A DNA stretch of 64,000 bases. Source: Cristatella mucedo. Taxonomy: Eukaryota > Bryozoa > Phylactolaemata > Cristatellidae. Shown here in pieces: positions 1 to 64,000 of the stretch. The notes below the pieces were generated by a model, which was not told the DNA's origin, searched no databases, and saw only the letters and a program-made list of their open reading frames with translations. Positions within the stretch are counted from its first letter, which is position 1; the number at the start of each line of letters is the position of its first letter. The stretch lies in assembly GCA_009760855.2 (NCBI GenBank), contig WPIO01000007.1:6790501-6854500 (forward strand), given 5' to 3'. The position numbers and the translations under genes are program-made.

Positions 1-171
1 CACGGAACCACTTGCACGAGCTTTTTCCACGATATTTAGTAAGCTGCCGCTTATAGGCCTCGATCAGCTGTGGGCTGCATCCTGTGTCAGCCTTAGATGA
101 CACTAGTGCCCACCGGCGAGAGCCGAATGCAAATGCACAACGCTCCTTTGCGGTTTAACTACTTCGGTGAG
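1..171. other. unassigned leading sequence
   Basis: I see no exon, repeat or RNA gene in this short stretch before the first SINE. Confidence 0.4.
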
Positions 172-348
172 CCGTGCTGGCACACTAGGTAAGGTGGTTG
201 CTTTCACGACCTCGGTCCCGAGGTCGTGGGCTCGATTCCTGTGGTGGGCGATCCTTTATCGCCACTGCAAGTGGTGGTGATAGCCGTAAAGGCTCTTCTG
301 TCGCCATACAAAAAGAGGCTGTTTAATCAGCTAGGATTTATTTAATTT
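172..348 (+). mobile_element. tRNA-derived SINE, family S1
   Basis: The head looks like a tRNA gene: an A-box-like segment (GGCACACTAGGTAAGGTGG), an inverted repeat around ACCTCGGTCCCGAGGT and a B-box-like GGGCTCGATTCC. A constant body follows (TTTATCGCCACTGCAAG, then GCTCTTCTGTCGC) and an AT-rich tail. The same head and body recur at 43.78-43.95 and 57.01-57.19 kb, where paralogous empty sites show that this is a discrete insertion. It is a non-autonomous element presumably mobilised by a LINE. Confidence 0.85.
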
Positions 349-406
349 ACTCGGTCAGGAAACGCCCCTCGTCGGCGAAAGCCCGACTGCAATCTTCTTC
401 TTGCAG

Positions 407-484
407 CAAATGTAAAGCGCCTAGAAAAAGATTAAGTTCTCTGAGGGCGCTTTATCAAGTACATTATTATTATTATTATTATTT
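407..484 (+). mobile_element. LINE-B 3' tail fragment
   Basis: This is the extreme 3' end of the LINE-B family: a hairpin-forming AAAGCGCC...GGCGCTTT segment with an inner AGA/TCT stem, then an (ATT)n tail. Only the last 75 bases are present, as expected for severe 5' truncation during target-primed reverse transcription. Confidence 0.75.
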
Positions 485-1140
485 CTCTCTCCAGCGGCAT
501 TTCTTGAAGTCGGCATGGTGACTAATCAAATCTATGAAGCTTTCGCCATATCCTTTTTTAACTTTTAATTCGCATTGAAAAACTGGCAGGTGGCATCGTG
601 CTGGTGCTTACAATTCTTTTGCCGAAGCAGTTTGTTGCAGCTGCTGCAGCTGACTATGGCCAGGCTACGCTTTCACTAATTCCTACGGTAAGGGCGCTCA
701 CGGAGTGCCTAGAAAGAGGCTAAATTCCCCTGGGGCGATTTGTCGTATAATCATTATTAGTAGTATTCCTGTATTTATCACTATGCCGTATCGCTAATAA
801 TAGTAGCAAGAAAGATTAACGCTGTCCGCACACCAGCAGCGAAAATCTGAGCTGCTTATGCGACTCGTTAGCCATTCTTCGAGACTCTAGATCTGCCAGC
901 TGCTGGTATCACGGATGCGAGGACTAGCGCCACTTCATAGTGTCGTGCTTTGTATGGACGAATGATTCCGCAGTCACTACCCGAGTGCATCGCAGCATTT
1001 TCACGATACTACTTGTTTGATAGTATAGCAAACGCAAAGCACTAACGTCGCAGTCTAACGTAGCGGAGCGATGACACTAGGGTGCATACAGTAATTCACT
1101 ACTCGAGCGAGCTCGATACACCTCGCTCATACGAGCTCAT
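485..1140. other. non-coding stretch with one degraded LINE-B tail
   Basis: A decayed LINE-B tail (GTGCCTAGAAAGAGGC...GGGGCGATTTGTC, then ATCATTATTAG) lies at about 710-770 on the plus strand. I see nothing else supportable here. Confidence 0.4.
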
Positions 1141-1400
1141 GCCTTAGGAGAATTTAGGCTTCAGGGCGGATTCATTTGGCTTCCGCAAGATGGCGGCGAG
1201 TCGGCACTCAAGGAAGCACAGCCCTCGCCCCGGAAGTGCACCGTGCTGACCGCCTCGATCGTTCGCTGTAGCGCACCGAAGGCGCGGGCGCTGTGAGATG
1301 AGAGGAGCAGCCGCCGCCACTTCAGGAGTGGCAGCCAGCGATCGGAAAAGACTTTTGCCCGATAATTGAATCCTCAGCAAGGGCAGCAGCACCAGTCGCA
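1141..1400. promoter_or_regulatory. promoter-like ETS/YY1 patch
   Basis: AAGATGGCGGC at 1187-1197 matches the classic YY1 promoter motif, and CCGGAAGTG at 1230-1238 matches an ETS site; both lie in a GC-rich patch. In animals this pair typifies TATA-less, often bidirectional housekeeping promoters. Which gene it would drive is unclear: nothing convincing follows immediately on either strand, although an ATG followed by a perfect GTAAGTAT donor lies at 1634-1710 on the plus strand. The call rests on motifs only. Confidence 0.3.
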
Positions 1401-1404
1401 GTGA

Positions 1405-1490
1405 CTCGCACAGAGTTGAGATCTCTAATCAGCTCGAAATCTCTTTAGCAAGTGCATTTATTATTATTTTCTATTTTATTATTATTATTT
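1405..1490 (+). mobile_element. degraded LINE-B tail
   Basis: A diverged copy of the LINE-B 3' end (GAAATCTCTTTAGCAAGTGCA followed by ATT/TTA triplets). Read on the minus strand it supplies AATAAA-like hexamers just beyond the stop codon of the candidate last exon of gene X. Confidence 0.5.
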
Positions 1491-1495
1491 CAATT

Positions 1496-1642
1496 TTACG
1501 CTAAAGATTCCGGCTCTTTTTCCTCATCCGCCGGAGCCGGCGCTCCCCGTCGCGTCGGCGGCGGCGGCTGGCGCTCGCTAGGTGGCGCTGGAGCCTGCAG
1601 GGGCCCCCCATCGTCGTCCGCTGGCGAGGACCGATGCCTCAA
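1496..1642 (-). CDS. gene X, candidate last exon (Pro/Ala-rich C-terminus)
   Basis: On the minus strand a GC-rich frame, open from 1642, ends at TAA (1496-1498). It encodes an acidic/proline-rich tail with short motifs such as ADDDGG, PAPPSERQPPPP and EEKEPESLA before the stop. Possible acceptors are an AG at about 1637 and a CCAG at about 1628, and the joining phase to the exon at 2996-3367 is not fixed. A LINE-B tail with AATAAA-like hexamers follows the stop. The composition resembles a real disordered C-terminus, but the link to the upstream exons is inference. Confidence 0.35.
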   Translation of the reverse strand: MRHRSSPADDDGGPLQAPAPPSERQPPPPTRRGAPAPADEEKEPESLA

Positions 1643-2380
1643 TTACAGCAGATAGAGCTTTCTTTTTATAGCTCAAGCTTACCGTTTACGCTTTTCTTCC
1701 TCTCCTCGGTAAGTATCGTCTACAGAAGCGAAGCGGCAAGCGAAGTCTCAGCATCGCAGCAGCAGCCTCCAGACAAACATTGCTGGCACCATTGCTGCCG
1801 CAGGGAGGAGGCTGAGTGCAATCCCTCTCAGTGCATCTCTCTGCATCGCTTGCCTCAGCATCGACGCCAAGCACGAAGTTTGCATGATGGCAAGCGTCGT
1901 TTAGCTGCGAACGTCACACACTGGGGCTGCGGCTCATACATCGAGAGGCGGCGGCGGCGGTTAGGGCTGCCTCCCCCGAAATTGTGAGCTAACGAGGCCA
2001 GTGCGTCTGCATCCGGCGTACGGGTCTCTGAGCTGACAGCTAGCTGCCGGCCAGCTCGCAGCGAAATCTCAGCGCCATTATCTAATGGTCAACAGGGCCG
2101 TTCGTATCTGTCTTTCAGATAATCTGTCTTTCAGTGCTCAATGGTAGGCGCGGTCCTCATCCTGAGCGGCACTGTACCCGAAATCGAATGGCACTCGTAA
2201 CGCGCCCACGTCCACGTAGATGCAGAGGCACGCGCGCTAACACGCGCACGTGTGCGCACGCACTCTCACTGCGCACTCACTGCTCACTGCGTTTACGGCT
2301 TTCCTTCTTCTCCTTCCGCTATGACATCTACTGCCTCACCAGGCTAAGCATCATATCACTCGCTTTTCAGATCTAACTGT
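1643..2380. other. no firm gene; open frames on both strands
   Basis: A plus-strand frame starts at ATG 1634 and reads into a perfect donor-like GTAAGTATCG near 1709, preceded by a hydrophobic stretch (SSSLPFTLFFLSS). It could be a first exon downstream of the 1.2-kb promoter-like patch, but no partner exon is visible. GC-rich repeats of CACG type occur at 2230-2270. Nothing else is supportable. Confidence 0.25.
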
Positions 2381-2384
2381 TTAC

Positions 2385-2790
2385 CTATACCTCATACAAA
2401 CCTCAAACCCTTTGGAGACAGTGCCTTTAGTTCGTATGCTCCCAAAGCCTGGAACTCTCTCCTGACTTGCGTAACGACATTCACTGACTTGACCACAGTT
2501 AAAAAGCAACTAAAATCGCACATGTTTATCACAGCATTTAGTGGGTCACTGTGATTCAACCTTTATGGTATGCGTGCTGACGCCGTGCAGGCTGCCACTA
2601 ACCACACTTGCATGCTGACCCTGTGCATGTCACCCCTAACCATGCTATTCATGTTGTCTATCAAGCATGATATCCACTCACCATTCGATCATGTTTCCTT
2701 TGCAGGAAAAAGCGCCTAGAAAAAGATTGAGTTCTCTGAAGGCGCTTTATAAAATGGATTATTATTATTATTATTATTATAACTATCTCC
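2385..2790 (+). mobile_element. LINE-B 3' fragment
   Basis: This encodes the decayed C-terminus of an L2/CR1-like reverse transcriptase (a frame resembling SSYAPKAWNSL), then the family 3' UTR (GTGACCCTGTGCATGTCACC) and the tail hairpin at about 2708-2750, ending in (ATT)n at 2757-2780. It is 5'-truncated. The same 3' UTR recurs more than ten times in the window in both orientations, including at 21.1, 48.5 and 58.5 kb. Confidence 0.8.
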
Positions 2791-2935
2791 TTCATCTTTC
2801 CCCTCTCTTCCCCTCTCCTTCTCTCTCCCTCCCTCTCTCTCCCCCTCTCTTCCCCCCCTCTCTCTCTCACTGTGCCTTTCTCCACTTTCCTCTTGCCTCT
2901 TTTCCGTTTCGCTCTCGCTCTCTGTTTCCGACACG
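2791..2935. repeat. pyrimidine-rich (CT) tract
   Basis: An imperfect CT/CCT-rich stretch immediately follows the LINE-B tail. Long frames reported across it on either strand are low-complexity artefacts. Confidence 0.6.
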
Positions 2936-2995
2936 GTGGGGCGCATGAGGTCGCCGCCGAAAGCTGCACTCCGGCGACCGCGTCATGACCTTCAC

Positions 2996-3367
2996 CTTGC
3001 TGCATAGAGAGTGAGCGCTGAAGACGATGAGATCCTCGCAGCTCGCGACCACCTCTCGCGCCAAATCCGCAGCCCGGTCCACCTGCGCCGGGCTGAAAGC
3101 TCGCTTCGGCGGCGGCACCGTGCCGCCGCCGGCGGCGTGTGCGCCGCAGAGCGGGTAGAGCAGCCTGGCCGGCGGTCCAACGAGCAGCACAAGGTCGTCG
3201 ACGAGCGAGCAGAGCCGCTCCGCCGCGCCCTCCGCTTTCGCATCGCTCGCACCGCTCGCTTTCACGAGCAACTTGAGCGCAAGCGCGTTCTCCGTGACGC
3301 CGCCGAGCGGATACAGCTGGCGGCCGCAGACGTGCCACTGAGCGGCGAACACGGCGTTCCGTGCGGC
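2996..3367 (-). CDS. gene X, internal exon (phase 0-0), unrecognised protein
   Basis: The minus-strand exon is 372 nt (124 codons). It begins after a pyrimidine tract ending CTCCGTAG and ends at AAG|GTGAAG; both junctions fall between codons. The frame is rich in Leu/Ala/Val helices and short motifs such as CGRQLYPLGGVTENAL, LVDDLVLLVGPPARL and LAREVVASCEDLIVFS, a composition typical of a folded alpha-helical protein and unlike the disordered cassettes elsewhere. There is an upstream in-frame stop in the intron side, which supports the acceptor. The partner exon at 3852-4048 ends in phase 0 and so joins correctly. I do not recognise the family. Confidence 0.6.
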
Positions 3368-3433
3368 CTACGGAGGCGAAAGTGAAAGGTGCCATTGGTC
3401 ACCGGATGGCTTGGGGAGCTGGGAGCGAGGAGA

Positions 3434-3804
<371 letters not shown>

Positions 3805-3851
3805 AAGTGCGCTGCTGGCGCTGCACTGTTGCAATGGAGGCTGCCGCTCAC

Positions 3852-4048
3852 GTGTAGAGCCTTGATGCACGCCCAGTCGAAAGGCTTGGGAGCGTCCAGC
3901 GGGCCGGAAGGCGTCGACGCCAGCCGATCGTTCTTGATCGACGCCGCCGTGCGCAGGGCGTAGTGAAGGTACGCGTCACTCTCCGTGCCGCTCGACGCTC
4001 TCAGTAGCGTTCCGTTCGAAGACGCGGTCGAAGCAGGTAGCGCAGCGT
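3852..4048 (-). CDS. gene X, internal exon (phase 1-0)
   Basis: A minus-strand exon of 197 nt between GTGCCTAG (acceptor) and CAC|GTGAGC (donor). It starts in phase 1 and ends in phase 0, matching the start of the 2996-3367 exon. The encoded segment goes from Ser/Thr-rich (STASSNGTLLRASSG) to a helical part with SDAYLHYALRTAASIKND and PFDWACIKALH. The upstream exon was not found before the LINE relic at 4.2 kb. Two consecutive exons with compatible phases and protein-like composition make a real gene likely. Function unknown. Confidence 0.55.
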
Positions 4049-4204
4049 CTAGGCACCGCGCAAAAATAGAGATAGAGATAGGTCAGCAAGCAATGAACAT
4101 TTGGTTTTTCTTTTGTTTATTTCCCGGCCGCGGCAGCGGGCTGCGCGCTCGTCCCATTAGTTAAAGTCGCAGCCAGCGTTTTCGTATTTCGGTGGGGCTC
4201 TGAC

Positions 4205-5005
4205 GCAAGGCATCTCCGTCTGTAACTCCACACGTACGCGAAGACTAAGTGGGTTTTACGCAAGAAAGGTTACAAAGTTAAAGTTTACAAGACAAGTTTT
4301 TGTAGTGGCTTTCGGCGTGCACACGGTAGCCAACGGACTTCATTTCGCGAAGCAAAGAGAACTTGAGAAGCATAGCTGAGTCAGCCGGGCAGCCGAGAGG
4401 TGAGTAGCATGGAAGCATCAGCTCAAGATGGCTGGAAAGAATATGCCTCAGTCGGCGGCAGAAGACGGATGATGTTTCGCAAAAATTATGCAAGTGAGTA
4501 ACACAGTCTTGGATCTGCAGATCAAAAGCTTCTGTCGCCAACGGTCTTTAAGCGTATGAACGGAACTGCTAATTTATTGTTAATGGAGGACCTGATGGTA
4601 CGAGGAGTCTGGAACTACTGCATCAGTTCAGCTAGGTATGAAGAAGCCAAGTCGGGGTGGGCCTTTTGAGTCCGAGTAAGAATTGCGTTCTGTTTCCGCT
4701 GATTAACCTGGAGCCATCGCAGCTCCTTCAGCAAACGAGACACGTGGCTGAATCTCTGGGATTTATTAACTAGCCTTGCAGCCATATCCATCGCCTGCTG
4801 CAGTGGCCCAATGGCTTTTTTTGTTAGCCCAGTCAAAATGGAACTGCAGCAACCCAGGTTAGACAGAATCAGGGAGCTTTCTGGTATTTGTTTCAGCAAG
4901 CTACCGTGGTAGAGAGTTCCTAACCTTGAAAAGGAATTTAACGGGATGACTAGTGTGGAAGTGGAAGTCCTAATGTAGCTTTCAAACTGCAAGAACTAAT
5001 CAAAG
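4205..5005 (-). mobile_element. LINE-A relic, reverse transcriptase C-terminus
   Basis: Minus-strand frames carry the LINE-A C-terminal signatures: KKAIGPLQQAMDMAARLV, FSHVSRLLKELRWL and FSLLREMKSVGYR, followed by the family 3' end (GTTACAGACGGAGAT-like). Several frameshifts and stops make it non-functional. A closely similar fragment is at 12.55-12.85 kb, and the flanking sequence to about 5.27 kb also recurs at 12.9-13.0 kb, so a larger segment was duplicated. Confidence 0.75.
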
Positions 5006-5719
5006 TCTCCTAGAATACCTTCACGCCTTGAGGGACCTTGAGCAGCAGCTCTAAGCAGCTCTACTCTTTGAGAGTTTTGCATACTTCCAGCTGAGGAGCA
5101 TCCCCAAAATAAGGTCCAACTTAGATATGTGAAAGAAAGCCAGACTAGTTCACGTATCTTCGTTGAAAAGCATAACCCATCTCCTAACTTGGATCCATTG
5201 TAGCCGATTGTTATTCGCCAGAGAGCCGAAAGCTCATGCGAAAGCTCAATGCCTGCAGGCGCACGAACAACGCACGCACGACAAAGATCTCAGATCGACA
5301 GAGACACAAAGGACCACGGTGTTGATGCTCACCGCCAAGCTGTGCAGAAACATTACAGGCTCAAGTTCATCGAAGGCCGACCGACACCCAAATAGTAGCG
5401 GCCCTGACTTATGCAGCTGTCAGCTGCATTTAAACTGTATTCCCTAGTCGACGGTTCAACGTTAGAAGAGCAAGACTCGAACTGAGCTCGACTCGCGGTC
5501 GGCACCTGGTTTCTTTCTGGGATGCACGGTCTGGGCAATGAGGGCGTCCTTATTGCTCGCAGCGAGATAACTTCGCCACAAGTCGTTTGCACGTTCGCCT
5601 GCCGCGAAGACTTGCTTCGTCCCAGTCCCAGTCTCTCCGGGGCTCGTTTAATAATGAGAGGCACTCGTACGAGCGACGAGACGCTCCTTCTAGCAACGTG
5701 TGCAAGACTTCTAACAGTG
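5006..5719. other. no firm gene; partly shared with 12.9 kb
   Basis: The stretch at 5195-5260 matches 12.92-12.98 kb (GCCGAAAGCTC repeats), so it belongs to a dispersed segment. A 179-codon minus-strand frame covers 5353-5892, but its composition is unremarkable and no junction supports it. Confidence 0.3.
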
Positions 5720-5859
5720 CTACCTGCTGCTAGGGCTGCTGTATTGGCATTCTGCTGGCAATTGGAATATTTGCTTTGGTAAACTCGTACTGTTGGGGCG
5801 CTGCATCGGCACACGTGCTCGGCAAAAAGTCCGTGCTTCGGCACCGGGCAGCAAGTGCC
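5720..5859 (-). CDS. candidate exon downstream of the WQQ exon
   Basis: This begins after AATTTTTGAG on the minus strand in phase 1, the phase left by the 5939-6100 exon, and runs open to a TAG at 5720-5722 (or to a donor-like CAG|GTAGCA one base earlier). The 46-codon frame includes MQRPNSTSLPKQIFQLP. The intron between it and the WQQ exon would be about 79 nt. Another frame is also open here, so this is only a possibility. Confidence 0.25.
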
Positions 5860-5938
5860 CTCAAAAATTTTGAGCCCCGAAATGTTGCTCACGTTTTAAA
5901 AGGTAAGCACTTCGAATTGAAATGAAACTGCAGCTTAC

Positions 5939-6100
5939 CCTGAATAGGGATGTTCGGATCCAAGTTGAGCGGGGCTCGGTCGGCGAGACTTTCAATCTGC
6001 TGCCACTCATGTGACTGTTGCCACTCGCGTGACTGCTGCCACTCACGTAGCTGTTTCCCTTCCACCGGAGCTCCTTGCGTAGGGCTCACTTGCTGCTGAC
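5939..6100 (-). CDS. phase 1-1 cassette exon with WQQ tandem repeats
   Basis: A 162-nt minus-strand exon with strong junctions: a pyrimidine-rich TTCTTTCCTTGAAG acceptor and a CAGG|GTAAGC donor. It enters and leaves in phase 1, exactly like the cassettes at 19-60 kb. The peptide has a six-residue repeat, REWQQS, REWQQS, HEWQQI, after a Gln-rich start, then SLADRAPLNLDPNIPIQ. No close copy occurs in the window. It may be a divergent member of the cassette array or belong to an independent gene. Function unknown. Confidence 0.5.
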
Positions 6101-6199
6101 CTTCAAGGAAAGAAGATGAAGCTAGTGTTACTCCTTTAGGTCCAACGTCACAGCTTGCAAAAAAGCAGGAACAGGTGTTCTAGAAGTAATAATTAGCGT

Positions 6200-6335
6200 G
6201 TATAAGTATTATCGTGCAGTGGGCAATCCTTTATTGGCGCTGCAAGTGGTGGTGATGGCAGTTACGTCTCTTCTGCCTCTATATAAAAAGGGGCTGTTAA
6301 AGCAGCTATTTTTTTTTATTAAATGCGAAGCGCAT
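6200..6335 (+). mobile_element. SINE S1, 3' half (diverged)
   Basis: This matches the S1 body (GTGGGCAATCCTTTATTGG, CTGCAAGTGGTGGTGATGG, TCTTCTGCC) and the terminal poly-T-rich tail. The tRNA-like head is missing, and the copy is older than those at 43.8 and 57.0 kb. Confidence 0.6.
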
Positions 6336-6437
6336 CTGACATACCGATTGGTACTTAAAAAACTGCCGTGGTCGCTTTTTATGCCCAAAAAATGAAAAGA
6401 ACTGCCACTGTCTTTAGAAACACAAAAATAAGCTCTT

Positions 6438-6582
6438 ACACACACACACGCACATATGCACACTCACACCTATAATACCGTACTCGCGCTCACAGACAAA
6501 CACACGTGCTAGCGCACACGCACGCACGCACGCACACACGCACACACACGCACGCACTCACAGACACAGACACACATACCTA
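6438..6582. repeat. CA/CACG-rich microsatellite
   Basis: Imperfect (CA)n mixed with CACG and CACTCA units. Confidence 0.8.
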
Positions 6583-6777
6583 TGCATATCAAAACGTGGT
6601 ATGTGTATAGTAAAAACACCACACCGAGAGAAATTTGCAGTCGCATCAAGTGAGCACAAAAAAAGAATTAAATAGAAAGAAATATTTTGGTGATTTTTTT
6701 CTACAGTTCGTCAGCACCATAAGTCAGGAACTAACTTCCAGGTTCTGCTATCACCGGCTTTGATCCTATTAATGATA
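6583..6777. other. no feature seen
   Basis: AT-rich sequence without recognisable exon or repeat. Confidence 0.3.
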
Positions 6778-7075
6778 TTAAAAATACATTTGATATAGCA
6801 CCATCGGTGAACTCAGTCCTTTTCTAGGCACTTTAGATTTGCTGCAAAGGGAGCACGATAGAATGGTCAGTGATAAGTTGCTAAATGACAACAAGCAAAA
6901 CATGGTTAGGGGTAAAATGCACATTGTACTACTAAAGTATTTGTTAAAAAAACTGAGACACTTCTGTTCCGTCCGGCCACAATTTATATTAAACAACCAC
7001 TCTAAATATCCAGTGTTTGCACTTAGGTGTGCTTTGCATGCTAACCTGTGAATAACCCACTAAATGCTACCAACC
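6778..7075 (-). mobile_element. LINE-B 3' fragment (diverged)
   Basis: In minus orientation: TTTGATATAGCACC (tail end), the hairpin region and the 3' UTR core (ACATGGTTAGGGGTAAAATGC). It is more diverged than most copies. Confidence 0.65.
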
Positions 7076-7581
7076 AGAGGTCCTCCAGTGTTCTCTTGTA
7101 CAATTATCTTAGCACGATGCATTGGTTGCAATTTCCAGAATAGACTGTGCAAAGCTAGCAAGGCTTTTGATTCCATGTCACAGACAACGATTTAAAGTAA
7201 TCCTCAAATTTGCCCACAACTGCAAAAGCACCTAAGCATGGCGGTGAGAGTAAAGTATGCAAACGCACACAAGAGGACACACACTTTCTCTGGTTTGTAG
7301 AAACCCTGGTCATTGACATGTGCTGAATTGGGCACAAGTAACCAAAGCACACATGAAGAAAGATACATTCACAGGGAGGCTTTTTGAAAGCATATCGCTT
7401 TTGCTCTTAGTTTCGTGACGAATAAGCATACAAAAATACAAAGTAACCGGACAGAGAAAAGGCTGTGTGAAACAGGTAGGGTATTAGCATATTTTGCATG
7501 TTATTTCTTAGAACGGCAAACATCCGTTAGGTATACTGCTACTGATTACGCTATTCACTCGATTCTCTCGAGAAGTCTATC
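7076..7581. other. no firm gene
   Basis: I see no repeat shared with the rest of the window and no exon with good junctions. Confidence 0.25.
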
Positions 7582-7763
7582 TCAGTCAAATGCCGGAAGC
7601 TCCTGCTGCCTGTTGGCATTCTCATATTCGACGTCCAAAAATAGCGACCGTCGCCAGCTAATCTCTCTCCGCTGGGTGTCATAGAATATTGTCGCAAAAC
7701 AGAGGGTCGGACGTCGCACGCCTTGAACACAGGCAAGGATCGGCAGATCAGCCTCCCACTGAG
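7582..7763 (-). CDS. candidate last exon, unrecognised protein
   Basis: On the minus strand a frame entering in phase 1 after GTGCTTGAG (or in phase 0 after CTCAG, starting at 7758) runs to TGA at 7582-7584. It reads as a normal globular-protein tail, with motifs such as QWEADLPILACV, PTLCFATIFYDTQRREISW and LFLDVEYENANRQQ, and balanced charged, aromatic and hydrophobic residues. The upstream stop in the same frame supports a splice acceptor. No partner exon was identified and no family recognised. An overlapping frame of similar length is also open and looks less protein-like. Confidence 0.35.
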
Positions 7764-8319
7764 CTCAAGCACTCGATCAAACGCGAGTTTAGCCGCACGC
7801 CGCTCGCTTGTCGTCCAAATTCCTATGTTCTTTGGCCAAATGCACAGGTTTTAGTACCCCTTGCTATCCAGAAATTTAGGACAAACTTTATGCCAGACAA
7901 GCTGGCCAGAGCTTCTACCTCGTGAGTGTGAAAGTGAGCCTAGAAAGTGCGAACCCATTGGTTTCCTTTGATTCGAACGGAGAACCGTCATCTTCGCAAG
8001 CAGCAGCAGCAGCGTGCATGTAATTGACAGATGGATGTTGGCTCTCGTTGATACATTTCTAGCTATCACCGACGCGCCCTCAACCGTCGAGCATCGAGCA
8101 TCGAGCCGCCTCATCGAGCCACCTCTTCTGTAGGCATGAACCTCCTAGACAGAGGCCTATGCTTCGACGCAGTCACCGACTAGTTTTCTAGGACGGATAA
8201 ATCGCAAGGCTTGAATAGCAGCAGGTCAGGAGTTTTACGGCCGTGGCCTTCGAGTGGCTCACGAGAACTAGTGAACGTAGTATCAATCCATCACCACGGC
8301 AAAGGCCAAGTATAGCTTT
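7764..8319. other. no firm gene
   Basis: A short frame ending SRLTFTLT with a pyrimidine-rich acceptor (CTGCTGCTGCTTGCGAAG) near 7993 could be an exon, but its phase does not match the 7582-7763 candidate. Nothing else is supportable. Confidence 0.2.
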
Positions 8320-8466
8320 TTACGAAAACCGAGAGGAGTTGCAGTTGCTCAATCGAAAATGCCAACATCGACCGGCAACAACCTCCTTGGCCGCTACCGG
8401 ATCGGATTTTACGCTGCAATCGCTGCAGTGAGAATGAAAGATCGACTTGTAGCTTCTTTTCAGTGA
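8320..8466 (-). CDS. weak candidate terminal exon with a CxxC motif
   Basis: A minus-strand frame ends with TAA near 8320 and contains HCSDCSVKSDPVAAKEVV and a second Cys pair (GRCWHFRLSNCNSS). The CSDCSVK part loosely resembles the CMDCMLK part of the T exons, but the acceptor phase is uncertain, and the plus strand is also open across this stretch. Confidence 0.2.
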   Translation of the reverse strand, partial: SLKRSYKSIFHSHCSDCSVKSDPVAAKEVVAGRCWHFRLSNCNSSRFS

Positions 8467-9025
8467 GGTAGACCAGATCCAAGAGTCAGCACATATTTTA
8501 AGATAACAACAGCAACAACAATAGGAAAAACAAAAAATTTCATTATGGCGCTCTAAAAGAACTAGCTTAATTGCTAAGCACTTAAAATTTACTGAAAGCA
8601 TTAACTCACCTTAATTTTTATAACCAAAGCATGCACAGATTCATTACTCATCGTCCCCGCCTCACTTTTCCATCTGCGTTCCGGATTAAAACTGAATTTC
8701 GACGTTCAAGCCTGCCATTCTTGATCTCATCTCAAAGTCAATCTCCCTGTACACTAGGCCACCGACTGATACACAGACTTCTCTTTCTGAAATACCTATA
8801 CTAGCTGTTGCCTCAATAAACAAAACTAGTAATCATGTCCTTAGGCCTAACTCTTGCTCCTCAATCGTTCAGTAAGGTTGCTTTCATACTGCTCCGTACT
8901 AAGTTGACACTGAACCACGAGAGCTTAAATAACTTTTACCCAGTTTTCAATTGCTGTTGCTATCGAAGACACTGAAGTGAGTGGTGGCAAATTAGCTAAA
9001 CTGTTGTAACCGAATTTCGAACGTA

Positions 9026-9027
<2 letters not shown>
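8467..9027. other. no feature seen
   Basis: AT-rich sequence; no shared repeat, exon or RNA gene recognised. Confidence 0.3.
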
Positions 9028-9083
<56 letters not shown>

Positions 9084-9108
9084 GTATATATATATGGGTA
9101 TATATATG

Positions 9109-9151
<43 letters not shown>

Positions 9152-9171
9152 ATATATATATATATATATAT
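9028..9171. repeat. (TA)n microsatellite with GGGTA interruptions
   Basis: About 144 bp of TA dinucleotides, interrupted four times by ATGGGTATA/ATGGATATA variants. Confidence 0.95.
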
Positions 9172-9179
9172 GGGTTTTG

Positions 9180-10395
9180 CAGCGAACTAAACCATAACGT
9201 CAGCAGTAGTACTAGAGTAATAAGACCTTCTGAGTCATGATAACTCAGATAGAGTTTCTCTGATGCTTCAGATTGATTTCTCGGCGGTGTTTAAAATCTT
9301 TGAAAATCAAGTCTTTCTTAAGTTCCCACCATCTCTCCTTAGCATTGCTGTCACGGCACCTCGAAATGGTTTAGGCCCCATCTAGAGATGGACACTTGGA
9401 GGGTAGATGTACTCGGCCATCTGTCATCAGGTGAGCCTCTAAGGTATGGAATACCCAGCGGTGTTATATTTTCAATAGTTCTTCTAACTATATTGCCGGC
9501 AAATATTGCCAAGCAACGAAATGTAGGGTTTATCGAATTACATCAACTCCTTGCAACATGTATTGCTGACATTCGTACTTGAATGACATAACATTTTGTT
9601 TCACCGTTAAATGTGGAGAAAACCGACTTGGTGGTTATAGGAGTATCTAGAATTATTTAAAAGCTGGAAAGCCTAAATTTTAACGCTAGCTTGGCCAGCA
9701 TATCATGGCTCTATACCTGGGTTGCGTGTCCTAGTGAAAATAGACGTCGCACTGGATGACCGGATCAGCTTCCACATGTAAGCTTGCCTACTTAAAGCTC
9801 CGTAACATTGCAAAATTCCGGGCTCTTTTAATAAGGTTACCACAGTTAAGCTTGTCTCAGTATTTCTGAAATCCTTTCCCGACTTCTGTGACTCACTACT
9901 TGGAGGTTTTGCTGCTGGTGCTATAACCCATTTACAGTTGGTGTAACACTCTGCAACAGTGTCTGTCTGTCGGGATCGTCAAAGTTGCCAGACTGCGCTA
10001 CTTCTCACTTATTTTAACCGGCTTCCCGTAATGATGTAACTTTCGGCTTCAAAGGGCTTAGCCATTCACGTTTAAGTTCATTCCTTCATGATCTGGCTCT
10101 GCCGACCTACACATCCACATTCTTCGAGTCGAGGCTTCTAGCGGTGTCTCTAGCCAAACCAACAGGTCCTGCAGTTCGTCTGCTGCCAAAGTCTGTAGTG
10201 ACTAACAGCCGATGTGATGACATTTCTCGACTTCAACAAATGCAGTAGAATTTAAGATCCACATGTTCCTACCACATTTTGGTCCGTAATTGTAATTCGT
10301 TCGTTGCTTGCTGATGCATACTGAAACTGCGAACGGTTTTAAGTAATAAATTAACACGTTTCCCTTTTAGCATATAATAAGTGATTAGAAAAGAT
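9180..10395 (+). mobile_element. LINE-C relic (decayed reverse transcriptase)
   Basis: Plus-strand frames, broken by many stops, retain the layout of an L2/CR1-like reverse transcriptase: a trace of the dLSAaFD block, HQLLATCIADIRT about where the post-YxDD region should be, then the C-terminal RLLPKSVV area near 10.18 kb. A second relic of the same family, split by a LINE-B insertion, lies at 14.56-15.47 kb. Confidence 0.6.
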
Positions 10396-10429
10396 TTAAT
10401 TTCATGTGGAGCTATAATTTTGTTTACAG

Positions 10430-10858
10430 ATGTTGCTATAATAATAACGCATTCAATAAAGCGCCCTCAGAGAACTCAATTTCTTTCTCATCGCCCAACA
10501 TTTACTGCAAAAAAAGCACGATCAAACGGTTAGTGGTAGCATACTCAACAAACAACAAGAATAACATGGTTAAAGGTGACATGCACAGGGTCACCGTGCA
10601 AGCATGGTTAGTAGCAGCATGCAAAATATCAGCACGAACAAACACATAAAGGACGAATCGATGGGACTAATTAAATGCTGTGATAAATAAGTGCGCTTTT
10701 AGTTTCTTTTTAAATGTGGACAAGTCAGGAAACGTCGTGACGCAAGTCGGGAGTGAGTTCTAGGCTTTGGGAGCATACGAACAACAAGCACGGTCTCCAA
10801 AGAATTTGAGGTTTGTATGAAGTATAGGTAAACAGTTCAATTTAGAAAAGCGGGTGGC
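10430..10858 (-). mobile_element. LINE-B 3' part, interrupted by LINE-A
   Basis: In minus orientation: tail hairpin (AAAGCGCCCTCAGAGAACTC), 3' UTR core and the C-terminal end of the reverse transcriptase up to AGAAAAGCGGGTGGCA. At that point LINE-A sequence starts abruptly, and the LINE-B coding region resumes at about 11,349. Confidence 0.75.
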
Positions 10859-11348
10859 AGCCCTAGCTGAACTGCTGCACCAGTTTCAGTCTCTTCGTGC
10901 CCTCAGGTCCTGTATGGAAAATAAATTAGCTGCTCCATTCCTCTGCTTAAAGACTGTTGGCAACAGAAGCTTTAGCTCTGCAGGTCCTAGACTGTAGAAA
11001 TCGCTTCCACGATTCTTACTCAACGACAACTATTCTCCTGCTGACGACTAAGGCTCATCATTTCCAGCGGTCCTGAGCTGCTACTTCCATGCCACTCACT
11101 ACCTCAACAGCTCTCCTGAATCTGCTATGCTTCCCACTTTCTCTTTGTTGCGTATACGAAGTCTGTTAGCTACCGAATCCTTACAGAAAGCCGCATAGGC
11201 TGTGAGTAGGCAATATTAAACTTTCCTGCGTAACATCCTCATAGTCTTGTGACTTTGTGGAGTTGCAGACGGAGATACATTACATTGGATACATTACGCT
11301 TATTATACATTACATTACATTATTATATATTATTATATTATACATTAC
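10859..11348 (+). mobile_element. 5'-truncated LINE-A nested in LINE-B
   Basis: Plus-strand LINE-A C-terminal region (LAELLHQFQ-like start, then LLR...KSVSYR-like end), 3' UTR and a TTACATTACAT tail, sitting between two halves of a LINE-B element. At the undisturbed LINE-B copy (about 32.98 kb) the flanks are contiguous. Confidence 0.75.
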
Positions 11349-11890
11349 ATGCTTAGCCTGGTGGGGGAGTAGATATTCTAGGTAGGCTGGAGCCAAAGAA
11401 TGAAGGGACTTAAAAAGTGAGTGCCAAAACCGTGAAGCCGATGCGTTGCTTGTTTGGGAGCCAGTGATGGTTGGCGAGAAGTGCTGTGATGTGAAAACTG
11501 CGACGCTCACGACAGACAAGCCTAGCTGCAGAGTTTCTTACCAGCTGTAAGCACCTGATTGCACAAACCGGTAGGCCAGCAAGCAGCGAGTGGCAAAAGT
11601 CAAGGCGGATTGTCAAAAATGCACAGTCCCAATTTAGATGTGGTATCTCTGTTTAAACAAGCTCAAATTTTAACAATGCAACGTAGCTGAAAGTAGACAG
11701 GCTTGACTGTGAAGCTGATGTGGTTGTCTAGTGAAAGGTGAGTTTAGAATGTGATACCTAGATTTCGTGCAAATTCAACAGGAAATATGCTGGCAGAGTC
11801 AATTCTGAGCGTTAGCCTTTCCAATTTCTTAACCACACATGGTTTGAACACAACTAGTAAGTTGGTTTGATGATGCTAAGTTAGATTCAG
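11349..11890 (-). mobile_element. LINE-B reverse transcriptase C-terminal region
   Basis: The continuation of the interrupted LINE-B: minus-strand frames with LDFCHSLLAGLPVCAIRC, SAARLVCRERRSFHITALL and SLHSLAPAYLEYLLPHQ, and the preceding NLGV...DNHIS region. It is frameshifted and inactive. Confidence 0.75.
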
Positions 11891-11914
11891 GGCACTGCAT
11901 GGTTTCGCACGGAC

Positions 11915-12520
11915 CTAAGGACAGTTAGACTACATTACGAGGGTTAGTAGATATTGTTTCACAGCACGCGAGTTCTATGCTAGATGATTCGCTGCTCTGT
12001 TATGTATTAAGTGAACGAATCCTCAAGCTTTAGCTATTTCACCAAATGTTCCTAAGGGGCGATGAAAGAATGTGTTTCAACCGAGTGGTTAAATGTTTGC
12101 TAGCATATTTTCATTGCATTTTTACAAGCAAGCGTACCTTCAATAATACGAATTTCATCGGTGAGTGTAGGAGAATAACCTTGGACAACTTTGGGAGCCT
12201 CCACGTGCCCACCTAAAAGATTTCCAATGCGGAACACTTCGATCGCCACGTTCTTCATCAGACACAATCGATTCACACAGACTGGTATACTCCATCATAG
12301 GGAGAACAGTGAAATTTATTTGCAGCAGTATTTTGTCATTAAACTCTAGCCCCCTAGTCTTGGCTGAGGGGTAAGATGCTCGCGCGTCACCAATGAGATA
12401 GTTAGATTGTGTCCTGCAGCAGTGACACACTTCATCGATTGACTTACAGAAGAATGGGCTTGCACTCGTGACAACAGTGGTTATTCGCTTGAATACATTA
12501 AGTGAAATGCAAAACGCACG
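11915..12520 (-). repeat. dispersed repeat pair, copy 1, with protein-like frame
   Basis: This is paralogous to 17.54-18.13 kb. Within it a minus-strand frame (12155-12430) encodes CHCCRTQSNYLIGDARASYP and KGLEF/RGLEFNDKILLQIN-like segments that are also readable in the other copy, although the two differ at many bases and in small indels. It may be an old exon of a duplicated gene or part of an unidentified element. The early CxxC is followed by only one later Cys, so I do not assign a zinc-binding domain. Confidence 0.4.
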
Positions 12521-12544
12521 CAGCTGCTTGCCTTTAACATTTCA

Positions 12545-12850
12545 CTGAATAGATTTCATTTAACTGGCTGAAACTCTGGGAATTAATAACTAGCCTTACA
12601 GCCATATCCATCACCTGCTGCAGTGACCTAACGGCTTTTTTCGTTAGCGCAGCCAAAACGGAATTGCACGAGTCAGGTTAAACAGAACCAGGGAACTGGT
12701 TAGATTGTTTTTAGCATGTCGCCGTGTTAGAAAGGCCCAAACCCTGGAAAAGAACGGAACACGAGAACTAGCGTGGAAGTGGTTTACTTAATGAAGCATT
12801 CAAACTGTAACAAGTTACTAAAATCTCTTAGTAGCTCTTCTCGCTTGGGG
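12545..12850 (-). mobile_element. LINE-A fragment
   Basis: This matches 4.74-5.0 kb (minus strand, around the AIRPLQ...NMAARLV segment) and lacks both ends. Confidence 0.65.
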
Positions 12851-13486
12851 CCTTGAGCAGTAGCTCCAAGACTTCTCTTTGAGATATTATTTGAAAGGCT
12901 CTCATAACCCGGATATGTAGCCGATTGTCATTCGCCAGTTAGAGAGAGCCGAAAGCTCTGGCGAAAGCTCAATACCTGAAGGGGCCTTTCGACGTGTTTC
13001 GCGTCAAAAAAACGAATGTATACCGCCATCAGATCTGAGTTTGCGCCGAAGGTGCACCTCATGGCAGGCTCCTTTAGGCGTGTCTAGGCGGATTTGCTAA
13101 GGATTCAGCCATTTTAAGAAGGGAATTTTCACCGATGGACATCGATCGTGGCCATGCACGCCGAAGGTGCGGCCACGTATAGCAGCTGGTTCGTCACTTC
13201 CGATTCGTCTTTTACGTGGCCTAAAATCCCAGCTATCACCCCAGCCTAAAGAGCCGAGTGTAAGCAAGATCCAGAGTAATGCGATCTGATGCGGCTCATT
13301 ATTAGCATCATTCTTGCCTACTGCTAAATTTATACAGACCGGCGATTATTTTGGACATTAACTCGCAATAAACCACCCCTTCTCCAGAAACATACGACGG
13401 CGCCGGCGTAGCGTTCACAGCAAGGGTTTAAGCAGGCTCGCCCATCTCCTTCAGCCCCAAAAATTCACCCACAGGGAGCTTCCGTG

Positions 13487-13490
<4 letters not shown>
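12851..13490. other. partly a duplicated segment, otherwise unassigned
   Basis: 12.85-13.0 kb matches 5.02-5.27 kb. I see no supportable feature in 13.0-13.49 kb. Confidence 0.3.

Positions 13491-13518
<28 letters not shown>
13491..13518. repeat. (CT)n microsatellite
   Basis: Fourteen CT units. Confidence 0.95.
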
Positions 13519-13810
13519 ACGCTCTTTGTGGCGTCTCAGTTTGTGCGATGCCAAGTCTGCTTGCGACGGCGGAAGGGTGATTGCTAGCTAAGGGCACTGT
13601 CCCGATTGAGTGAGTCAAAACATTAACGCTCGCGCTCGGGATTTTTAGCGTCGAGACTTGACACGAAAGATAGATGACAGCCAACCGATAGATCAACTTG
13701 TTCCGCACAAGACTGGTTTATTGGCTTCCTAGTTCTTTCACCGAAAATCTTCTCCGTCCATCCAGGGATACGCCATGGGAGTTTCACCGGCCGTTCCGAT
13801 TGGTTCTCAT
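13519..13810. other. no feature seen
   Basis: Frames here extend into the GA tract and are not informative. Confidence 0.3.
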
Positions 13811-14555
<745 letters not shown>

Positions 14556-14733
14556 CGGCGTACTGGATGTGAGCCTGCCATATGTAAGCCTGCCAACTTA
14601 CAGCTCTGAAACATTCCGGGCTGCTTTTATAATGCTACCACAACTGAGCTGGTCTCTGCATTTTTGAAATCATTTTCAGACTTATTTAACTCACTACTTA
14701 TAGGTTTCGCTGCTTGTTCTATGAAAAATTTAC
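14556..14733 (+). mobile_element. LINE-C relic, left part
   Basis: This matches 9.78-9.93 kb (CATTCCGGGCTGCTTTTA, then TTTACAG). The match stops at TTTACAG 14,733 and resumes at about 15,014, so a LINE-B is inserted in it. Confidence 0.65.
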
Positions 14734-15016
14734 AGCATTTATGGGCTTATGCGTGCTTACACTGTTGCATGCTGCCACTAAGTATGCCATAACCACACTT
14801 GCATGCTGACCCTGTGCATGTCACCCCTAACCATATTTTTCATGTTGCTTATCAAGCATGATACCACTCACCATGCGATCGTGTTTCCTTTGCAGCAAAT
14901 TTAAAGCGTATAGAAAGAGATTAAGTTCTCTGAGGGCGCTTTATCGAGTGTGTTATTATTATTATTAGAAAGAAATCGAGCTCTCTGAGGGCACTTTATC
15001 AAGTGCATCATTATTA
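14734..15016 (+). mobile_element. LINE-B 3' fragment nested in LINE-C, with doubled tail
   Basis: 3' UTR core from GCTTATGCGTGC, tail hairpin and ATT repeat at 14.90-14.97 kb, followed by a second incomplete tail (GAAAGAAATCGAGCTCTCTG...) with its own ATT repeat. TTACAG occurs at both edges and may be the target duplication. The doubled tail suggests two events at one site or a template jump. Confidence 0.7.
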
Positions 15017-15475
15017 TTACAGTTGGTATAACAGTCTCCAGCAGCGTCTGTCTGTCGTGATTGTTGATGTTGCCACGCTGCACTACCTCTCACTGATATT
15101 AACCGGCTCCCCCATAATGATAAACCTCTCGGCTTCAAAAAGGTAACCCGTTCACATATATGTTCATTCCTTAATGATCTGGCTCGGCCTAGCTTCCCAT
15201 CCCCTCTGTTCTGAGTCAAGGCTTCTCTTTCAGACTATGACAGCAGTTCCTTTGCTCCTAAAGTGTGTGCTGACTACCAACTGATGTGATGACACCCCCA
15301 ACTTCAAAAAATGTAAAGGAATTTAAGATCCATCTGTTCCAACCACATTTCGCTCCGTCATTGTGATTTGTTCGTTGCTTGTTTATGCATACTGAAACTA
15401 ATCGATTAACAAGTTTCCTTTCCAGCCTACATAAAGTGCCTAGAAAAGATTTATTTTTCACGTGGAACTAAAATT
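15017..15475 (+). mobile_element. LINE-C relic, right part
   Basis: This matches 9.93-10.41 kb with gaps (TTGGTATAACAG, GTGTCTGTCT-like, and ACCACATTTCGCTCCGT). Confidence 0.6.
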
Positions 15476-15499
15476 TTGTTTATAAATAGCATTCTTAGG

Positions 15500-17545
15500 A
15501 TGTCAAGTAGATTCAGGCACTGCGTTTTTTCGTACGAATCTAAAAAACCAGGGCTTCTTTTTTCACTCGAAAACTGAATTCCTACAAGTCGGACCCAAAA
15601 CAGATTTATAAGACGGTAAAACATTTACTGGCTAATGCTGAGAGGTCCGACTTCCCAGATATTAACGGCTCAGCCGAACAGTTTTCAGCCATCTTTGCTG
15701 GAAAAATTGTGCATATTCGTTCCACCGTAAAGCCCCCCCCCCGAGTAAAGCAATTTCGGAATCGCAACCTGCGACCCTTCTTAAAATATTTTTTGAGGTT
15801 TCTGCATGCGATGTGTCTACCTTAATAAGGTCTAGTAGAAAGACCTCGTCTCCTGAAGAAAGAATAACATCATCTCTGTGGTATTCAGTGGCAGACCAAC
15901 TTCGCCCTAACATAACGGAAATTTTGTACGCATCTTTGGAAAAAAGAGGTGGTACCCAAGTCCTTAAAATAGGCAGTCGTTAGAAAGATAATTAAAGTGC
16001 CTGGATTAGATACTAAGGTCCTTGCAAACGATCGCTCAGTTTCACTTCTTCCTTTTTTGTCAAATATTCTTGAAAAATTGTCGCTAAGCAGCTGGTTGCA
16101 CACGTTGAGAAGAATGAAATGTAAGAAGCATTTCAATCAGCGTTCAAGATGCAGCACTCCACTGAAACTGCTCTCCTCCGTGTTAACGATGACATTCTAT
16201 GTGGCAACGATGACGGGAATGTCACTGCCCTAGCTCTGCCAGATCTATCAGCTGCCTTCGACACCATTGATCACGATTTTCTACTTAAACGATTGAGAAA
16301 AATGATCGGTCTGGCAGACGAGGCACTGGCGTTGTTCAAATCGTACTTGTGTGATTGTGTTCAATTCGTCTCGTGTGGGGGTCTGGTCTCCCCCACGAGA
16401 CCGCTCGCATGTAGAGTCCCTCAAGGGTCCGTCTTCGGTCCGTTGCTGTTCTCCATTTTACTCAACCTCTCGAAAAAGTGATTAAGGCCCATGGGAAAGG
16501 ATATCACTTTTATGCTGACGATAATCAGCCATATTTGTCATTCAAACCGTCAGAATCTGCTGCAGTAGCTGAGAAACTGAATGCTTGCCTTGCCGACATT
16601 CGATCCTGGACGTCGGAAAACCTCTAAACTAAATGACGATAAAATCGAACTGCTGCTCTAAGGAAAACTTAAGCGTGTGGCTGGATTAAGAGGCTTTGCT
16701 CTTCTAATTGTTGATGCTGTAGTGCGACCATCATCCTAGCGCTCAAAATTTAGGTGTGGTTTTCGACAGCTGCCTCAATTTTGAAAGCTTCATTCAGGAG
16801 ACTGCTTCTACAGCTAGTCATCACGTCCGATCCTTATCTAAGATTAGGAGCTGTCTTCCACAGTGGCTTGCAAACAACTTAACTAGCTCCTTAGTTCTGT
16901 CTTGGCTTGATCTACGTAATTCCCTCTTGGCTGGGATACCAAAGAATGCAATTAGGCCACTGCAGCTGGCTATGAATATAGCTGCAAGGCTAGTCTTCAA
17001 CTCCCAGAGGTTTGACCACGTGTCTCCCTTGCTGAAAGAGCTAGGATGGCTGCCGGTTGATCAACGGATACAGAGCCAAGTTCTTACGCTGACCCATAAG
17101 GCCCGCCACGACTTGGCTCCTCTATACCTAGCTGAACTGCTGCACCAGATTCAGCCTTTTCGCACCCCCAGGTCCTGTACGAACAACAAATTAGCTGTTC
17201 CATTCTTCCGCTTAAAGACCGTTGCTGACAGAAGCTTTAGATCTGCAGGTCCTAGACTGTGGAGCTCGCTTCCACGAGTCTTACGCAACGACGACTACTC
17301 TCCTGCTGCCGTCTATGGCTCATCCTTTTCAGCGGTCCTGAGCAGTTACTTCCATGCCACTCACTACCTCAACAGCTCTCCTGACTCTGCTATGCTTCAC
17401 ACTTTCTCTTTGTTGAGTGAGATAAAGTCTGTTGGCTACCGAATGCGTACCGAAAGCAGCTTAGGCTGTGAGTGTGCTATGCAAAACTCTCCGGCGTAAA
17501 ACCCACATAATCTTTCTGGAGTTACAAAAGGAGATACAAGGATAG
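15500..17545 (+). mobile_element. LINE-A, longest plus-strand copy (about 2 kb, 5'-truncated)
   Basis: Broken frames carry the linker upstream of the reverse transcriptase, then RT blocks in order: [20 protein letters not shown] (about 16.22-16.28 kb), VPQGSVFGPLLFSI (about 16.41-16.46 kb), a YADD active-site motif near 16,511, and the C-terminal region 16,756-17,499 (247 codons open; AIRPLQLAMNIAARLV, HVSPLLKELGWLPVDQRIQS, and an end in GCECAMQNSPA). A frameshift after the SVFGP block and earlier stops disable it. The architecture fits the L2/CR1 group of non-LTR elements; no endonuclease domain is visible. Confidence 0.85.
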
Positions 17546-18135
17546 TTAGACTACACAGCTAGGTTAAGTAGATATTATTTCACAGCGTATGGGTTCCGTG
17601 CTAGATAATCCACTGCTCAGGCATGTATTAAGTGAACTAGTCCTCAAGGTTTAAATCCTTTACCGTATGTTCCTTAGGGCCATGATATGTAATGGCAGAG
17701 TATATTTTAACCGAGCAGGCAAATATTTGCTTGCATAATTTGTTTGAAATTTTACAGGCAATCACACCTTCAATAATGCGAATTTCATCGGTGCGTGTTG
17801 GAGAATAACCTTGTACAACTTTGGGAGCGTGTGTGAGTCCACCTAAAATATTTCAAATGCTGTTAAGGGCATTGCGATCGCCACGTTATTCATTGATGCA
17901 ATCGATTCACACAGCCTGGCATACTTCAGCATTGGCCGAACAACGACATTTATTCGCAGCAGTATTTTTTCATTAAACTCTAGCCCCTTAGTCTTAGCTG
18001 AGGGGTACGATGCTCGCACGTCACCAATCAGATAGTGACATCGTGTTTTGCAGCTGTAACGCTTCATCAATTGAATTGCAAAATGATGGGTTTGCTCTCC
18101 TGACAGCAGTGGCTAGTTGCTTGAAGCAATTATGT
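17546..18135 (-). repeat. dispersed repeat pair, copy 2, with protein-like frame
   Basis: This is paralogous to 11.92-12.52 kb. The minus-strand frame 17843-18070 shares YLIGDVRASYPSAKTKGLEF and LCESIAS with the other copy. See that entry for interpretation. Confidence 0.4.
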
Positions 18136-18159
18136 GAAATAAAAAAATGTAGTTTTATT

Positions 18160-18686
18160 TTTATTCACCCACTACTGGATTGCAGCCGGTGAGATGATCA
18201 ACAATAATGATACTCAAAACACAGGTTTTATATCAGTGAATGCGAAAGCAACAAAGCAGGACACTGATGTGTTTTATGCACTGATGTGTTTCATGCACTG
18301 ATGTGTTTCAAGCACTGATGTGCATCAGTACTTTAGGACATCGACAGCCTCTCTGTTACTATAGAAATGAACTATGAACGCATCTCAAATAATCCTTAAT
18401 TTGCCTTTTTTAAGCCACACTCTTGTAGCGGTGCCGGATGATAGCACACCGAGTTCAGAGTACGACTGGAAGTGCTAGGAACACATCTCCTTCATATGGT
18501 CGTAGTGTGCCACACAAGTTTGTTCATATAATCGATGTGTGAAATTATTCATGTTTACGAAAGAAATGAAACGACGTACCAATTTCAGGCTCCTAAATTT
18601 CAGCCACCTAAAGACTCTCCTCACATCGATGTGACGAGCTTTCGAAAGAACTTAGGTAGAAGAATTTCGCGGAGCTTCATCTGCTT
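18160..18686. repeat. 3' flank of terminal exon, paralogous to 25.06-25.58 kb
   Basis: This sequence aligns with the region downstream (minus strand) of the T exon at 25.5 kb. It contains a short tandem array at about 18,258-18,330: four 18-bp units of the type CACTGATGTGTTTCATG. It is inferred to be 3' UTR or 3' flank of the third cassette gene. Confidence 0.5.
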
Positions 18687-18898
18687 CTATGCTACTCACT
18701 ACCTCGACTGCTCTACTGACTCTGCTATGATTCCCACTTTCTCTTTGTTGCGTGAGACGATGTCTGTTGGCTACCGAATGCGTACCGAAAGCCGCTTAGG
18801 CTGCGAGTGCGCTATACAAAACTCTCGTGCGTAAGACCCACATGGTCTTTATGACTTTGTGGAGTTACAGACGGAGATGCATTACATTACATACATTA
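18687..18898 (+). mobile_element. 5'-truncated LINE-A in the 3' flank of a T exon
   Basis: It contains the last coding part (FSLLRETMSVGYRMRTESR) and a TTACATTACATACATTACA tail. The paralogue at 25.59 kb lacks it, so it is a discrete insertion close to the stop codon of the neighbouring T exon. Confidence 0.8.
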
Positions 18899-19086
18899 CA
18901 AACATTTAGGAGTGGGCCAATAGAAAAGCTGCACTGCCCACGCTACCGGTTCGGTTCTTGAGAGACCAAGATTCCCAAGAACCACGATGCATGTGTCAAA
19001 ACTTCTAACACATTTCAGCATGCAATCCATGCAACCATGCAAGTGAACCGAGCCGGTACTGGGAGTATTTTGACTTGGCATTCTGA
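18896..19086 (-). CDS. T exon copy 3, altered C-terminus
   Basis: Terminal exon entering in phase 1 after CATTTTAG. It keeps the family core with LHGCMDCMLKCVRSFDTC (C-x2-C-x3-C-x6-C) but has lost one base just after DTCIV relative to the copies at 25.6 and 49.0 kb. The frame therefore changes and runs to a TAA provided near the inserted LINE-A. The total length (63 codons) is about the same as in the intact copies, so the product would differ only in its last 25 or so residues. It may be a decayed copy or a variant tail. It follows the E5 copy at 19180-19656, with no E6 between. Confidence 0.5.
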
Positions 19087-19179
19087 CTAAAATGTCAGAA
19101 TTTCCGCTGCATAAGCCGCATCTAAACTTCTCAATGAAGCAATATTAAACGACAAAAGGGTAAACGAAGTAGAGCGTAC

Positions 19180-19656
19180 CGTGTAACGTCATGTGAGGCT
19201 GATAAGCCGACGATGACGGCTGGCTCGCCGCCGTTGGCAACGGAGGCTTGGCCGGCTGCTCGACGTCGGCCGCCGGCGGCGGCTGGGCTGCCTGAGCGGC
19301 AGCCTCGTGCGCCACCGCGGCCGCCGCCGCCTGAGTGCCGCTCGCCGTCTGCTCGGAGCCGCCACGGCCGCCGCCGGACGGCGGCGTCCGAGCTGGGGTC
19401 GGTCTTGGTTTCGGTGCGTGGAGCCACGTAGGAGCGAACCGCATCGTCTCCGACAAATCGCTTTCGGCTACTTTTCGACCCTTTTGTGTAACGGCAGCGG
19501 GCTTCGTTCCTTCGGCGGCGCCAGCGACGGCAGGCGCTGGCGCACTAGACTTCTCCGACGCTGCTTGCGACGCGTCCGATCTTGAGTGCTCCGAAGCTGA
19601 GGCAGCGGCTGCACCGGCCTGGCCGGTCGGTGGAGGGGCGTGGTCGTCAGGTTTTG
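19180..19656 (-). CDS. E5 cassette copy 3 (phase 1-1), disordered Ala/Pro/Ser-rich
   Basis: A 477-nt minus-strand exon from a classical acceptor (CTTTCTTTCTTCTAG) to a CACG|GTACGC donor, phase 1 at both ends, 158 full codons, no stop. It is paralogous to the E5 exons at 30.9-31.3 and 54.0-54.4 kb: same start (KP.DH), the shared block MRFAPTWLHAPKP compared with MKRFGPRWAPKP, SGTQAAAAA, and AQPP.AADVE. Its 3' end instead matches E6 (MTLHG), so it may be an E5/E6 hybrid formed by recombination. It is followed by the T exon at 18896-19086 with matching phase. No known domain is recognised; intrinsic disorder is inferred from composition. Confidence 0.6.
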
Positions 19657-20240
19657 CTAGAAGAAAGAAAGATCGTCGCTGGAGTCTGCATGCATTGCTC
19701 GCTGTACGGAGGGCAGATCACGTGAGCGAGAAAGAGATTTTATGCAACGTAAACTGCTCGTGGTCCGGCTGCATGGTTCGACTAATCAGAGACAGCGAAA
19801 TGTGGCCCAAATCGCTCTACGCTTTCTGCCCGTTTGTCGGCGTCTACGGACGATATCTCTCGGTTTCTTCTCGTCCGTTGAAGCCGTCGAATTGACGGCC
19901 GGTGGGCGCGCTGCGTCCACGAATCTTACGGGTTCACGAGTTTCGACGTTCCTTCGTCCAGCTAAATGGTCATACCTGCACACGATCGCATAATCCTCTT
20001 GTTGGACTTACGACGGATTCCAGCTACGCTCGCGTGCGGCAGATATGGAAAGTCGTCCAACACCGCTACACCGCCCCCTCGACGTCCGAGGCCCCGCCCA
20101 CTCTCTGCCACGCCGAGGCCTCCCCGATTGTAAATATGCAGGGACACGCAGACGAATAGTTTGTGGTGTTCTCTCACACACCCTCCCGCCATCTTCGTAG
20201 GAAAAAGAACGAGTAACGTGAGTCAGACGCCTCATTTATT
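19657..20240 (-). promoter_or_regulatory. candidate promoter/leader region upstream of E5 copy 3
   Basis: CCCGCCATCTT at 20,185-20,195 is, on the minus strand, AAGATGGCGGG, a YY1-type promoter motif. GC-box-like GGGCGGGGCC and GGGGGCGG follow at about 20.07-20.10 kb. A minus-strand ATG overlaps the YY1 motif and opens a 76-codon frame, and a second frame to about 19.79 kb follows a CAG. Related sequence lies at 31.7-32.05 and 41.95-42.48 kb. In the 42-kb copy one frame carries a 3-bp indel and remains open for a time, weakly suggesting coding. Confidence 0.3.
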
Positions 20241-22600
20241 TAGAGGCGGATAGTAAGAAGAGTGACAAATGTAAATTTGAAAGCACCGAGATCCACATTT
20301 CGGTGATTAGTAGATTAGCACCGGCATTGAATGCTTCGTTTTAAATTCTCATTGACCAAGATTAAAACAATTTTCTGACAAAAATTGTTGTGCCAGAACT
20401 ATGGCAATTCTGCGGTCGGCTTTAGACGAAGGATCGAGCTAACTTTCGAGGCTGGGGGAGAATTCAAGGATCGCCTCTATAATTTGTCCTAAGCCTGATG
20501 GGTTTTCTTGAAACAGACCGACCCTGCAAGCTGCAAGAACCTGTAGACGGTTGGCCAATCGGCAGGCCTCTTCAGTCTAAGCATACCTATATGGAGTAGC
20601 CGACACACCGGAAACGAACTCGGAAGTTTGGTGCAGCAGACGCGACCACAAATGTGACATGGCAACCGAGAAAAAAGTATTCGAAGAAATAGCCCTAATT
20701 ACCCTGCGACCATTAGATGGGTTGATTCAATTGAAATCTTCGTTTCGTTTCAATCGCAGTGTGGTTCGAGGGGGAGGATGCTTCGGCTCTGGCACAGACG
20801 CTGCTTTGGCAGACGCAGGCGCTCTGCCATTGGCTGTGCCCTATACATTTGCACGACGATTTCCTCATGGTGGCCATCGGGTGCTACTGCTAGCGCAGGA
20901 TGTGGCGGCGCCACTGGAGGCGAAGCTTGCCTCTCTTTTTCGTTTGCATGCACACATTTGTCGCAATGCTGCAATGTTGCTGGCGAGGGAAGCAGTGTGA
21001 CGCAGTCACTGCTTGAAGCGCTCGGCTTTCAGCCACGGCAGTCGGGACTCGTCATCGCTGAATCGCGTCACAGAGTGCGGCTGCACCGATTGACCCAGCC
21101 CTGTGCCGATTGATTGATCGCCGAGCGATATGCTCTCAAAGCCTGGAACTCCATTCCGACTTGCGTCACAACATCTCCTGACTTGACCACATTTAAAAAT
21201 AACTTAAAAACACACCAATTTAGGACAGCATTTACTGGGTCCCCGTGATTCGTTCTTCATGTGCTTATGCGTGCTGACACTGTGCATGCTGCCATTAACT
21301 ACCACATTTGCATGCTGACCCTGTGCATGTCACCCCTAACCATGTTATTCATGTTGTTTATCAAGCATAATATTTCTCACGATTCAATTGCATTTCCATT
21401 TGCAGCAAATGTAAAGCGCCTAGAAAGAGATTGAGTTCTCTGAGGGCGCTTTATCAAGTGCATTATTATTATGATTATTATAATTCGAATGATGACGAAA
21501 CCGAGCTATCAGCTATGAGAATAATCGTCACTTCGCTCGACCGGTATTTCTTTTGCAGAATCCATGGAGAATCTGGTGGTCCTGTTTCAATACAACCTTT
21601 CTCTAGATGACCACGTACACTATACAGTCAAATTTACCTAGTTTCAGTTTTTATCATAGCAAAAATGTACAGATGCTTAGACACGAACGTGATGTTAGTC
21701 CATGCATCTTAGGCATTCGTCCAAGCTTCTGTACCGTCTTCTTGCAGGTCTTTTGGCGTTTGAAATAACAATCTAACAGATGGTACGCAGCTCGGAAGCT
21801 TAGATTTTATTTTGCTGCGTAGATCATTGTAGCGGCAACATTGCAGGCATTCTCACTGACCAAGGGTTCGTAAGCCATCGGACTGCGGGGGGGGGGTAAT
21901 AGGAGGAACATATGTCTACCAACAGTTTTTTCGATACTTTCAAAAAGATGCGCGTGTTGGAAATCTGAAGGTTTGATACTTCACGTATTTCCGTTATGAG
22001 ACATTTTTTTTATAACGAAAGTAGTCTTTCGCGACATATCAAAATTCAGCTTCGGCTGAATATCGGGCCTACGTAAGTAACAGTGTGTCTCCGGCAAATT
22101 TCGTAAATAGTAACTCTAAACTTCTAAAGAGATGTTAAACCATTTCTCAAAGCCATACAATCAGCGTCGAACGTTGTAAATACCAAAGTGCCGCCAAAAT
22201 AAACCCTTATTAGACGGTAATAGTATAATACAGATGCAGCAGTCCTAACCCTCACTGGCCCGCACTCACTGGAGAGACGAACGGCTATTCCATACGGTCG
22301 CTCGTTTGCTTACTTTCTAGGCGTTGATTTCCATGCATAGGGTTCACCTGGTTGAATTCTTCGCGGTTCTGCCGTCTTGCAGAACTTGACCGCTGTCAGT
22401 TCAGCCTCCATGCTGTGCATCTTCCTAGCGTTACATAAGGTCTTAACCAAGTGGTAAGGCGCTCTCACGTCACGACCCTGATCGTGGTATTTGTTGCTTG
22501 CAACACCAAGTCGTTTATTACTCGTTGTGAGCGGCCGCCAACTCTCTTTTGGCCGGTAAACAAACAAAGCGAGGGGAACCAGATGACCTTCACTTGACTT
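20241..22600. other. non-coding duplicated block with one LINE-B insertion
   Basis: This is paralogous to 32.1-34.9 and 42.5-44.95 kb (partly also 54.7-55.3 kb). It holds LINE-B at 21.12-21.49 kb and, near 22.44-22.56 kb, an old antisense-readable SINE-like segment. A 113-codon frame at 20.66-21.0 kb is open but is broken or altered in paralogues. No exon is supported. Confidence 0.45.
21120..21490 (+). mobile_element. LINE-B 3' fragment
   Basis: It runs from the KAWNSIPTC-like C-terminal codons through the 3' UTR (CCCTGTGCATGTCACCCC) to the tail hairpin (AAAGCGCCTAGAAAGAGATT) and ATT repeat. It is absent at the paralogous position at 33.47 kb. Confidence 0.8.
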
Positions 22601-22628
22601 TTACTTGCTCGTTAGTTAGTTATAGGCG

Positions 22629-22897
22629 TGTGGTTCGGCATACAGAACGCTGGCCCAGAGAACAACGCCAACGGTTTATGGCACGGAGGAGCAAGACGCA
22701 CGACTGCCTTCGCCCCTTCTCACACTAGAGTCTCTCCCCTTCACTCCTCTGGTTGACCCCGATGATTCATCGAGGACCACAACTGTGCAGCGGCCGACCC
22801 TGATGGTGAATTCACCATCTGGCCACCAGCGGTTACCGGCCGGTGTCCATGCCACATCGCAGGCTCATTAGAGGAACCGGCATACACTCAAACTACA
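22629..22897 (-). mobile_element. solo LTR (minus orientation)
   Basis: 269 bp beginning TGTGGTT and ending AACTACA (imperfect 7-bp inverted termini), flanked by the 5-bp duplication AGGCG (22624-22628 and 22898-22902). The reverse complement shares a palindromic CAGATGGTGAATTCACCATC-type core, a GGGGCGAAGG stretch and a polyadenylation-like ATAAAC with the LTR at 55.9 kb. No internal region is nearby, so it is a solo LTR of a Gypsy- or BEL-type element. Confidence 0.75.
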
Positions 22898-22902
22898 AGG
22901 CG

Positions 22903-24676
22903 AATAGTTAGTTATAGGCGAACCGAAACTCTGAATCTTGAAAAGCCCCATTCTCCAGTTTGGTTCTGCTTGCATTATTCCGGTGAGGTCAGCCTGTTAT
23001 ATACGCAGTTGAACTATTCCAACTGACTTTTCATTGCATGAGTGCATTTTCTCAAATTTCAAGTCACCCTACTTTCTGATAAGGAACATCAACCAAATAA
23101 GAACATGCTTAGACAGATCAGGACAGCCAAACTAATCCACTATTTTGGGACGCTGCGCCAAGATTACTGCGATTCCCTTCATTTAGGACTCCCGAGCTGT
23201 GCCCTTAATCGTCTCCACGGTGAAAAACTTTGCAGCAGCTCATCCAGTGTGTCGTCAAAGTAGTAGAGTAACTACAGCAGCTAAAATGTTTATGTATGAA
23301 CATCCCTGGCTCCCAATCAGGCAATGATTGATTTCAATTCCTTGGTCTGGCTCATTTCGCAGGTCATTTCACTCGCTTGCAGTAGCCTGCCTATTCTGCC
23401 TCATTGCTTATGCAGTGTACTCTCACACCGCCCGCATCTCAGCATCTTGTCATCTCGGTGTCCGTCAAAAATAAATTGAAATTCTTGATTGACCGGGCCC
23501 TTAGACCATACGAACCGAATGTCTGGGTTTCGCAGTCGGATAAGGTCACTCACTACCTGGGAAGACCTTATGTTACATATATAAGTCTCAGCCAAAGACG
23601 CGTCTGTTGGGCCAGCTTTCTTTTTGCCCAAGTAACCCTACTTTTTTTCAGTATGGTTGCCGTAATTTCACGTGCATGCATCAGTGCAAGTTAAGGTATT
23701 CCTGTTTACTTTGGCTTGCTGGTCTAAGCATGATATATGTTTGCTTTTGCAAGCTTAAAACCGGCCTGTACTTCACATCCAGCTATTGATTTCCATGCAG
23801 CACATTGAGAAGCAACTGGATAGAGATATGTTTCTCTTAGGGCGCCATTGAAGTGACCTACTATCATTATTATAAGCAAAAGCTGTTCCTGTGATGGCAC
23901 GTATAATTGGTCGCTTATTGGAGACATGCGTTGGTCTTAGCCCAGCAGTTGAACCGCGCTTAGCTCTTTCAGTCCGCTTCATCGGTTTTCCTTTTTTTCT
24001 TTGGACCACCCTCAAATAATTGGTGAAATTAGAACCCAGCTGAAGGCAAGGCCAAAACGGAACGCAAGAGAAACCGATCGTGTGAACACGGATTTAGTAA
24101 TCGCCTTGATCTCGCTCGTTAGCCTAAGTGAATAAGGCTAGGAGACAGTGCTATTTTTAGCCATCTTATGCAAGTTGCAGTGCTCCCCCCCCCCGCTGCC
24201 GAACAGTGGTAAACAAAGGTGCCTGTACGTAAAGATAGTCATGAGCCACAGCTTCCGCATCAACTAAATTCTGGATGTCTAGCGTGTATTAACGTGCAAA
24301 GAGTGGGGGAGATTATTAGCCATCCAAATGCGAGTATCGTCTATGCCGGCAGCAAGGAAATAAGTTACACGAATGAAGAGCAAGGCTCAGAAAGGTCGAA
24401 GGATGGGTAGAGTGGCATGCCATGAAAAGAGAGATGAAATTCAAGACAGTGTTTGGGAATGATATTAGCTGGAGGAGGTGGGCGAGTATAGATAATGAAA
24501 AGAACGTTGGCTTTAGACCAAACCTCGAGGTCTCCCCATACTCTAAAGGCTCCCTAAATGGTTGATGGTCGTTCAAATTTACACTAACATCCTTTCTCTC
24601 TTTCAGATTTTCTCTCTCTCCCTGTTGTTTCCATTTGTATTTCTTTTTATATTTCTCTATTTGTCTGTCTATTTGT

Positions 24677-24716
<40 letters not shown>

Positions 24717-25529
24717 CTCCCTCCTTTGCTCTTTGTCTCTTGTCCCATTATATGACTGTTTGTCACTTTGTCACTCTTTGTCTCCATCTCTCTCACTCTC
24801 TGTCTCTCAATCTCTGTCTGTCTCTATTTACCTGTCTCTGTCGCTCTCTGAAATAAGCCCTAAGTCTTTTTAGCAATGAGCCAATGACACCTAGGCGTGT
24901 TAAGAAGTGCGACAGAAGGATTTGATGGTACATTGTATTAAAAGCTTACAATGAATAGATCCAGGAACGTATAGCGAGAAGCCCTGTACTATTCAACAAA
25001 GAGCAGAAGGTAATAGCAAACCATTCTTAACTCCATCAAGTGAGATTTAAAATAAATGCAGCTGCATTTCAATCTACCCATTATAGGCTTGCAGCCGTTG
25101 ACATGATGAGCAAAAATGATACTCAAAGCATAGAAAATGCAAGCAAGTGCAGAAGCAGCACAGCATGACACCCACTAATGTTTTCCATGATAAATGTGTT
25201 TCAGTACTTTAGTACCTTGAAGCATCTCAGCTACTATAAAAAATTAACAATTCTCTAATCACTAAAGCCGATGCAATATAAACATCTCAAATAATCCACA
25301 TTTTGCTTTACATTTGGTATGCCACATTCTTGTTGCACCCTGGTGTCTGATAGTATACCCACTTCTGAGTACAACCTGGCATGCTAGTAATATATCTCCC
25401 TCATATCAGAGCATTGTCCCATACTAGTTTGCTCGTATAATTGATGTGTGACATTATTCATGCTTACAAATGAAATGAAACGAGTTACTAATTTCTGGCT
25501 CCTAAATTTTAGCCACCTATAAACTCTCC
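22903..25529. other. duplicated block with LINE-D relics and CT tract; no gene
   Basis: This is paralogous to 35.4-36.5, 45.8-48.4 and 55.4-57.5 kb. Plus-strand frames at 23.04-23.26 (RTAKLIHYFGTLRQDYCDSL) and 23.46-23.6 kb (KLKFLIDRALRPYEPNVWV) are remnants of a fourth LINE family (LINE-D). The minus-strand 76-codon frame opposite is their shadow. 25.06-25.53 kb is the 3' flank of the T exon. Confidence 0.55.
24592..24852. repeat. CT-rich microsatellite
   Basis: Imperfect TCTC/TGTCTC repeats, with a pure (CT) run at 24,684-24,712. The equivalent tract at 47.99-48.24 kb differs strongly although the flanks are almost identical, so the repeat has evolved much faster. Confidence 0.9.
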
Positions 25530-25786
25530 TCACATCGATGCAGCGAGCTTTCGAAGGAACTTAGGTAGAAGAATTTCGCGTAACTTCATCTGATTTACCA
25601 ACATTTGGGAATGGGCCAATAGAAAAGCTGCACTGCCCAAGCTAACGGTTCGGTTCTTGAGAGACCAAGATTCCCAAGAACGCACGATGCATGTGTCAAA
25701 ACTTCTAACACATTTCAGCATGCAATCCATGCAACCATGCAAACGAATCGAGCCGGCACTGGGGGCATTTTGTCTTGGCATTCCTG
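25530..25786 (-). CDS. T exon copy 2 (terminal, Cys motif), extended by loss of stop
   Basis: It enters in phase 1 after a TTCCAATTTTTTAG acceptor. It encodes GMPRQNAPSAGSIRL, then HGCMDCMLKCVRSFDTC, then SWESWSLKNRTVSLGSAAF. In the copy at 49.0 kb (and, by alignment, the copy at 18.9 kb) a TAA follows FLLAHS; here it is CAA, so the frame continues about 25 codons to TGA at 25530, unless a GTAAAT donor near 25,600 is used. An Asn-x-Thr glycosylation site (KNRT) is visible. Cys spacing suggests a small disulphide or metal-binding element; function unknown. Confidence 0.6.
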
Positions 25787-25880
25787 CTAAAAAATTGGAA
25801 TTTCCGATGCATTAGCCGCAATTAAACTTTTCAATGAAGAAATATTAAACGACAAAATAGGTAAAAGAAGTAAAACGTAC

Positions 25881-27062
25881 CATGTAACGTCGGGTGCATT
25901 GATTCCGCGATGGGGTGGTTTCCAGTAAGATCAGCTTGGAGACGACCTTGCTGTTCTCGTACAGCCGCCGCTGCAGTAGTGGATACAAGAGTAGCTGTTT
26001 GCACAACACTCGAGGGTGCAGTATGATCCTGATGATGGCCATGGGTTGCAGATGCCTGGTGATGAGTCATCGAGAGAGGCGTGGCTTGTGCTACTTCGTT
26101 TGCTTGCGAGACTTTCTCTCTATGGCCGCTTGATGGTGATGGCAACGTTGATGTGGGTATAGGGAGGTGCTCTTCTGCCACTGTGCTATGTGCCGATGGT
26201 GCACCGGCCGCTGCTGAATAAACATTTTGTGCATCCGGTTGGGAGACAGGTACATTCTGATTGTGCCTCTCAGGCGACAGAGCGTGGTCCTCGGGTGCAG
26301 TGGTCGCCGAGCCATTATTAGATGGCCCTTCGACTGCACTAGCCATGCCGGGCACGGACGGTCGAGTAGGACGTACGCTCGATTTGCTATTGCTTGGTGA
26401 TGCAGGTCTTTCTCTTTTGGGATTGCTTGGCGATGCCGTCTGCCGTGATACCGGCGACACAGAATGGTCAGAATGCAGTTCGGTAATCGTTGGCGAGCCT
26501 TTTCGAGATGGGTCAGCTGGTGGCGCTTCCGAAAGCGAACTTTTGTGTCCTGCTATTGCAACTGCTATTTGGTCTTTCGACAAGGTCGCCGCCCTCGTAA
26601 CAGATGGCTGCTTAGGAGACACACCAGACTTAGCTGCTAGCAATGAAGACGCGCCTGTCTGGCTGTCGCTTTGCAATGCTGGTACAGGTGGTTCCGGTGC
26701 GGCTTGGTGGGCGCTGGCTGTGGCAGCAGCTGTGCTGTGGGGGTCCTCACTCGCCCGCGTCTGCTGGTCCGAGCCGCGCTCCTTCCCAGGCTCTTGTCTC
26801 GCCGATTTGTTCAACTTTCCCGCTTGCGATTTGCTAGCTGTAGATGTTTGAGATTTGGGACTCTTTAGGAGTTTTGCTGCCGCAGTATCCTGGATCGCAT
26901 GTGTATCATTCGGAGATGACTTTGGATCTTCGTGCTGCTTACTGGATGCAGAAGCGTCAGAAGCAGCTGCAAATACATGCCGATAAAAGTCAGGACGCAG
27001 ACAGAGATACATGTGCTCAAATAATAACCAGATGGTCGCAACTTGAGGCAGCGTACAATGAG
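25881..27062 (-). CDS. E6 cassette copy 2 (phase 1-1), shortened disordered exon
   Basis: Minus-strand open exon ending CATG|GTACGT in phase 1. Two in-frame acceptors are possible: TCTGTAAGCTTTGCAG (start 27062), which adds 32 codons containing two Cys and several aromatic residues (HCTLPQVATIWLLFEHMYLC), or GTATTTGCAG (start 26966). The body is Ser/Thr/Pro/Ala/His-rich, e.g. SKSQTSTASKSQAGK, SPVSRQTASPSNPKR, TAAAAVREQQGRLQ. It lacks an internal block of about 340 codons present in copy 1 (49236-51446) but keeps the frame. Intrinsically disordered; O-glycosylation or mucin-like character is only inferred. Confidence 0.7.
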
Positions 27063-27469
27063 CTGCAAAGCTTACAGACAAAAACATCAGGTTCTTCGTC
27101 CTAGTCATTGTCAATAATAGCACCACCCATATACCTGTACGTGATGATTTTGTGCAGATTCATACGGTCCAATAAGATTGATTTTTTAAATGTACTGTAT
27201 TGCATTACCGTGCATGCCTTCAAAATCATCGTATCTTGGGTACGAAATGTTCAATTTGAATGTTTGAGACCGTGCTTAGCTGCGAAAGCGCCTGAATGTA
27301 GCGGCTACCGTGGATAGACCGATCCGAGTCACCAGCCTCTGAACGGACTTATAACAGAATATTAACTTATTCGCAGATTCAACAGCATCGCATGCATAAA
27401 GAAAGCTACTATTCAAAGTCACGTATCTTTGGTCTTCCTGAATAAGCAGGTTGAATACAATGTAATGTA
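27063..27469. other. intron-side sequence upstream of E6; no feature
   Basis: Nearly identical to 51.45-51.85 kb. No exon recognised. Confidence 0.4.
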
Positions 27470-28890
27470 TCTCCACATGTAACTCCACAAAGGCACAAAG
27501 ATTGTGCGGGTGTGTTATGCAGGACAGTTTTGTGTAGCGCACTCACAGCCGAAACGGCAATCTGTACGCATTCGGTAGCCAACAGACTTCATCTCACGCA
27601 ACAAAGAGAAAGTGACAAGCATAACTGAGCCAGGAGAGCTGTTGAGGCTGTGAATAGCATGGAAGTAGCAGCATAAGGCGGCTGGAAAGGAAGTGCCATA
27701 GTCAGCAGCAGAAGAATAGTTGTTGTGTAAGAATTGTGTAAGTGAATTCCACAGTCTAGGACCTGCAGAGCTAAAGCTTCTGTGGCCAACGGTCTTTAGG
27801 CGGATGAATGGAATAAATAATGTATTGTACATTCACGACCTGAGGGCACGGGGAGGCTGTAACTGGTGCAGCAGTTTAGCTATCTATGGAGGGACCAAGC
27901 TGTGGCGGGCGTTGTGGGTCAGCGTAAGAACTTTGCTCTGTATCCTTCGATCAAACGGCAGCCATCCTAGCTCTTTTAATAAAGGAGACACGTAGTCAAA
28001 CTTCTGTGATTTTCAAACTAGCATTGCAGCCGTATTTATAGCCAGCTGCAGTTGGCCGAGTGGCTTTATTTGGTAGCCCAGCCAAAACGGAATAACAATA
28101 ATCTAGCCGAGACAGATCTAAAAGGCTAGTTAAATTTTTTGAAAGCCAATGTGGAAGACAGTTCCTAATCTCAGACAGGGATGGACGTGATTGCTAGCTG
28201 TGGGAATAGTCATCTTGACGAAGCTTTTAAAATTAAGGCACCTGTCGAAGACGACACCTACAGTCCGAGCAGATCGTGATGGTCGCACAACAGCATCATT
28301 TACTCGAAGGGAAAAGTCTTCTAGTCCAGTCTTTAGGTGTATTATGAGAAGCAATTCAGTTATATCTCTGTTTAGTTGAAGGAAATTTGACGCTAACCAT
28401 GGTCGAATGGCGTCAAGGCAAGCATTCAGTTTATCTGTTGCTGCAGCAGGTACCGACGGTTGAAATGAACAATACAGCTACGTGTCGTCAGCATAAAAGT
28501 GATATCCTATTCAACGGGCCCGAATCACTGTTCCCAGAGGTTGAAAAGAAATGGAGAATAGCAAAGGGCAGATGACGGACCCACGAGGGACTCCACAGGT
28601 AACTGGTCTGATGGATATATCGTGATCAATGGCGGTGTCGAAGGCAGCTGATAGATATAGCAACGCTTGGGTGGTGACATTAGTCGGAGGAGAATAGTTT
28701 CAGTGGAGTGCTTCCGCTTAAACCCTTAGTGAAATTGTTCTGGAATTTTAATCTTTCAATGCGTGCTACCAGCTGTTTAGCGACAATTCTTTTTACTCTG
28801 TTGGCAATTGCTGACCCTAGTGAAAATGACATTAAGTCTTTGGAATAAGAGAAAATATCTTTAACCAGATGCCTTAGAACCCGCTGCAAG
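27470..28890 (-). mobile_element. LINE-A relic in an intron
   Basis: Minus-strand reverse transcriptase relic with many frameshifts: NRVKRIVAKQLVARIERL-type motif near 28.8 kb, a region of the YxDD block destroyed, RSARTVGVVFDRCLNFKSF near 28.26 kb, SFSSAGPRLWNSLTQFL near 27.75 kb and FSLLREMKSVGYRMRTD at 27.6 kb. The copy at 51.85-53.1 kb shares the same breaks, so the insertion predates the duplication. Confidence 0.85.
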
Positions 28891-29149
28891 AGACGTAGTA
28901 AAAAGGGTCCGATAAATACAAAGCATCATGCTTAGTCAGGCTTGAAAAAAACGTACAAGTATCTTGCTCAAACAACCATGCAAAAGCACGGAAAAGACGC
29001 ACAGCGTCCGCTGGTCTGCGGCAATGTCCTGGTTAGCTACGTTCGCTGACTTGTGTACAGGTAATCAAGAAAGACACGCAAGAAAAAAAAAGTTTCCACG
29101 AATACAGAAAAGCTGAGTGGAACAAAAACATCTTCTGCAGATAATTAAA
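28891..29149. other. no feature seen
   Basis: Absent from the paralogous unit 2, where 28.7-29.86 kb is deleted. Confidence 0.35.
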
Positions 29150-29620
29150 TGACAAAATGCCAATGCAGTTGGTGACACCGGAACATAGTTCCAGACTTTC
29201 GGTGCAAACGAGCTGAAGGTCCGATCGCCAACATATTTCAATTTACTTTAAGGAACATCGGGAAAACTGGCGGACGCTGATGGCACAAGACGAGTGGCTG
29301 ATGGTACAAGAGCAGCCTACTGGAGTTCAAGGATCTATAGGTTGGTACGAGCGAGTGAAGCGACCTGCAAGCGATACGTAGGAATTTCAGGTTGATTTTT
29401 AAGTTGAATTTAAAGTTGATTCAATGATTGAAATGTGAAGCCGGTGAAGCTCAGACAGAAGGGGTGTTGTGGTAGCTACGACATTCGCCGCAGACAAGGC
29501 GAGCAGCCGCGTTTTGCACTAGTTTTCGATGAATAGGGAGTATACAGGAGGGCACAGGCAACGAGTCCCGCATACTACTTCTGATTACTTATCGTGGTTT
29601 GCTTCATTTCATTTCATTTT
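29150..29620 (-). mobile_element. LINE relic, reverse transcriptase C-terminus
   Basis: Broken minus-strand frames show a KVWNYVP-like segment near 29.19 kb and LVQNAAARLVCGECR-like residues near 29.5 kb, as in the C-termini of L2/CR1-like proteins. Confidence 0.5.
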
Positions 29621-29861
29621 ATTTCATGCTCATTTCACATATACTCTCATGTCATTATAACAAATAGCGAAATTTCACTCGTACGATCATAGAACTCTGC
29701 CAAATGGCCAAGGTCAAGTAGGCGTGGTCTCAAGCCAATTGCAGACGGCTTAAGTTCGCTTTTTAGAGCGTACCGGATGTACGGTGAGCAATTCGGGAAA
29801 GTATAACTTGCTGGCCTTAACTACACGGAATGGTTGATTCAATCAGTTTAAGACGACGAGA

Positions 29862-30005
29862 TGAAGTCGGTGGGCTACCGTATGAGAACCGAAAGCCACC
29901 GCGGCTATGAGTTCGCTATAGAAAACTCTCTCCAGCGTAACGCTCTCACAGTCCTCGTCGCATTCTGGAGTCGCAGACGGAGGTAAATTACGTTACATTG
30001 ATTAT
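29862..30005 (+). mobile_element. LINE-A 3' terminus
   Basis: GAGATGAAGTCGGTGGGCTA (EMKSVGY codons) to the TTACGTTACATTGAT tail. It is also present at 53.12-53.26 kb. Confidence 0.7.
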
Positions 30006-30863
30006 TGTTGGTTTTGGTGGAGACGAAAAAACTCACCTGACGCAGAGGCAAACTCACGGATGCCAGCTACTATAAGTTAAGCTTAAATTAATCCAGATTG
30101 TCTTAAACGCGTAAATGTCAACGCAGACGCGGCCTCCTGTAAGCCGGGTGAGACAATTACTAATTAGCACGGGCCTACGTGAGTGGCCACAGCAGCGATC
30201 TGCTAGCGGCCGCCGCCGCGGCTGCTGCAACGCCGGAAATCGTCGAGCGCTGCCCCGTGGCGGTCTCGCCAGTCGGCCGAGAAATGTGGCGAGCTATCGC
30301 AATGAGGAAAAGGCTGGTGCGGCGGCGAGCGAAGCCACGTGGTAGTGCCAGCGAAGCTTCAAGAGAGCGCTTGGAGAGCTGCAGCAGTACGCAGGCGCTC
30401 GAAGGCCGGCTCGTCCCCTGGGTGCCGTCCGCAGCTGCATAACCGAGGTTCTTAACTGCAAGCCAGCCACGAAATCTACGCGAACGTGGAGGGCCATCCG
30501 TACCGCGTAGGCGCACGGCCCGTTTTTACTACTGTACGTTCAGGTTTGAAAGACGCGCTGCAGCGAGAAAGGTGGGTGGCTGCGGATAGAAAGGTGAAAA
30601 GTTTCACTCGCCATCCCCGACCGTCGGGCGCGAGCCAGCAACATTTAATCTCGTACCTACTGGTTCGTACTGGGTGATCGGTGGCGGTGGCAGCTACGCC
30701 CTGCCTGTCGCAGCGAGTGCACGAAACTGCTAGCGCCAGTTGGGGGCGGGTTGGAAGCAGCCCGCGCCACCGCCGCCGGTCGAGCGATGTAGGCGGAGCT
30801 AACAGATCGCGGTTTCACCCTCGGCCAATCCGACCGGTTACGGTCGGCCGCGGTCGCGCTTAC
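30006..30863. other. intron-side sequence downstream of E5; open GC-rich frames, no firm exon
   Basis: Paralogous to 53.32-54.0 kb, with indels that are not multiples of three, so the open frames on both strands are not conserved. I do not support a gene here. Confidence 0.35.
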
Positions 30864-31310
30864 CAGCTCCAGCTGGCGATGGCTGCTTCACCGCTGTCGC
30901 CGCCGGCGACTTCTCGGCCCACGACACGTGCGCGGGCCCTGTGCTCGACGACGCAGGTCGAGGCGGTGAGGCGGACGATGGTGGCTGGCCCGCCGTGTGC
31001 GACTGAGGCTCGGCTGGCCGCTCGACGTCAGCCGCCGCAGGTGGCTGAGCGACCTGAGCGGCCACGTGATCGTGTGCCGCCGCCGCCGCCGCCGCCTGAG
31101 TACCGCTCGCCTCCTGCTCAGAGCCATCTCTGCTGCCGCCAGCGGACGGCGGCGACGTAGGCGACGCCGGCGACGCCGGCTGCGTATGCTTGGTGCCACT
31201 ACGGCTCGGTTTGGGGGCCCACCGAGGACCGAACCGCTTCATCTCCTCCGACTTCTTTGCAGCCTCCTGAGTCTGGCCGGTCGATGGCTGGGAGTGATCG
31301 ACTGGTTTTT
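30864..31310 (-). CDS. E5 cassette copy 2 (phase 1-1)
   Basis: A 447-nt minus-strand exon from TTTTCTTCTTCTAG to GCTG|GTAAGC, phase 1 on both sides, 148 codons, no stop. Short motifs: KPVDHSQPSTGQ, MKRFGPRWAPKPSR, GSEQEASGTQAAAAA, HVSWAEKSPAATAVK. It differs from copy 1 (54001-54444) by exactly one codon in length and by few bases, so the frame is maintained. Low-complexity, with clusters of Ser/Pro and Ala; no known domain. The neighbours are E4 (40286-40564) upstream and E6 (25881-27062) downstream, both phase compatible. Confidence 0.7.
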
Positions 31311-31395
31311 CTAGAAGAAGAAAAGATCGTCGCTGGCGTCTGGATGCATTGCTTGATGCACTGAGGGCAGATCTCGCGAGCGAGAAAGAGATTTT
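31199..31395 (-). CDS. alternative terminal exon overlapping E5 (Cys motif), copy 2
   Basis: A second acceptor, GTCTACGTTGCAG, lies 85 nt upstream of the E5 acceptor. Entering there in phase 1 gives ENLFLAREICPQCIKQCIQ, a C-x2-C-x3-C motif with the same spacing as the T exons, then reads through the E5 acceptor in a different frame to a stop at 31199. Because 85 is not a multiple of three, choosing this acceptor would switch a long disordered product to a short Cys-tailed one. The arrangement is preserved at 54333-54529. At 19.7 kb the acceptor CAG has become CAT and a Cys is lost. Hypothetical. Confidence 0.35.
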
Positions 31396-32544
31396 CTGCA
31401 ACGTAGACGTACAATACATGCAGGTGGATAGGCCCCCAACCTACACGGCTTCCTGACTTTAAGGCAACTTGGGCCACGGTGGCAAACTGCCCGGGGGGAT
31501 GCGGGTATGGGGAGTTTTAGTGTTTAGTGGTTAGGTCTTTATGGCTTAGCATCCAGGGTTTAGGGTTTTAGGGCCTCAGCCGCCTAAATCCACCCGTTCT
31601 CGTATTCCGTCCTTTAATTAGTGCCAATTATGTCGAAACTAGATCTCATGAGCTTGAGGTATACTCAGTACATCTCTGAGGCTTAGAGCTTAGAGCTTAG
31701 AGCAGGAACTCATGGCACGCCATAGCGAGAGCCGCGCTTGGACGGATTCCAGCTCGCGACTCCAGATTCTGCACTCGCGTGTGGTAGATATTGAAAGTTG
31801 GCTCGTCGTCGCCGCCCCCTCGACTTCCGAAACGAACCCCCCCCCGCCACGGGGAGGCCTCTCCGATTGTAGGCCTGATCAGTTGACAAGCAGTCTCACG
31901 GAGAGAGCCTTGGACGCCGGATTCTTTGTGTTACACGCGCATTCCGGTAAAGGTTCTATGCGGGCGCATGTAAATATGCTGGGACACGCAGACGAATACT
32001 TTGTGGTGTTCTCCCACCATCCTTCCGCCATCTTCGTATAAAAAAGTACAGGTAATGTGATTTTTCGCCTCATTTATTTAGAGGCGAATAGTAAGAAGTG
32101 TGGCAAAGGCAAATTTTAGAGCGCCAAGATCCACATTTCAGCGATTAATAAATTAGCACCGGTATTGAATGCTTCGTTTTTAAATTCTCATTTACCTAGA
32201 TTAAAACGGTTTTCTGACGAAATAAGTGTTGCCAGAACTATGGCAATTCTGCGGTTGGCTGTAGACGAAGGATCGAGCTAACTTTCGAGGCTGGAGGAGA
32301 AATCAAGGGTCGCCTCTATAATTTGTCCTAAGCCTGATGGGTTTTCTTGAAACAGACCGACCCTACAAGCTGCAAGAATCTGTAGACGGTTTGCCGATCG
32401 GCAGGCCTCTTCAGTCTAAGCATACCTATATGGAGTAGCCGACACACCGGAAACGAACTCGGAAGTTTGGTGCAGCAGACGCGACCACAAATGTGACATG
32501 GCAACCGAGAAAAAGTATTCGAAGAAATAGCCCTAATTACCCGG
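31396..32544. other. upstream region of E5 copy 2; promoter-like motif at 32.03 kb
   Basis: TTCCGCCATCTT at 32,023-32,034 (minus strand AAGATGGCGGAA) again forms a YY1-type motif, as at 20.19 kb. A 109-codon plus-strand frame covers 31.71-32.04 kb but is not conserved in the paralogues. Near 31.55-31.58 kb there are two TTTAGGG-like units, and at 31.68-31.70 kb three copies of CTTAGAG. Confidence 0.3.
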
Positions 32545-33078
32545 CGACCGGTAATAATATAATAATAAAAATATTGCACTTGATAAAGCACCCTCAGAGA
32601 ACTTAATCTCTTTCTAGGCGCTTTACATTTGCTGCAAAGTGATATGCAATAGAATAGTAAGTAAAATCATGCTTGAAAAACAAACAAAATGAATAATATG
32701 GTTAGGGGTGACATGCACAGGGTCAGCATGCAAATGTGGTTAGTGGCAGCATGCACAGTGTCAGCACGCATAAGCACACCAAGGACGAATCACAGGGACC
32801 CACTAAATGCTGTCCTAAATAGGTGTGTTTTTAAGTTTCTTTTAAATGTGGTCAGGTCAGGGGATGTTCTGACGCAGGTCGGGAGGGAGTTCCAGGCTTT
32901 GGGAGCGTACGAGCTGAATGCACGGTCTCCAAAGGATTTAAGGTTTGTACGAGGTATTTCCAGACTGTTGGATTCCGAAAAGCGAGTGGTACGATGCTTG
33001 GCCTGATGGGGTAGTATATCTGAAAGATAGGCTGGAGCCATAGAATGAAGAGACCTAAAAGTGAGCGACAAAACCTTG
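32545..33078 (-). mobile_element. LINE-B 3' part (about 530 bp)
   Basis: Minus strand, from the AT-rich tail and hairpin through the 3' UTR to the reverse transcriptase C-terminus (KSFGDRAFSSYAPKAWNSL, SLHSMAPAYLSDILPHQ). The paralogous sites at 20.71 and 55.05 kb are contiguous (GCGACCrTTAGATGGG), giving an exact empty site with a possible CCG duplication. It is one of the least decayed LINE-B copies here. Confidence 0.85.
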
Positions 33079-35390
33079 AAGTCAATCCGTTAGATGGGTT
33101 GATTCAATCGAGATTTTCGTTTTGTTGCGCTCGCAGTGTGGTTCGAGGGGGAGGATGCTTCGGCTCTTGCACAGACGCTGCTTTGGCAGACGCTGGCTCT
33201 GCCATTGGCTGTGCTCTATATATTTGCACGACCATTTCCTTATGACGGCCATCGGGTGCTACTGCTAACGCCGGATGTGGCGGCGCCACTAAAGGTGAAT
33301 CTTGCCTCTCTTTTTCGTTTGCATGCACACATTTGTCGCAATGCTGCAATGTTGCTGGCGAGGGAAGCAGTGCGATGCAGCCCCTTCTTGACGCACTCGG
33401 CTTTCAGCCACGGCAGTCGGGACTCGTCATCGTTGGATCACGTCACAGAGTGAGACTAAATCACTAAATCTAATCCGCCAAAAGCGCCGCAGGTGATCCA
33501 TATAGTTATAGGGTGCCCAAGTGGCTGCTCGATTTTCAATTCCTTCCAGCTACGCTTCCTACCTCCTGCGCTGTGAAACCTCTTTTCCTCTCTACTCGTA
33601 AGTGACTACTTGGCATAATTAAAGTTCCCGCATCGGTCTCAGCTAGTTTGATAAATCGAATGATGACAAGGTCGAGCTAACAGCTATGAGACAAATTGTC
33701 ACTTACAAACGTAAAGCTCCAAAGCTCTTAATTGAAATTAGCTGGTTCGCTATTTCTTCCGCAGCCTCCATGGAGAATTCTGTTTCAAAACAATAGTTTG
33801 ACTATCTTTAGGTGCCACAAGCCAACGACAATGTCATAATCTCATAAAAGCCACAAAAACAAAGACTTCTCTAGGTGACCACGTAAGCTTTTCAAACAAA
33901 AAATGCAAAATATTGCAAACTTTGCAAAAATTTGCAAACAAAACGTAACATTCAAGTTGACCTAGTTTCAGTTTCTTGCGTAGCTAAAACGTTGATGTGC
34001 TTAGCCACCAACGTGATGTTAGTCCATGGATTTTAGGCATTCATCCATGCTTCTGTACCATTGTATTGCAGGTATTTTAGCGTGTGCAGTAAAAAGCAAA
34101 CAGATGGTACGCAGCTCGGAAGCTTAGATTCTATTTTGCTGTAATCATCGTAGTTGCAACATTACACACATTCTCTCTGACCAGAGGTTCGTAAGCCATC
34201 GGACTGCGGGGGGGGGGGGTGAGAATAGGAGGAGCATATGTCTACCAACAGTTTTTGTTTTCGATACTATTAAAAAATGCGCGTGTTGGAAATTCAATCC
34301 AAAGGTTTGATACTTCACATATTTCCGTTATAAGAATGTTTACATCGGAAGTAGCCTTTCGCGACTTACCTAACTTCAGCTTCGGCTGAATATCGGGCCT
34401 ACGTAATAGTGTGTCTCGAGCGAACGTCGTAAATAAAAGCTCTTAACTGCTAACCAGGCGCCTAACTATTCCTCGAAACCATACAGTAAGTGTTGAATTA
34501 CCTACATACTCAAGGGAATTCAAAATAAATCCTTATTAGACAGTAAGAGTAAAATACAACTGCGACAGTCCTAACCCTCCCGGTCCCTCCATCACCGGAG
34601 GCTCAGCTTGTGCGAACGACTTTTTCATACGGTCGCTCGTTTGCTTACTTTCTAGGCGTTGATTTCCATGCATAGGGTTCACCAGGTTGAATTATTCGCG
34701 GTCCGGCCGTCTTGCAGAACTTGACCGCTGTCAGTTCAGCCTCCATGCTGTGCATCTTCCTAGCGTTACATAAGGTCTTAACCAAGTGGTAAGGCGCTCT
34801 CACGTCGCGACCCTGATCGTGGTATTTGTTGCTTGCAACACCAAGTCGTTTATTACTCGTTGTGAGCGGCCGCCAACTCTCTTTTGGCCGGTAAACAAAC
34901 AAAGCGAGGGAACCAGATGACCTTCACTTGACCTTTACTCGCTTCACATTTGGAGTGGTGCTGCAAAAACCATGTTTGACCTTAGCTGACGGCATGCTTA
35001 GCTAATTCCTTTAATAAACTGATCTGATTACTTAGCTTGAAATTGACCTCAAATCCATTGCAGCCAAATCCTTCGATTCTTATGCTACCGTAGCCAGAAT
35101 TATATGCCGACTGAGGTCATTCCATAATGGCACCTAACAAAAAACTGAAAACCACCACGTATTCTCGAAAATATTGTCTTGTCCATGTGGATGTTTCAGG
35201 CATGGTGCTTGTGCTTACCAAAAAGGTGGCGAGAATAAGTTTAAGTCCTTTTAAGATTTAAAGCAAGCGTCATACTATTACTACTAACTATGCGATAATA
35301 TAGTTTTGATTAAATTTTTATGACTCGAATGATTTTAAATCCTCGTAGAAAGCTGCGAAATCCCTGATAATGTTCAACGTAGCTTCATCG
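33079..35390. other. non-coding duplicated block
   Basis: Paralogous to 20.7-22.6 and 43.0-45.1 kb. The 85-codon minus-strand frame at 34.65-34.9 kb is almost identical to that at 22.31-22.57 kb but overlaps an old SINE in antisense and is broken at 44.65-44.9 kb. Not supported as a gene. Confidence 0.4.
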
Positions 35391-36594
35391 ACGTCACATT
35401 TTTTGTACACCTTTCTAAGCTAGATATGCCTCTCAGAAAACGCCTTGACAGCCAGCCGTCTCATGATCTTGTCTCTATATCATCCCTTAGTGGTTTACGA
35501 CAAGCAGGTTATTTCGTACAACACATTGATGATTACCGTTTTGTGACGCTGCGTTCACATGACTGCGATTGCTTTTATTTAGCATTCCCAATCAGTGCCT
35601 TAAGTCGTCTGCACGGTGCAAAACTCAGCAGCTCGTCAGGTGTACCGTCAAAGTAGTAGAGTAACTGCAGTAGCTAAAACGTTTACGACTGAGCATCGCT
35701 GGCTACCAAATCAGGCTTGATTGTTGATTTTAATTCCTTGGTCTGGCTCATATCGTAGATCCCTTCACTCGCTTGCTTGTTCAACCTCCCTGCTTATCTA
35801 GTGTACTCTCGCGAAAACCCGTATCGCAGCATCTTGTCATCTCGGCGTCGGTCAAGCTAAATTGAAATTCTTGATTGATCGGGCCCTCAGACCATATGAA
35901 CCGAATGTCTGGGTTTCGCAGTCGGATAAGGTCACTCACTACCTGTGAAGACCTTATGTTACATATATAAGTCTCAGCCAAAGAAGCGTCTGTTTGGGCA
36001 AGCTTTCTTTTTGCCCACGTAACCCTACTTTTTTTAGTAGGGTTTGTGTACTTTCACGAGCATGCACCACTGCACGTTAAGGTATTCCTGTTTACTTTAG
36101 CTTGCTGGTCTAAGCATGATATTTGTTTGTTTTTGCATGCTTGAAACCGTTCCTGTACTTCACCCCTAGTTATTGATTTCAATGCAGCACATTGAGAAGC
36201 ACCTGGATGGAGATATGTTTCTCTTAGGGTGCTTTAAATGACCTTAGCCATCCAAACGCGAGTAGTTCTTTCTCTCCCGTGTGTCTCTATTTCTCTCTCT
36301 GTCTCTCTATCTCCACACCTTTTTCTCTTCTTCTTTCTTAGATAGAAACTAACACAGTTTAGCCCTGAGTCAGTGCAAAAGGATCCCGTTTTAATTGTTC
36401 AATGCTTCTAATTGATCCAGAGTTCCAGGGGAGAGGCCATAGATTGTCGACAATTGTTCAGGTCATTCCTGACCTGAAACAGAGCAGTTTCCGAATAGCG
36501 GTTCACTCTAATTCCACGGCAACATTGTCAACCTTGACTTGAAGTTTAGATGTAATCGTGTAGCTGCTGGGCCATGACTTATTCAAGTGTTTTG
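35391..36594. other. duplicated block with LINE-D relic; no gene
   Basis: Plus-strand remnants of LINE-D (FVTLRSHDCDCFYLAF; KLKFLIDRALRPYEPNVWV-like) match 23.0-23.6, 46.3-47.0 and 55.4-55.8 kb. Confidence 0.5.
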
Positions 36595-38345
36595 GATGTT
36601 ATGTATCCCGTCTGTAACTCCACAAAGTCATAAAGACCACGTGGGTGTTACGTGGGAAAGTTTTGTATAGCACACTCACAGCCTAAGCGGCTTTCTGTAC
36701 TCATTCGGTAGCCAACAGACTACGTGTTACGCAACAAAGAGAAAGTGGGAAGCATAGCAGAGTCAGGAGAGCAGTTTAGGTAGTGAGTAGCATTGAAGTA
36801 GCAGCTCACTACAGCTGAAAAGGATGAGTCATAGTCGGTAGTAGGAGAGTAGTTGTCGTTGCGTAGGAATTGTGGAAGCGAGTTCCACAGTCAAGGACCT
36901 GCAGACCTAAAGCTTCTGTCGCCAACGGTCTTTAAGTGGAGGAATTTAGCAGCTAATTTATTGTCCACACAGGACCTGAGGGCGCGAACAGGCTGAAACT
37001 GATGCAGCAATTCAGCTAGGTACGAATGAGCCAAGCCGTGGCGGGCCTTGTGGGTCAGCGTAAGAACTTTGCTCTGTATCCGTTGCTCAACCGGCATCCA
37101 TCCTAGCTCTTTTAGCAAAGGAGACACGTGCTCAAACCACTGGGACTTGAAGACTAGCCTTGCAGCCATATTTATAGTCGGCTGCAGTGGCCTAATAGCT
37201 TTCTTCGGCAGCCCAGCCAAAAGGGAATTACAATAATCAAGCCGAGACAGAACTAAGGAGCTAGTTAAATTCTTTACAAGCCACTGTGGGAGACAGCTCC
37301 TAATTTCGGATAGGGATCGGACGTGATGGCTAGCTGTAGAAGCAGTTTTCTGAATGAAGCTTTCAAAATTGAGGCAGCTGTCGAAAACGGTACCTAAATT
37401 TCGAGCACCTGGTGATGGTCGAACAATAAAATAACCTATTAGACGAGCAAAGCCTTTTAATCCAGCCACACGCTTAGGGTGTCCTAAGAGCAGCAGTTTA
37501 GTTTTATTATTATTTAATATCAGGAAGTTTTCCGACATCCAGGATCAAATATAGGCAAGGCAAGCATTCAGTTTCTCAGTTGCCGCAGCAGATTCCTTCG
37601 GTTTGAATGACAAATACAACTGAGTATTGTCAGAATAGAAGTGATATCCTATTCCATGTGCCTTAATCACTTTTCCCAGAGGTTGTGTATAAATGAAGAA
37701 CACCAAGGGACCGAGTACAGACCCTTGAGGGACTCCACAGGTGACCCTTCTCGTGTCTGAGACCTGACCCCCACACGACACGAATTGAACGCGATCAGAC
37801 AAGTACGATTTAAGCCACGCCAGTGCTTCGTCTGCGAGACCGATGGTTGTTCTCATGCGTTCAAGCAGAACCTCGGGATTAATGGTGTCGAAGGCAGCAG
37901 ACAGATCTAGCAGAGCTATGGCAGTGACATTCCCGTCTTCGTTGCCACGTAGAATGCCATTGTTAACACGGAGGAGAGCCGTTTCAGTGGAGTGCTTCGT
38001 CTTGAACCCTGATTGAAATGTTTCTGACATTCCATTATTTTCAATATGTTCAACCAGCTGCTTAGCAACAATGTTTTCAAGAATCTTTGATAAGAACGGA
38101 AGAAGGGAAACTGGGCGATAGTTTGCAAGGATCTCTGTGTCTAATCCAGGCTTTTTCATAATGGGTCTAACAATTTCCGATTTGAAGGACTTGGGGACGA
38201 CCCATTTTTTCAGAAGAAGCATTAATAGGAAAGACAGAAGGAAAACGGGAGGAAATTTACTTAAATCATCAAGATCCTGGGTAGGTTTTAATGAGTGTCG
38301 CATGATTGCCGTTTGCAAGAAGGTAGGATTTACCGGCAGCCTGCA
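36595..38345 (-). mobile_element. LINE-A, best preserved reverse transcriptase, inactive
   Basis: Minus strand, about 1.75 kb. Two long frames lie in the same register: 37545-38318 (257 codons) and 36891-37538 (215 codons). RT landmarks in order: [54 protein letters not shown], then YSDN where active elements have YADD, and the C-terminal KKAIRPLQPTINMAARLV. Single-base nonsense changes (CGA to TGA after CLAYI; AGA to TGA after RSAGP) plus the altered catalytic Asp show inactivity. It is 5'-truncated, with no endonuclease. It ends with the usual GTTACAGACGG region and is absent from the paralogous position in unit 2, so it inserted after the duplication or was lost there. Confidence 0.9.
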
Positions 38346-38459
38346 TTAGCTGCCTGGCTGCATGAACAGGCATGCCAGAGGTGTAGGTCGAGTAGGTCGA
38401 GTAGGCGTAGGTCGAGTCTCTTCACTAGTTCTGCTCCATCTATCGGTACTGTTCAGTAA

Positions 38460-38620
38460 CAGGTTTGGCCCAAGGGTAAAGTGCTCACCTTTACCCATCG
38501 AGGCCACAACTCAAGCCCTGTGGTGGCGTTTGTGTTAAGCGACGTAATTATATTGGCCAATTATCTCCAATGCCTTTTTGAGCACCTATCATCTCTCCTG
38601 GGCGTATTGGTAATGCAGTG
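38460..38620 (+). mobile_element. tRNA-like SINE candidate (S3)
   Basis: A-box-like TGGCCCAAGGGTAAAGTG and B-box-like CAACTCAAGCCC, followed by GTGGTGGCGTTTGTGTTAAG. A 5'-deleted copy is at 57.59-57.71 kb. Confidence 0.4.
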
Positions 38621-38659
38621 CTATGCTATCGGTCGTATCCCAGCCATGGATTTCATAAC

Positions 38660-38940
38660 ATTAATGTAAACAGGCAACGTGCACTCACGCCCTGACAGCT
38701 GGTGCAGAACATTGCAGCTAGGCTTGTCTGCCGTGAGCGTCGAAGTTGCCAAGTCACCCAACTGCAGGGACACGTTTACAATATTCGTTATAGCTCGCTT
38801 ATGCAGGTATACGTACCTGATAAGAAGAACTGATGGGAACAAGAGAGCTGGGGGTATCAGAAGCTTTAGCGACAAAGATAAATGGTCCGCAATGGACAAG
38901 CTCTTTTTATGACCCGTGTGATTCGACTATTTCTCTAGGA
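38660..38940 (+). mobile_element. LINE relic (L2/CR1-like C-terminus)
   Basis: The broken plus-strand frame shows QLVQNIAARLVCRERR and a VYVPDKKN segment typical of the family C-terminus. It is duplicated at 57.76-58.03 kb. Confidence 0.5.
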
Positions 38941-40285
38941 ATCTTGACTCGATCATAGCTAAAATAGATTGATACAACCTACAATAATTCTCAGACCGTA
39001 ATTGAATGACAGCGGATCCCTACTTCTTGACTGCCTTTTCAAGCCGTCGTCTAACATGACTTGATTTCACTTTTGTCAGCCGTAAACCAAAGAGCGTCTG
39101 GACGGGTGTGAACGTTTCGTTCAGGGTTGGAGGTGCAAAATCCTCTTACCCATCAGCTAGCATCCGGTTGTAGCATGCAAAGAGGGACTGTCATCGGTAG
39201 GAAGATGAAGCAAAAAGGACGCAAGTTTGTTTCAGACGGTGTTAATTTAAAGAAACCTTAGCTTTCTTGTCTCTTTCACAATTTTGGATGCCAAAAGCGT
39301 ATGGTGTGTACGTGTATTTGGACATGCTGAAGTACTATCTAAACAAGCGAGAAGCAGTAGCAAGCAGGCACGATCGCACGGGATCGTCTGAGAAGTCCTC
39401 GCCTAACAAAAAACCACTGGGGCCGATACGATTAAGGGGTGAGCAATTACATGTCCATTCACGCGTCACGTTTAAGGCGCTGCCGACAAGGACCTTGACC
39501 CTCTGCCGACGTCGATGGGTCAGCATCAGAGCCATTGTCGCCTAAAAAAATAGTTGATGCTGTCTTGGTTGATTGTACTAATCATCGCGGCGATTCTTCC
39601 ACCTGTTCTCGCCATGAGATGGATTATCGAATCTTCTAGGGGGATAACACCCAGTCTTTGAGCAGATAGAATAATAATAATAATAAGATAGAATAATACA
39701 ATGCCAAGCGATAGGGAGTTGCATCCTCTAAACCTAGGCTGTATCTCTAAATTTATTACTGCGTCTATCGATTCTGTTGCATCCCAGCGTGCCTAGAAAC
39801 AGGTTTAGTCCTTCTGAGTGCTGCATACAATTTTATTACTATTGTTTATCATGCTTGTCACGAGTATTTCACATCAGGTATTGTTCTCGTTGACTTCACA
39901 AGCTTGGTTAGGAGGCGCTGGAGATGTTTTAGGTGAAGTAAATAGATTTTTCAATGACAATATTTTATTACAATTGACATACGCCACCAGGAGCAACCAC
40001 GGATATGTATGCTGGCAATCAGCTAGTTCTTCAGCGAATATCATATCCACCCCAGTCTCACGCTCTTATCTCGGCTGATAGGTAGAATGTGTAGCAGATG
40101 GCCTAGGCTTCACCGGGCCCTGAACTGCACGAAGTAGCCGGACAGGTCGCGCTGGCTGGTGGTACGTTGGAAGCACTGGCCACCCTAAGAATTGCCACTA
40201 CCCACTCTAAATTGGATGCGAGCGTCTTTTATAGCCCAGAACATTCGGCCGCTGTGGGCGACCGCGAGCGGTGAGAGCTACTTAC
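38941..40285. other. E4 downstream intron sequence, includes a segment inverted in unit 2
   Basis: 38.9-39.35 kb aligns with 58.0-58.44 kb in direct orientation. About 39.67-40.10 kb aligns with 58.73-59.17 kb in reverse orientation. (ATT/AAT)n runs mark the inversion edges. No exon recognised. Confidence 0.5.
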
Positions 40286-40564
40286 CATGTATTCCATATC
40301 TCTCCAAGATTTTCGAAATATCTACTTTGGGTTTGCTGGCCTTGGCATCATTGCGCTGAATTCGAGCGCCAGTCTGTGAGGTCTGCTTGGCGGCACGAGA
40401 GCGCTGCGGCTTCGGTTGCAGTTGATCGCTTGGCTGCGGAAGAGCCGAATGTGCTGGCCCGTCTTGAGGCTGCTGAGCATCGGTCGACGGCGGGCTACGA
40501 ATGGCCGGCGGTGACGATGGGATAATTTCCCGTGTGACGGTAGGCTCTTGCGAAAGCACTTGAA
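40286..40564 (-). CDS. E4 cassette copy 2 (phase 1-1)
   Basis: A 279-nt exon between CGCTTTGCAG and CATG|GTAAGT, phase 1 at both ends. The first part is Ser/Pro/Gln-rich (SSPPAIRSPPSTDAQQPQD). The second part is basic and ends in VDISKILERYGIHG, a short predicted amphipathic helix, the only helix-like segment of the internal cassettes. Copy 1 (59370-59648) has exactly the same length, with substitutions only. Function unknown. Confidence 0.7.
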
Positions 40565-40794
40565 CTGCAAAGCGCGTACACGTGGCAGCGAAGCGTCAGC
40601 TACCGGTTTGTATGGCCCACCAAGCATAGGTGTATAATCGTGAGATCTAGCAACACTGCATTAATTACGCCGGACAGTATCCCCGTGAATGTCGCGTGCA
40701 TTGGACGCTGGCTCAAATCCTGTTCATTGGACGGTTTACTAATGCATCGTGCGAAGTTGATCCCTAGTGCAGGGACTACATCGAAAAAACCTAC

Positions 40795-40914
40795 CTCGAG
40801 TTGCTTCGGTGAGCGTCTGCCGATCCAGAGCGGAGCTGATGGGTGACAGGAGCTCGCTTGCCGACGTCTGTGTGGGACCTCGCAAAAGGTCATTGGCGAG
40901 TGTGTGCAGGGGAT
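40795..40914 (-). CDS. E3 cassette copy 2 (phase 1-1)
   Basis: A 120-nt exon between CTGTTCGCTTACAG and CGAG|GTAGGT, phase 1-1, encoding PLHTLANDLLRGPTQTSASE, then LLSPISSALDRQTL. Copy 1 is 59879-59998. The frame chosen by the junctions has no stop, although a longer overlapping frame in another register (137 codons) also exists. That frame crosses both splice sites and is considered fortuitous. Confidence 0.6.
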
Positions 40915-41261
40915 CTGTAAGCGAACAGACGTGCCGGTAAGGACGACACTGAGCCCAAAATACGCAGCCTCACAAGATTTGGGATACATATGCTTTCTTC
41001 CCTCAAAGATCAAAGCAGCGTCACTGCTTTCGAGCGTGGACCGTTGGTCATATCTGCATCCTCGCTAAGCTGGACAAGACAAGACGTATTAGCAACTGTA
41101 CCCTGCCGGAGCCAATCAGTAATTCTTCCTTACATAGACAGCCGCCCAGGGAATTTAGAAGATCAAGCTCAATTTCTCTCCGTTGTATATAGCAGCATTA
41201 TTGGGTTTAGGTGGGCCAGTTGAAAATCAGGAAGCCATTATAGCAGGTGTACGACCGAGCG
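40915..41261. other. intron-side sequence; no exon
   Basis: Nearly identical to 60.0-60.34 kb. A 77-codon plus-strand frame is identical in both copies but that reflects recent duplication, not selection. Confidence 0.35.
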
Positions 41262-41545
41262 GATAATAATGATAATGCATTCGATATAGCACCCACAGAG
41301 AACTCAATCTCTCTCTAAGCACTTTGCATTTGCTGCATAGAAAGCACGATCGAATGGTTAGTGGTATCATGCTTGATAAACAACAAGAATAACATGGTTA
41401 GGGGTGACACGCACAAGGTCAGCATGCAGTTATGACTAGTGGCAGCATGCAAAGTATCAGCACGCATGAGCACACGTAGGAGAATCACAGGGACCCACTA
41501 AAGGCTGTCATAAATAGACGCGTTTTTAGTTTCTTTTTGAATCAC
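41262..41545 (-). mobile_element. LINE-B 3' fragment at the duplication edge
   Basis: Minus strand; hairpin (GCACCCACAGAGAACTC) and 3' UTR core. The same insertion is at 60.35-60.60 kb, and similarity between units 1 and 2 ends inside this element. Confidence 0.8.
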
Positions 41546-43397
41546 ATTTTAGTCGCTGAAAGAGTGAATTCGTACTATATTAGAATTCCTGCTGACACTG
41601 TTAGGCGATATTACACAACGCGAGCAAGAAAAATCAAGTCACGATTAGAAAATTTGTGCGAGTAAGAAAAGTAAGTTGAGTGAAAAAGTAAGTGCAGCCA
41701 GTAAAGCAAGCGATTGTACATGTAAGCAATTGAATGGATGTTAAAGATTAATTACTAATGATAAAGTAGAGCATAGTTTTGAATGCAGGGTGTAACGCGA
41801 GCATGAATTTCTAGTTAGTTAGGAAAGACGCTGAGCAAACTATGAATATTGAAACTGTTTGGCTATGAGTATGAGGTGGTAGGAGGCTGTTGATTGCGAT
41901 ATTCAGTTACGATATCAAGCACAGCCGTGCCGTTGCACGGTTCGGCTAGCCAATTACACCTAATTGGGGTCATATCACTCTCCCTTTTTTGCCTGTTCGT
42001 CGGCGTCTACGGACGATACCATCTCGCTTTCTTCTCATCCGTTGGAGCCGTCGACTTGACGGCCGGTGGGCGCGCCAATGCATCTACGAAACTTACGGGC
42101 TCAAGAGTTTCGACGCTCCTTTGTCCAGCTAAATGGTCATACCTGTACACGATCGCGTAGCCCTCGTTTGGGACTTACGACGGATTCCAGCTACACTCGC
42201 GTGCGGTAGATATTGAAAGTTGGCTTGTCGTCCAACACCGCTACGCCGCCCCCTCGACGTCCGAGGCAAACCCCCCACTGCCATGGGAGGCCTCCCCAAT
42301 TGGAACCCTGAACAGATGACGAGGAGACTCACGCGGAGAGCCTAACGTTGGACGCCGGATTCAAGGTGCTACGCATGCATCCCGGTAAAGGTTCTACGCG
42401 TGCGTGTGTAAATATGTAGAGACATGCAGACAAATACTTTGTGGTATTCTGTCACACATCCTCCCGAAATCTTCATAGGAGAAAGTACGGGTAAAGTGAT
42501 TCAAAAGCCTTATTTATTTAGAGGCGGATAGGAATAAGTGTGACAAGGCGAAATTTAGAGCGCTAAGATCCACGTTTCGACGATTAATAGATTTTCGCCG
42601 GTATTGCACGTTTCATTATTATATCCTTATTGACCTAGGTTACATCGATTTTCTGTCGGAAAGTTATTTGCCAGAACCATGGCAGTTCTGCGTTCGGCTT
42701 TAGATGACGGATTGAGTTAACTTTCGAGGCTGGGCGTAAATTTAAGGCTCGCCTCTATAATTTCTCCTTAGCCCGATTTACTCTTCTGAAAACAAACCGA
42801 CCTTGCAAGCTGCAAGAACCTGCAGACGGTTTTCCCATCGGCAGGCGTCTCCAGTCTCAGCATACCTATATAGAGTAGCCTAAACACCGTAAACGGTCTC
42901 GTAAGGTTGGCACAAAAGACACAAACATGACATGGCACCACAAACATGACATGGCAACGGAGACGTATTCGATTCGAAGAAATAGCACTAATTACCCTGC
43001 GACCGTGAGACCGTGAGGTTGATTCAATTTTGCGCTTCGATCGCAGTGAGTGAGTGAGTGCGAGGGGGAGGATGCTTCGGCTCTTGCACAGACGCTGCAT
43101 TGGCAGACGCAGGCTCTCTGCCATTGGCTGTGCCTACATTTTTGCACGACAATTTCCTCATGGCAGCCATCGGGTGCTACTGCTAGCGCCGGATGTGGCG
43201 GCGCCACTGGAGGCGACGATTGCCTCTTGTTTTCTCTAGCTTGTGCGAATTCGTCGCAACGCTGCAATGCTGATGACGAGAGCAGCAGTGCGATGCAGCC
43301 ACTACCTGAAGTGGTCGGCTCTGTGTCTTGGCAGTTGGGACTTGTGCTGGGTGGATCGCGCCACAGATTGAGACTATCTCTACATGTAAACTTCACT
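41546..43397. other. duplication junction, then non-coding duplicated block
   Basis: 41.55-41.9 kb has no match elsewhere in the window and separates the two units. 41.92-42.48 kb resembles 19.76-20.2 kb and 42.48-43.4 kb resembles 20.24-21.1 kb, with clearly lower identity than other parts of the units. No exon is firmly supported. Confidence 0.45.
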
Positions 43398-43478
43398 AAA
43401 TCTAATAATAATAATAATAATATTGCACTTGATAAAGCGCCCTCAGAGAACTTAATCTCTTTCTAGGCGCTTTACACC
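43398..43478 (-). mobile_element. minimal LINE-B tail insertion
   Basis: Only about 80 bp: (ATA)n plus the tail hairpin (GCGCCCTCAGAGAACTTAAT...). The paralogue at 33.46-33.48 kb reads straight across (AAATCTAATCCGCCAAAAGCG), so this is a very short, truncated insertion. Confidence 0.85.
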
Positions 43479-43774
43479 AAAAGCGCCGGAGGCGATCTAT
43501 AGGGGTAAAGGGTGCCCAAGTATCTGCTCGATTTTCAATTCTTTCCAGCTATATTTCCTAAGCCGTGTGCTGTGAACCCTCTCTTCCTTTCTAATTGTAA
43601 GAGATTTACTTTGCATAATTGAAATTCCCGCTGCGGTGGCAGCTAGTTTTATAAACCAAACGATCACGAGACCAAGCTAGCAGCTATTAGAATAATCGTC
43701 ACTTCGCTCGACCGGTATTTCTTTCGCAGAATCCACGGAGAGTTAGGCGGTCCTGTTTCAATACAACTTTCTGC

Positions 43775-43948
43775 CGTAATGGCACACTAGGTAAGGTAGT
43801 TGCTTTCATGACCTCGGTCCCGAGGTCGTGAGTTCGATTCCTGTGGTGGGCGATCCTTTATCGCCACTGCAAGCGGTGGTGATAGCCGTGAAGGCTCTTC
43901 TGTCGCTATACAAAAAGATGCCGTTTAAGCAGCTAGGATTTTTTTCTC
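43775..43948 (+). mobile_element. SINE S1, full length, with paralogous empty site
   Basis: Complete tRNA-like head (B box GAGTTCGATTCC), body and AT/T-rich end. The paralogue at 21.59-21.62 kb reads CAATACAACCTTTCTCTAGA without it; here TTTCT/TTCT occurs on both sides, consistent with a short target duplication. Confidence 0.9.
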
Positions 43949-45238
43949 TAGATGACCGCGTACACTATACAGTCAAGTCTACCAAGTTTCAGTTTTAGCA
44001 TAGCAAAAATGTAGAGATGCTTAGCCACCAACATGACGATAGTCCATGCATTTTATGCATTCGTCCAAGCTTATGTACCGTCTTCTTGCAGGTCTTTTGG
44101 CATTTGCAGTAAAATGCTAGGAGATAGTACGCAGCTCGGAAGCTAAGATTATATTCTGCTGCAATCATCGTAGCGGCAGCATTACAAGAATTCTCTCTGA
44201 CCAAAGGTTTGTAAGCCATCAGACTGCGGCGGAAAACAGGAGGAACTTATGTCCGTCAGCGATTTTTTTCGATAATTTTTAAGAGGTGCGCGTGCTGAAA
44301 ATTCAATCCAAAGGTTTGATACTTCGCATATTTCCGTTATAAGAATTTTTACACCGAAATTAGCCTTTCGCGACTTACCTAACTTCAGCTTCGGCTGAAT
44401 ATCGGGCCTACGTAATAGTGTGTCTCCAGCGAACATCGTAACTAAAAACTCTAAACTCCTGAACAGGTGCCGCACTATTTTTCGAAACCGTAAGTAAGTG
44501 GTGAATTTCGTAAATACTCAAGCGAATTAAAAAACCCTTATTAGATTGTAATAATATAATGCAGATGCAACAGTCCTAACCCTCATTGGCCCCGCCCTCA
44601 CCGGAGGGGCCAACGGCTATTCCATATGGTCGCTCCTTTGCTTACTTTCTAGGTGTTGATTTCCATGCATAGGGTTCAACAGGTTGGATTCTTCTCGGTC
44701 CTGCAGAACTTGACCGCTGTCAGTTCAGCCTTCTTGTTCTGCATCTTCCTAGCGTCCTATACGGTCTTAACCGAGTGGTAAATCACTGTCGTGTCACGAA
44801 CCACGTCAAGGTATTTGTTGTTTGCAATGCCCATTCCTTTATTGCCCACTGCAAGCGGCAGTGACCGGCCGCAAACTCTCTTTTTGCTGCTAAGCAAACG
44901 AAGCGAGGGGAACCAGACGACCTTCACTTGACCTTTACTCGCTTCGCTATTGGAGCGGTGCTGCCAAAGCCATCTTTGACCTTAGCTGACGGCATGCTTA
45001 GCTGCTCCCTTTAATGTACTGACGTCATTACTCAGCTTGTAATTGATCTCAAATCCATTGCAGACAAATACTTCGATTCCTATGCTACTATAGCCAGAAT
45101 TATATGCCCACTGAGGTCATTCCTTGAAGACATTTACAAAGAAACTAAAACCAGCACTCATTTTCCAAAAGAAATTGCTTCGTTCTTGTGAACGCTTCAT
45201 TCGCGGTTGTGCTTGGCGAAAATGCACATTCTCCCAGC
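43949..45238. other. non-coding duplicated block
   Basis: Paralogous to 21.6-22.6 and 33.8-35.2 kb. It contains an old SINE-like relic at 44.76-44.90 kb. No exon. Confidence 0.4.
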
Positions 45239-45286
45239 GTATATATATATATATATATATATATTCATATATATATATATTAATAT

Positions 45287-45321
<35 letters not shown>

Positions 45322-45366
45322 TATTTTCATATATATATATATGAAAATGTTAATATATATATATAT
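45239..45366. repeat. (AT)n microsatellite with TTAATATTTTC interruptions
   Basis: AT tract broken by repeated TTAATATTTTCATA segments and their reverse complement, so part of it is palindromic. Confidence 0.9.
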
Positions 45367-45904
45367 TGTTAGATATATGCTCGCGTGTGTGTATGTACAC
45401 GCTTTTTTCGGCTTATGAATTGACAAGCCTCATTTACAGGATGTATAAAGCGTCTAGAATAAGTTTAGGTCCGCTTAAGATATAAGGTGAACTCTTATTA
45501 TTACTCTTTTCTCTGAAATAATGTAATTTCAATTAAATTTCTCTGACTCGAATGCTTTTAAATCCTTGTAAAAAGTTCCTAAAGGTCAGGCATTGTCCAA
45601 CGAAGCTTCGTTGACGTCACGCTAGTATCACGCTTCGTATGCAGCTTGCTAGGCCTCTCATAAAACGCCTTGACAGCCAGCCGTGTCACGATCTGGTACC
45701 TATAGCATCCCTTGGTGTTTATAATAAGCGGATTATTTCGTGGAACGCATTGATGATATAACTTCCTAAAGCGTAATGATGGCAAGACGAACCGAATAAC
45801 CGTTAGTTATAGGGCGAACTGAAACTCTGAATCTTGAAAAGCCCCATCCTCCAGTTTGGTCCAGGTCGCATTATTTCGGTGAGGTCAGCCTGTTATATAC
45901 CCAG

Positions 45905-46252
45905 TTAAAAATAATAATAATTCACTTGATAAAGCGCCCTCAGAGAACTTAATCTCTCTCTGGGCGCTTTACATTTGCTGTAAAGTGAAATGCCATTGAA
46001 TGGTAAGTAAAATCATACTTGAAAAACAAACGAAATGAATAATATGGTTAGGGGTGACATGCACAGGGTCAGCATGCAAATGTGGTTAGTGGCAGCATGC
46101 ACAGTGTCAGCACGCATAAGCACATCAAGGACGAATCACAGGGACCCACTAAATGCTGTCCTAAATAGGTGTGTTTTTAGGTTCCTTTTAAATGTGGTCA
46201 GGTCAGGGGATGTTCTGACGCAGGTCGGGAGGGAATTCCAGGCTTTGGGAGC
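45905..46252 (-). mobile_element. LINE-B 3' fragment, insertion relative to unit 1
   Basis: Minus strand: AAT repeat, hairpin, 3' UTR and C-terminal codons up to GGGAGCTG. At 22.99-23.03 kb the flanks are joined without it. Confidence 0.85.
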
Positions 46253-46562
46253 TGAAAAATTCCAACTGACTTTTCTTTGCATGAGTGCATTTTCTCAAAT
46301 TTCAAGTCACCCTACTTTCTGATAAGGAACATCAACACAATAAGAGCATGCTTAGACAGATCAGGACAGCCAAACTAATCCACTATTTTGTGACGCTGCG
46401 CCCAGATTACTGCGATTCTCTTTATTCAGGACTCCTGAACTGTGCCCTAAATCGTCTCCTCGGTGAAAATTTCTGCAGCAGCTCGTCAGGGGTGTCGTCA
46501 AAGTAGTAGAGTAACTGCAGCAGCTAAAATGTTTAGGTATGAACATCACTGGCTCCCAATCA
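46253..46562 (+). mobile_element. LINE-D relic
   Basis: The plus-strand frame retains IRTAKLIHYFVTLRPDYCDS and NCALNRLLGENF, a partly preserved L2/CR1-like C-terminal block. It is paralogous to 23.04 kb and, more diverged, to 35.43 kb. Confidence 0.55.
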
Positions 46563-46564
46563 GA

Positions 46565-46716
46565 TAATGATATATAATATATTTAAATAGCGCCACAAGA
46601 GAAATAAATCTCTATTCAGGGGCTTCACATATGCCTCAGGGCTCGAGCCCACGACCTTAGCCAGACCTAAGTCGGGGCGAGCACCTTAACCGCTGGACCA
46701 ACCCGGCTCGCAATGA
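46565..46716 (-). mobile_element. tRNA-derived SINE, family S2, with empty site
   Basis: On the minus strand the element starts GAGCCGGGTTGGTCCAGCGG (A-box region), has B-box-like GGGCTCGAGCCC, and ends AT-rich. The paralogue at 23.31-23.34 kb reads CAATCAGGCAATGATTGATT. Here AATGAT flanks both sides as the target duplication. Confidence 0.9.
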
Positions 46717-48207
46717 TTGAATTCAATTCCTTGGTCTGGCTCATTTCACAGGTCATTTCACTCGCTTGCAGTAGCCTGCCTATTCTGCCTCATTGCTTAT
46801 GCAGTGTACTCTCACACCGCCCGCATCTCAGCATCTTGTCATCTCGGTGTCCGTCAAAACTAAATTGAAATTCTTGATTGACCGGGCCCTTAGACCATAC
46901 GAACCGAATGTCTGGGTTTTGCAGTCGGATAAGGTCACTCACTACCTGGGAAGACCTTATGTTACATATATAAGTCTCAGCCAAAGACGCGTCTGTTGGG
47001 CCAGCTTTCTTTTTGCCCAAGTAACCCTACTTTTTTTCAGTATGGTTGCCGTAATTTCACGTGCATGCATCAGTGCAAGTTATGGTATTCCTGTTTACTT
47101 TGGCTTGCTGGTCTAAGCATGATATATGTTTGCTTTTGCAAGCTTAAAACCGGCCTGTACTTCACATCCAGCTATTGATTTCCATGCAGCACATTGAGAA
47201 GCAACTGGATAGAGATATGTTTCTCTTAGGGCGCCATTGAAGTGACCTACTATCATTATTATAAGCAAAAGCTGTTCCTGTGATGGCACGTATAATTGGT
47301 CGCTTATTGGAGACATGCGTTGGTCTTAGCCCAGCAGTTGAACCGCGCTTAGCTCTTTCAGTCCGCTTCATCGGTTTTCCTTTTTTTCTTTGGACCACCC
47401 TCAAATAATTGGTGAAATTAGAACCCAGCAGAAGGCAAGGCCAAAACGGAACGCAAGAGAAACCGATCGTGTGAACACGGATTTAGTAATCGCCTTGATC
47501 TCGCTCGTTAGCCTAAGTGAATAAGGCTAGGAGACAGTGCTATTTTTAGCCATCTTATGCAAGTTGCAGTGCTCCCCCCCCCCCGCTGCCGCACAGTGGT
47601 AAACAAAGGTGCCTGTACGTAAAGATAGTCATGAGCCACAGCTTCCGCATCAACTAAATTCTGGATGTCTAGCGTGTATTAACGTGCAAAGAGTGGGGGA
47701 GGTTATTAGCCATCCAAATGCGAGTATCGTCTATGCCGGCAGCAAGGAAATAAGTTACACGAATGAAGAGCAAGGCTCAGAAAGGTCGAAGGATGGGTAG
47801 AGTGGCATGCCATGAAAAGAGAGATGAAATTCAAGACAGTGTTTGGGAATGATATTAGCTGGAGGAGGTGGGCGAGTATAGATAACGATAAGAACGTTGG
47901 CTTTAGACCAAACCTCGAGGTCTCCCCATACTCTAAAGGCTCCCTAAATGGTTGATGGTCGTTCAAATTTACACTAACATCCTTTCTCTCTGTCTGTCTA
48001 TCTTTCTCAAATTTTCTCTGTTTCCCACTGTTTCTCTTTGCATCTTTTTTGGTCTGTCTGTCTCTTTGTTTCTCTCTCTTTCTCCGCCTCCCTCCGTCAC
48101 TCGTTGTCTCTTAACTCTTTCTTTGCCTGTTTGTCTCTTTGTCCATCTTTGTCTCCGTCTCTCTCCGTGTCTCTGTATCTCTATCTCTGTCTGTATCTAT
48201 CTATTTG

Positions 48208-48245
<38 letters not shown>

Positions 48246-48449
48246 ATAGGACCTAACTCTTTAGCACTGAGCCAGTGACGCCTAGGCGTGTAAAGAAGTG
48301 CCGCAGAAGGATCTGATGGTAGATTGCATTCAAAGCTTATAAGAAATAGTTCCGGGAGCATATAGGAAGAACCCCTATACTGTTCAACAAAGTGAAGACG
48401 GTAATTCCAATCGATTATTAACTCTCTTAAGTGAAATTTGAAGTGAACA
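46717..48449. other. duplicated block, nearly identical to 23.33-25.0 kb; no gene
   Basis: LINE-D remnants, then unique sequence, then a CT microsatellite (47,985-48,243). Differences from unit 1 are few outside the microsatellite. Confidence 0.5.
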
Positions 48450-48842
48450 AATGAAATCCTTTGGAGACCGTGCATTTAGTTCGTATGCTCCCAAAGCCTG
48501 GAACTCCCTCCCGACCTGCGTCAGAACATCCCCTGACCTGACCACGTTTAAAAGGAACTTAAAACACACCTATTTAGGACAGCTTTTAGTGGGTCCCTGT
48601 GATTCGTTCTTCATGTGCTTACGCGTGCTGACACTGTGCATGCTGCCACTAACCACATTTGCATGCTGACCCTGTGCATGTCACCCCTGACCGGATTATT
48701 CATTCTGTTTGTTTTTCAAGCATGATTTTACATATCATTCAATTGCATTTCCTTTTGCAGCAAATGTAAAGCGCCTAGAAAGAGATTGAGTTCTCCGAGG
48801 GCGCTTTATCAATTGCATTACTTTTATTATTATTATTATTAC
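48450..48842 (+). mobile_element. LINE-B 3' fragment near T exon copy 1
   Basis: Plus strand: KSFGDRAFSSYAPKAWNSL codons, 3' UTR, tail hairpin and (ATT)n. It lies in the 3' flank of the T exon at 48959-49140 and is absent at 25.03-25.48 kb, where it replaced about 450 bp. Confidence 0.85.
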
Positions 48843-48958
48843 TAATTTCTGGCTCCTAAATTTCAGATACCTATAAGCTCTCCTCACATCGATGCAGCGA
48901 GCTTTCGAAGGAACTTAAGTAGAAGAATTTCTCGAAGCTTCATCTGCTTTACCCACAT

Positions 48959-49140
48959 TTAGGAATGGGCCAATAGAAAAGCTGAACTGAATAGGCTACC
49001 GGTTCGGTTCTTGAGAGACCAAGATTCCCAAGAACGCATGATGCATGTGTCAAAACTTCTAACACATTTCAGCATGCAATCCATACAACCATGCAAACGA
49101 ATCGAGCCGGCACTGGGGGTACTTTGTCTTGGAATTCCTG
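48959..49140 (-). CDS. T exon copy 1 (terminal, Cys motif)
   Basis: Terminal exon of the complete gene: enters in phase 1 after AATTTTTTTAG and encodes about 60 residues with STPSAGSIRL, HGCMDCMLKCVRSFDTC (C-x2-C-x3-C-x6-C), SWESWSLKNRTGSL and FLLAHS before TAA (48959-48961). The same TAA is present in the aligned 18.9-kb copy, so this is probably the ancestral stop. It is too short and polar for a membrane anchor; an Asn-Arg-Thr sequon is present. Four Cys could pair intramolecularly or dimerise the secreted product. Not a recognised family. Confidence 0.65.
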
Positions 49141-49235
49141 CTAAAAAAATTGGAATTTCCTCTGCATTAGCCGCATTTAAACTTCTCAATGAAGAAATAT
49201 TAAACGACAAAAAAGGTAAAAGAAGTAAAACGTAC

Positions 49236-51446
49236 CGTGTAACGTCGGGTGCATTGATTCCGCGATGGGTTGGTTTCCAGTAAGATCTGCTTGGAGACGA
49301 CCTTGCTGTTCTCGTACAGCCGCCGCTGCAGTAGTGGATACAAGAGTAGCTGTTTGCACAACACTCGAGGGTGCAGTATGATCCTGATGATGGCCATGGG
49401 TTGCAGATGCCTGGTGATGAGTCATCGAGAGAGGCGTGGCTCGTGCTACTTCGTTCGCTTGCGAGACCTTCTTTCCCTGCTCGCTTGATGGTGATGGCAA
49501 CGTCGATGTGGGTATAGCGAGGTGCTCTTCTGCCACTGTGCTATGTGCCGATGGTGCACCGGCCGTTGCTGAAGAAACATTTTGTGCATCCGGTTGGGAG
49601 ACAGGTACATTCTGATTGTGCCTATTCTCGGGCGACAGAGCGTGGTCCTCGGGTGCAGTGTTCGCCGAGCCATTATTAGATGGCCCAGCGATTGCACTAG
49701 CCATGCCGGGCACGGACGGTCGAGTAGGACGTTCGTTCGATTTGCTATTGCTTGGTGATGCAGGTCTTGGTCTTTTGGGATTGCTTGGCGATGCCGTCTG
49801 CCGTGATACCGGCGACACAGAATGGTCAGAATGCAGTGCGGTCGTAGTTGGCGAGCCTTTTCGAGATGGGTCAGCTGGTGGCGCTTCCAAAAGCGAACTT
49901 TTGTGTCCGTTATCCGATATCGCATGAGGCTCTGCTTTAGAAGTACCGGAAATGCGTGCATTCCCTTCGGGCGGGCCTTTCCTTGCTTCACTCGACGGTT
50001 GCTGCACATGCGCTGCAAAGGAGCCAGCCAAGCCAGACGACTGATCGGACGTCAAATGTGCGCCTGGCTGGGAGGAGCTTGCAGAGGCAATGCCCGACGG
50101 GTCTTTATGGTCCTTGCTTGGCGAAACCGACTTCGGAGTTGAATGGGGCCCTGTAGCTGGAAGATCGCTAGAAGCTGGCGATGACGGAGGCGGCATCTTC
50201 TTTTGATGATCGCCGGGTGGTTCTCGTTGCTGCGGCCTCGTGGAATCAATGCCGTCAGTCGGCAGTGTCGATATTGCTGCGTGCACGCCACTCGGGGAGA
50301 GCTCTTTTGAAGGGTGTCCGGACCGATGGAGTTTCGTTTCTCGCGAAAGATGAGGTCCTGCTTCAGATGAGCCACGAACCGCCGGGTGTGCTGCTGCCGG
50401 CTGAGTGGCTGCAGCCGTCACGCCGCATGCAGTCGCATTCAAAGCTGATAAGTCTCTCTGGGTGCCAGTCGATGACGTCAGATCGTGCGGCTCTGCAGTC
50501 GCAGATGGGCCAGACGGCGGATGCGGTGAGGCTGTCGTTGGTGAACTAATTGCTGGCGGGTAAGTAATGTCTTTCAAGCATTTAGTTGGTGACGAAAGGT
50601 GTAGCAGATGAGCAGTATCAGCTTGGTGTTGAGTTGGCGTCGCAGGGTGGGGCAAATTAGACGATACGCCATTACCAGTTGGGCGAGAACTGCTGAAGTC
50701 ATTCTGGTGTACCGGCGACGTTTCGTGAACGCTCGCCGGTGCAGCTTGTTTGCGACCTGAAAGTTGGGCAGCCTCGGAGGACTCTTTGGAGCCACCCACT
50801 ATCGCCGCCGATACGGGAGACTCACGTTTTTCATCTGCTGTCGCATCTTTCTCGAATTTATGCGGAGACGGGGTGCGGGACATCGATGGCGACGCGTCCT
50901 TTTCAGTCGATGGGCCGGCAGGCGTAGTAATTTTGTGACTCGAAATTGCTATTTGGTCTTTCGACAAGGTCGCCGCCCTCGTAACAGATGGCTGCTTAGG
51001 AGACACACCAGACTTAGCTGCTAGCAATGAAGACGCGCCTGTCTGGCTGTCGCTTTGCAATGCTGGTACAGGTGGTTCCGGTGCGGCTTGGTGGGCGCTG
51101 GCTGTGGCAGCAGCTGTGCTGTGGGGGTCCTCACTCGCCCGCGTCTGCTGGTCCGAGCCGCGCTCCTTCCCAGGCTCTTGTCTCGCCGATTTGTTCAACT
51201 TTCCCGCTTGCGATTTGCTAGCTGTAGATGTTTGAGATTTGGGACTCTTTAGGAGTTTTGCTGCCGCAGTATCCTGGATCGCATGTGTATCATTCGGAGA
51301 TGACTTTGGATCTTCGTGCTGCTTACTGGATGCAGAAGCGTCAGAAGCAGCTGCAAATACATGCCGATAAAAGTCAGGACGCAGACAGAGATACATGTGC
51401 TCAAATAATAACCAGATGGTCGCAACTTGAGGCAGCGTACAATGAG
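49236..51446 (-). CDS. E6 cassette copy 1 (phase 1-1), giant disordered exon
   Basis: A 2211-nt open minus-strand exon (736 codons; 704 if the inner acceptor at 51350 is used), ending CACG|GTACGT in phase 1. Strongly biased to Ser, Thr, Pro, Ala, His and Gln with almost no long hydrophobic run. Short motifs: SMSRTPSPHKFEKDATADEK, PSSPASSDLPATGPHSTPK, SNPKRPRPASPSNSKS, HQASATHGHHQDHTAPSS. A 2-kb frame without a stop, with an in-frame indel against copy 2, argues for coding constraint. Likely intrinsically disordered; Ser/Thr density allows heavy O-glycosylation if secreted. The outer acceptor adds a Cys/aromatic start (HCTLPQVATIWL). Confidence 0.75.
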
Positions 51447-51853
51447 CTGCAAAGCTTACAGACAAAAACATCAGGTTCTTCGTCCTAGTCATTGTCAATA
51501 ATAGCACCACCCATATACCTGTACGTGATGATTTTGTGCAGATTCATACGGTCCAATAAGATTGATTTTTTAAATGTACTGTATTGCATTACCGTGCATG
51601 CCTTCAAAATCATCGTATCTTGGGTACGAAATGTTCAATTTGAATGTTTGAGACCGTGCTTAGCTGCGAAAGCGCCTGAATGTAGCGGCTACCGTGGATA
51701 GACCGATCCGAGTCACCAGCCTCTGAACGGACTTATAACAGAATATTAACTTATTCGCAGATTCAACAGCATCGCATGCATAAAGAAAGCTACTATTCAA
51801 AGTCACGTATCTTTGGTCTTCCTGAATAAGCAGGTTGAATACAATGTAATGTA
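51447..51853. other. intron-side sequence, nearly identical to 27.06-27.47 kb
   Basis: No feature seen apart from the duplication. Confidence 0.4.
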
Positions 51854-53110
51854 TCTCCACATGTAACTCCACAAAGGCACAAAGATTGTGCGGGTGTGTT
51901 ATGCAGGACAGTTTTGTGTAGCGCACTCACAGCCGAAACGGCAATCTGTACGCATTCGGTAGCCAACAGACTTCATCTCACGCAACAAAGAGAAAGTGAC
52001 AAGCATAACTGAGTCAGGAGAGCTGTTGAGGCTGTGAATAGCATGGAAGTAGCAGCATAAGGCGGCTGGAAAGGAAGTGCCATAGTCAGCAGCAGAAGAA
52101 TAGTTGTTGTGTAAGAATTGTGTAAGTGAATTCCACAGTCTAGGACCTGCAGAGCTAAAGCTTCTGTGGCCAACGGTCTTTAGGCGGATGAATGGAATAA
52201 ATAATGTATTGTACATTCACGACCTGAGGGCACGGGGAGGCTGTAACTGGTGCAGCAGTTTAGCTATCTATGGAGGGACCAAGCTGTGGCGGGCGTTGTG
52301 GGTCAGCGTAAGAACTTTGCTCTGTATCCTTCGATCAAACGGCAGCCATCCTAGCTCTTTTAATAAAGGAGACACGTAGTCAAACTTCTGTGATTTTCAA
52401 ACTAGCATTGCAGCCGTATTTATAGCCAGCTGCAGTTGGCCGAGTGGCTTTATTTGGTAGCCCAGCCAAAACGGAATAACAATAATCTAGCCGAGACAGA
52501 TCTAAAAGGCTAGTTAAATTTTTTGAAAGCCAATGTGGAAGACAGTTCCTAATCTCAGACAGGGATGGACGTGATTGCTAGCTGTGGGAATAGTCATCTT
52601 GACGAAGCTTTTAAAATTAAGGCACCTGTCGAAGACGACACCTACAGTCCGAGCAGATCGTGATGGTCGCACAACAGCATCATTTACTCGAAGGGAAAAG
52701 TCTTCTAGTCCAGTCTTTAGGTGTATTATGAGAAGCAATTCAGTTATATCTCTGTTTAGTTGAAGGAAATTTGACGCTAACCATGGTCGAATGGCGTCAA
52801 GGCAAGCATTCAGTTTATCTGTTGCTGCAGCAGGTACCGACGGTTGAAATGAACAATACAGCTACGTGTCGTCAGCATAAAAGTGATATCCTATTCAACG
52901 GGCCCGAATCACTGTTCCCAGAGGTTGAAAAGAAATGGAGAATAGCAAAGGGCAGATGACGGACCCACGAGGGACTCCACAGGTAACTGGTCTGATGGAT
53001 ATATCGTGATCAATGGCGGTGTCGAAGGCAGCTGATAGATATAGCAATGCTAGGGTGGTGACATTACTCGGAGGAGAGCATTTTCAGTGGAGTGCTTCCG
53101 CTTAAACCCT
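51854..53110 (-). mobile_element. LINE-A relic, duplicate of 27.47-28.73 kb
   Basis: Same breaks and stops as the other copy and almost identical in sequence, so it moved by segmental duplication, not retrotransposition. The right end joins directly to the EMKSVGY-type tail at 53.12 kb because the 28.73-29.86 equivalent is missing. Confidence 0.85.
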
Positions 53111-53117
53111 CACTGCA

Positions 53118-53262
53118 TTTGAGATGAAGACGGTGGGCTACGGAACGAGCACCGAAAGCCAAAGCGGCTGTGAGTTCGCTTTAGAAAACTCTCCAGCGTA
53201 ACGCTCTCACAGTCCTCGTCGCATTATGGAGTCGCAGACGGAGGTAAATTACGTTACATTGA
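53118..53262 (+). mobile_element. LINE-A 3' terminus, duplicate of 29.86-30.0 kb
   Basis: Last coding triplets and the TTACGTTACATTGATT tail. Confidence 0.65.
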
Positions 53263-54000
53263 TTTAATTTTAAGTTTCCTAGAAGACAAGTCAAAGCCTC
53301 GCTCGGTAGGCGAGCTCTTTGATAGTTTTGGTTGTTTTGTTGGTTTTGGTGGAGACGAAAAAACTTATCTGACTTAGAGGCGAACTCACGGATGCCAGCT
53401 ACTTTAAGTTAAGCTTAAATTAATCCAGATTGTCTTAAACGCGTAAATGTCAACGCAGACGCGGCCTCCTGTAAGCCGGGTGAGACAATTACTAATTAGC
53501 ACGGGCCTACGTGAGTGGCCACAGCAGCGATCCGCCGCTGCTGCTGCAATGCCGGAAATCGTCAAGCGCTGCCCCGTGGCGGTCTGGCCAGTCGGCCAAG
53601 AAATGTGGCGAGCTATCGCAATGAGGAAAAGGCTGGCGCGGCCGCGAGCGAAGTCATGTGGCAGTGCCAGCGAAGCTTCAGAGAGCGCTTGGAGAGCGGC
53701 AGCGGTACACAGGCGCTCGTTTCACGTTTCAGTTTCACTCGCCATCCCCGACCGCCGGGCGCGAACCAGCAACATTTAATCTCGTACCTACCGGTTCGTA
53801 CTGGGTGATCGGTGGCGGTGGCAGCTACGCCCTACCTGTGGCAGCGAGCGGACAAAACTGCTAGCCCGGTTGGGGCGGGTTGGAAGCCGCCCGTGCTGCT
53901 GCCACTGATCGTGCGTGGGGGTGATGTAGGCGGAGCTAACAGATCGCGGTTTCACCCTCGGCCAATCCGACCGGTTACGGTCGGCCGCGGTCGCGCTTAC
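53263..54000. other. intron-side sequence downstream of E5; no firm exon
   Basis: Paralogous to 30.03-30.86 kb with non-triplet indels (for example about 200 bp missing near 53.7 kb). Confidence 0.35.
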
Positions 54001-54444
54001 CAGCTCCAGCTGGCGATGGCTGCTTCACCGCCGTCGCCGCCGGCGACTTCTCGGCCCACGACACGTGTGCGGGCCCTGTGCTCGACGACGCAGGTCGAGG
54101 CGGAGAGGCGGACGATGGTGGCTGGCCCGCCGTGTGCGACTGAGGCTCGGCTGGCCGTTCGACGTCAGCCGCCGCAGGTGGCTGAGCGACCTGAGCGGCC
54201 ACGTGATCGTGTGCCGCCGCCGCCGCCGCCTGAGTACCGCTCGCCTCCTGCTCAGAGCCATCTCTGCTGCCGCCAGCGGATGGCGGCGGCGTAGGCGACG
54301 GCGGCGACGCCGGCTGCGTATGCTTGGTGCCACTACGGCTCGGTTTGGGGGCCCACCGAGGACCGAACCGCTTCATCTCCTCCGACTTCTTTGCAGCCTC
54401 CTGAGTCTGGCCGGTCGGTGGCTGGGAGTGATCGACTGGTTTTT
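54001..54444 (-). CDS. E5 cassette copy 1 (phase 1-1)
   Basis: A 444-nt exon, TTTTCTTCTTCTAG to GCTG|GTAAGC, phase 1-1, 147 codons. Same motifs as copy 2 (KPVDHSQPPTGQ, MKRFGPRWAPKPSR, SGTQAAAAA, HVSWAEKSPAAT), with one Ala fewer in the poly-Ala run and a few substitutions. The aromatic-Pro block RFxPxW..APKP, also echoed as VWAPK in E2, is the best conserved feature among the E5 copies and the only hint of a recurrent motif. Confidence 0.7.
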
Positions 54445-54529
54445 CTAGAAGAAGAAAAGATCGTCGCTGGCGTCTGGATGCATTGCTTGATGCACTGAGG
54501 GCAGGTCTCGCGAGCGAGAAAGAGATTTT
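54333..54529 (-). CDS. alternative terminal exon overlapping E5 (Cys motif), copy 1
   Basis: As at 31199-31395: acceptor GTCTACGTTGCAG, phase 1, ENLFLARETCPQCIKQCIQ (C-x2-C-x3-C), stop at 54333 inside E5 in another frame. The length is exactly 197 nt in both copies. Confidence 0.35.
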
Positions 54530-55902
54530 CTGCAACGTAGACGTACAAGTACATGTAGGCAGATGTAGGCCCCCAACCTACATAGCTTCTTAGCTTAACG
54601 ACAACTTGGGCCAAGGTAGGAAACTGCCCCCGGGGGATGCGGGTATGGGGAGCTCTGATGCTACCTCGCCAACTCTGCACAAGCAGAAGTTGCTTTGTGA
54701 TGGAAAATTTTCTGACGGAAATTGCGTTGCCAGAACTATGGCAATTCTGTGGTCGGCTTTAGACGAGGGATCGAGCTAACTTTTGAGGCTGGAGGAGAAT
54801 TCAAGGGTCGCCTCTATAATTTGTCCTAAGCCCGATGGGTTTTCTTGAAACAGACCAACCCTGCAAGCTGCAAGAATCTGTAGACGGTTTGCCGATCGGC
54901 AGGCCTCTTCAGTCTAAGCATACCTATATGGAGTAGCCGACACACCGGAAACGAACTCGGAAGTTAGGCGTAGCAGACGCAAACACAAACGTGACATGGC
55001 AACCGAGAAAAAAGTATTCGAAGAAATAGATCTAATTACCCTGCGACCGTTAGATGGGTTGATTCAATTGAAATCTTCGCTTCGTTGCGCTCGCAGTGTG
55101 GTTCGAGGGGGTTTTTGTCCTTTTCTACACTGAACCCCGGATGTGGCAGCGATACTGGAAGTGACGGCTGGCTCTTTGTTTCTTTAACGATGCGCATATC
55201 TGTCGCAATGCTGCAATGTTGATGACGAGGGAAGCACTGCGACGCAGTCACTGCTTGAAGTGCTCGGCTTTCAGCCTCGGCAGTCGGGACTCGTCATCTT
55301 TGGATCACGTCACAGAGTGAGACTAAATCACTAAATCTGGAAACTAAATCTGGAATCTAAAACTGGATAACTAGTCCAACGTTTTATGACGCTGCGTTCA
55401 CATGACTGCGATTGCTTTTATTTAGCATTCCCGATCAGTGCCTTAAGTCGTCTGCACGGTGCAAAACTCAGCAGCTCGTCAGGTGTACCGTCAAAGTAGT
55501 AGAGTAACTGCAGTAGCTAAAACGTTTACGACTGAGCATCGCTGGCTACCAAATCAGGCTTGATAGTTGATTTTAATTCCTTGGTCTGGCTCATATCCTA
55601 GATCCCTTCACTCACTTGCTTGTTCAACCTCCTTGCTTGTCTGGTGTACTCTCGCAAAATCCGTATCGAAGCATCTTGTCATCTTGGCGTCGGTCAAGCT
55701 AAATTGAAATTCTTGATTGACCGGGCCCTCAGACCATACGAATCGAATGTCTGAGTTTTGCAGTCGGATAAGGTCACTCACTATCTGGAAAAATCTTGTG
55801 TTACATATATAAGTCTCAGCCAAAGAAGCGTCTGTTTATGCCAGCTTTCTTTTTGCCCACGTAACCCTACTTTTTTCAGTAGGGTTGGCGTACTTTCATG
55901 TG
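54530..55902. other. non-coding duplicated block with LINE-D relic
   Basis: 54.7-55.33 kb matches 20.38-21.08 and 32.2-33.46 kb. 55.37-55.9 kb matches 35.53-36.06 kb, the 2-kb segment between them being deleted here. No exon. Confidence 0.45.
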
Positions 55903-55907
55903 CATGC

Positions 55908-56210
55908 TGTAGTTCGATTGCATGCAGGCTGATACTGCTCCTTTCTTCAACAGCTGGTGGGAGCATCCCCGAGAGGGGCCTGTGCACATCTGTGGTCAGC
56001 TTCTAACTAGGCGTTGACACAGGCCAATAACCCGCTCGTGAACAGATGGTGGATTCACCATCGGAGTCGGCCAAGGGACAGCCAGGGTCGAGGAGGAGAG
56101 TCGAGCGAGAGTAGGGGCCGAGGGGAGCCGTGCGCTCTTCGACTCCGTGCGTGGTAATAAACTGTCGGTGTCGGGCATCGGCTGGCTCTCTGCTGTGCGA
56201 ACAAACTACA
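55908..56210 (+). mobile_element. solo LTR (plus orientation)
   Basis: 303 bp with perfect 7-bp inverted termini TGTAGTT...AACTACA, flanked by the 5-bp duplication CATGC (55903-55907 and 56211-56215). It contains an AATAAA at about 56,156 and shares the GATGGTGGATTCACCATC-type palindromic core with the LTR at 22.6 kb. The paralogues at 23.67 and 47.06 kb show the single CATGC empty site. It is a solo LTR produced by LTR-LTR recombination of a Gypsy- or BEL-like element. Confidence 0.9.
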
Positions 56211-56215
56211 CATGC

Positions 56216-57007
56216 ATCACTGCATGTTAAGGTATTCCTGTTACCTTTAGCTTGCTGGTCTAAGAATGATATTTGTGTGTTTTTGCATGCTTGAAAACCA
56301 TTCCTGTACTTCACATCTAGTTACTGATTTCCATGCAGCACATTGAGAAGCACCTGGATGGAGGTATGTTTCCCTTGGGGTGCCATTGAAGTGACGTCCG
56401 ATTATTATTATCAACATAGCTTCGGGACTCATCATCAACTATTCCTTTCAAAGCATTACGCGTGCCTTTGATGGCTTTGTACGGTCGCTCATTGGAGACG
56501 TACGTTGGTACGTAGCCCAGTAGTTGAACAGTATTCAGCCAATAGCAATCAGCTTCATCGATCTTCAATCTCTTTTTACCATCTTCAAATATTTTGTGAT
56601 ATTTATACCAGGCCGAAGGCAAGACCAAAGCAGGACGGAAGAGAAACCGACCGTGTGAACCCGGATTTAGTGATCGCCTTGATCTTGCTTGTTAGCTGAA
56701 GCGAATAAGGCTAAATACATCGCTATCTTTATCCATCTTGTGCAAACTTCAGGCCGCATTGCTGAACATGTGCCAGCAAATAAGAAAAGCCATAAGCCAA
56801 GGCCGCCGCACCAACTGAATTCTAGATGTATATAGTGTATAAACGTGCAAAAAGTGCATGAAGTTAGTAGCCACCCAAACGCGAGTATAGTCTATGCCTG
56901 CAGCAAGGCAATAAGTTATATGGATAAAGAGCAAGGCTTAGAACGGTTGGAGGATGAGTAGAGTAGCGTACCATCAAAACTGAATGAAAGCCAAGATTGC
57001 CTTTGGG
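56216..57007. other. duplicated block, no gene
   Basis: Diverged relative of 23.7-24.45 kb; frames are not conserved. Confidence 0.4.
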
Positions 57008-57186
57008 TATGGTGAGCCGTGATGGCACACTAGGTAAGGCGGTTGCTTTCACGACCTCGGTCCCGAGGTCGTGGGTTCGATTCCTGCGGTGGGCGATCCT
57101 TTATCGCCACTGCAAGCGGTGGCGATAGCCGTAAAGGCTCTTCTGTCGCTATACAAAAGAGGCTGATTAATCAGCTAGGTTTTTTT
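57008..57186 (+). mobile_element. SINE S1, full length, with paralogous empty site
   Basis: Head with B box GGGTTCGATTCC (closest to consensus in the window), body and poly-T end. TATG flanks both sides. The paralogues (24.44 and 47.84 kb) read TTTGGGAATGATATTAGCTG without the element. Confidence 0.9.
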
Positions 57187-58454
57187 ATGACATTGGCTGG
57201 AGGAGGTGAGCGAGTATAGATAATGACAAGAACGAGGCCTATGACCGAACCCCGAGGTACCCCATACTTTAAAGGCCCCCTAAATGACAGACGGCCGTTT
57301 ACATCTACACCGAAGTAACATTTACACCGAAGTCTCTCTTTCTATCTCTGTCTCTCTATCTCCACGTCTCTGTCTCTTCTTTTTTCTTGGATAGGAACTA
57401 ATGCATTTTAGCCCAGAGCCAGTGCAGAAGGATCCTGTTTTAATTGTTCAATGCTTGTAATTGATCAAGGAGTTCGAGAAGGCCACATATTTTTGACAAT
57501 TGATTAGAAGGTTTATTCCTGACCTGAAGCTGAGCAGTTTCCGAATAGCAGTTCGCTCTAATTATTAGTTAACGTTGCCAACCTTGACCAATCGAGGCCA
57601 CGGCTCAAGCCCTGTGGTGGCGTTTGTGTTAAGTGACTGAATTATATTTGCCAATTATCTCCAATGCCTTTTTTAGCACCTATCATCTCTCATGGGCGTA
57701 TTGGCAATGCAGTGTTATGCTATCGGTCGTATCCCAGCCATGGATTTCATAACATTAATGTAAACAGGCAACGTGCACTCAGACCCTGACAGCTGGTGCA
57801 AAACATTGCAGCTAGGCTTGTCTGCCGTGAGCATCGAAGTTACCACGTCACCCAACGGCAGGGACATGTTTACAATATTCGTTATAGCTCGCTTATGCAG
57901 GTATACGTACCTGATAAGAAGAACTGATGGGAACAAGTGAGCAGGGGATATCAGAAGCTTTAGCGACAAAGATAAATGGTCCGCAATGGACAAGCTCTTA
58001 TTATGACCCGTGTGATTCGACTATTTCTCTAGGAATCTTGACTCGATCATAGCTAAAATAGATTGATACAACCTACAATAATTCTCAGACCGTAATTGAA
58101 TGACAGCGGATCCCTACTTCCTGACTGCTGATCCTGACTGCCTTTTCAAGCCGTCGTCTAACATGACTTGATTTCACTTTTGTCAGCCGTAAACCCAAGA
58201 GCGTCAGGACGGGTGTGAACGTTTCGTTCAGGGTTGGAGGTGCAAAATCCTCTTACCCATCAGCTAGCATCCGGTTGTAGCATGCAAAGAGGGACTGTCA
58301 TCGGTAGGAAGATGAAGCAAAAGGCTAAGGACGCAAGTTTGTTTCAGACGGTGTTAATTTAAAAAAAAACCTTAGCTTTCTTGTCTCTTTCACAATTTTG
58401 GATACCAAAATCGTGTGTACATCTATCTGGATAGGCAGAAGTACTACCTAAACT
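57187..58454. other. duplicated block with SINE S3 fragment and LINE relic; no gene
   Basis: 57.19-57.58 kb matches 36.25-36.55 kb; 57.59-58.44 kb matches 38.5-39.35 kb, including the VQNIAARLVCRE-like remnant region. Confidence 0.45.
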
Positions 58455-58696
58455 GACCTGACCATACTTAAAAGGAACTTAAAAACATACCTATTTGTGG
58501 CAGAATTTAGTGGGCCCCTGTGATTCGTCCTTCATGTGCTTATGCGTGCTGACCCTGTGCCTGTCACCCCTAACCATATTATTCATTTTGTTTGTTTTTC
58601 AAGCATTATTTTACTTACCATTCAATTGTATTTCCCTTTGCAGCAAATGTAATGCGCCTAGAAAGAGATTGTTCTCTGAGGGCGCTTTATCAAGTG

Positions 58697-58732
<36 letters not shown>

Positions 58733-58737
58733 CTGCT
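58455..58737 (+). mobile_element. LINE-B 3' fragment at an inversion edge
   Basis: Plus strand; 3' UTR, hairpin lacking a few bases, and a long (ATT)n (58,698-58,733). It replaces about 350 bp present in unit 1 (39.35-39.67 kb) and directly abuts the inverted segment. Confidence 0.85.
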
Positions 58738-59175
58738 ACACATTCTACCTATCAGCCGAGCTAAGAGCATGAGACTGGTGGAGACGTTATTCGCTGAAAA
58801 ACCAGATGATTGCCAGCATACATATCCGTGGTTGCTCCTGGTGGCGCATGTCAATTGTAATGAAATATTGTCATTGAAAAATCTATTTACTTCACCTAAA
58901 ACATCTCCAGCGCCTCCCCACCAAGCTTGTGAAGTCAACGAGAATAATGGCTGATGTGAAATACTCGAGACAAGCATGATAAACAATAATAATAAAATTG
59001 TGTACAGCACTCAAAAGGACTAAACCTGTTTCTAGGCAAGCTGGAATGGAACAGAATCGATAGACGCAGTAATAAATTTAGAGATACAGCCTAGGTTTAG
59101 AGGATGAAACTCCCTATTGCTTGGCATTGTATTATTCTATCTTATTATTATTATTATTCTATCTGCTCAAAGACT
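58733..59175 (-). repeat. segment inverted relative to unit 1
   Basis: Reverse complement of about 39.67-40.10 kb. Sequence on the right (TAGATGGCCTAGGCTTC) resumes direct alignment. (ATT)n runs and TCTGCT sequences lie at both edges. Confidence 0.85.
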
Positions 59176-59369
59176 GCCTAGATGGCCTAGGCTTCACCGG
59201 GCCCTGAACTGCACGAAGTAGCCGGACAGGTCGCGCTGGCTGGTGGTACGTTGGAAGCACTGGCCACCCTAAGAATTGCCACTACCCACTCTAAATTGGA
59301 TGCGAGCGTCTTTTATAGCCCAGAACATTCGGCCGCTGTGGGCGACCGCGAGCGGTGAGAGCTACTTAC
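59176..59369. other. intron-side sequence downstream of E4
   Basis: Matches 40.1-40.28 kb almost exactly; no exon. Confidence 0.4.
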
Positions 59370-59648
59370 CATGTATTCCATATCTCTCCAAGATTTTCGA
59401 AATATCTACTTTGGGTTTGCTGGCCTTGGCATCATTTCGCTGAATTCGAGCGCCAGTCTGTGAGGTCTGCTTGGCGGCACGAGAGCGCTGCGGCTTCGGT
59501 TGCAGTTGATCGCTTGGCTGCGGAAGAGCCGAATGTGCTGGCCCGTCTCGAGGCTGCTGAACATCGGTCGACGGCGGGCTACGAATGGCCGGCGGTGACG
59601 ATGTGATAATTTCCCGTGTGACGATACGCTCTTGCGAAAACACTTGAA
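59370..59648 (-). CDS. E4 cassette copy 1 (phase 1-1)
   Basis: A 279-nt exon between CGCTTTGCAG and CATG|GTAAGT; Ser/Pro-rich start, basic middle (KPKPQRSRAAKQTSQTGAR), helix-like end DISKILERYGIHG. The last residues (IHG before the donor) parallel LHG at the end of E6. Same length as copy 2, with substitutions at several positions. Confidence 0.7.
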
Positions 59649-59878
59649 CTGCAAAGCGCGTACACGTGGCAGCAAAGCGTCAGCTACCGGTTTGTATGGC
59701 CCACCAAACATAGGTGTATAATCGTGAGATCTAGCAACACTGCATTAATTACGCCGGACAGTATCCCCGTGAATGTCGCGTGCATTGGACGCTGGCTCAA
59801 ATCCTGTTCATTGGACGGTTTACTAATGCATCGCGAGAAGTTGATCCCTAGTGCAGGGACTACATCGAAAAAACCTAC

Positions 59879-59998
59879 CTCGAGTTGTTTCGGTGAGCGT
59901 CTGCCGATCCAGAGCGGAGCTGATGGGTGACAGGAGCTCGCTTGCCGACGTCTGTGTGGGACCTCGCAAAAGGTCATTGGCGAGTGTGTGCAGGGGAT
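59879..59998 (-). CDS. E3 cassette copy 1 (phase 1-1)
   Basis: A 120-nt exon between GTTCGCTTACAG and CGAG|GTAGGT encoding 39 full codons (LHTLANDLLRGP, SELLSPISSALDRQ). It joins E2 (ends phase 1) and E4 (starts phase 1). Confidence 0.6.
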
Positions 59999-60344
59999 CT
60001 GTAAGCGAACAGACGTGCCGGTAAGGACGACACTGAGCCCAAAATACGCAGCCTCACAAGATTTGGGATACATATGCTTTCTTCCCTCAAAGATCAAAGC
60101 AGCGTCACTGCTTTCGAGCGTGGACCGTTGGTCATATCTGCATCCTCGCTAAGCTGGACAAGACAAGACGTATTAGCAACTGTACCCTGCCGGAGCCAAT
60201 CAGTAATTCTTCCTTACATAGACAGCCGCCCAGGGAATTTAGAAGATCAAGCTCAATTTCTCTCCGTTGTATATAGCAGCATTATTGGGTTTAGGTGGGC
60301 CAGTTGAAAATCAGGAAGCCATTATAGCAGGTGTACGACCGAGC
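59999..60344. other. intron-side sequence upstream of E3
   Basis: Nearly identical to 40.92-41.26 kb; no exon recognised. Confidence 0.35.
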
Positions 60345-60603
60345 GGATAATAATGATAATGCATTCGATATAGCACCCACAGAGAACTCAATCTCTCTCT
60401 AAGCACTTTGCATTTGCTGCATAGAAAGCACGATCGAATGGTTAGTGGTATCATGCTTGATAAACAACAAGAATAACATGGTTAGGGGTGACACGCACAA
60501 GGTCAGCATGCAGTTATGACTAGTGGCAGCATGCAAAGTATCAGCACGCATAAGCACATATAGAGGAATCACGGGGACCCACTAAATGCTATCATAAATG
60601 CTT
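60345..60603 (-). mobile_element. LINE-B 3' fragment, end of unit 2
   Basis: Duplicate of 41.26-41.52 kb. Paralogy ends within it, at about TATCATAAATG, followed by unique sequence. Confidence 0.8.
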
Positions 60604-61137
60604 TCCCATAGCATCTTGATGTTTCTATACAACGTACCGCCCTGGTTGGGCCCCGGGGTAATGTTCTTGCCTTGAACGACCAAGTTCGTGGAGTCGAGCC
60701 ATGTAGCATACTTATTACGTTCGGAAAGAGACGAAGCCCTATTATTTCGCTTCACAGATGTGTGCATATTACACGTACAATATACCAATATATACAATCG
60801 TCCAAGTAGAAGAATAGATGCAAACTCAAGATATTTGGTTACTGAATGCCGAAGCGAGTTGCAGTCTTTCGGTGCACAAGAACCGAAGGATTAATAATCA
60901 AAAGAATCAGTGCGATTCAGTGCGAGAAACGACGGGCGAGAGGACTTGAAGCTGAGGAGGAGCAGTGCGAATGCGAGAGCTCACGCGGAGCATGGAGGGC
61001 GGAGCGGATAGGCTGCTACGACCGAGTGAAACTACCTGTACGGGCAGAGAAAGGATTTCGAAGTCAATTACAGGTAACGACTTTGAGGCCTCTCGAGCGT
61101 CTGTGAGGCCTCGCGAGCTTCCTGTTTTGTCACATAC
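60604..61137. other. intron 2 region; possible SINE fragment
   Basis: 60.64-60.71 kb (GGTTGGGCCCCGGGGTAATG ... GGAGTCGAGCC) resembles a tRNA-like SINE head, weakly. The remainder is unique, with no exon. Confidence 0.3.
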
Positions 61138-61402
61138 CAGAGGATTGTGGGGCGTGCTGATCCTGCGTGGGATCTGGATGTGGTGGCTGGTCTTCGTGCT
61201 TTCCAGGAGATCGTAACTTCGTCCCCACTGCAGAGCCAAATTTAGTAGATAGTTTCTCCTTGTCCTGCTTCACGCGATCTTCTGATACCGCAGTGTCATC
61301 TCTGCGGGTGACCTTCGGCGCCCAGACGTCGCTACCTGAGACTGAACTTGACCAGCTTGGCTGAGGCTGCAGTCTGTCAAACTGGTAGCGCCTCGGTGCT
61401 TT
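61138..61402 (-). CDS. E2, first mature-chain exon (phase 0-1)
   Basis: A 265-nt exon after CTTCTCTGCTTTGCAG and before CTCTG|GTATGT, entering in phase 0 and leaving in phase 1, thus converting the gene to the phase-1 register of all later cassettes. It encodes APRRYQFDRLQPQPSW, DVWAPKVTRRDDTAV, KQDKEKLSTKFGSAVGTKLR, ending in a His/Pro/Gln-rich run. The VWAPK segment recalls the APKP block of E5. Present once only; not duplicated. Confidence 0.65.
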
Positions 61403-61492
61403 CTGCAAAGCAGAGAAGTATCGTCAGAGAAATACAAAAGACGACGCGGCGTATGCTCCGGAGCTCCGAATAAAATACAGCAGCCAGTCTAC
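61403..61492 (-). other. candidate short first intron (90 or 33 nt)
   Basis: Ends in a good CTCTGCTTTGCAG acceptor. The donor is either ACC|GTAGAC at 61,492 (90-nt intron) or TTT|GTATTT at 61,435 (33-nt intron). Both keep phase 0 and both donors are weak; without splicing the frame stops at TGA inside this stretch. Confidence 0.4.
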
Positions 61493-61555
61493 GGTTGTCA
61501 AAAGCGCACAACAGAAGAGCATAATGTCAAGCACAAAACTTCTGGTCAACTTCAT
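61493..61555 (-). CDS. E1, start codon and signal peptide
   Basis: Minus-strand ATG at 61553-61555 opens MKLTRSFVLDIMLFCCALL, a positively charged start followed by a hydrophobic core, the layout of a secretory signal peptide. If the later donor is used (exon to 61436) the core is followed by SSGAYA and then ASS, giving a plausible signal-peptidase site after A-Y-A. The product would thus be exported. Only one copy exists; the second cassette set at 40.9 kb has no equivalent nearby. Upstream promoter elements were not identified. Confidence 0.5.
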
Positions 61556-61884
61556 CTAAAGTACAAACTGTTGCGCTTGGTGTGCTTAGCTGCTAGTCGT
61601 CGGTGAGTCTGGGGCATGGATTCTTTAGGACTGTGGTATGAAGTTAGAATCCCGATGAAGAAGCGAGAAGCATCCTATAAACTTATCCGGAACGTAAGAC
61701 CGGAGCCGTGCAACTTCTCTGTTTGGTTAAGCATAAGCAGGCAATCACAGTAAGCAGCACAAGCACGTCCATCTGGATGCCTATCTCGCGCAGTGGCTAC
61801 ATCTCGACGATGACTATCAAGGGTAAGAATGGAACGACATCTAATTAACTAGAAAGTACTCAGGAAGTGTGTCTAAGTGCAGTG
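61556..61884. promoter_or_regulatory. 5' flank of the cassette gene, no motif recognised
   Basis: Unique sequence directly upstream of E1 on the minus strand. I see no TATA box or YY1-type motif. Confidence 0.25.
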
Positions 61885-62250
61885 ATAATAATACTAATAA
61901 TGTAAATAATACACTGATAAAGCGACCGCAGAGAACTCCTCTTTCTAGGCGCTTTACATTTGTTGCAAAGGAAACACGATCGCATGGTGAGTGGTATCAT
62001 GCTTGATAAACAACATGAATAACACGGATAGGGGTGACATGCACAGGGTCAGCATGCAAGTGTGGTTAATGACAGCACGCACGGTGTCAGCACGCATAAG
62101 CACATACAGGACGAATCACAGGGACCCACTAAAGGCTGTCATAAATAGGTGCGTTTTTAATTTCTTTTTAAATGTGGTCAAGCAGGGGATATGACGGAAG
62201 TCGGGAGTGAGTTCCAGGCTTTCGGAGCATACGAACTAAAGGCACGGTAA
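61885..62250 (-). mobile_element. LINE-B 3' fragment
   Basis: Minus strand: AAT-rich tail, hairpin (GATAAAGCGACCGCAGAGA), 3' UTR and the first C-terminal codons, followed by an (ATT)n tract at 62,251-62,277 that does not belong to its tail. Confidence 0.8.
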
Positions 62251-62277
62251 TATTTATTATTATTATTATTATTATTA

Positions 62278-62531
62278 TGGCTCAATGCAAAAGATTTCGA
62301 AGTTGCAAATATGATTATTATTGACGTATAATGTTAGGAAAGAGGTAACATTTAATAAATCTTGCTGTGATGTATCCGATGGAAATAGAAATATCAATTG
62401 TCAATTTATATGTCAATATAAATTTATTTATATAATATATATATAAATATATCAATATATTTATATGTCAATGAAATTTACATTTATAAGCATATGTCTT
62501 TTTGTTTTAAAAAGTTGGCATGTCCTGGAAG
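62278..62531. other. AT-rich stretch, palindromic TATA/AAATA segments
   Basis: 62.39-62.47 kb contains repeated ATATATAAATATATCAATA-like pieces; no gene. Confidence 0.4.
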
Positions 62532-63001
<470 letters not shown>

Positions 63002-63002
63002 A

Positions 63003-63675
63003 GTTCTGTCTCGGCTTGATTATTGTAATTCCCTTTTGGCTGGGCTACCAAAGAAAGCTATTATGCCACTACAGCGGACTATGAATATGGCTGCAAGGCT
63101 GGTCTTCAAGTCCCAGCGGTTTGAGCACGTGTCACCTCTGCTGAAAGAGCTAGGATGGTTGCCGGTTGAGCAAAGGATACAGAGCAAAGTTCTCATGCTG
63201 ACCCACAAGGCCGGCCACGGCTTGGCTCCTTCGTACCTAGCTGAACTGCTGCATCAGTTTCAGCCTGTTCGCGCCCTCAGGTCCTGTGTGGACAATAAAT
63301 TAGCTGTCCCATACCTCCGCTTAAAGACAGTTGGCGACTGAAGGTTTAGCTCGGCAGGTCCTTGACTGTGGAACTCGCTTCCACAATTCTTACGCAATGA
63401 CATCTACTCTCCAACTGCCGACTTGGCACATCTTTTTCAGCGGTCCTGAACTAATACTTATATGCTACTCACAACCTTAACTGCTCTCCTAACTCTGCTA
63501 TGCTTCCCACTTTCTCTTTGTTGCGTGAGACGAAGTCTGTTGGCTACCGAATGCGTACCGAAAGCCGCTTAGGCTGTGAGTGCGCTATACAAAACTCTCC
63601 TACGTAACACCCACACAGTCTTTATGACTTTGTGGAGTTACTGACGGAGATACATGACATTAAATTACATTACAG
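63003..63675 (+). mobile_element. LINE-A, 5'-truncated
   Basis: Starts abruptly in the middle of the RT C-terminal region (LDYCNSLLAGLPKKAIMPLQ-like), keeps a 101-codon frame to 63,341 (HVSPLLKELGWLPVEQRIQS) and ends in the typical tail (GAGTTACTGACGGAGATACA). Confidence 0.85.
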
Positions 63676-63676
63676 A

Positions 63677-63863
63677 CAGACCGGACGGACGGACAGACCG
63701 GACGGACGGACAGACCGGGCGGACGGACAGACCGGGCGGACGGACAGACCGGGCGGACGGACAGACCGGGCGGACGGACAGACCGGGCGGACGGACAGAC
63801 CGGACGGACGGACAGACCGGACGGACGGACAGACCGGACGGACGGACAGACCGGACGGACGGA
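63677..63863. repeat. 17-bp minisatellite, 11 units
   Basis: Unit CAGACCGGRCGGACGGA repeated eleven times: units 1-2 and 8-11 carry A, units 3-7 carry G at the variable position. No spacers, so not CRISPR. It starts exactly at the tail of the LINE-A. Confidence 0.95.
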
Positions 63864-63872
63864 CAGACAGAC

Positions 63873-63910
63873 AGTCACGGCCTGAAATAAAAATATTTCA
63901 GGCCGTGACT
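63873..63910. repeat. perfect 17-bp inverted repeat, 4-nt loop
   Basis: Left arm 63873-63889 (AGTCACGGCCTGAAATA), AAAA spacer, right arm 63894-63910. Strong hairpin/cruciform potential. Possibly the end of a foldback or MITE element, or a terminator-like structure of an adjacent transcript. Confidence 0.9.
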
Positions 63911-64000
63911 TTCAATAATCCTATGCACGGATAAGTGATTTGAATACGCGAACGAAGCGCTGTGCCTACAGGCACACTGACATGTTTGCGTGCAGCTCAC

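Follow-up and report, generated by a model that had tools for sequence, protein, structure and literature searches.

A minus-strand array of phase-symmetric exons in Cristatella mucedo, possibly a single gene enlarged by block duplication of its exons

The 64,000-nucleotide stretch of Cristatella mucedo DNA analysed here (the window) covers positions 6,790,501-6,854,500 of contig WPIO01000007.1. Its minus strand carries an array of open exons with splice ends and mutually compatible phases, laid out over a series of duplicated segments. In the reading that we favour, with about even chances of being right, the array is one gene that has grown by block duplication of phase 1-1 exons and that encodes a mostly disordered, probably intracellular protein. 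Such a gene would extend from a first exon, E0 (about 64645), via E2 to at least E7 (5939), over ~59 kb, with all of the duplicated units included in one transcript, and its product would be long, Cys-poor and mostly disordered, rich in Ser, Ala, Pro, Thr and Gln. Tandem segmental duplication would have multiplied blocks of internal phase 1-1 exons, giving units D, C, B and A, and later homogenisation would have partly evened out the copies. Since every block is entered and left in the same phase, blocks that were added, lost or fused (the exon E5'', for instance) would have kept the frame open. The protein would stay in the cell and act as a flexible linker or scaffold, with its length and the number of its motif-bearing cassettes varying. 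The coding array given in a preliminary description of this DNA is retained here as real, and both ends as drawn there are probably not exons.

Splice sites were scored using hand-entered weights, and donors and acceptors were ranked as percentiles (for the donor of E1, the signal-peptide-like exon discussed below, among all GT on that strand). All exons lie on the minus strand and their coordinates are given on the scale of the window. E2 (61138..61402, 265 nt) is coding and leads from phase 0 to phase 1, with an acceptor at the 99.9th and a donor at the 98.8th percentile, which bears out the phase 0-1 exon placed near the start of the array. It is followed by four coding exons in phase 1-1, namely E3 (59879..59998, 120 nt; acceptor 99.6th, donor 99.7th percentile), E4 (59370..59648, 279 nt; donor 99.9th, acceptor 88th percentile, with a better-scoring alternative acceptor at 59517 in the exon scan) and, in unit D, E5 (54001..54444, 444 nt) and E6 (49236..51350, 2115 nt, with a 785-codon open frame; 2211 nt when taken from an upstream alternative acceptor at 51446). 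Further along are E3' (40795..40914) and E4' (40286..40564), phase 1-1 copies of E3 and E4 with 1 difference in 120 and 7 differences in 279 positions, respectively, and the phase 1-1 exons E5' (30864..31310) and E6' (25881..26966) of unit B, the latter with a 442-codon open frame and 1029 nt shorter than E6 in all (gaps of 342 codons and of 1 codon). Unit A contributes E5'' (19180..19656), an in-frame fusion of the acceptor side of E5 with the donor side of E6, again in phase 1-1. One additional exon, E7 (5939..6100; phase 1-1, acceptor score 6.0, donor score 4.8), encodes REWQQS-type repeats and lies outside the range originally outlined.

E2 to E6 and the copies E3', E4', E5', E6' and E5'' are all open segments with AG/GT ends, in agreement with the earlier count of at least ten such minus-strand segments at this place. 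The claim that every internal exon enters and leaves in phase 1 also stood: all 10 internal exons of a 12-exon model (E0-E2-...-E7) were readable as 1-1, with the qualification that E3 is open in phase 0-0 too, so that its phase is not forced. The complete 12-exon chain measured 6046 nt and was stop-free. An earlier length sum of 3564 nt, which included a terminal exon T (48959..49140), proved correct as well; it requires the E6 acceptor at 51446 and a T that starts at 49140, and the frame is open (a 203-nt T gives a chain of 3585 nt, a multiple of three, and a 182-nt T one that is 21 nt shorter). Every ordered subset of the 10 internal exons stayed open (1024/1024), which is a property of the phases and not evidence for splicing. 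We consider it improbable that this is one locus without known relatives in which at least ten phase-1 disordered cassettes are spliced in any ordered combination to give many intracellular linkers; mix-and-match use of the exons is only weakly indicated, as is secretion.

Scanning both strands of the window at a strict splice score returned nine exon candidates on the minus strand and none on the plus strand: E2, E3, E5, E3', E5', E7 and three with a common donor at 2682. At a middle threshold the counts were 14 and 3, and at a loose score there was no minus-strand excess (40 vs 36 candidates). E4, E4' and E5'' appeared only at the loose score, and E6 and E6' with their modelled acceptors were absent from the scan even there; the acceptors of E4 and E6 are weak. 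An extended scan over 124 kb, flanks included, gave 29 minus-strand and 12 plus-strand rows, frames being counted apart. It revealed an exon outside the window, at 64509-64394, which is open in all three frames and, when extended to an ATG, forms E0 (64645-64394, minus strand, 394-645 bases beyond the window; 84 codons, donor ACG/GTGAGT). Its last 116 nt are open in all three frames, and it joins E2 in frame, with the exit phase 0 that E2 requires; E2 is probably preceded by this first exon.

Comparison of the window with itself showed the locus to be a mosaic of tandem segmental duplications, comprising unit D (48.8-60.6 kb), unit C (41.9-48.8 kb), unit B (25.3-41.5 kb) and unit A (18.4-25.3 kb), to which the exon copies E3', E4', E5' and E6' and the fusion E5'' owe their existence. 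Matching blocks of the units were ~75-94% alike, with two exceptions: the E3-E4 block, 98.6% alike between D and B, and a 2.17-kb tract at 26560..28726, which is 99.6% identical to 50944-53110, includes 407 nt of E6' and is probably the result of recent gene conversion or duplication. No exon copy was found in unit C by self-comparison or copy search. Within the 124 kb, E0, E2 and E7 were each present once (E0 apart from a second, weak match of 20 residues, E = 0.33), E3, E4 and E6 twice, and E5 three times, one of these being the fusion. Since E0, E2 and E7 are each single, duplication of exon blocks inside one gene accounts for the layout better than the gene family first proposed; a lone start and a lone E7 around several copies of the symmetric middle exons are the pattern expected from internal block duplication. 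E5'' stood apart: the exon showed 51% synonymous difference from E5 over the aligned part, against 7-13% in its own flanks, a divergence which simple duplication does not explain and which suggests, from these alignments, that E5'' may be an older exon within a younger, homogenised frame.

An origin of the cassettes from a transposon was rejected: neither E5 nor E6 matched anything outside the window in the 572-Mb genome (688 contigs) at the sensitivity of the tool used, and the only Pfam match over cut-off, RVT_1, falls in a separate LINE.

The same layout might instead represent several short tandem genes, in which each X-E5-E6 unit would take its promoter and first exon from an element X that is conserved in front of every E5. 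This is unlikely in our view, even though X occurs in all four units and a 52-nt ATG exon with exit phase 1 and a donor score of 3.1 lies in the X of A (20660-20609), B (32499-32448) and D (54997-54946). In the stretch that includes unit C it is absent from the 7 candidates, the X copies show no coding signal in the part of their comparison that was listed (coding exons in X were rejected on this ground), and the arrangement would leave E0, E2, E3, E4 and E7 without partners.

Coding potential was assessed by frame length and by comparison of the copies. None of 200 dinucleotide shuffles attained the open frame of E6 (785 codons), and none of 200 that of E6' (442 codons); the frames of E5, E5', E5'', E4 and E2 were unremarkable in length, being reached by 23, 27, 23, 60 and 63 of 200 shuffles, respectively. 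For E5, it was the comparison of its copies that demonstrated coding. Between D and B, 8/444 sites of E5 differed (1.8%) vs 37/466 in the flanking introns (7.9%, p = 1e-5), and dN/dS was 0.21 (p = 0.03). Against E5'', dN/dS was 0.28 both for E5 (D vs A, Fisher p = 0.0005) and for E5' (B vs A, p = 0.001) over about 52 codons hand-selected as well aligned, and 0.36 and 0.42, respectively, over all 120 aligned codons. Judged from these alignments, E5 is a coding exon under purifying selection (dN/dS 0.21-0.42). Insertions and deletions followed a similar pattern between D and B: all three in the E5 and E6 exons were multiples of three (3 nt in E5; 3 nt and 342 codons in E6), as opposed to none of the six in three adjoining noncoding stretches (1; 1, 2, 1; and 8, 2 nt; p = 0.012 for the contrast). 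A fourth noncoding stretch, of 1760 nt, precedes E6; it is near-identical and had zero indels. E6 evolved more slowly than its flank as a trend only (29/669 vs 27/385 sites, p = 0.07), and dN/dS in its 3' half was 0.84, not different from 1. Changes between E4 and E4' (6 nonsynonymous, 1 synonymous) and between E3 and E3' (one, nonsynonymous) were too few to judge.

These data bear on the possibility that only unit D is functional, B and A being recent copies that are dead or dying and too young to have lost their open frames. The near-neutral comparison of E6 with E6', the lack of any detected exon copy in unit C, and the fact that B and A have no E0 and E2 of their own would all fit such decay. 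However, E5 is under purifying selection when compared with both E5' and E5'', the indels of E5 and E6 between D and B are exclusively in frame, and E5'' is an in-frame fusion that preserves both splice ends, which makes it quite unlikely that B and A are merely decaying. A single gene that includes all units remains the reading we prefer.

The start and the end of the array were re-examined separately. The preliminary description began it with a signal-peptide-like exon, E1 (61493..61555, minus strand), whose donor, GTAGAC, falls only at the 43rd percentile. Across the 124 kb, 15 ATGs that open a signal-peptide-like sequence have a phase-0 GT, and for 11 of them (E1 counted) the donor equals or surpasses that of E1, leaving 10 other comparable sites; E1 was accordingly rejected as the start and is probably no exon. 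Long ATG exons with an E0-type donor were rare in comparison (both strands of the 124 kb gave 9 rows, from 5 donor sites), making E0 the rarer and stronger first exon and the probable start; its N-terminus, judged by eye, does not resemble a signal peptide. Coding was not supported for T either. Between D and B, 12 of its 182 sites differed vs 15 of 203 in the flanks (p = 0.84), copy A is frameshifted and copy B is without the stop of T, and T was discarded as the coding end. With a poor donor in E1 and no constraint on T, the terms 'secreted' and 'interchangeable Cys-containing tails' therefore lose good support. A secreted protein that starts at E1, with combinatorially spliced cassettes and alternative Cys-containing tails, is highly improbable: E1 does resemble a signal peptide in frame with E2, a T-like stretch does follow an E6-type donor in each of units D, B and A, and exon subsets do retain the frame, but these points are outweighed by the defects of E1 and T, by the stronger E0 and by a Cys content of 0.1% in the E0-to-E7 chain.

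The 3' end of the gene was not found among the candidates considered, a possible exon at 4048-3852 (phase 1-0, with a weak acceptor score of -2.1) and, downstream of it, an exon-like segment at 3367-2996 (phase 0-0) with no known relative. The predicted fold of the latter was all helix at a pLDDT of 47, too poor for a structure search.

Ser, Ala, Pro, Thr and Gln together made up 56% of the E0-to-E7 chain, and Gly 5.0%. Disorder was judged by the charge-hydropathy line in hundred-residue blocks of the chain from E1 to T; 8 of the 12 blocks fell on the disordered side, the remaining ones being blocks 300, 600, 1000 and 1100 (block 1100 consists mostly of T). This supports the description of an array of symmetric phase-1 exons whose product is mostly disordered and rich in Ser, Ala, Pro and Thr, with these four blocks as exceptions.

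The statement that no named family fits was upheld for the queries used in the protein database, Pfam, NCBIfam and PDB. In the protein database, none of the 8000 candidates scored for the E1-to-T chain, chosen as those with the most shared words, reached E 1, and none of the 1164 scored for residues 25-300 of the E1-to-E5 chain reached E 10. No Pfam family exceeded its cut-off in E0 to part of E5, in E7 or in the E6 frame; a sub-threshold match of CaM-KIIN to the E5'' frame (E = 0.063) was gone when the exon alone was searched. NCBIfam gave zero matches to E0 to part of E5, and the best PDB matches, for queries without E6, were both chorismate synthase (E = 0.11 and 0.41). Rfam yielded 0 matches at the gathering score and a tRNA scan likewise 0.

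Several known systems share individual features with the locus. Mucins are O-glycosylated, Ser/Thr/Pro-rich, mostly disordered proteins with a signal peptide; the present chain is like them in composition and disorder, and differs in its high Ala and Gln, in the lack of support for a signal peptide and in that Pfam detected no domain, so that membership is unsupported. In extracellular phase 1-1 domain shuffling, the 1-1 exons encode known folded domains; here the phases agree, but no Pfam domain over cut-off was present in the exons searched. Like schistosome MEG, the locus combines exons that are mostly a multiple of three in length with a mostly disordered product. In the available portion of one source (PMC10526429), MEG exons are 6-81 bp, with lengths that are mostly multiples of three, the proteins carry a signal peptide, and the products are called intrinsically disordered in a few studies. 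The internal exons described here measure 120-2115 nt, and a signal peptide is unsupported (E0 being judged by eye). MEG belong to flatworms, whereas no flatworm was among the named matches of the host's mitochondrial COX1 (genetic code 5). Named mollusc proteins, the most numerous, reached 82% identity, and those of nemerteans, annelids and a phoronid 78-81% (best 120 of 7782 listed, for all of these statements). One unnamed sequence was 95% identical, and COX1 places the host among lophotrochozoan animals. The available portion of another source (PMC4838654) defines 'successive symmetric exons' as at least three adjacent exons of the same phase, as in collagens, and states that, with collagens set aside, disorder is barely enriched in symmetric exons. 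The locus has such a run of at least three adjacent same-phase exons; unlike collagens, it has no Gly-X-Y repeat, its Gly content is 5.0%, and Pfam detected none in the exons searched. Membership of MEG and of collagens was ruled out on the features tested, namely exon size and host for the former, Gly-X-Y and Pfam for the latter.

Collectively, the locus behaves like other genes that have grown by duplicating symmetric exons: the mechanism, copying of symmetric exons, is an ordinary one, operating in a gene without a recognised relative. The poor signal-peptide call at E1 illustrates how a probably intracellular protein can be made to look like a 'secreted effector'. The array provides a clear case of a gene for a disordered protein lengthening, shortening and fusing its exons without loss of frame, with some copies that differ by only a few percent, and it could be used to test whether the symmetric exons of disordered proteins are kept for their tolerance of copying.

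Conserved copies of a sequence, element X, were located at 20129-21077, 31969-33458, 42407-43376 and 54706-55325, with one copy preceding each E5, the duplicated phase 1-1 coding exon of this gene, and another lying within duplication unit C. Copy-to-copy comparison of element X revealed no coding signal, and it may represent a promoter or contain a first exon of small size.

On the 3' side of the gene, an exon-like, GC-rich stretch of phase 0-0 at 3367-2996 on the minus strand (translation AARNAVFAAQWHVCGRQLYPLGG...) was noted together with 4048-3852 on the same strand. Searches of Pfam and PDB with the former produced no match, and its product was predicted to fold as an all-helical structure with low confidence (pLDDT 47). 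The two may encode the C-terminal part of the present protein, or belong to a separate gene. The upstream neighbours of the array gene (L008 and L009, minus strand) resemble, by eye, a cation channel and a PIKfyve-type lipid kinase.

Long GGC and GA-type repeats at 3435-3804, 13811-14050 and 62530-63003 gave rise to long false open frames. A LINE with reverse transcriptase (36894-38345, minus strand; RVT_1, E = 1.6e-24) was interrupted by a stop, and LINE-related fragments occurred elsewhere in the window. Outside it, COX1-like pieces (L014-L018) on four nuclear-sized contigs are probably mitochondrial insertions.

Finally, a 2.17-kb tract was shared between 26560-28726 and 50944-53110 at 99.6% identity, compared with ~ 94% for the adjoining parts of the copies that contain it, a level of sequence similarity that probably reflects recent gene conversion or duplication.
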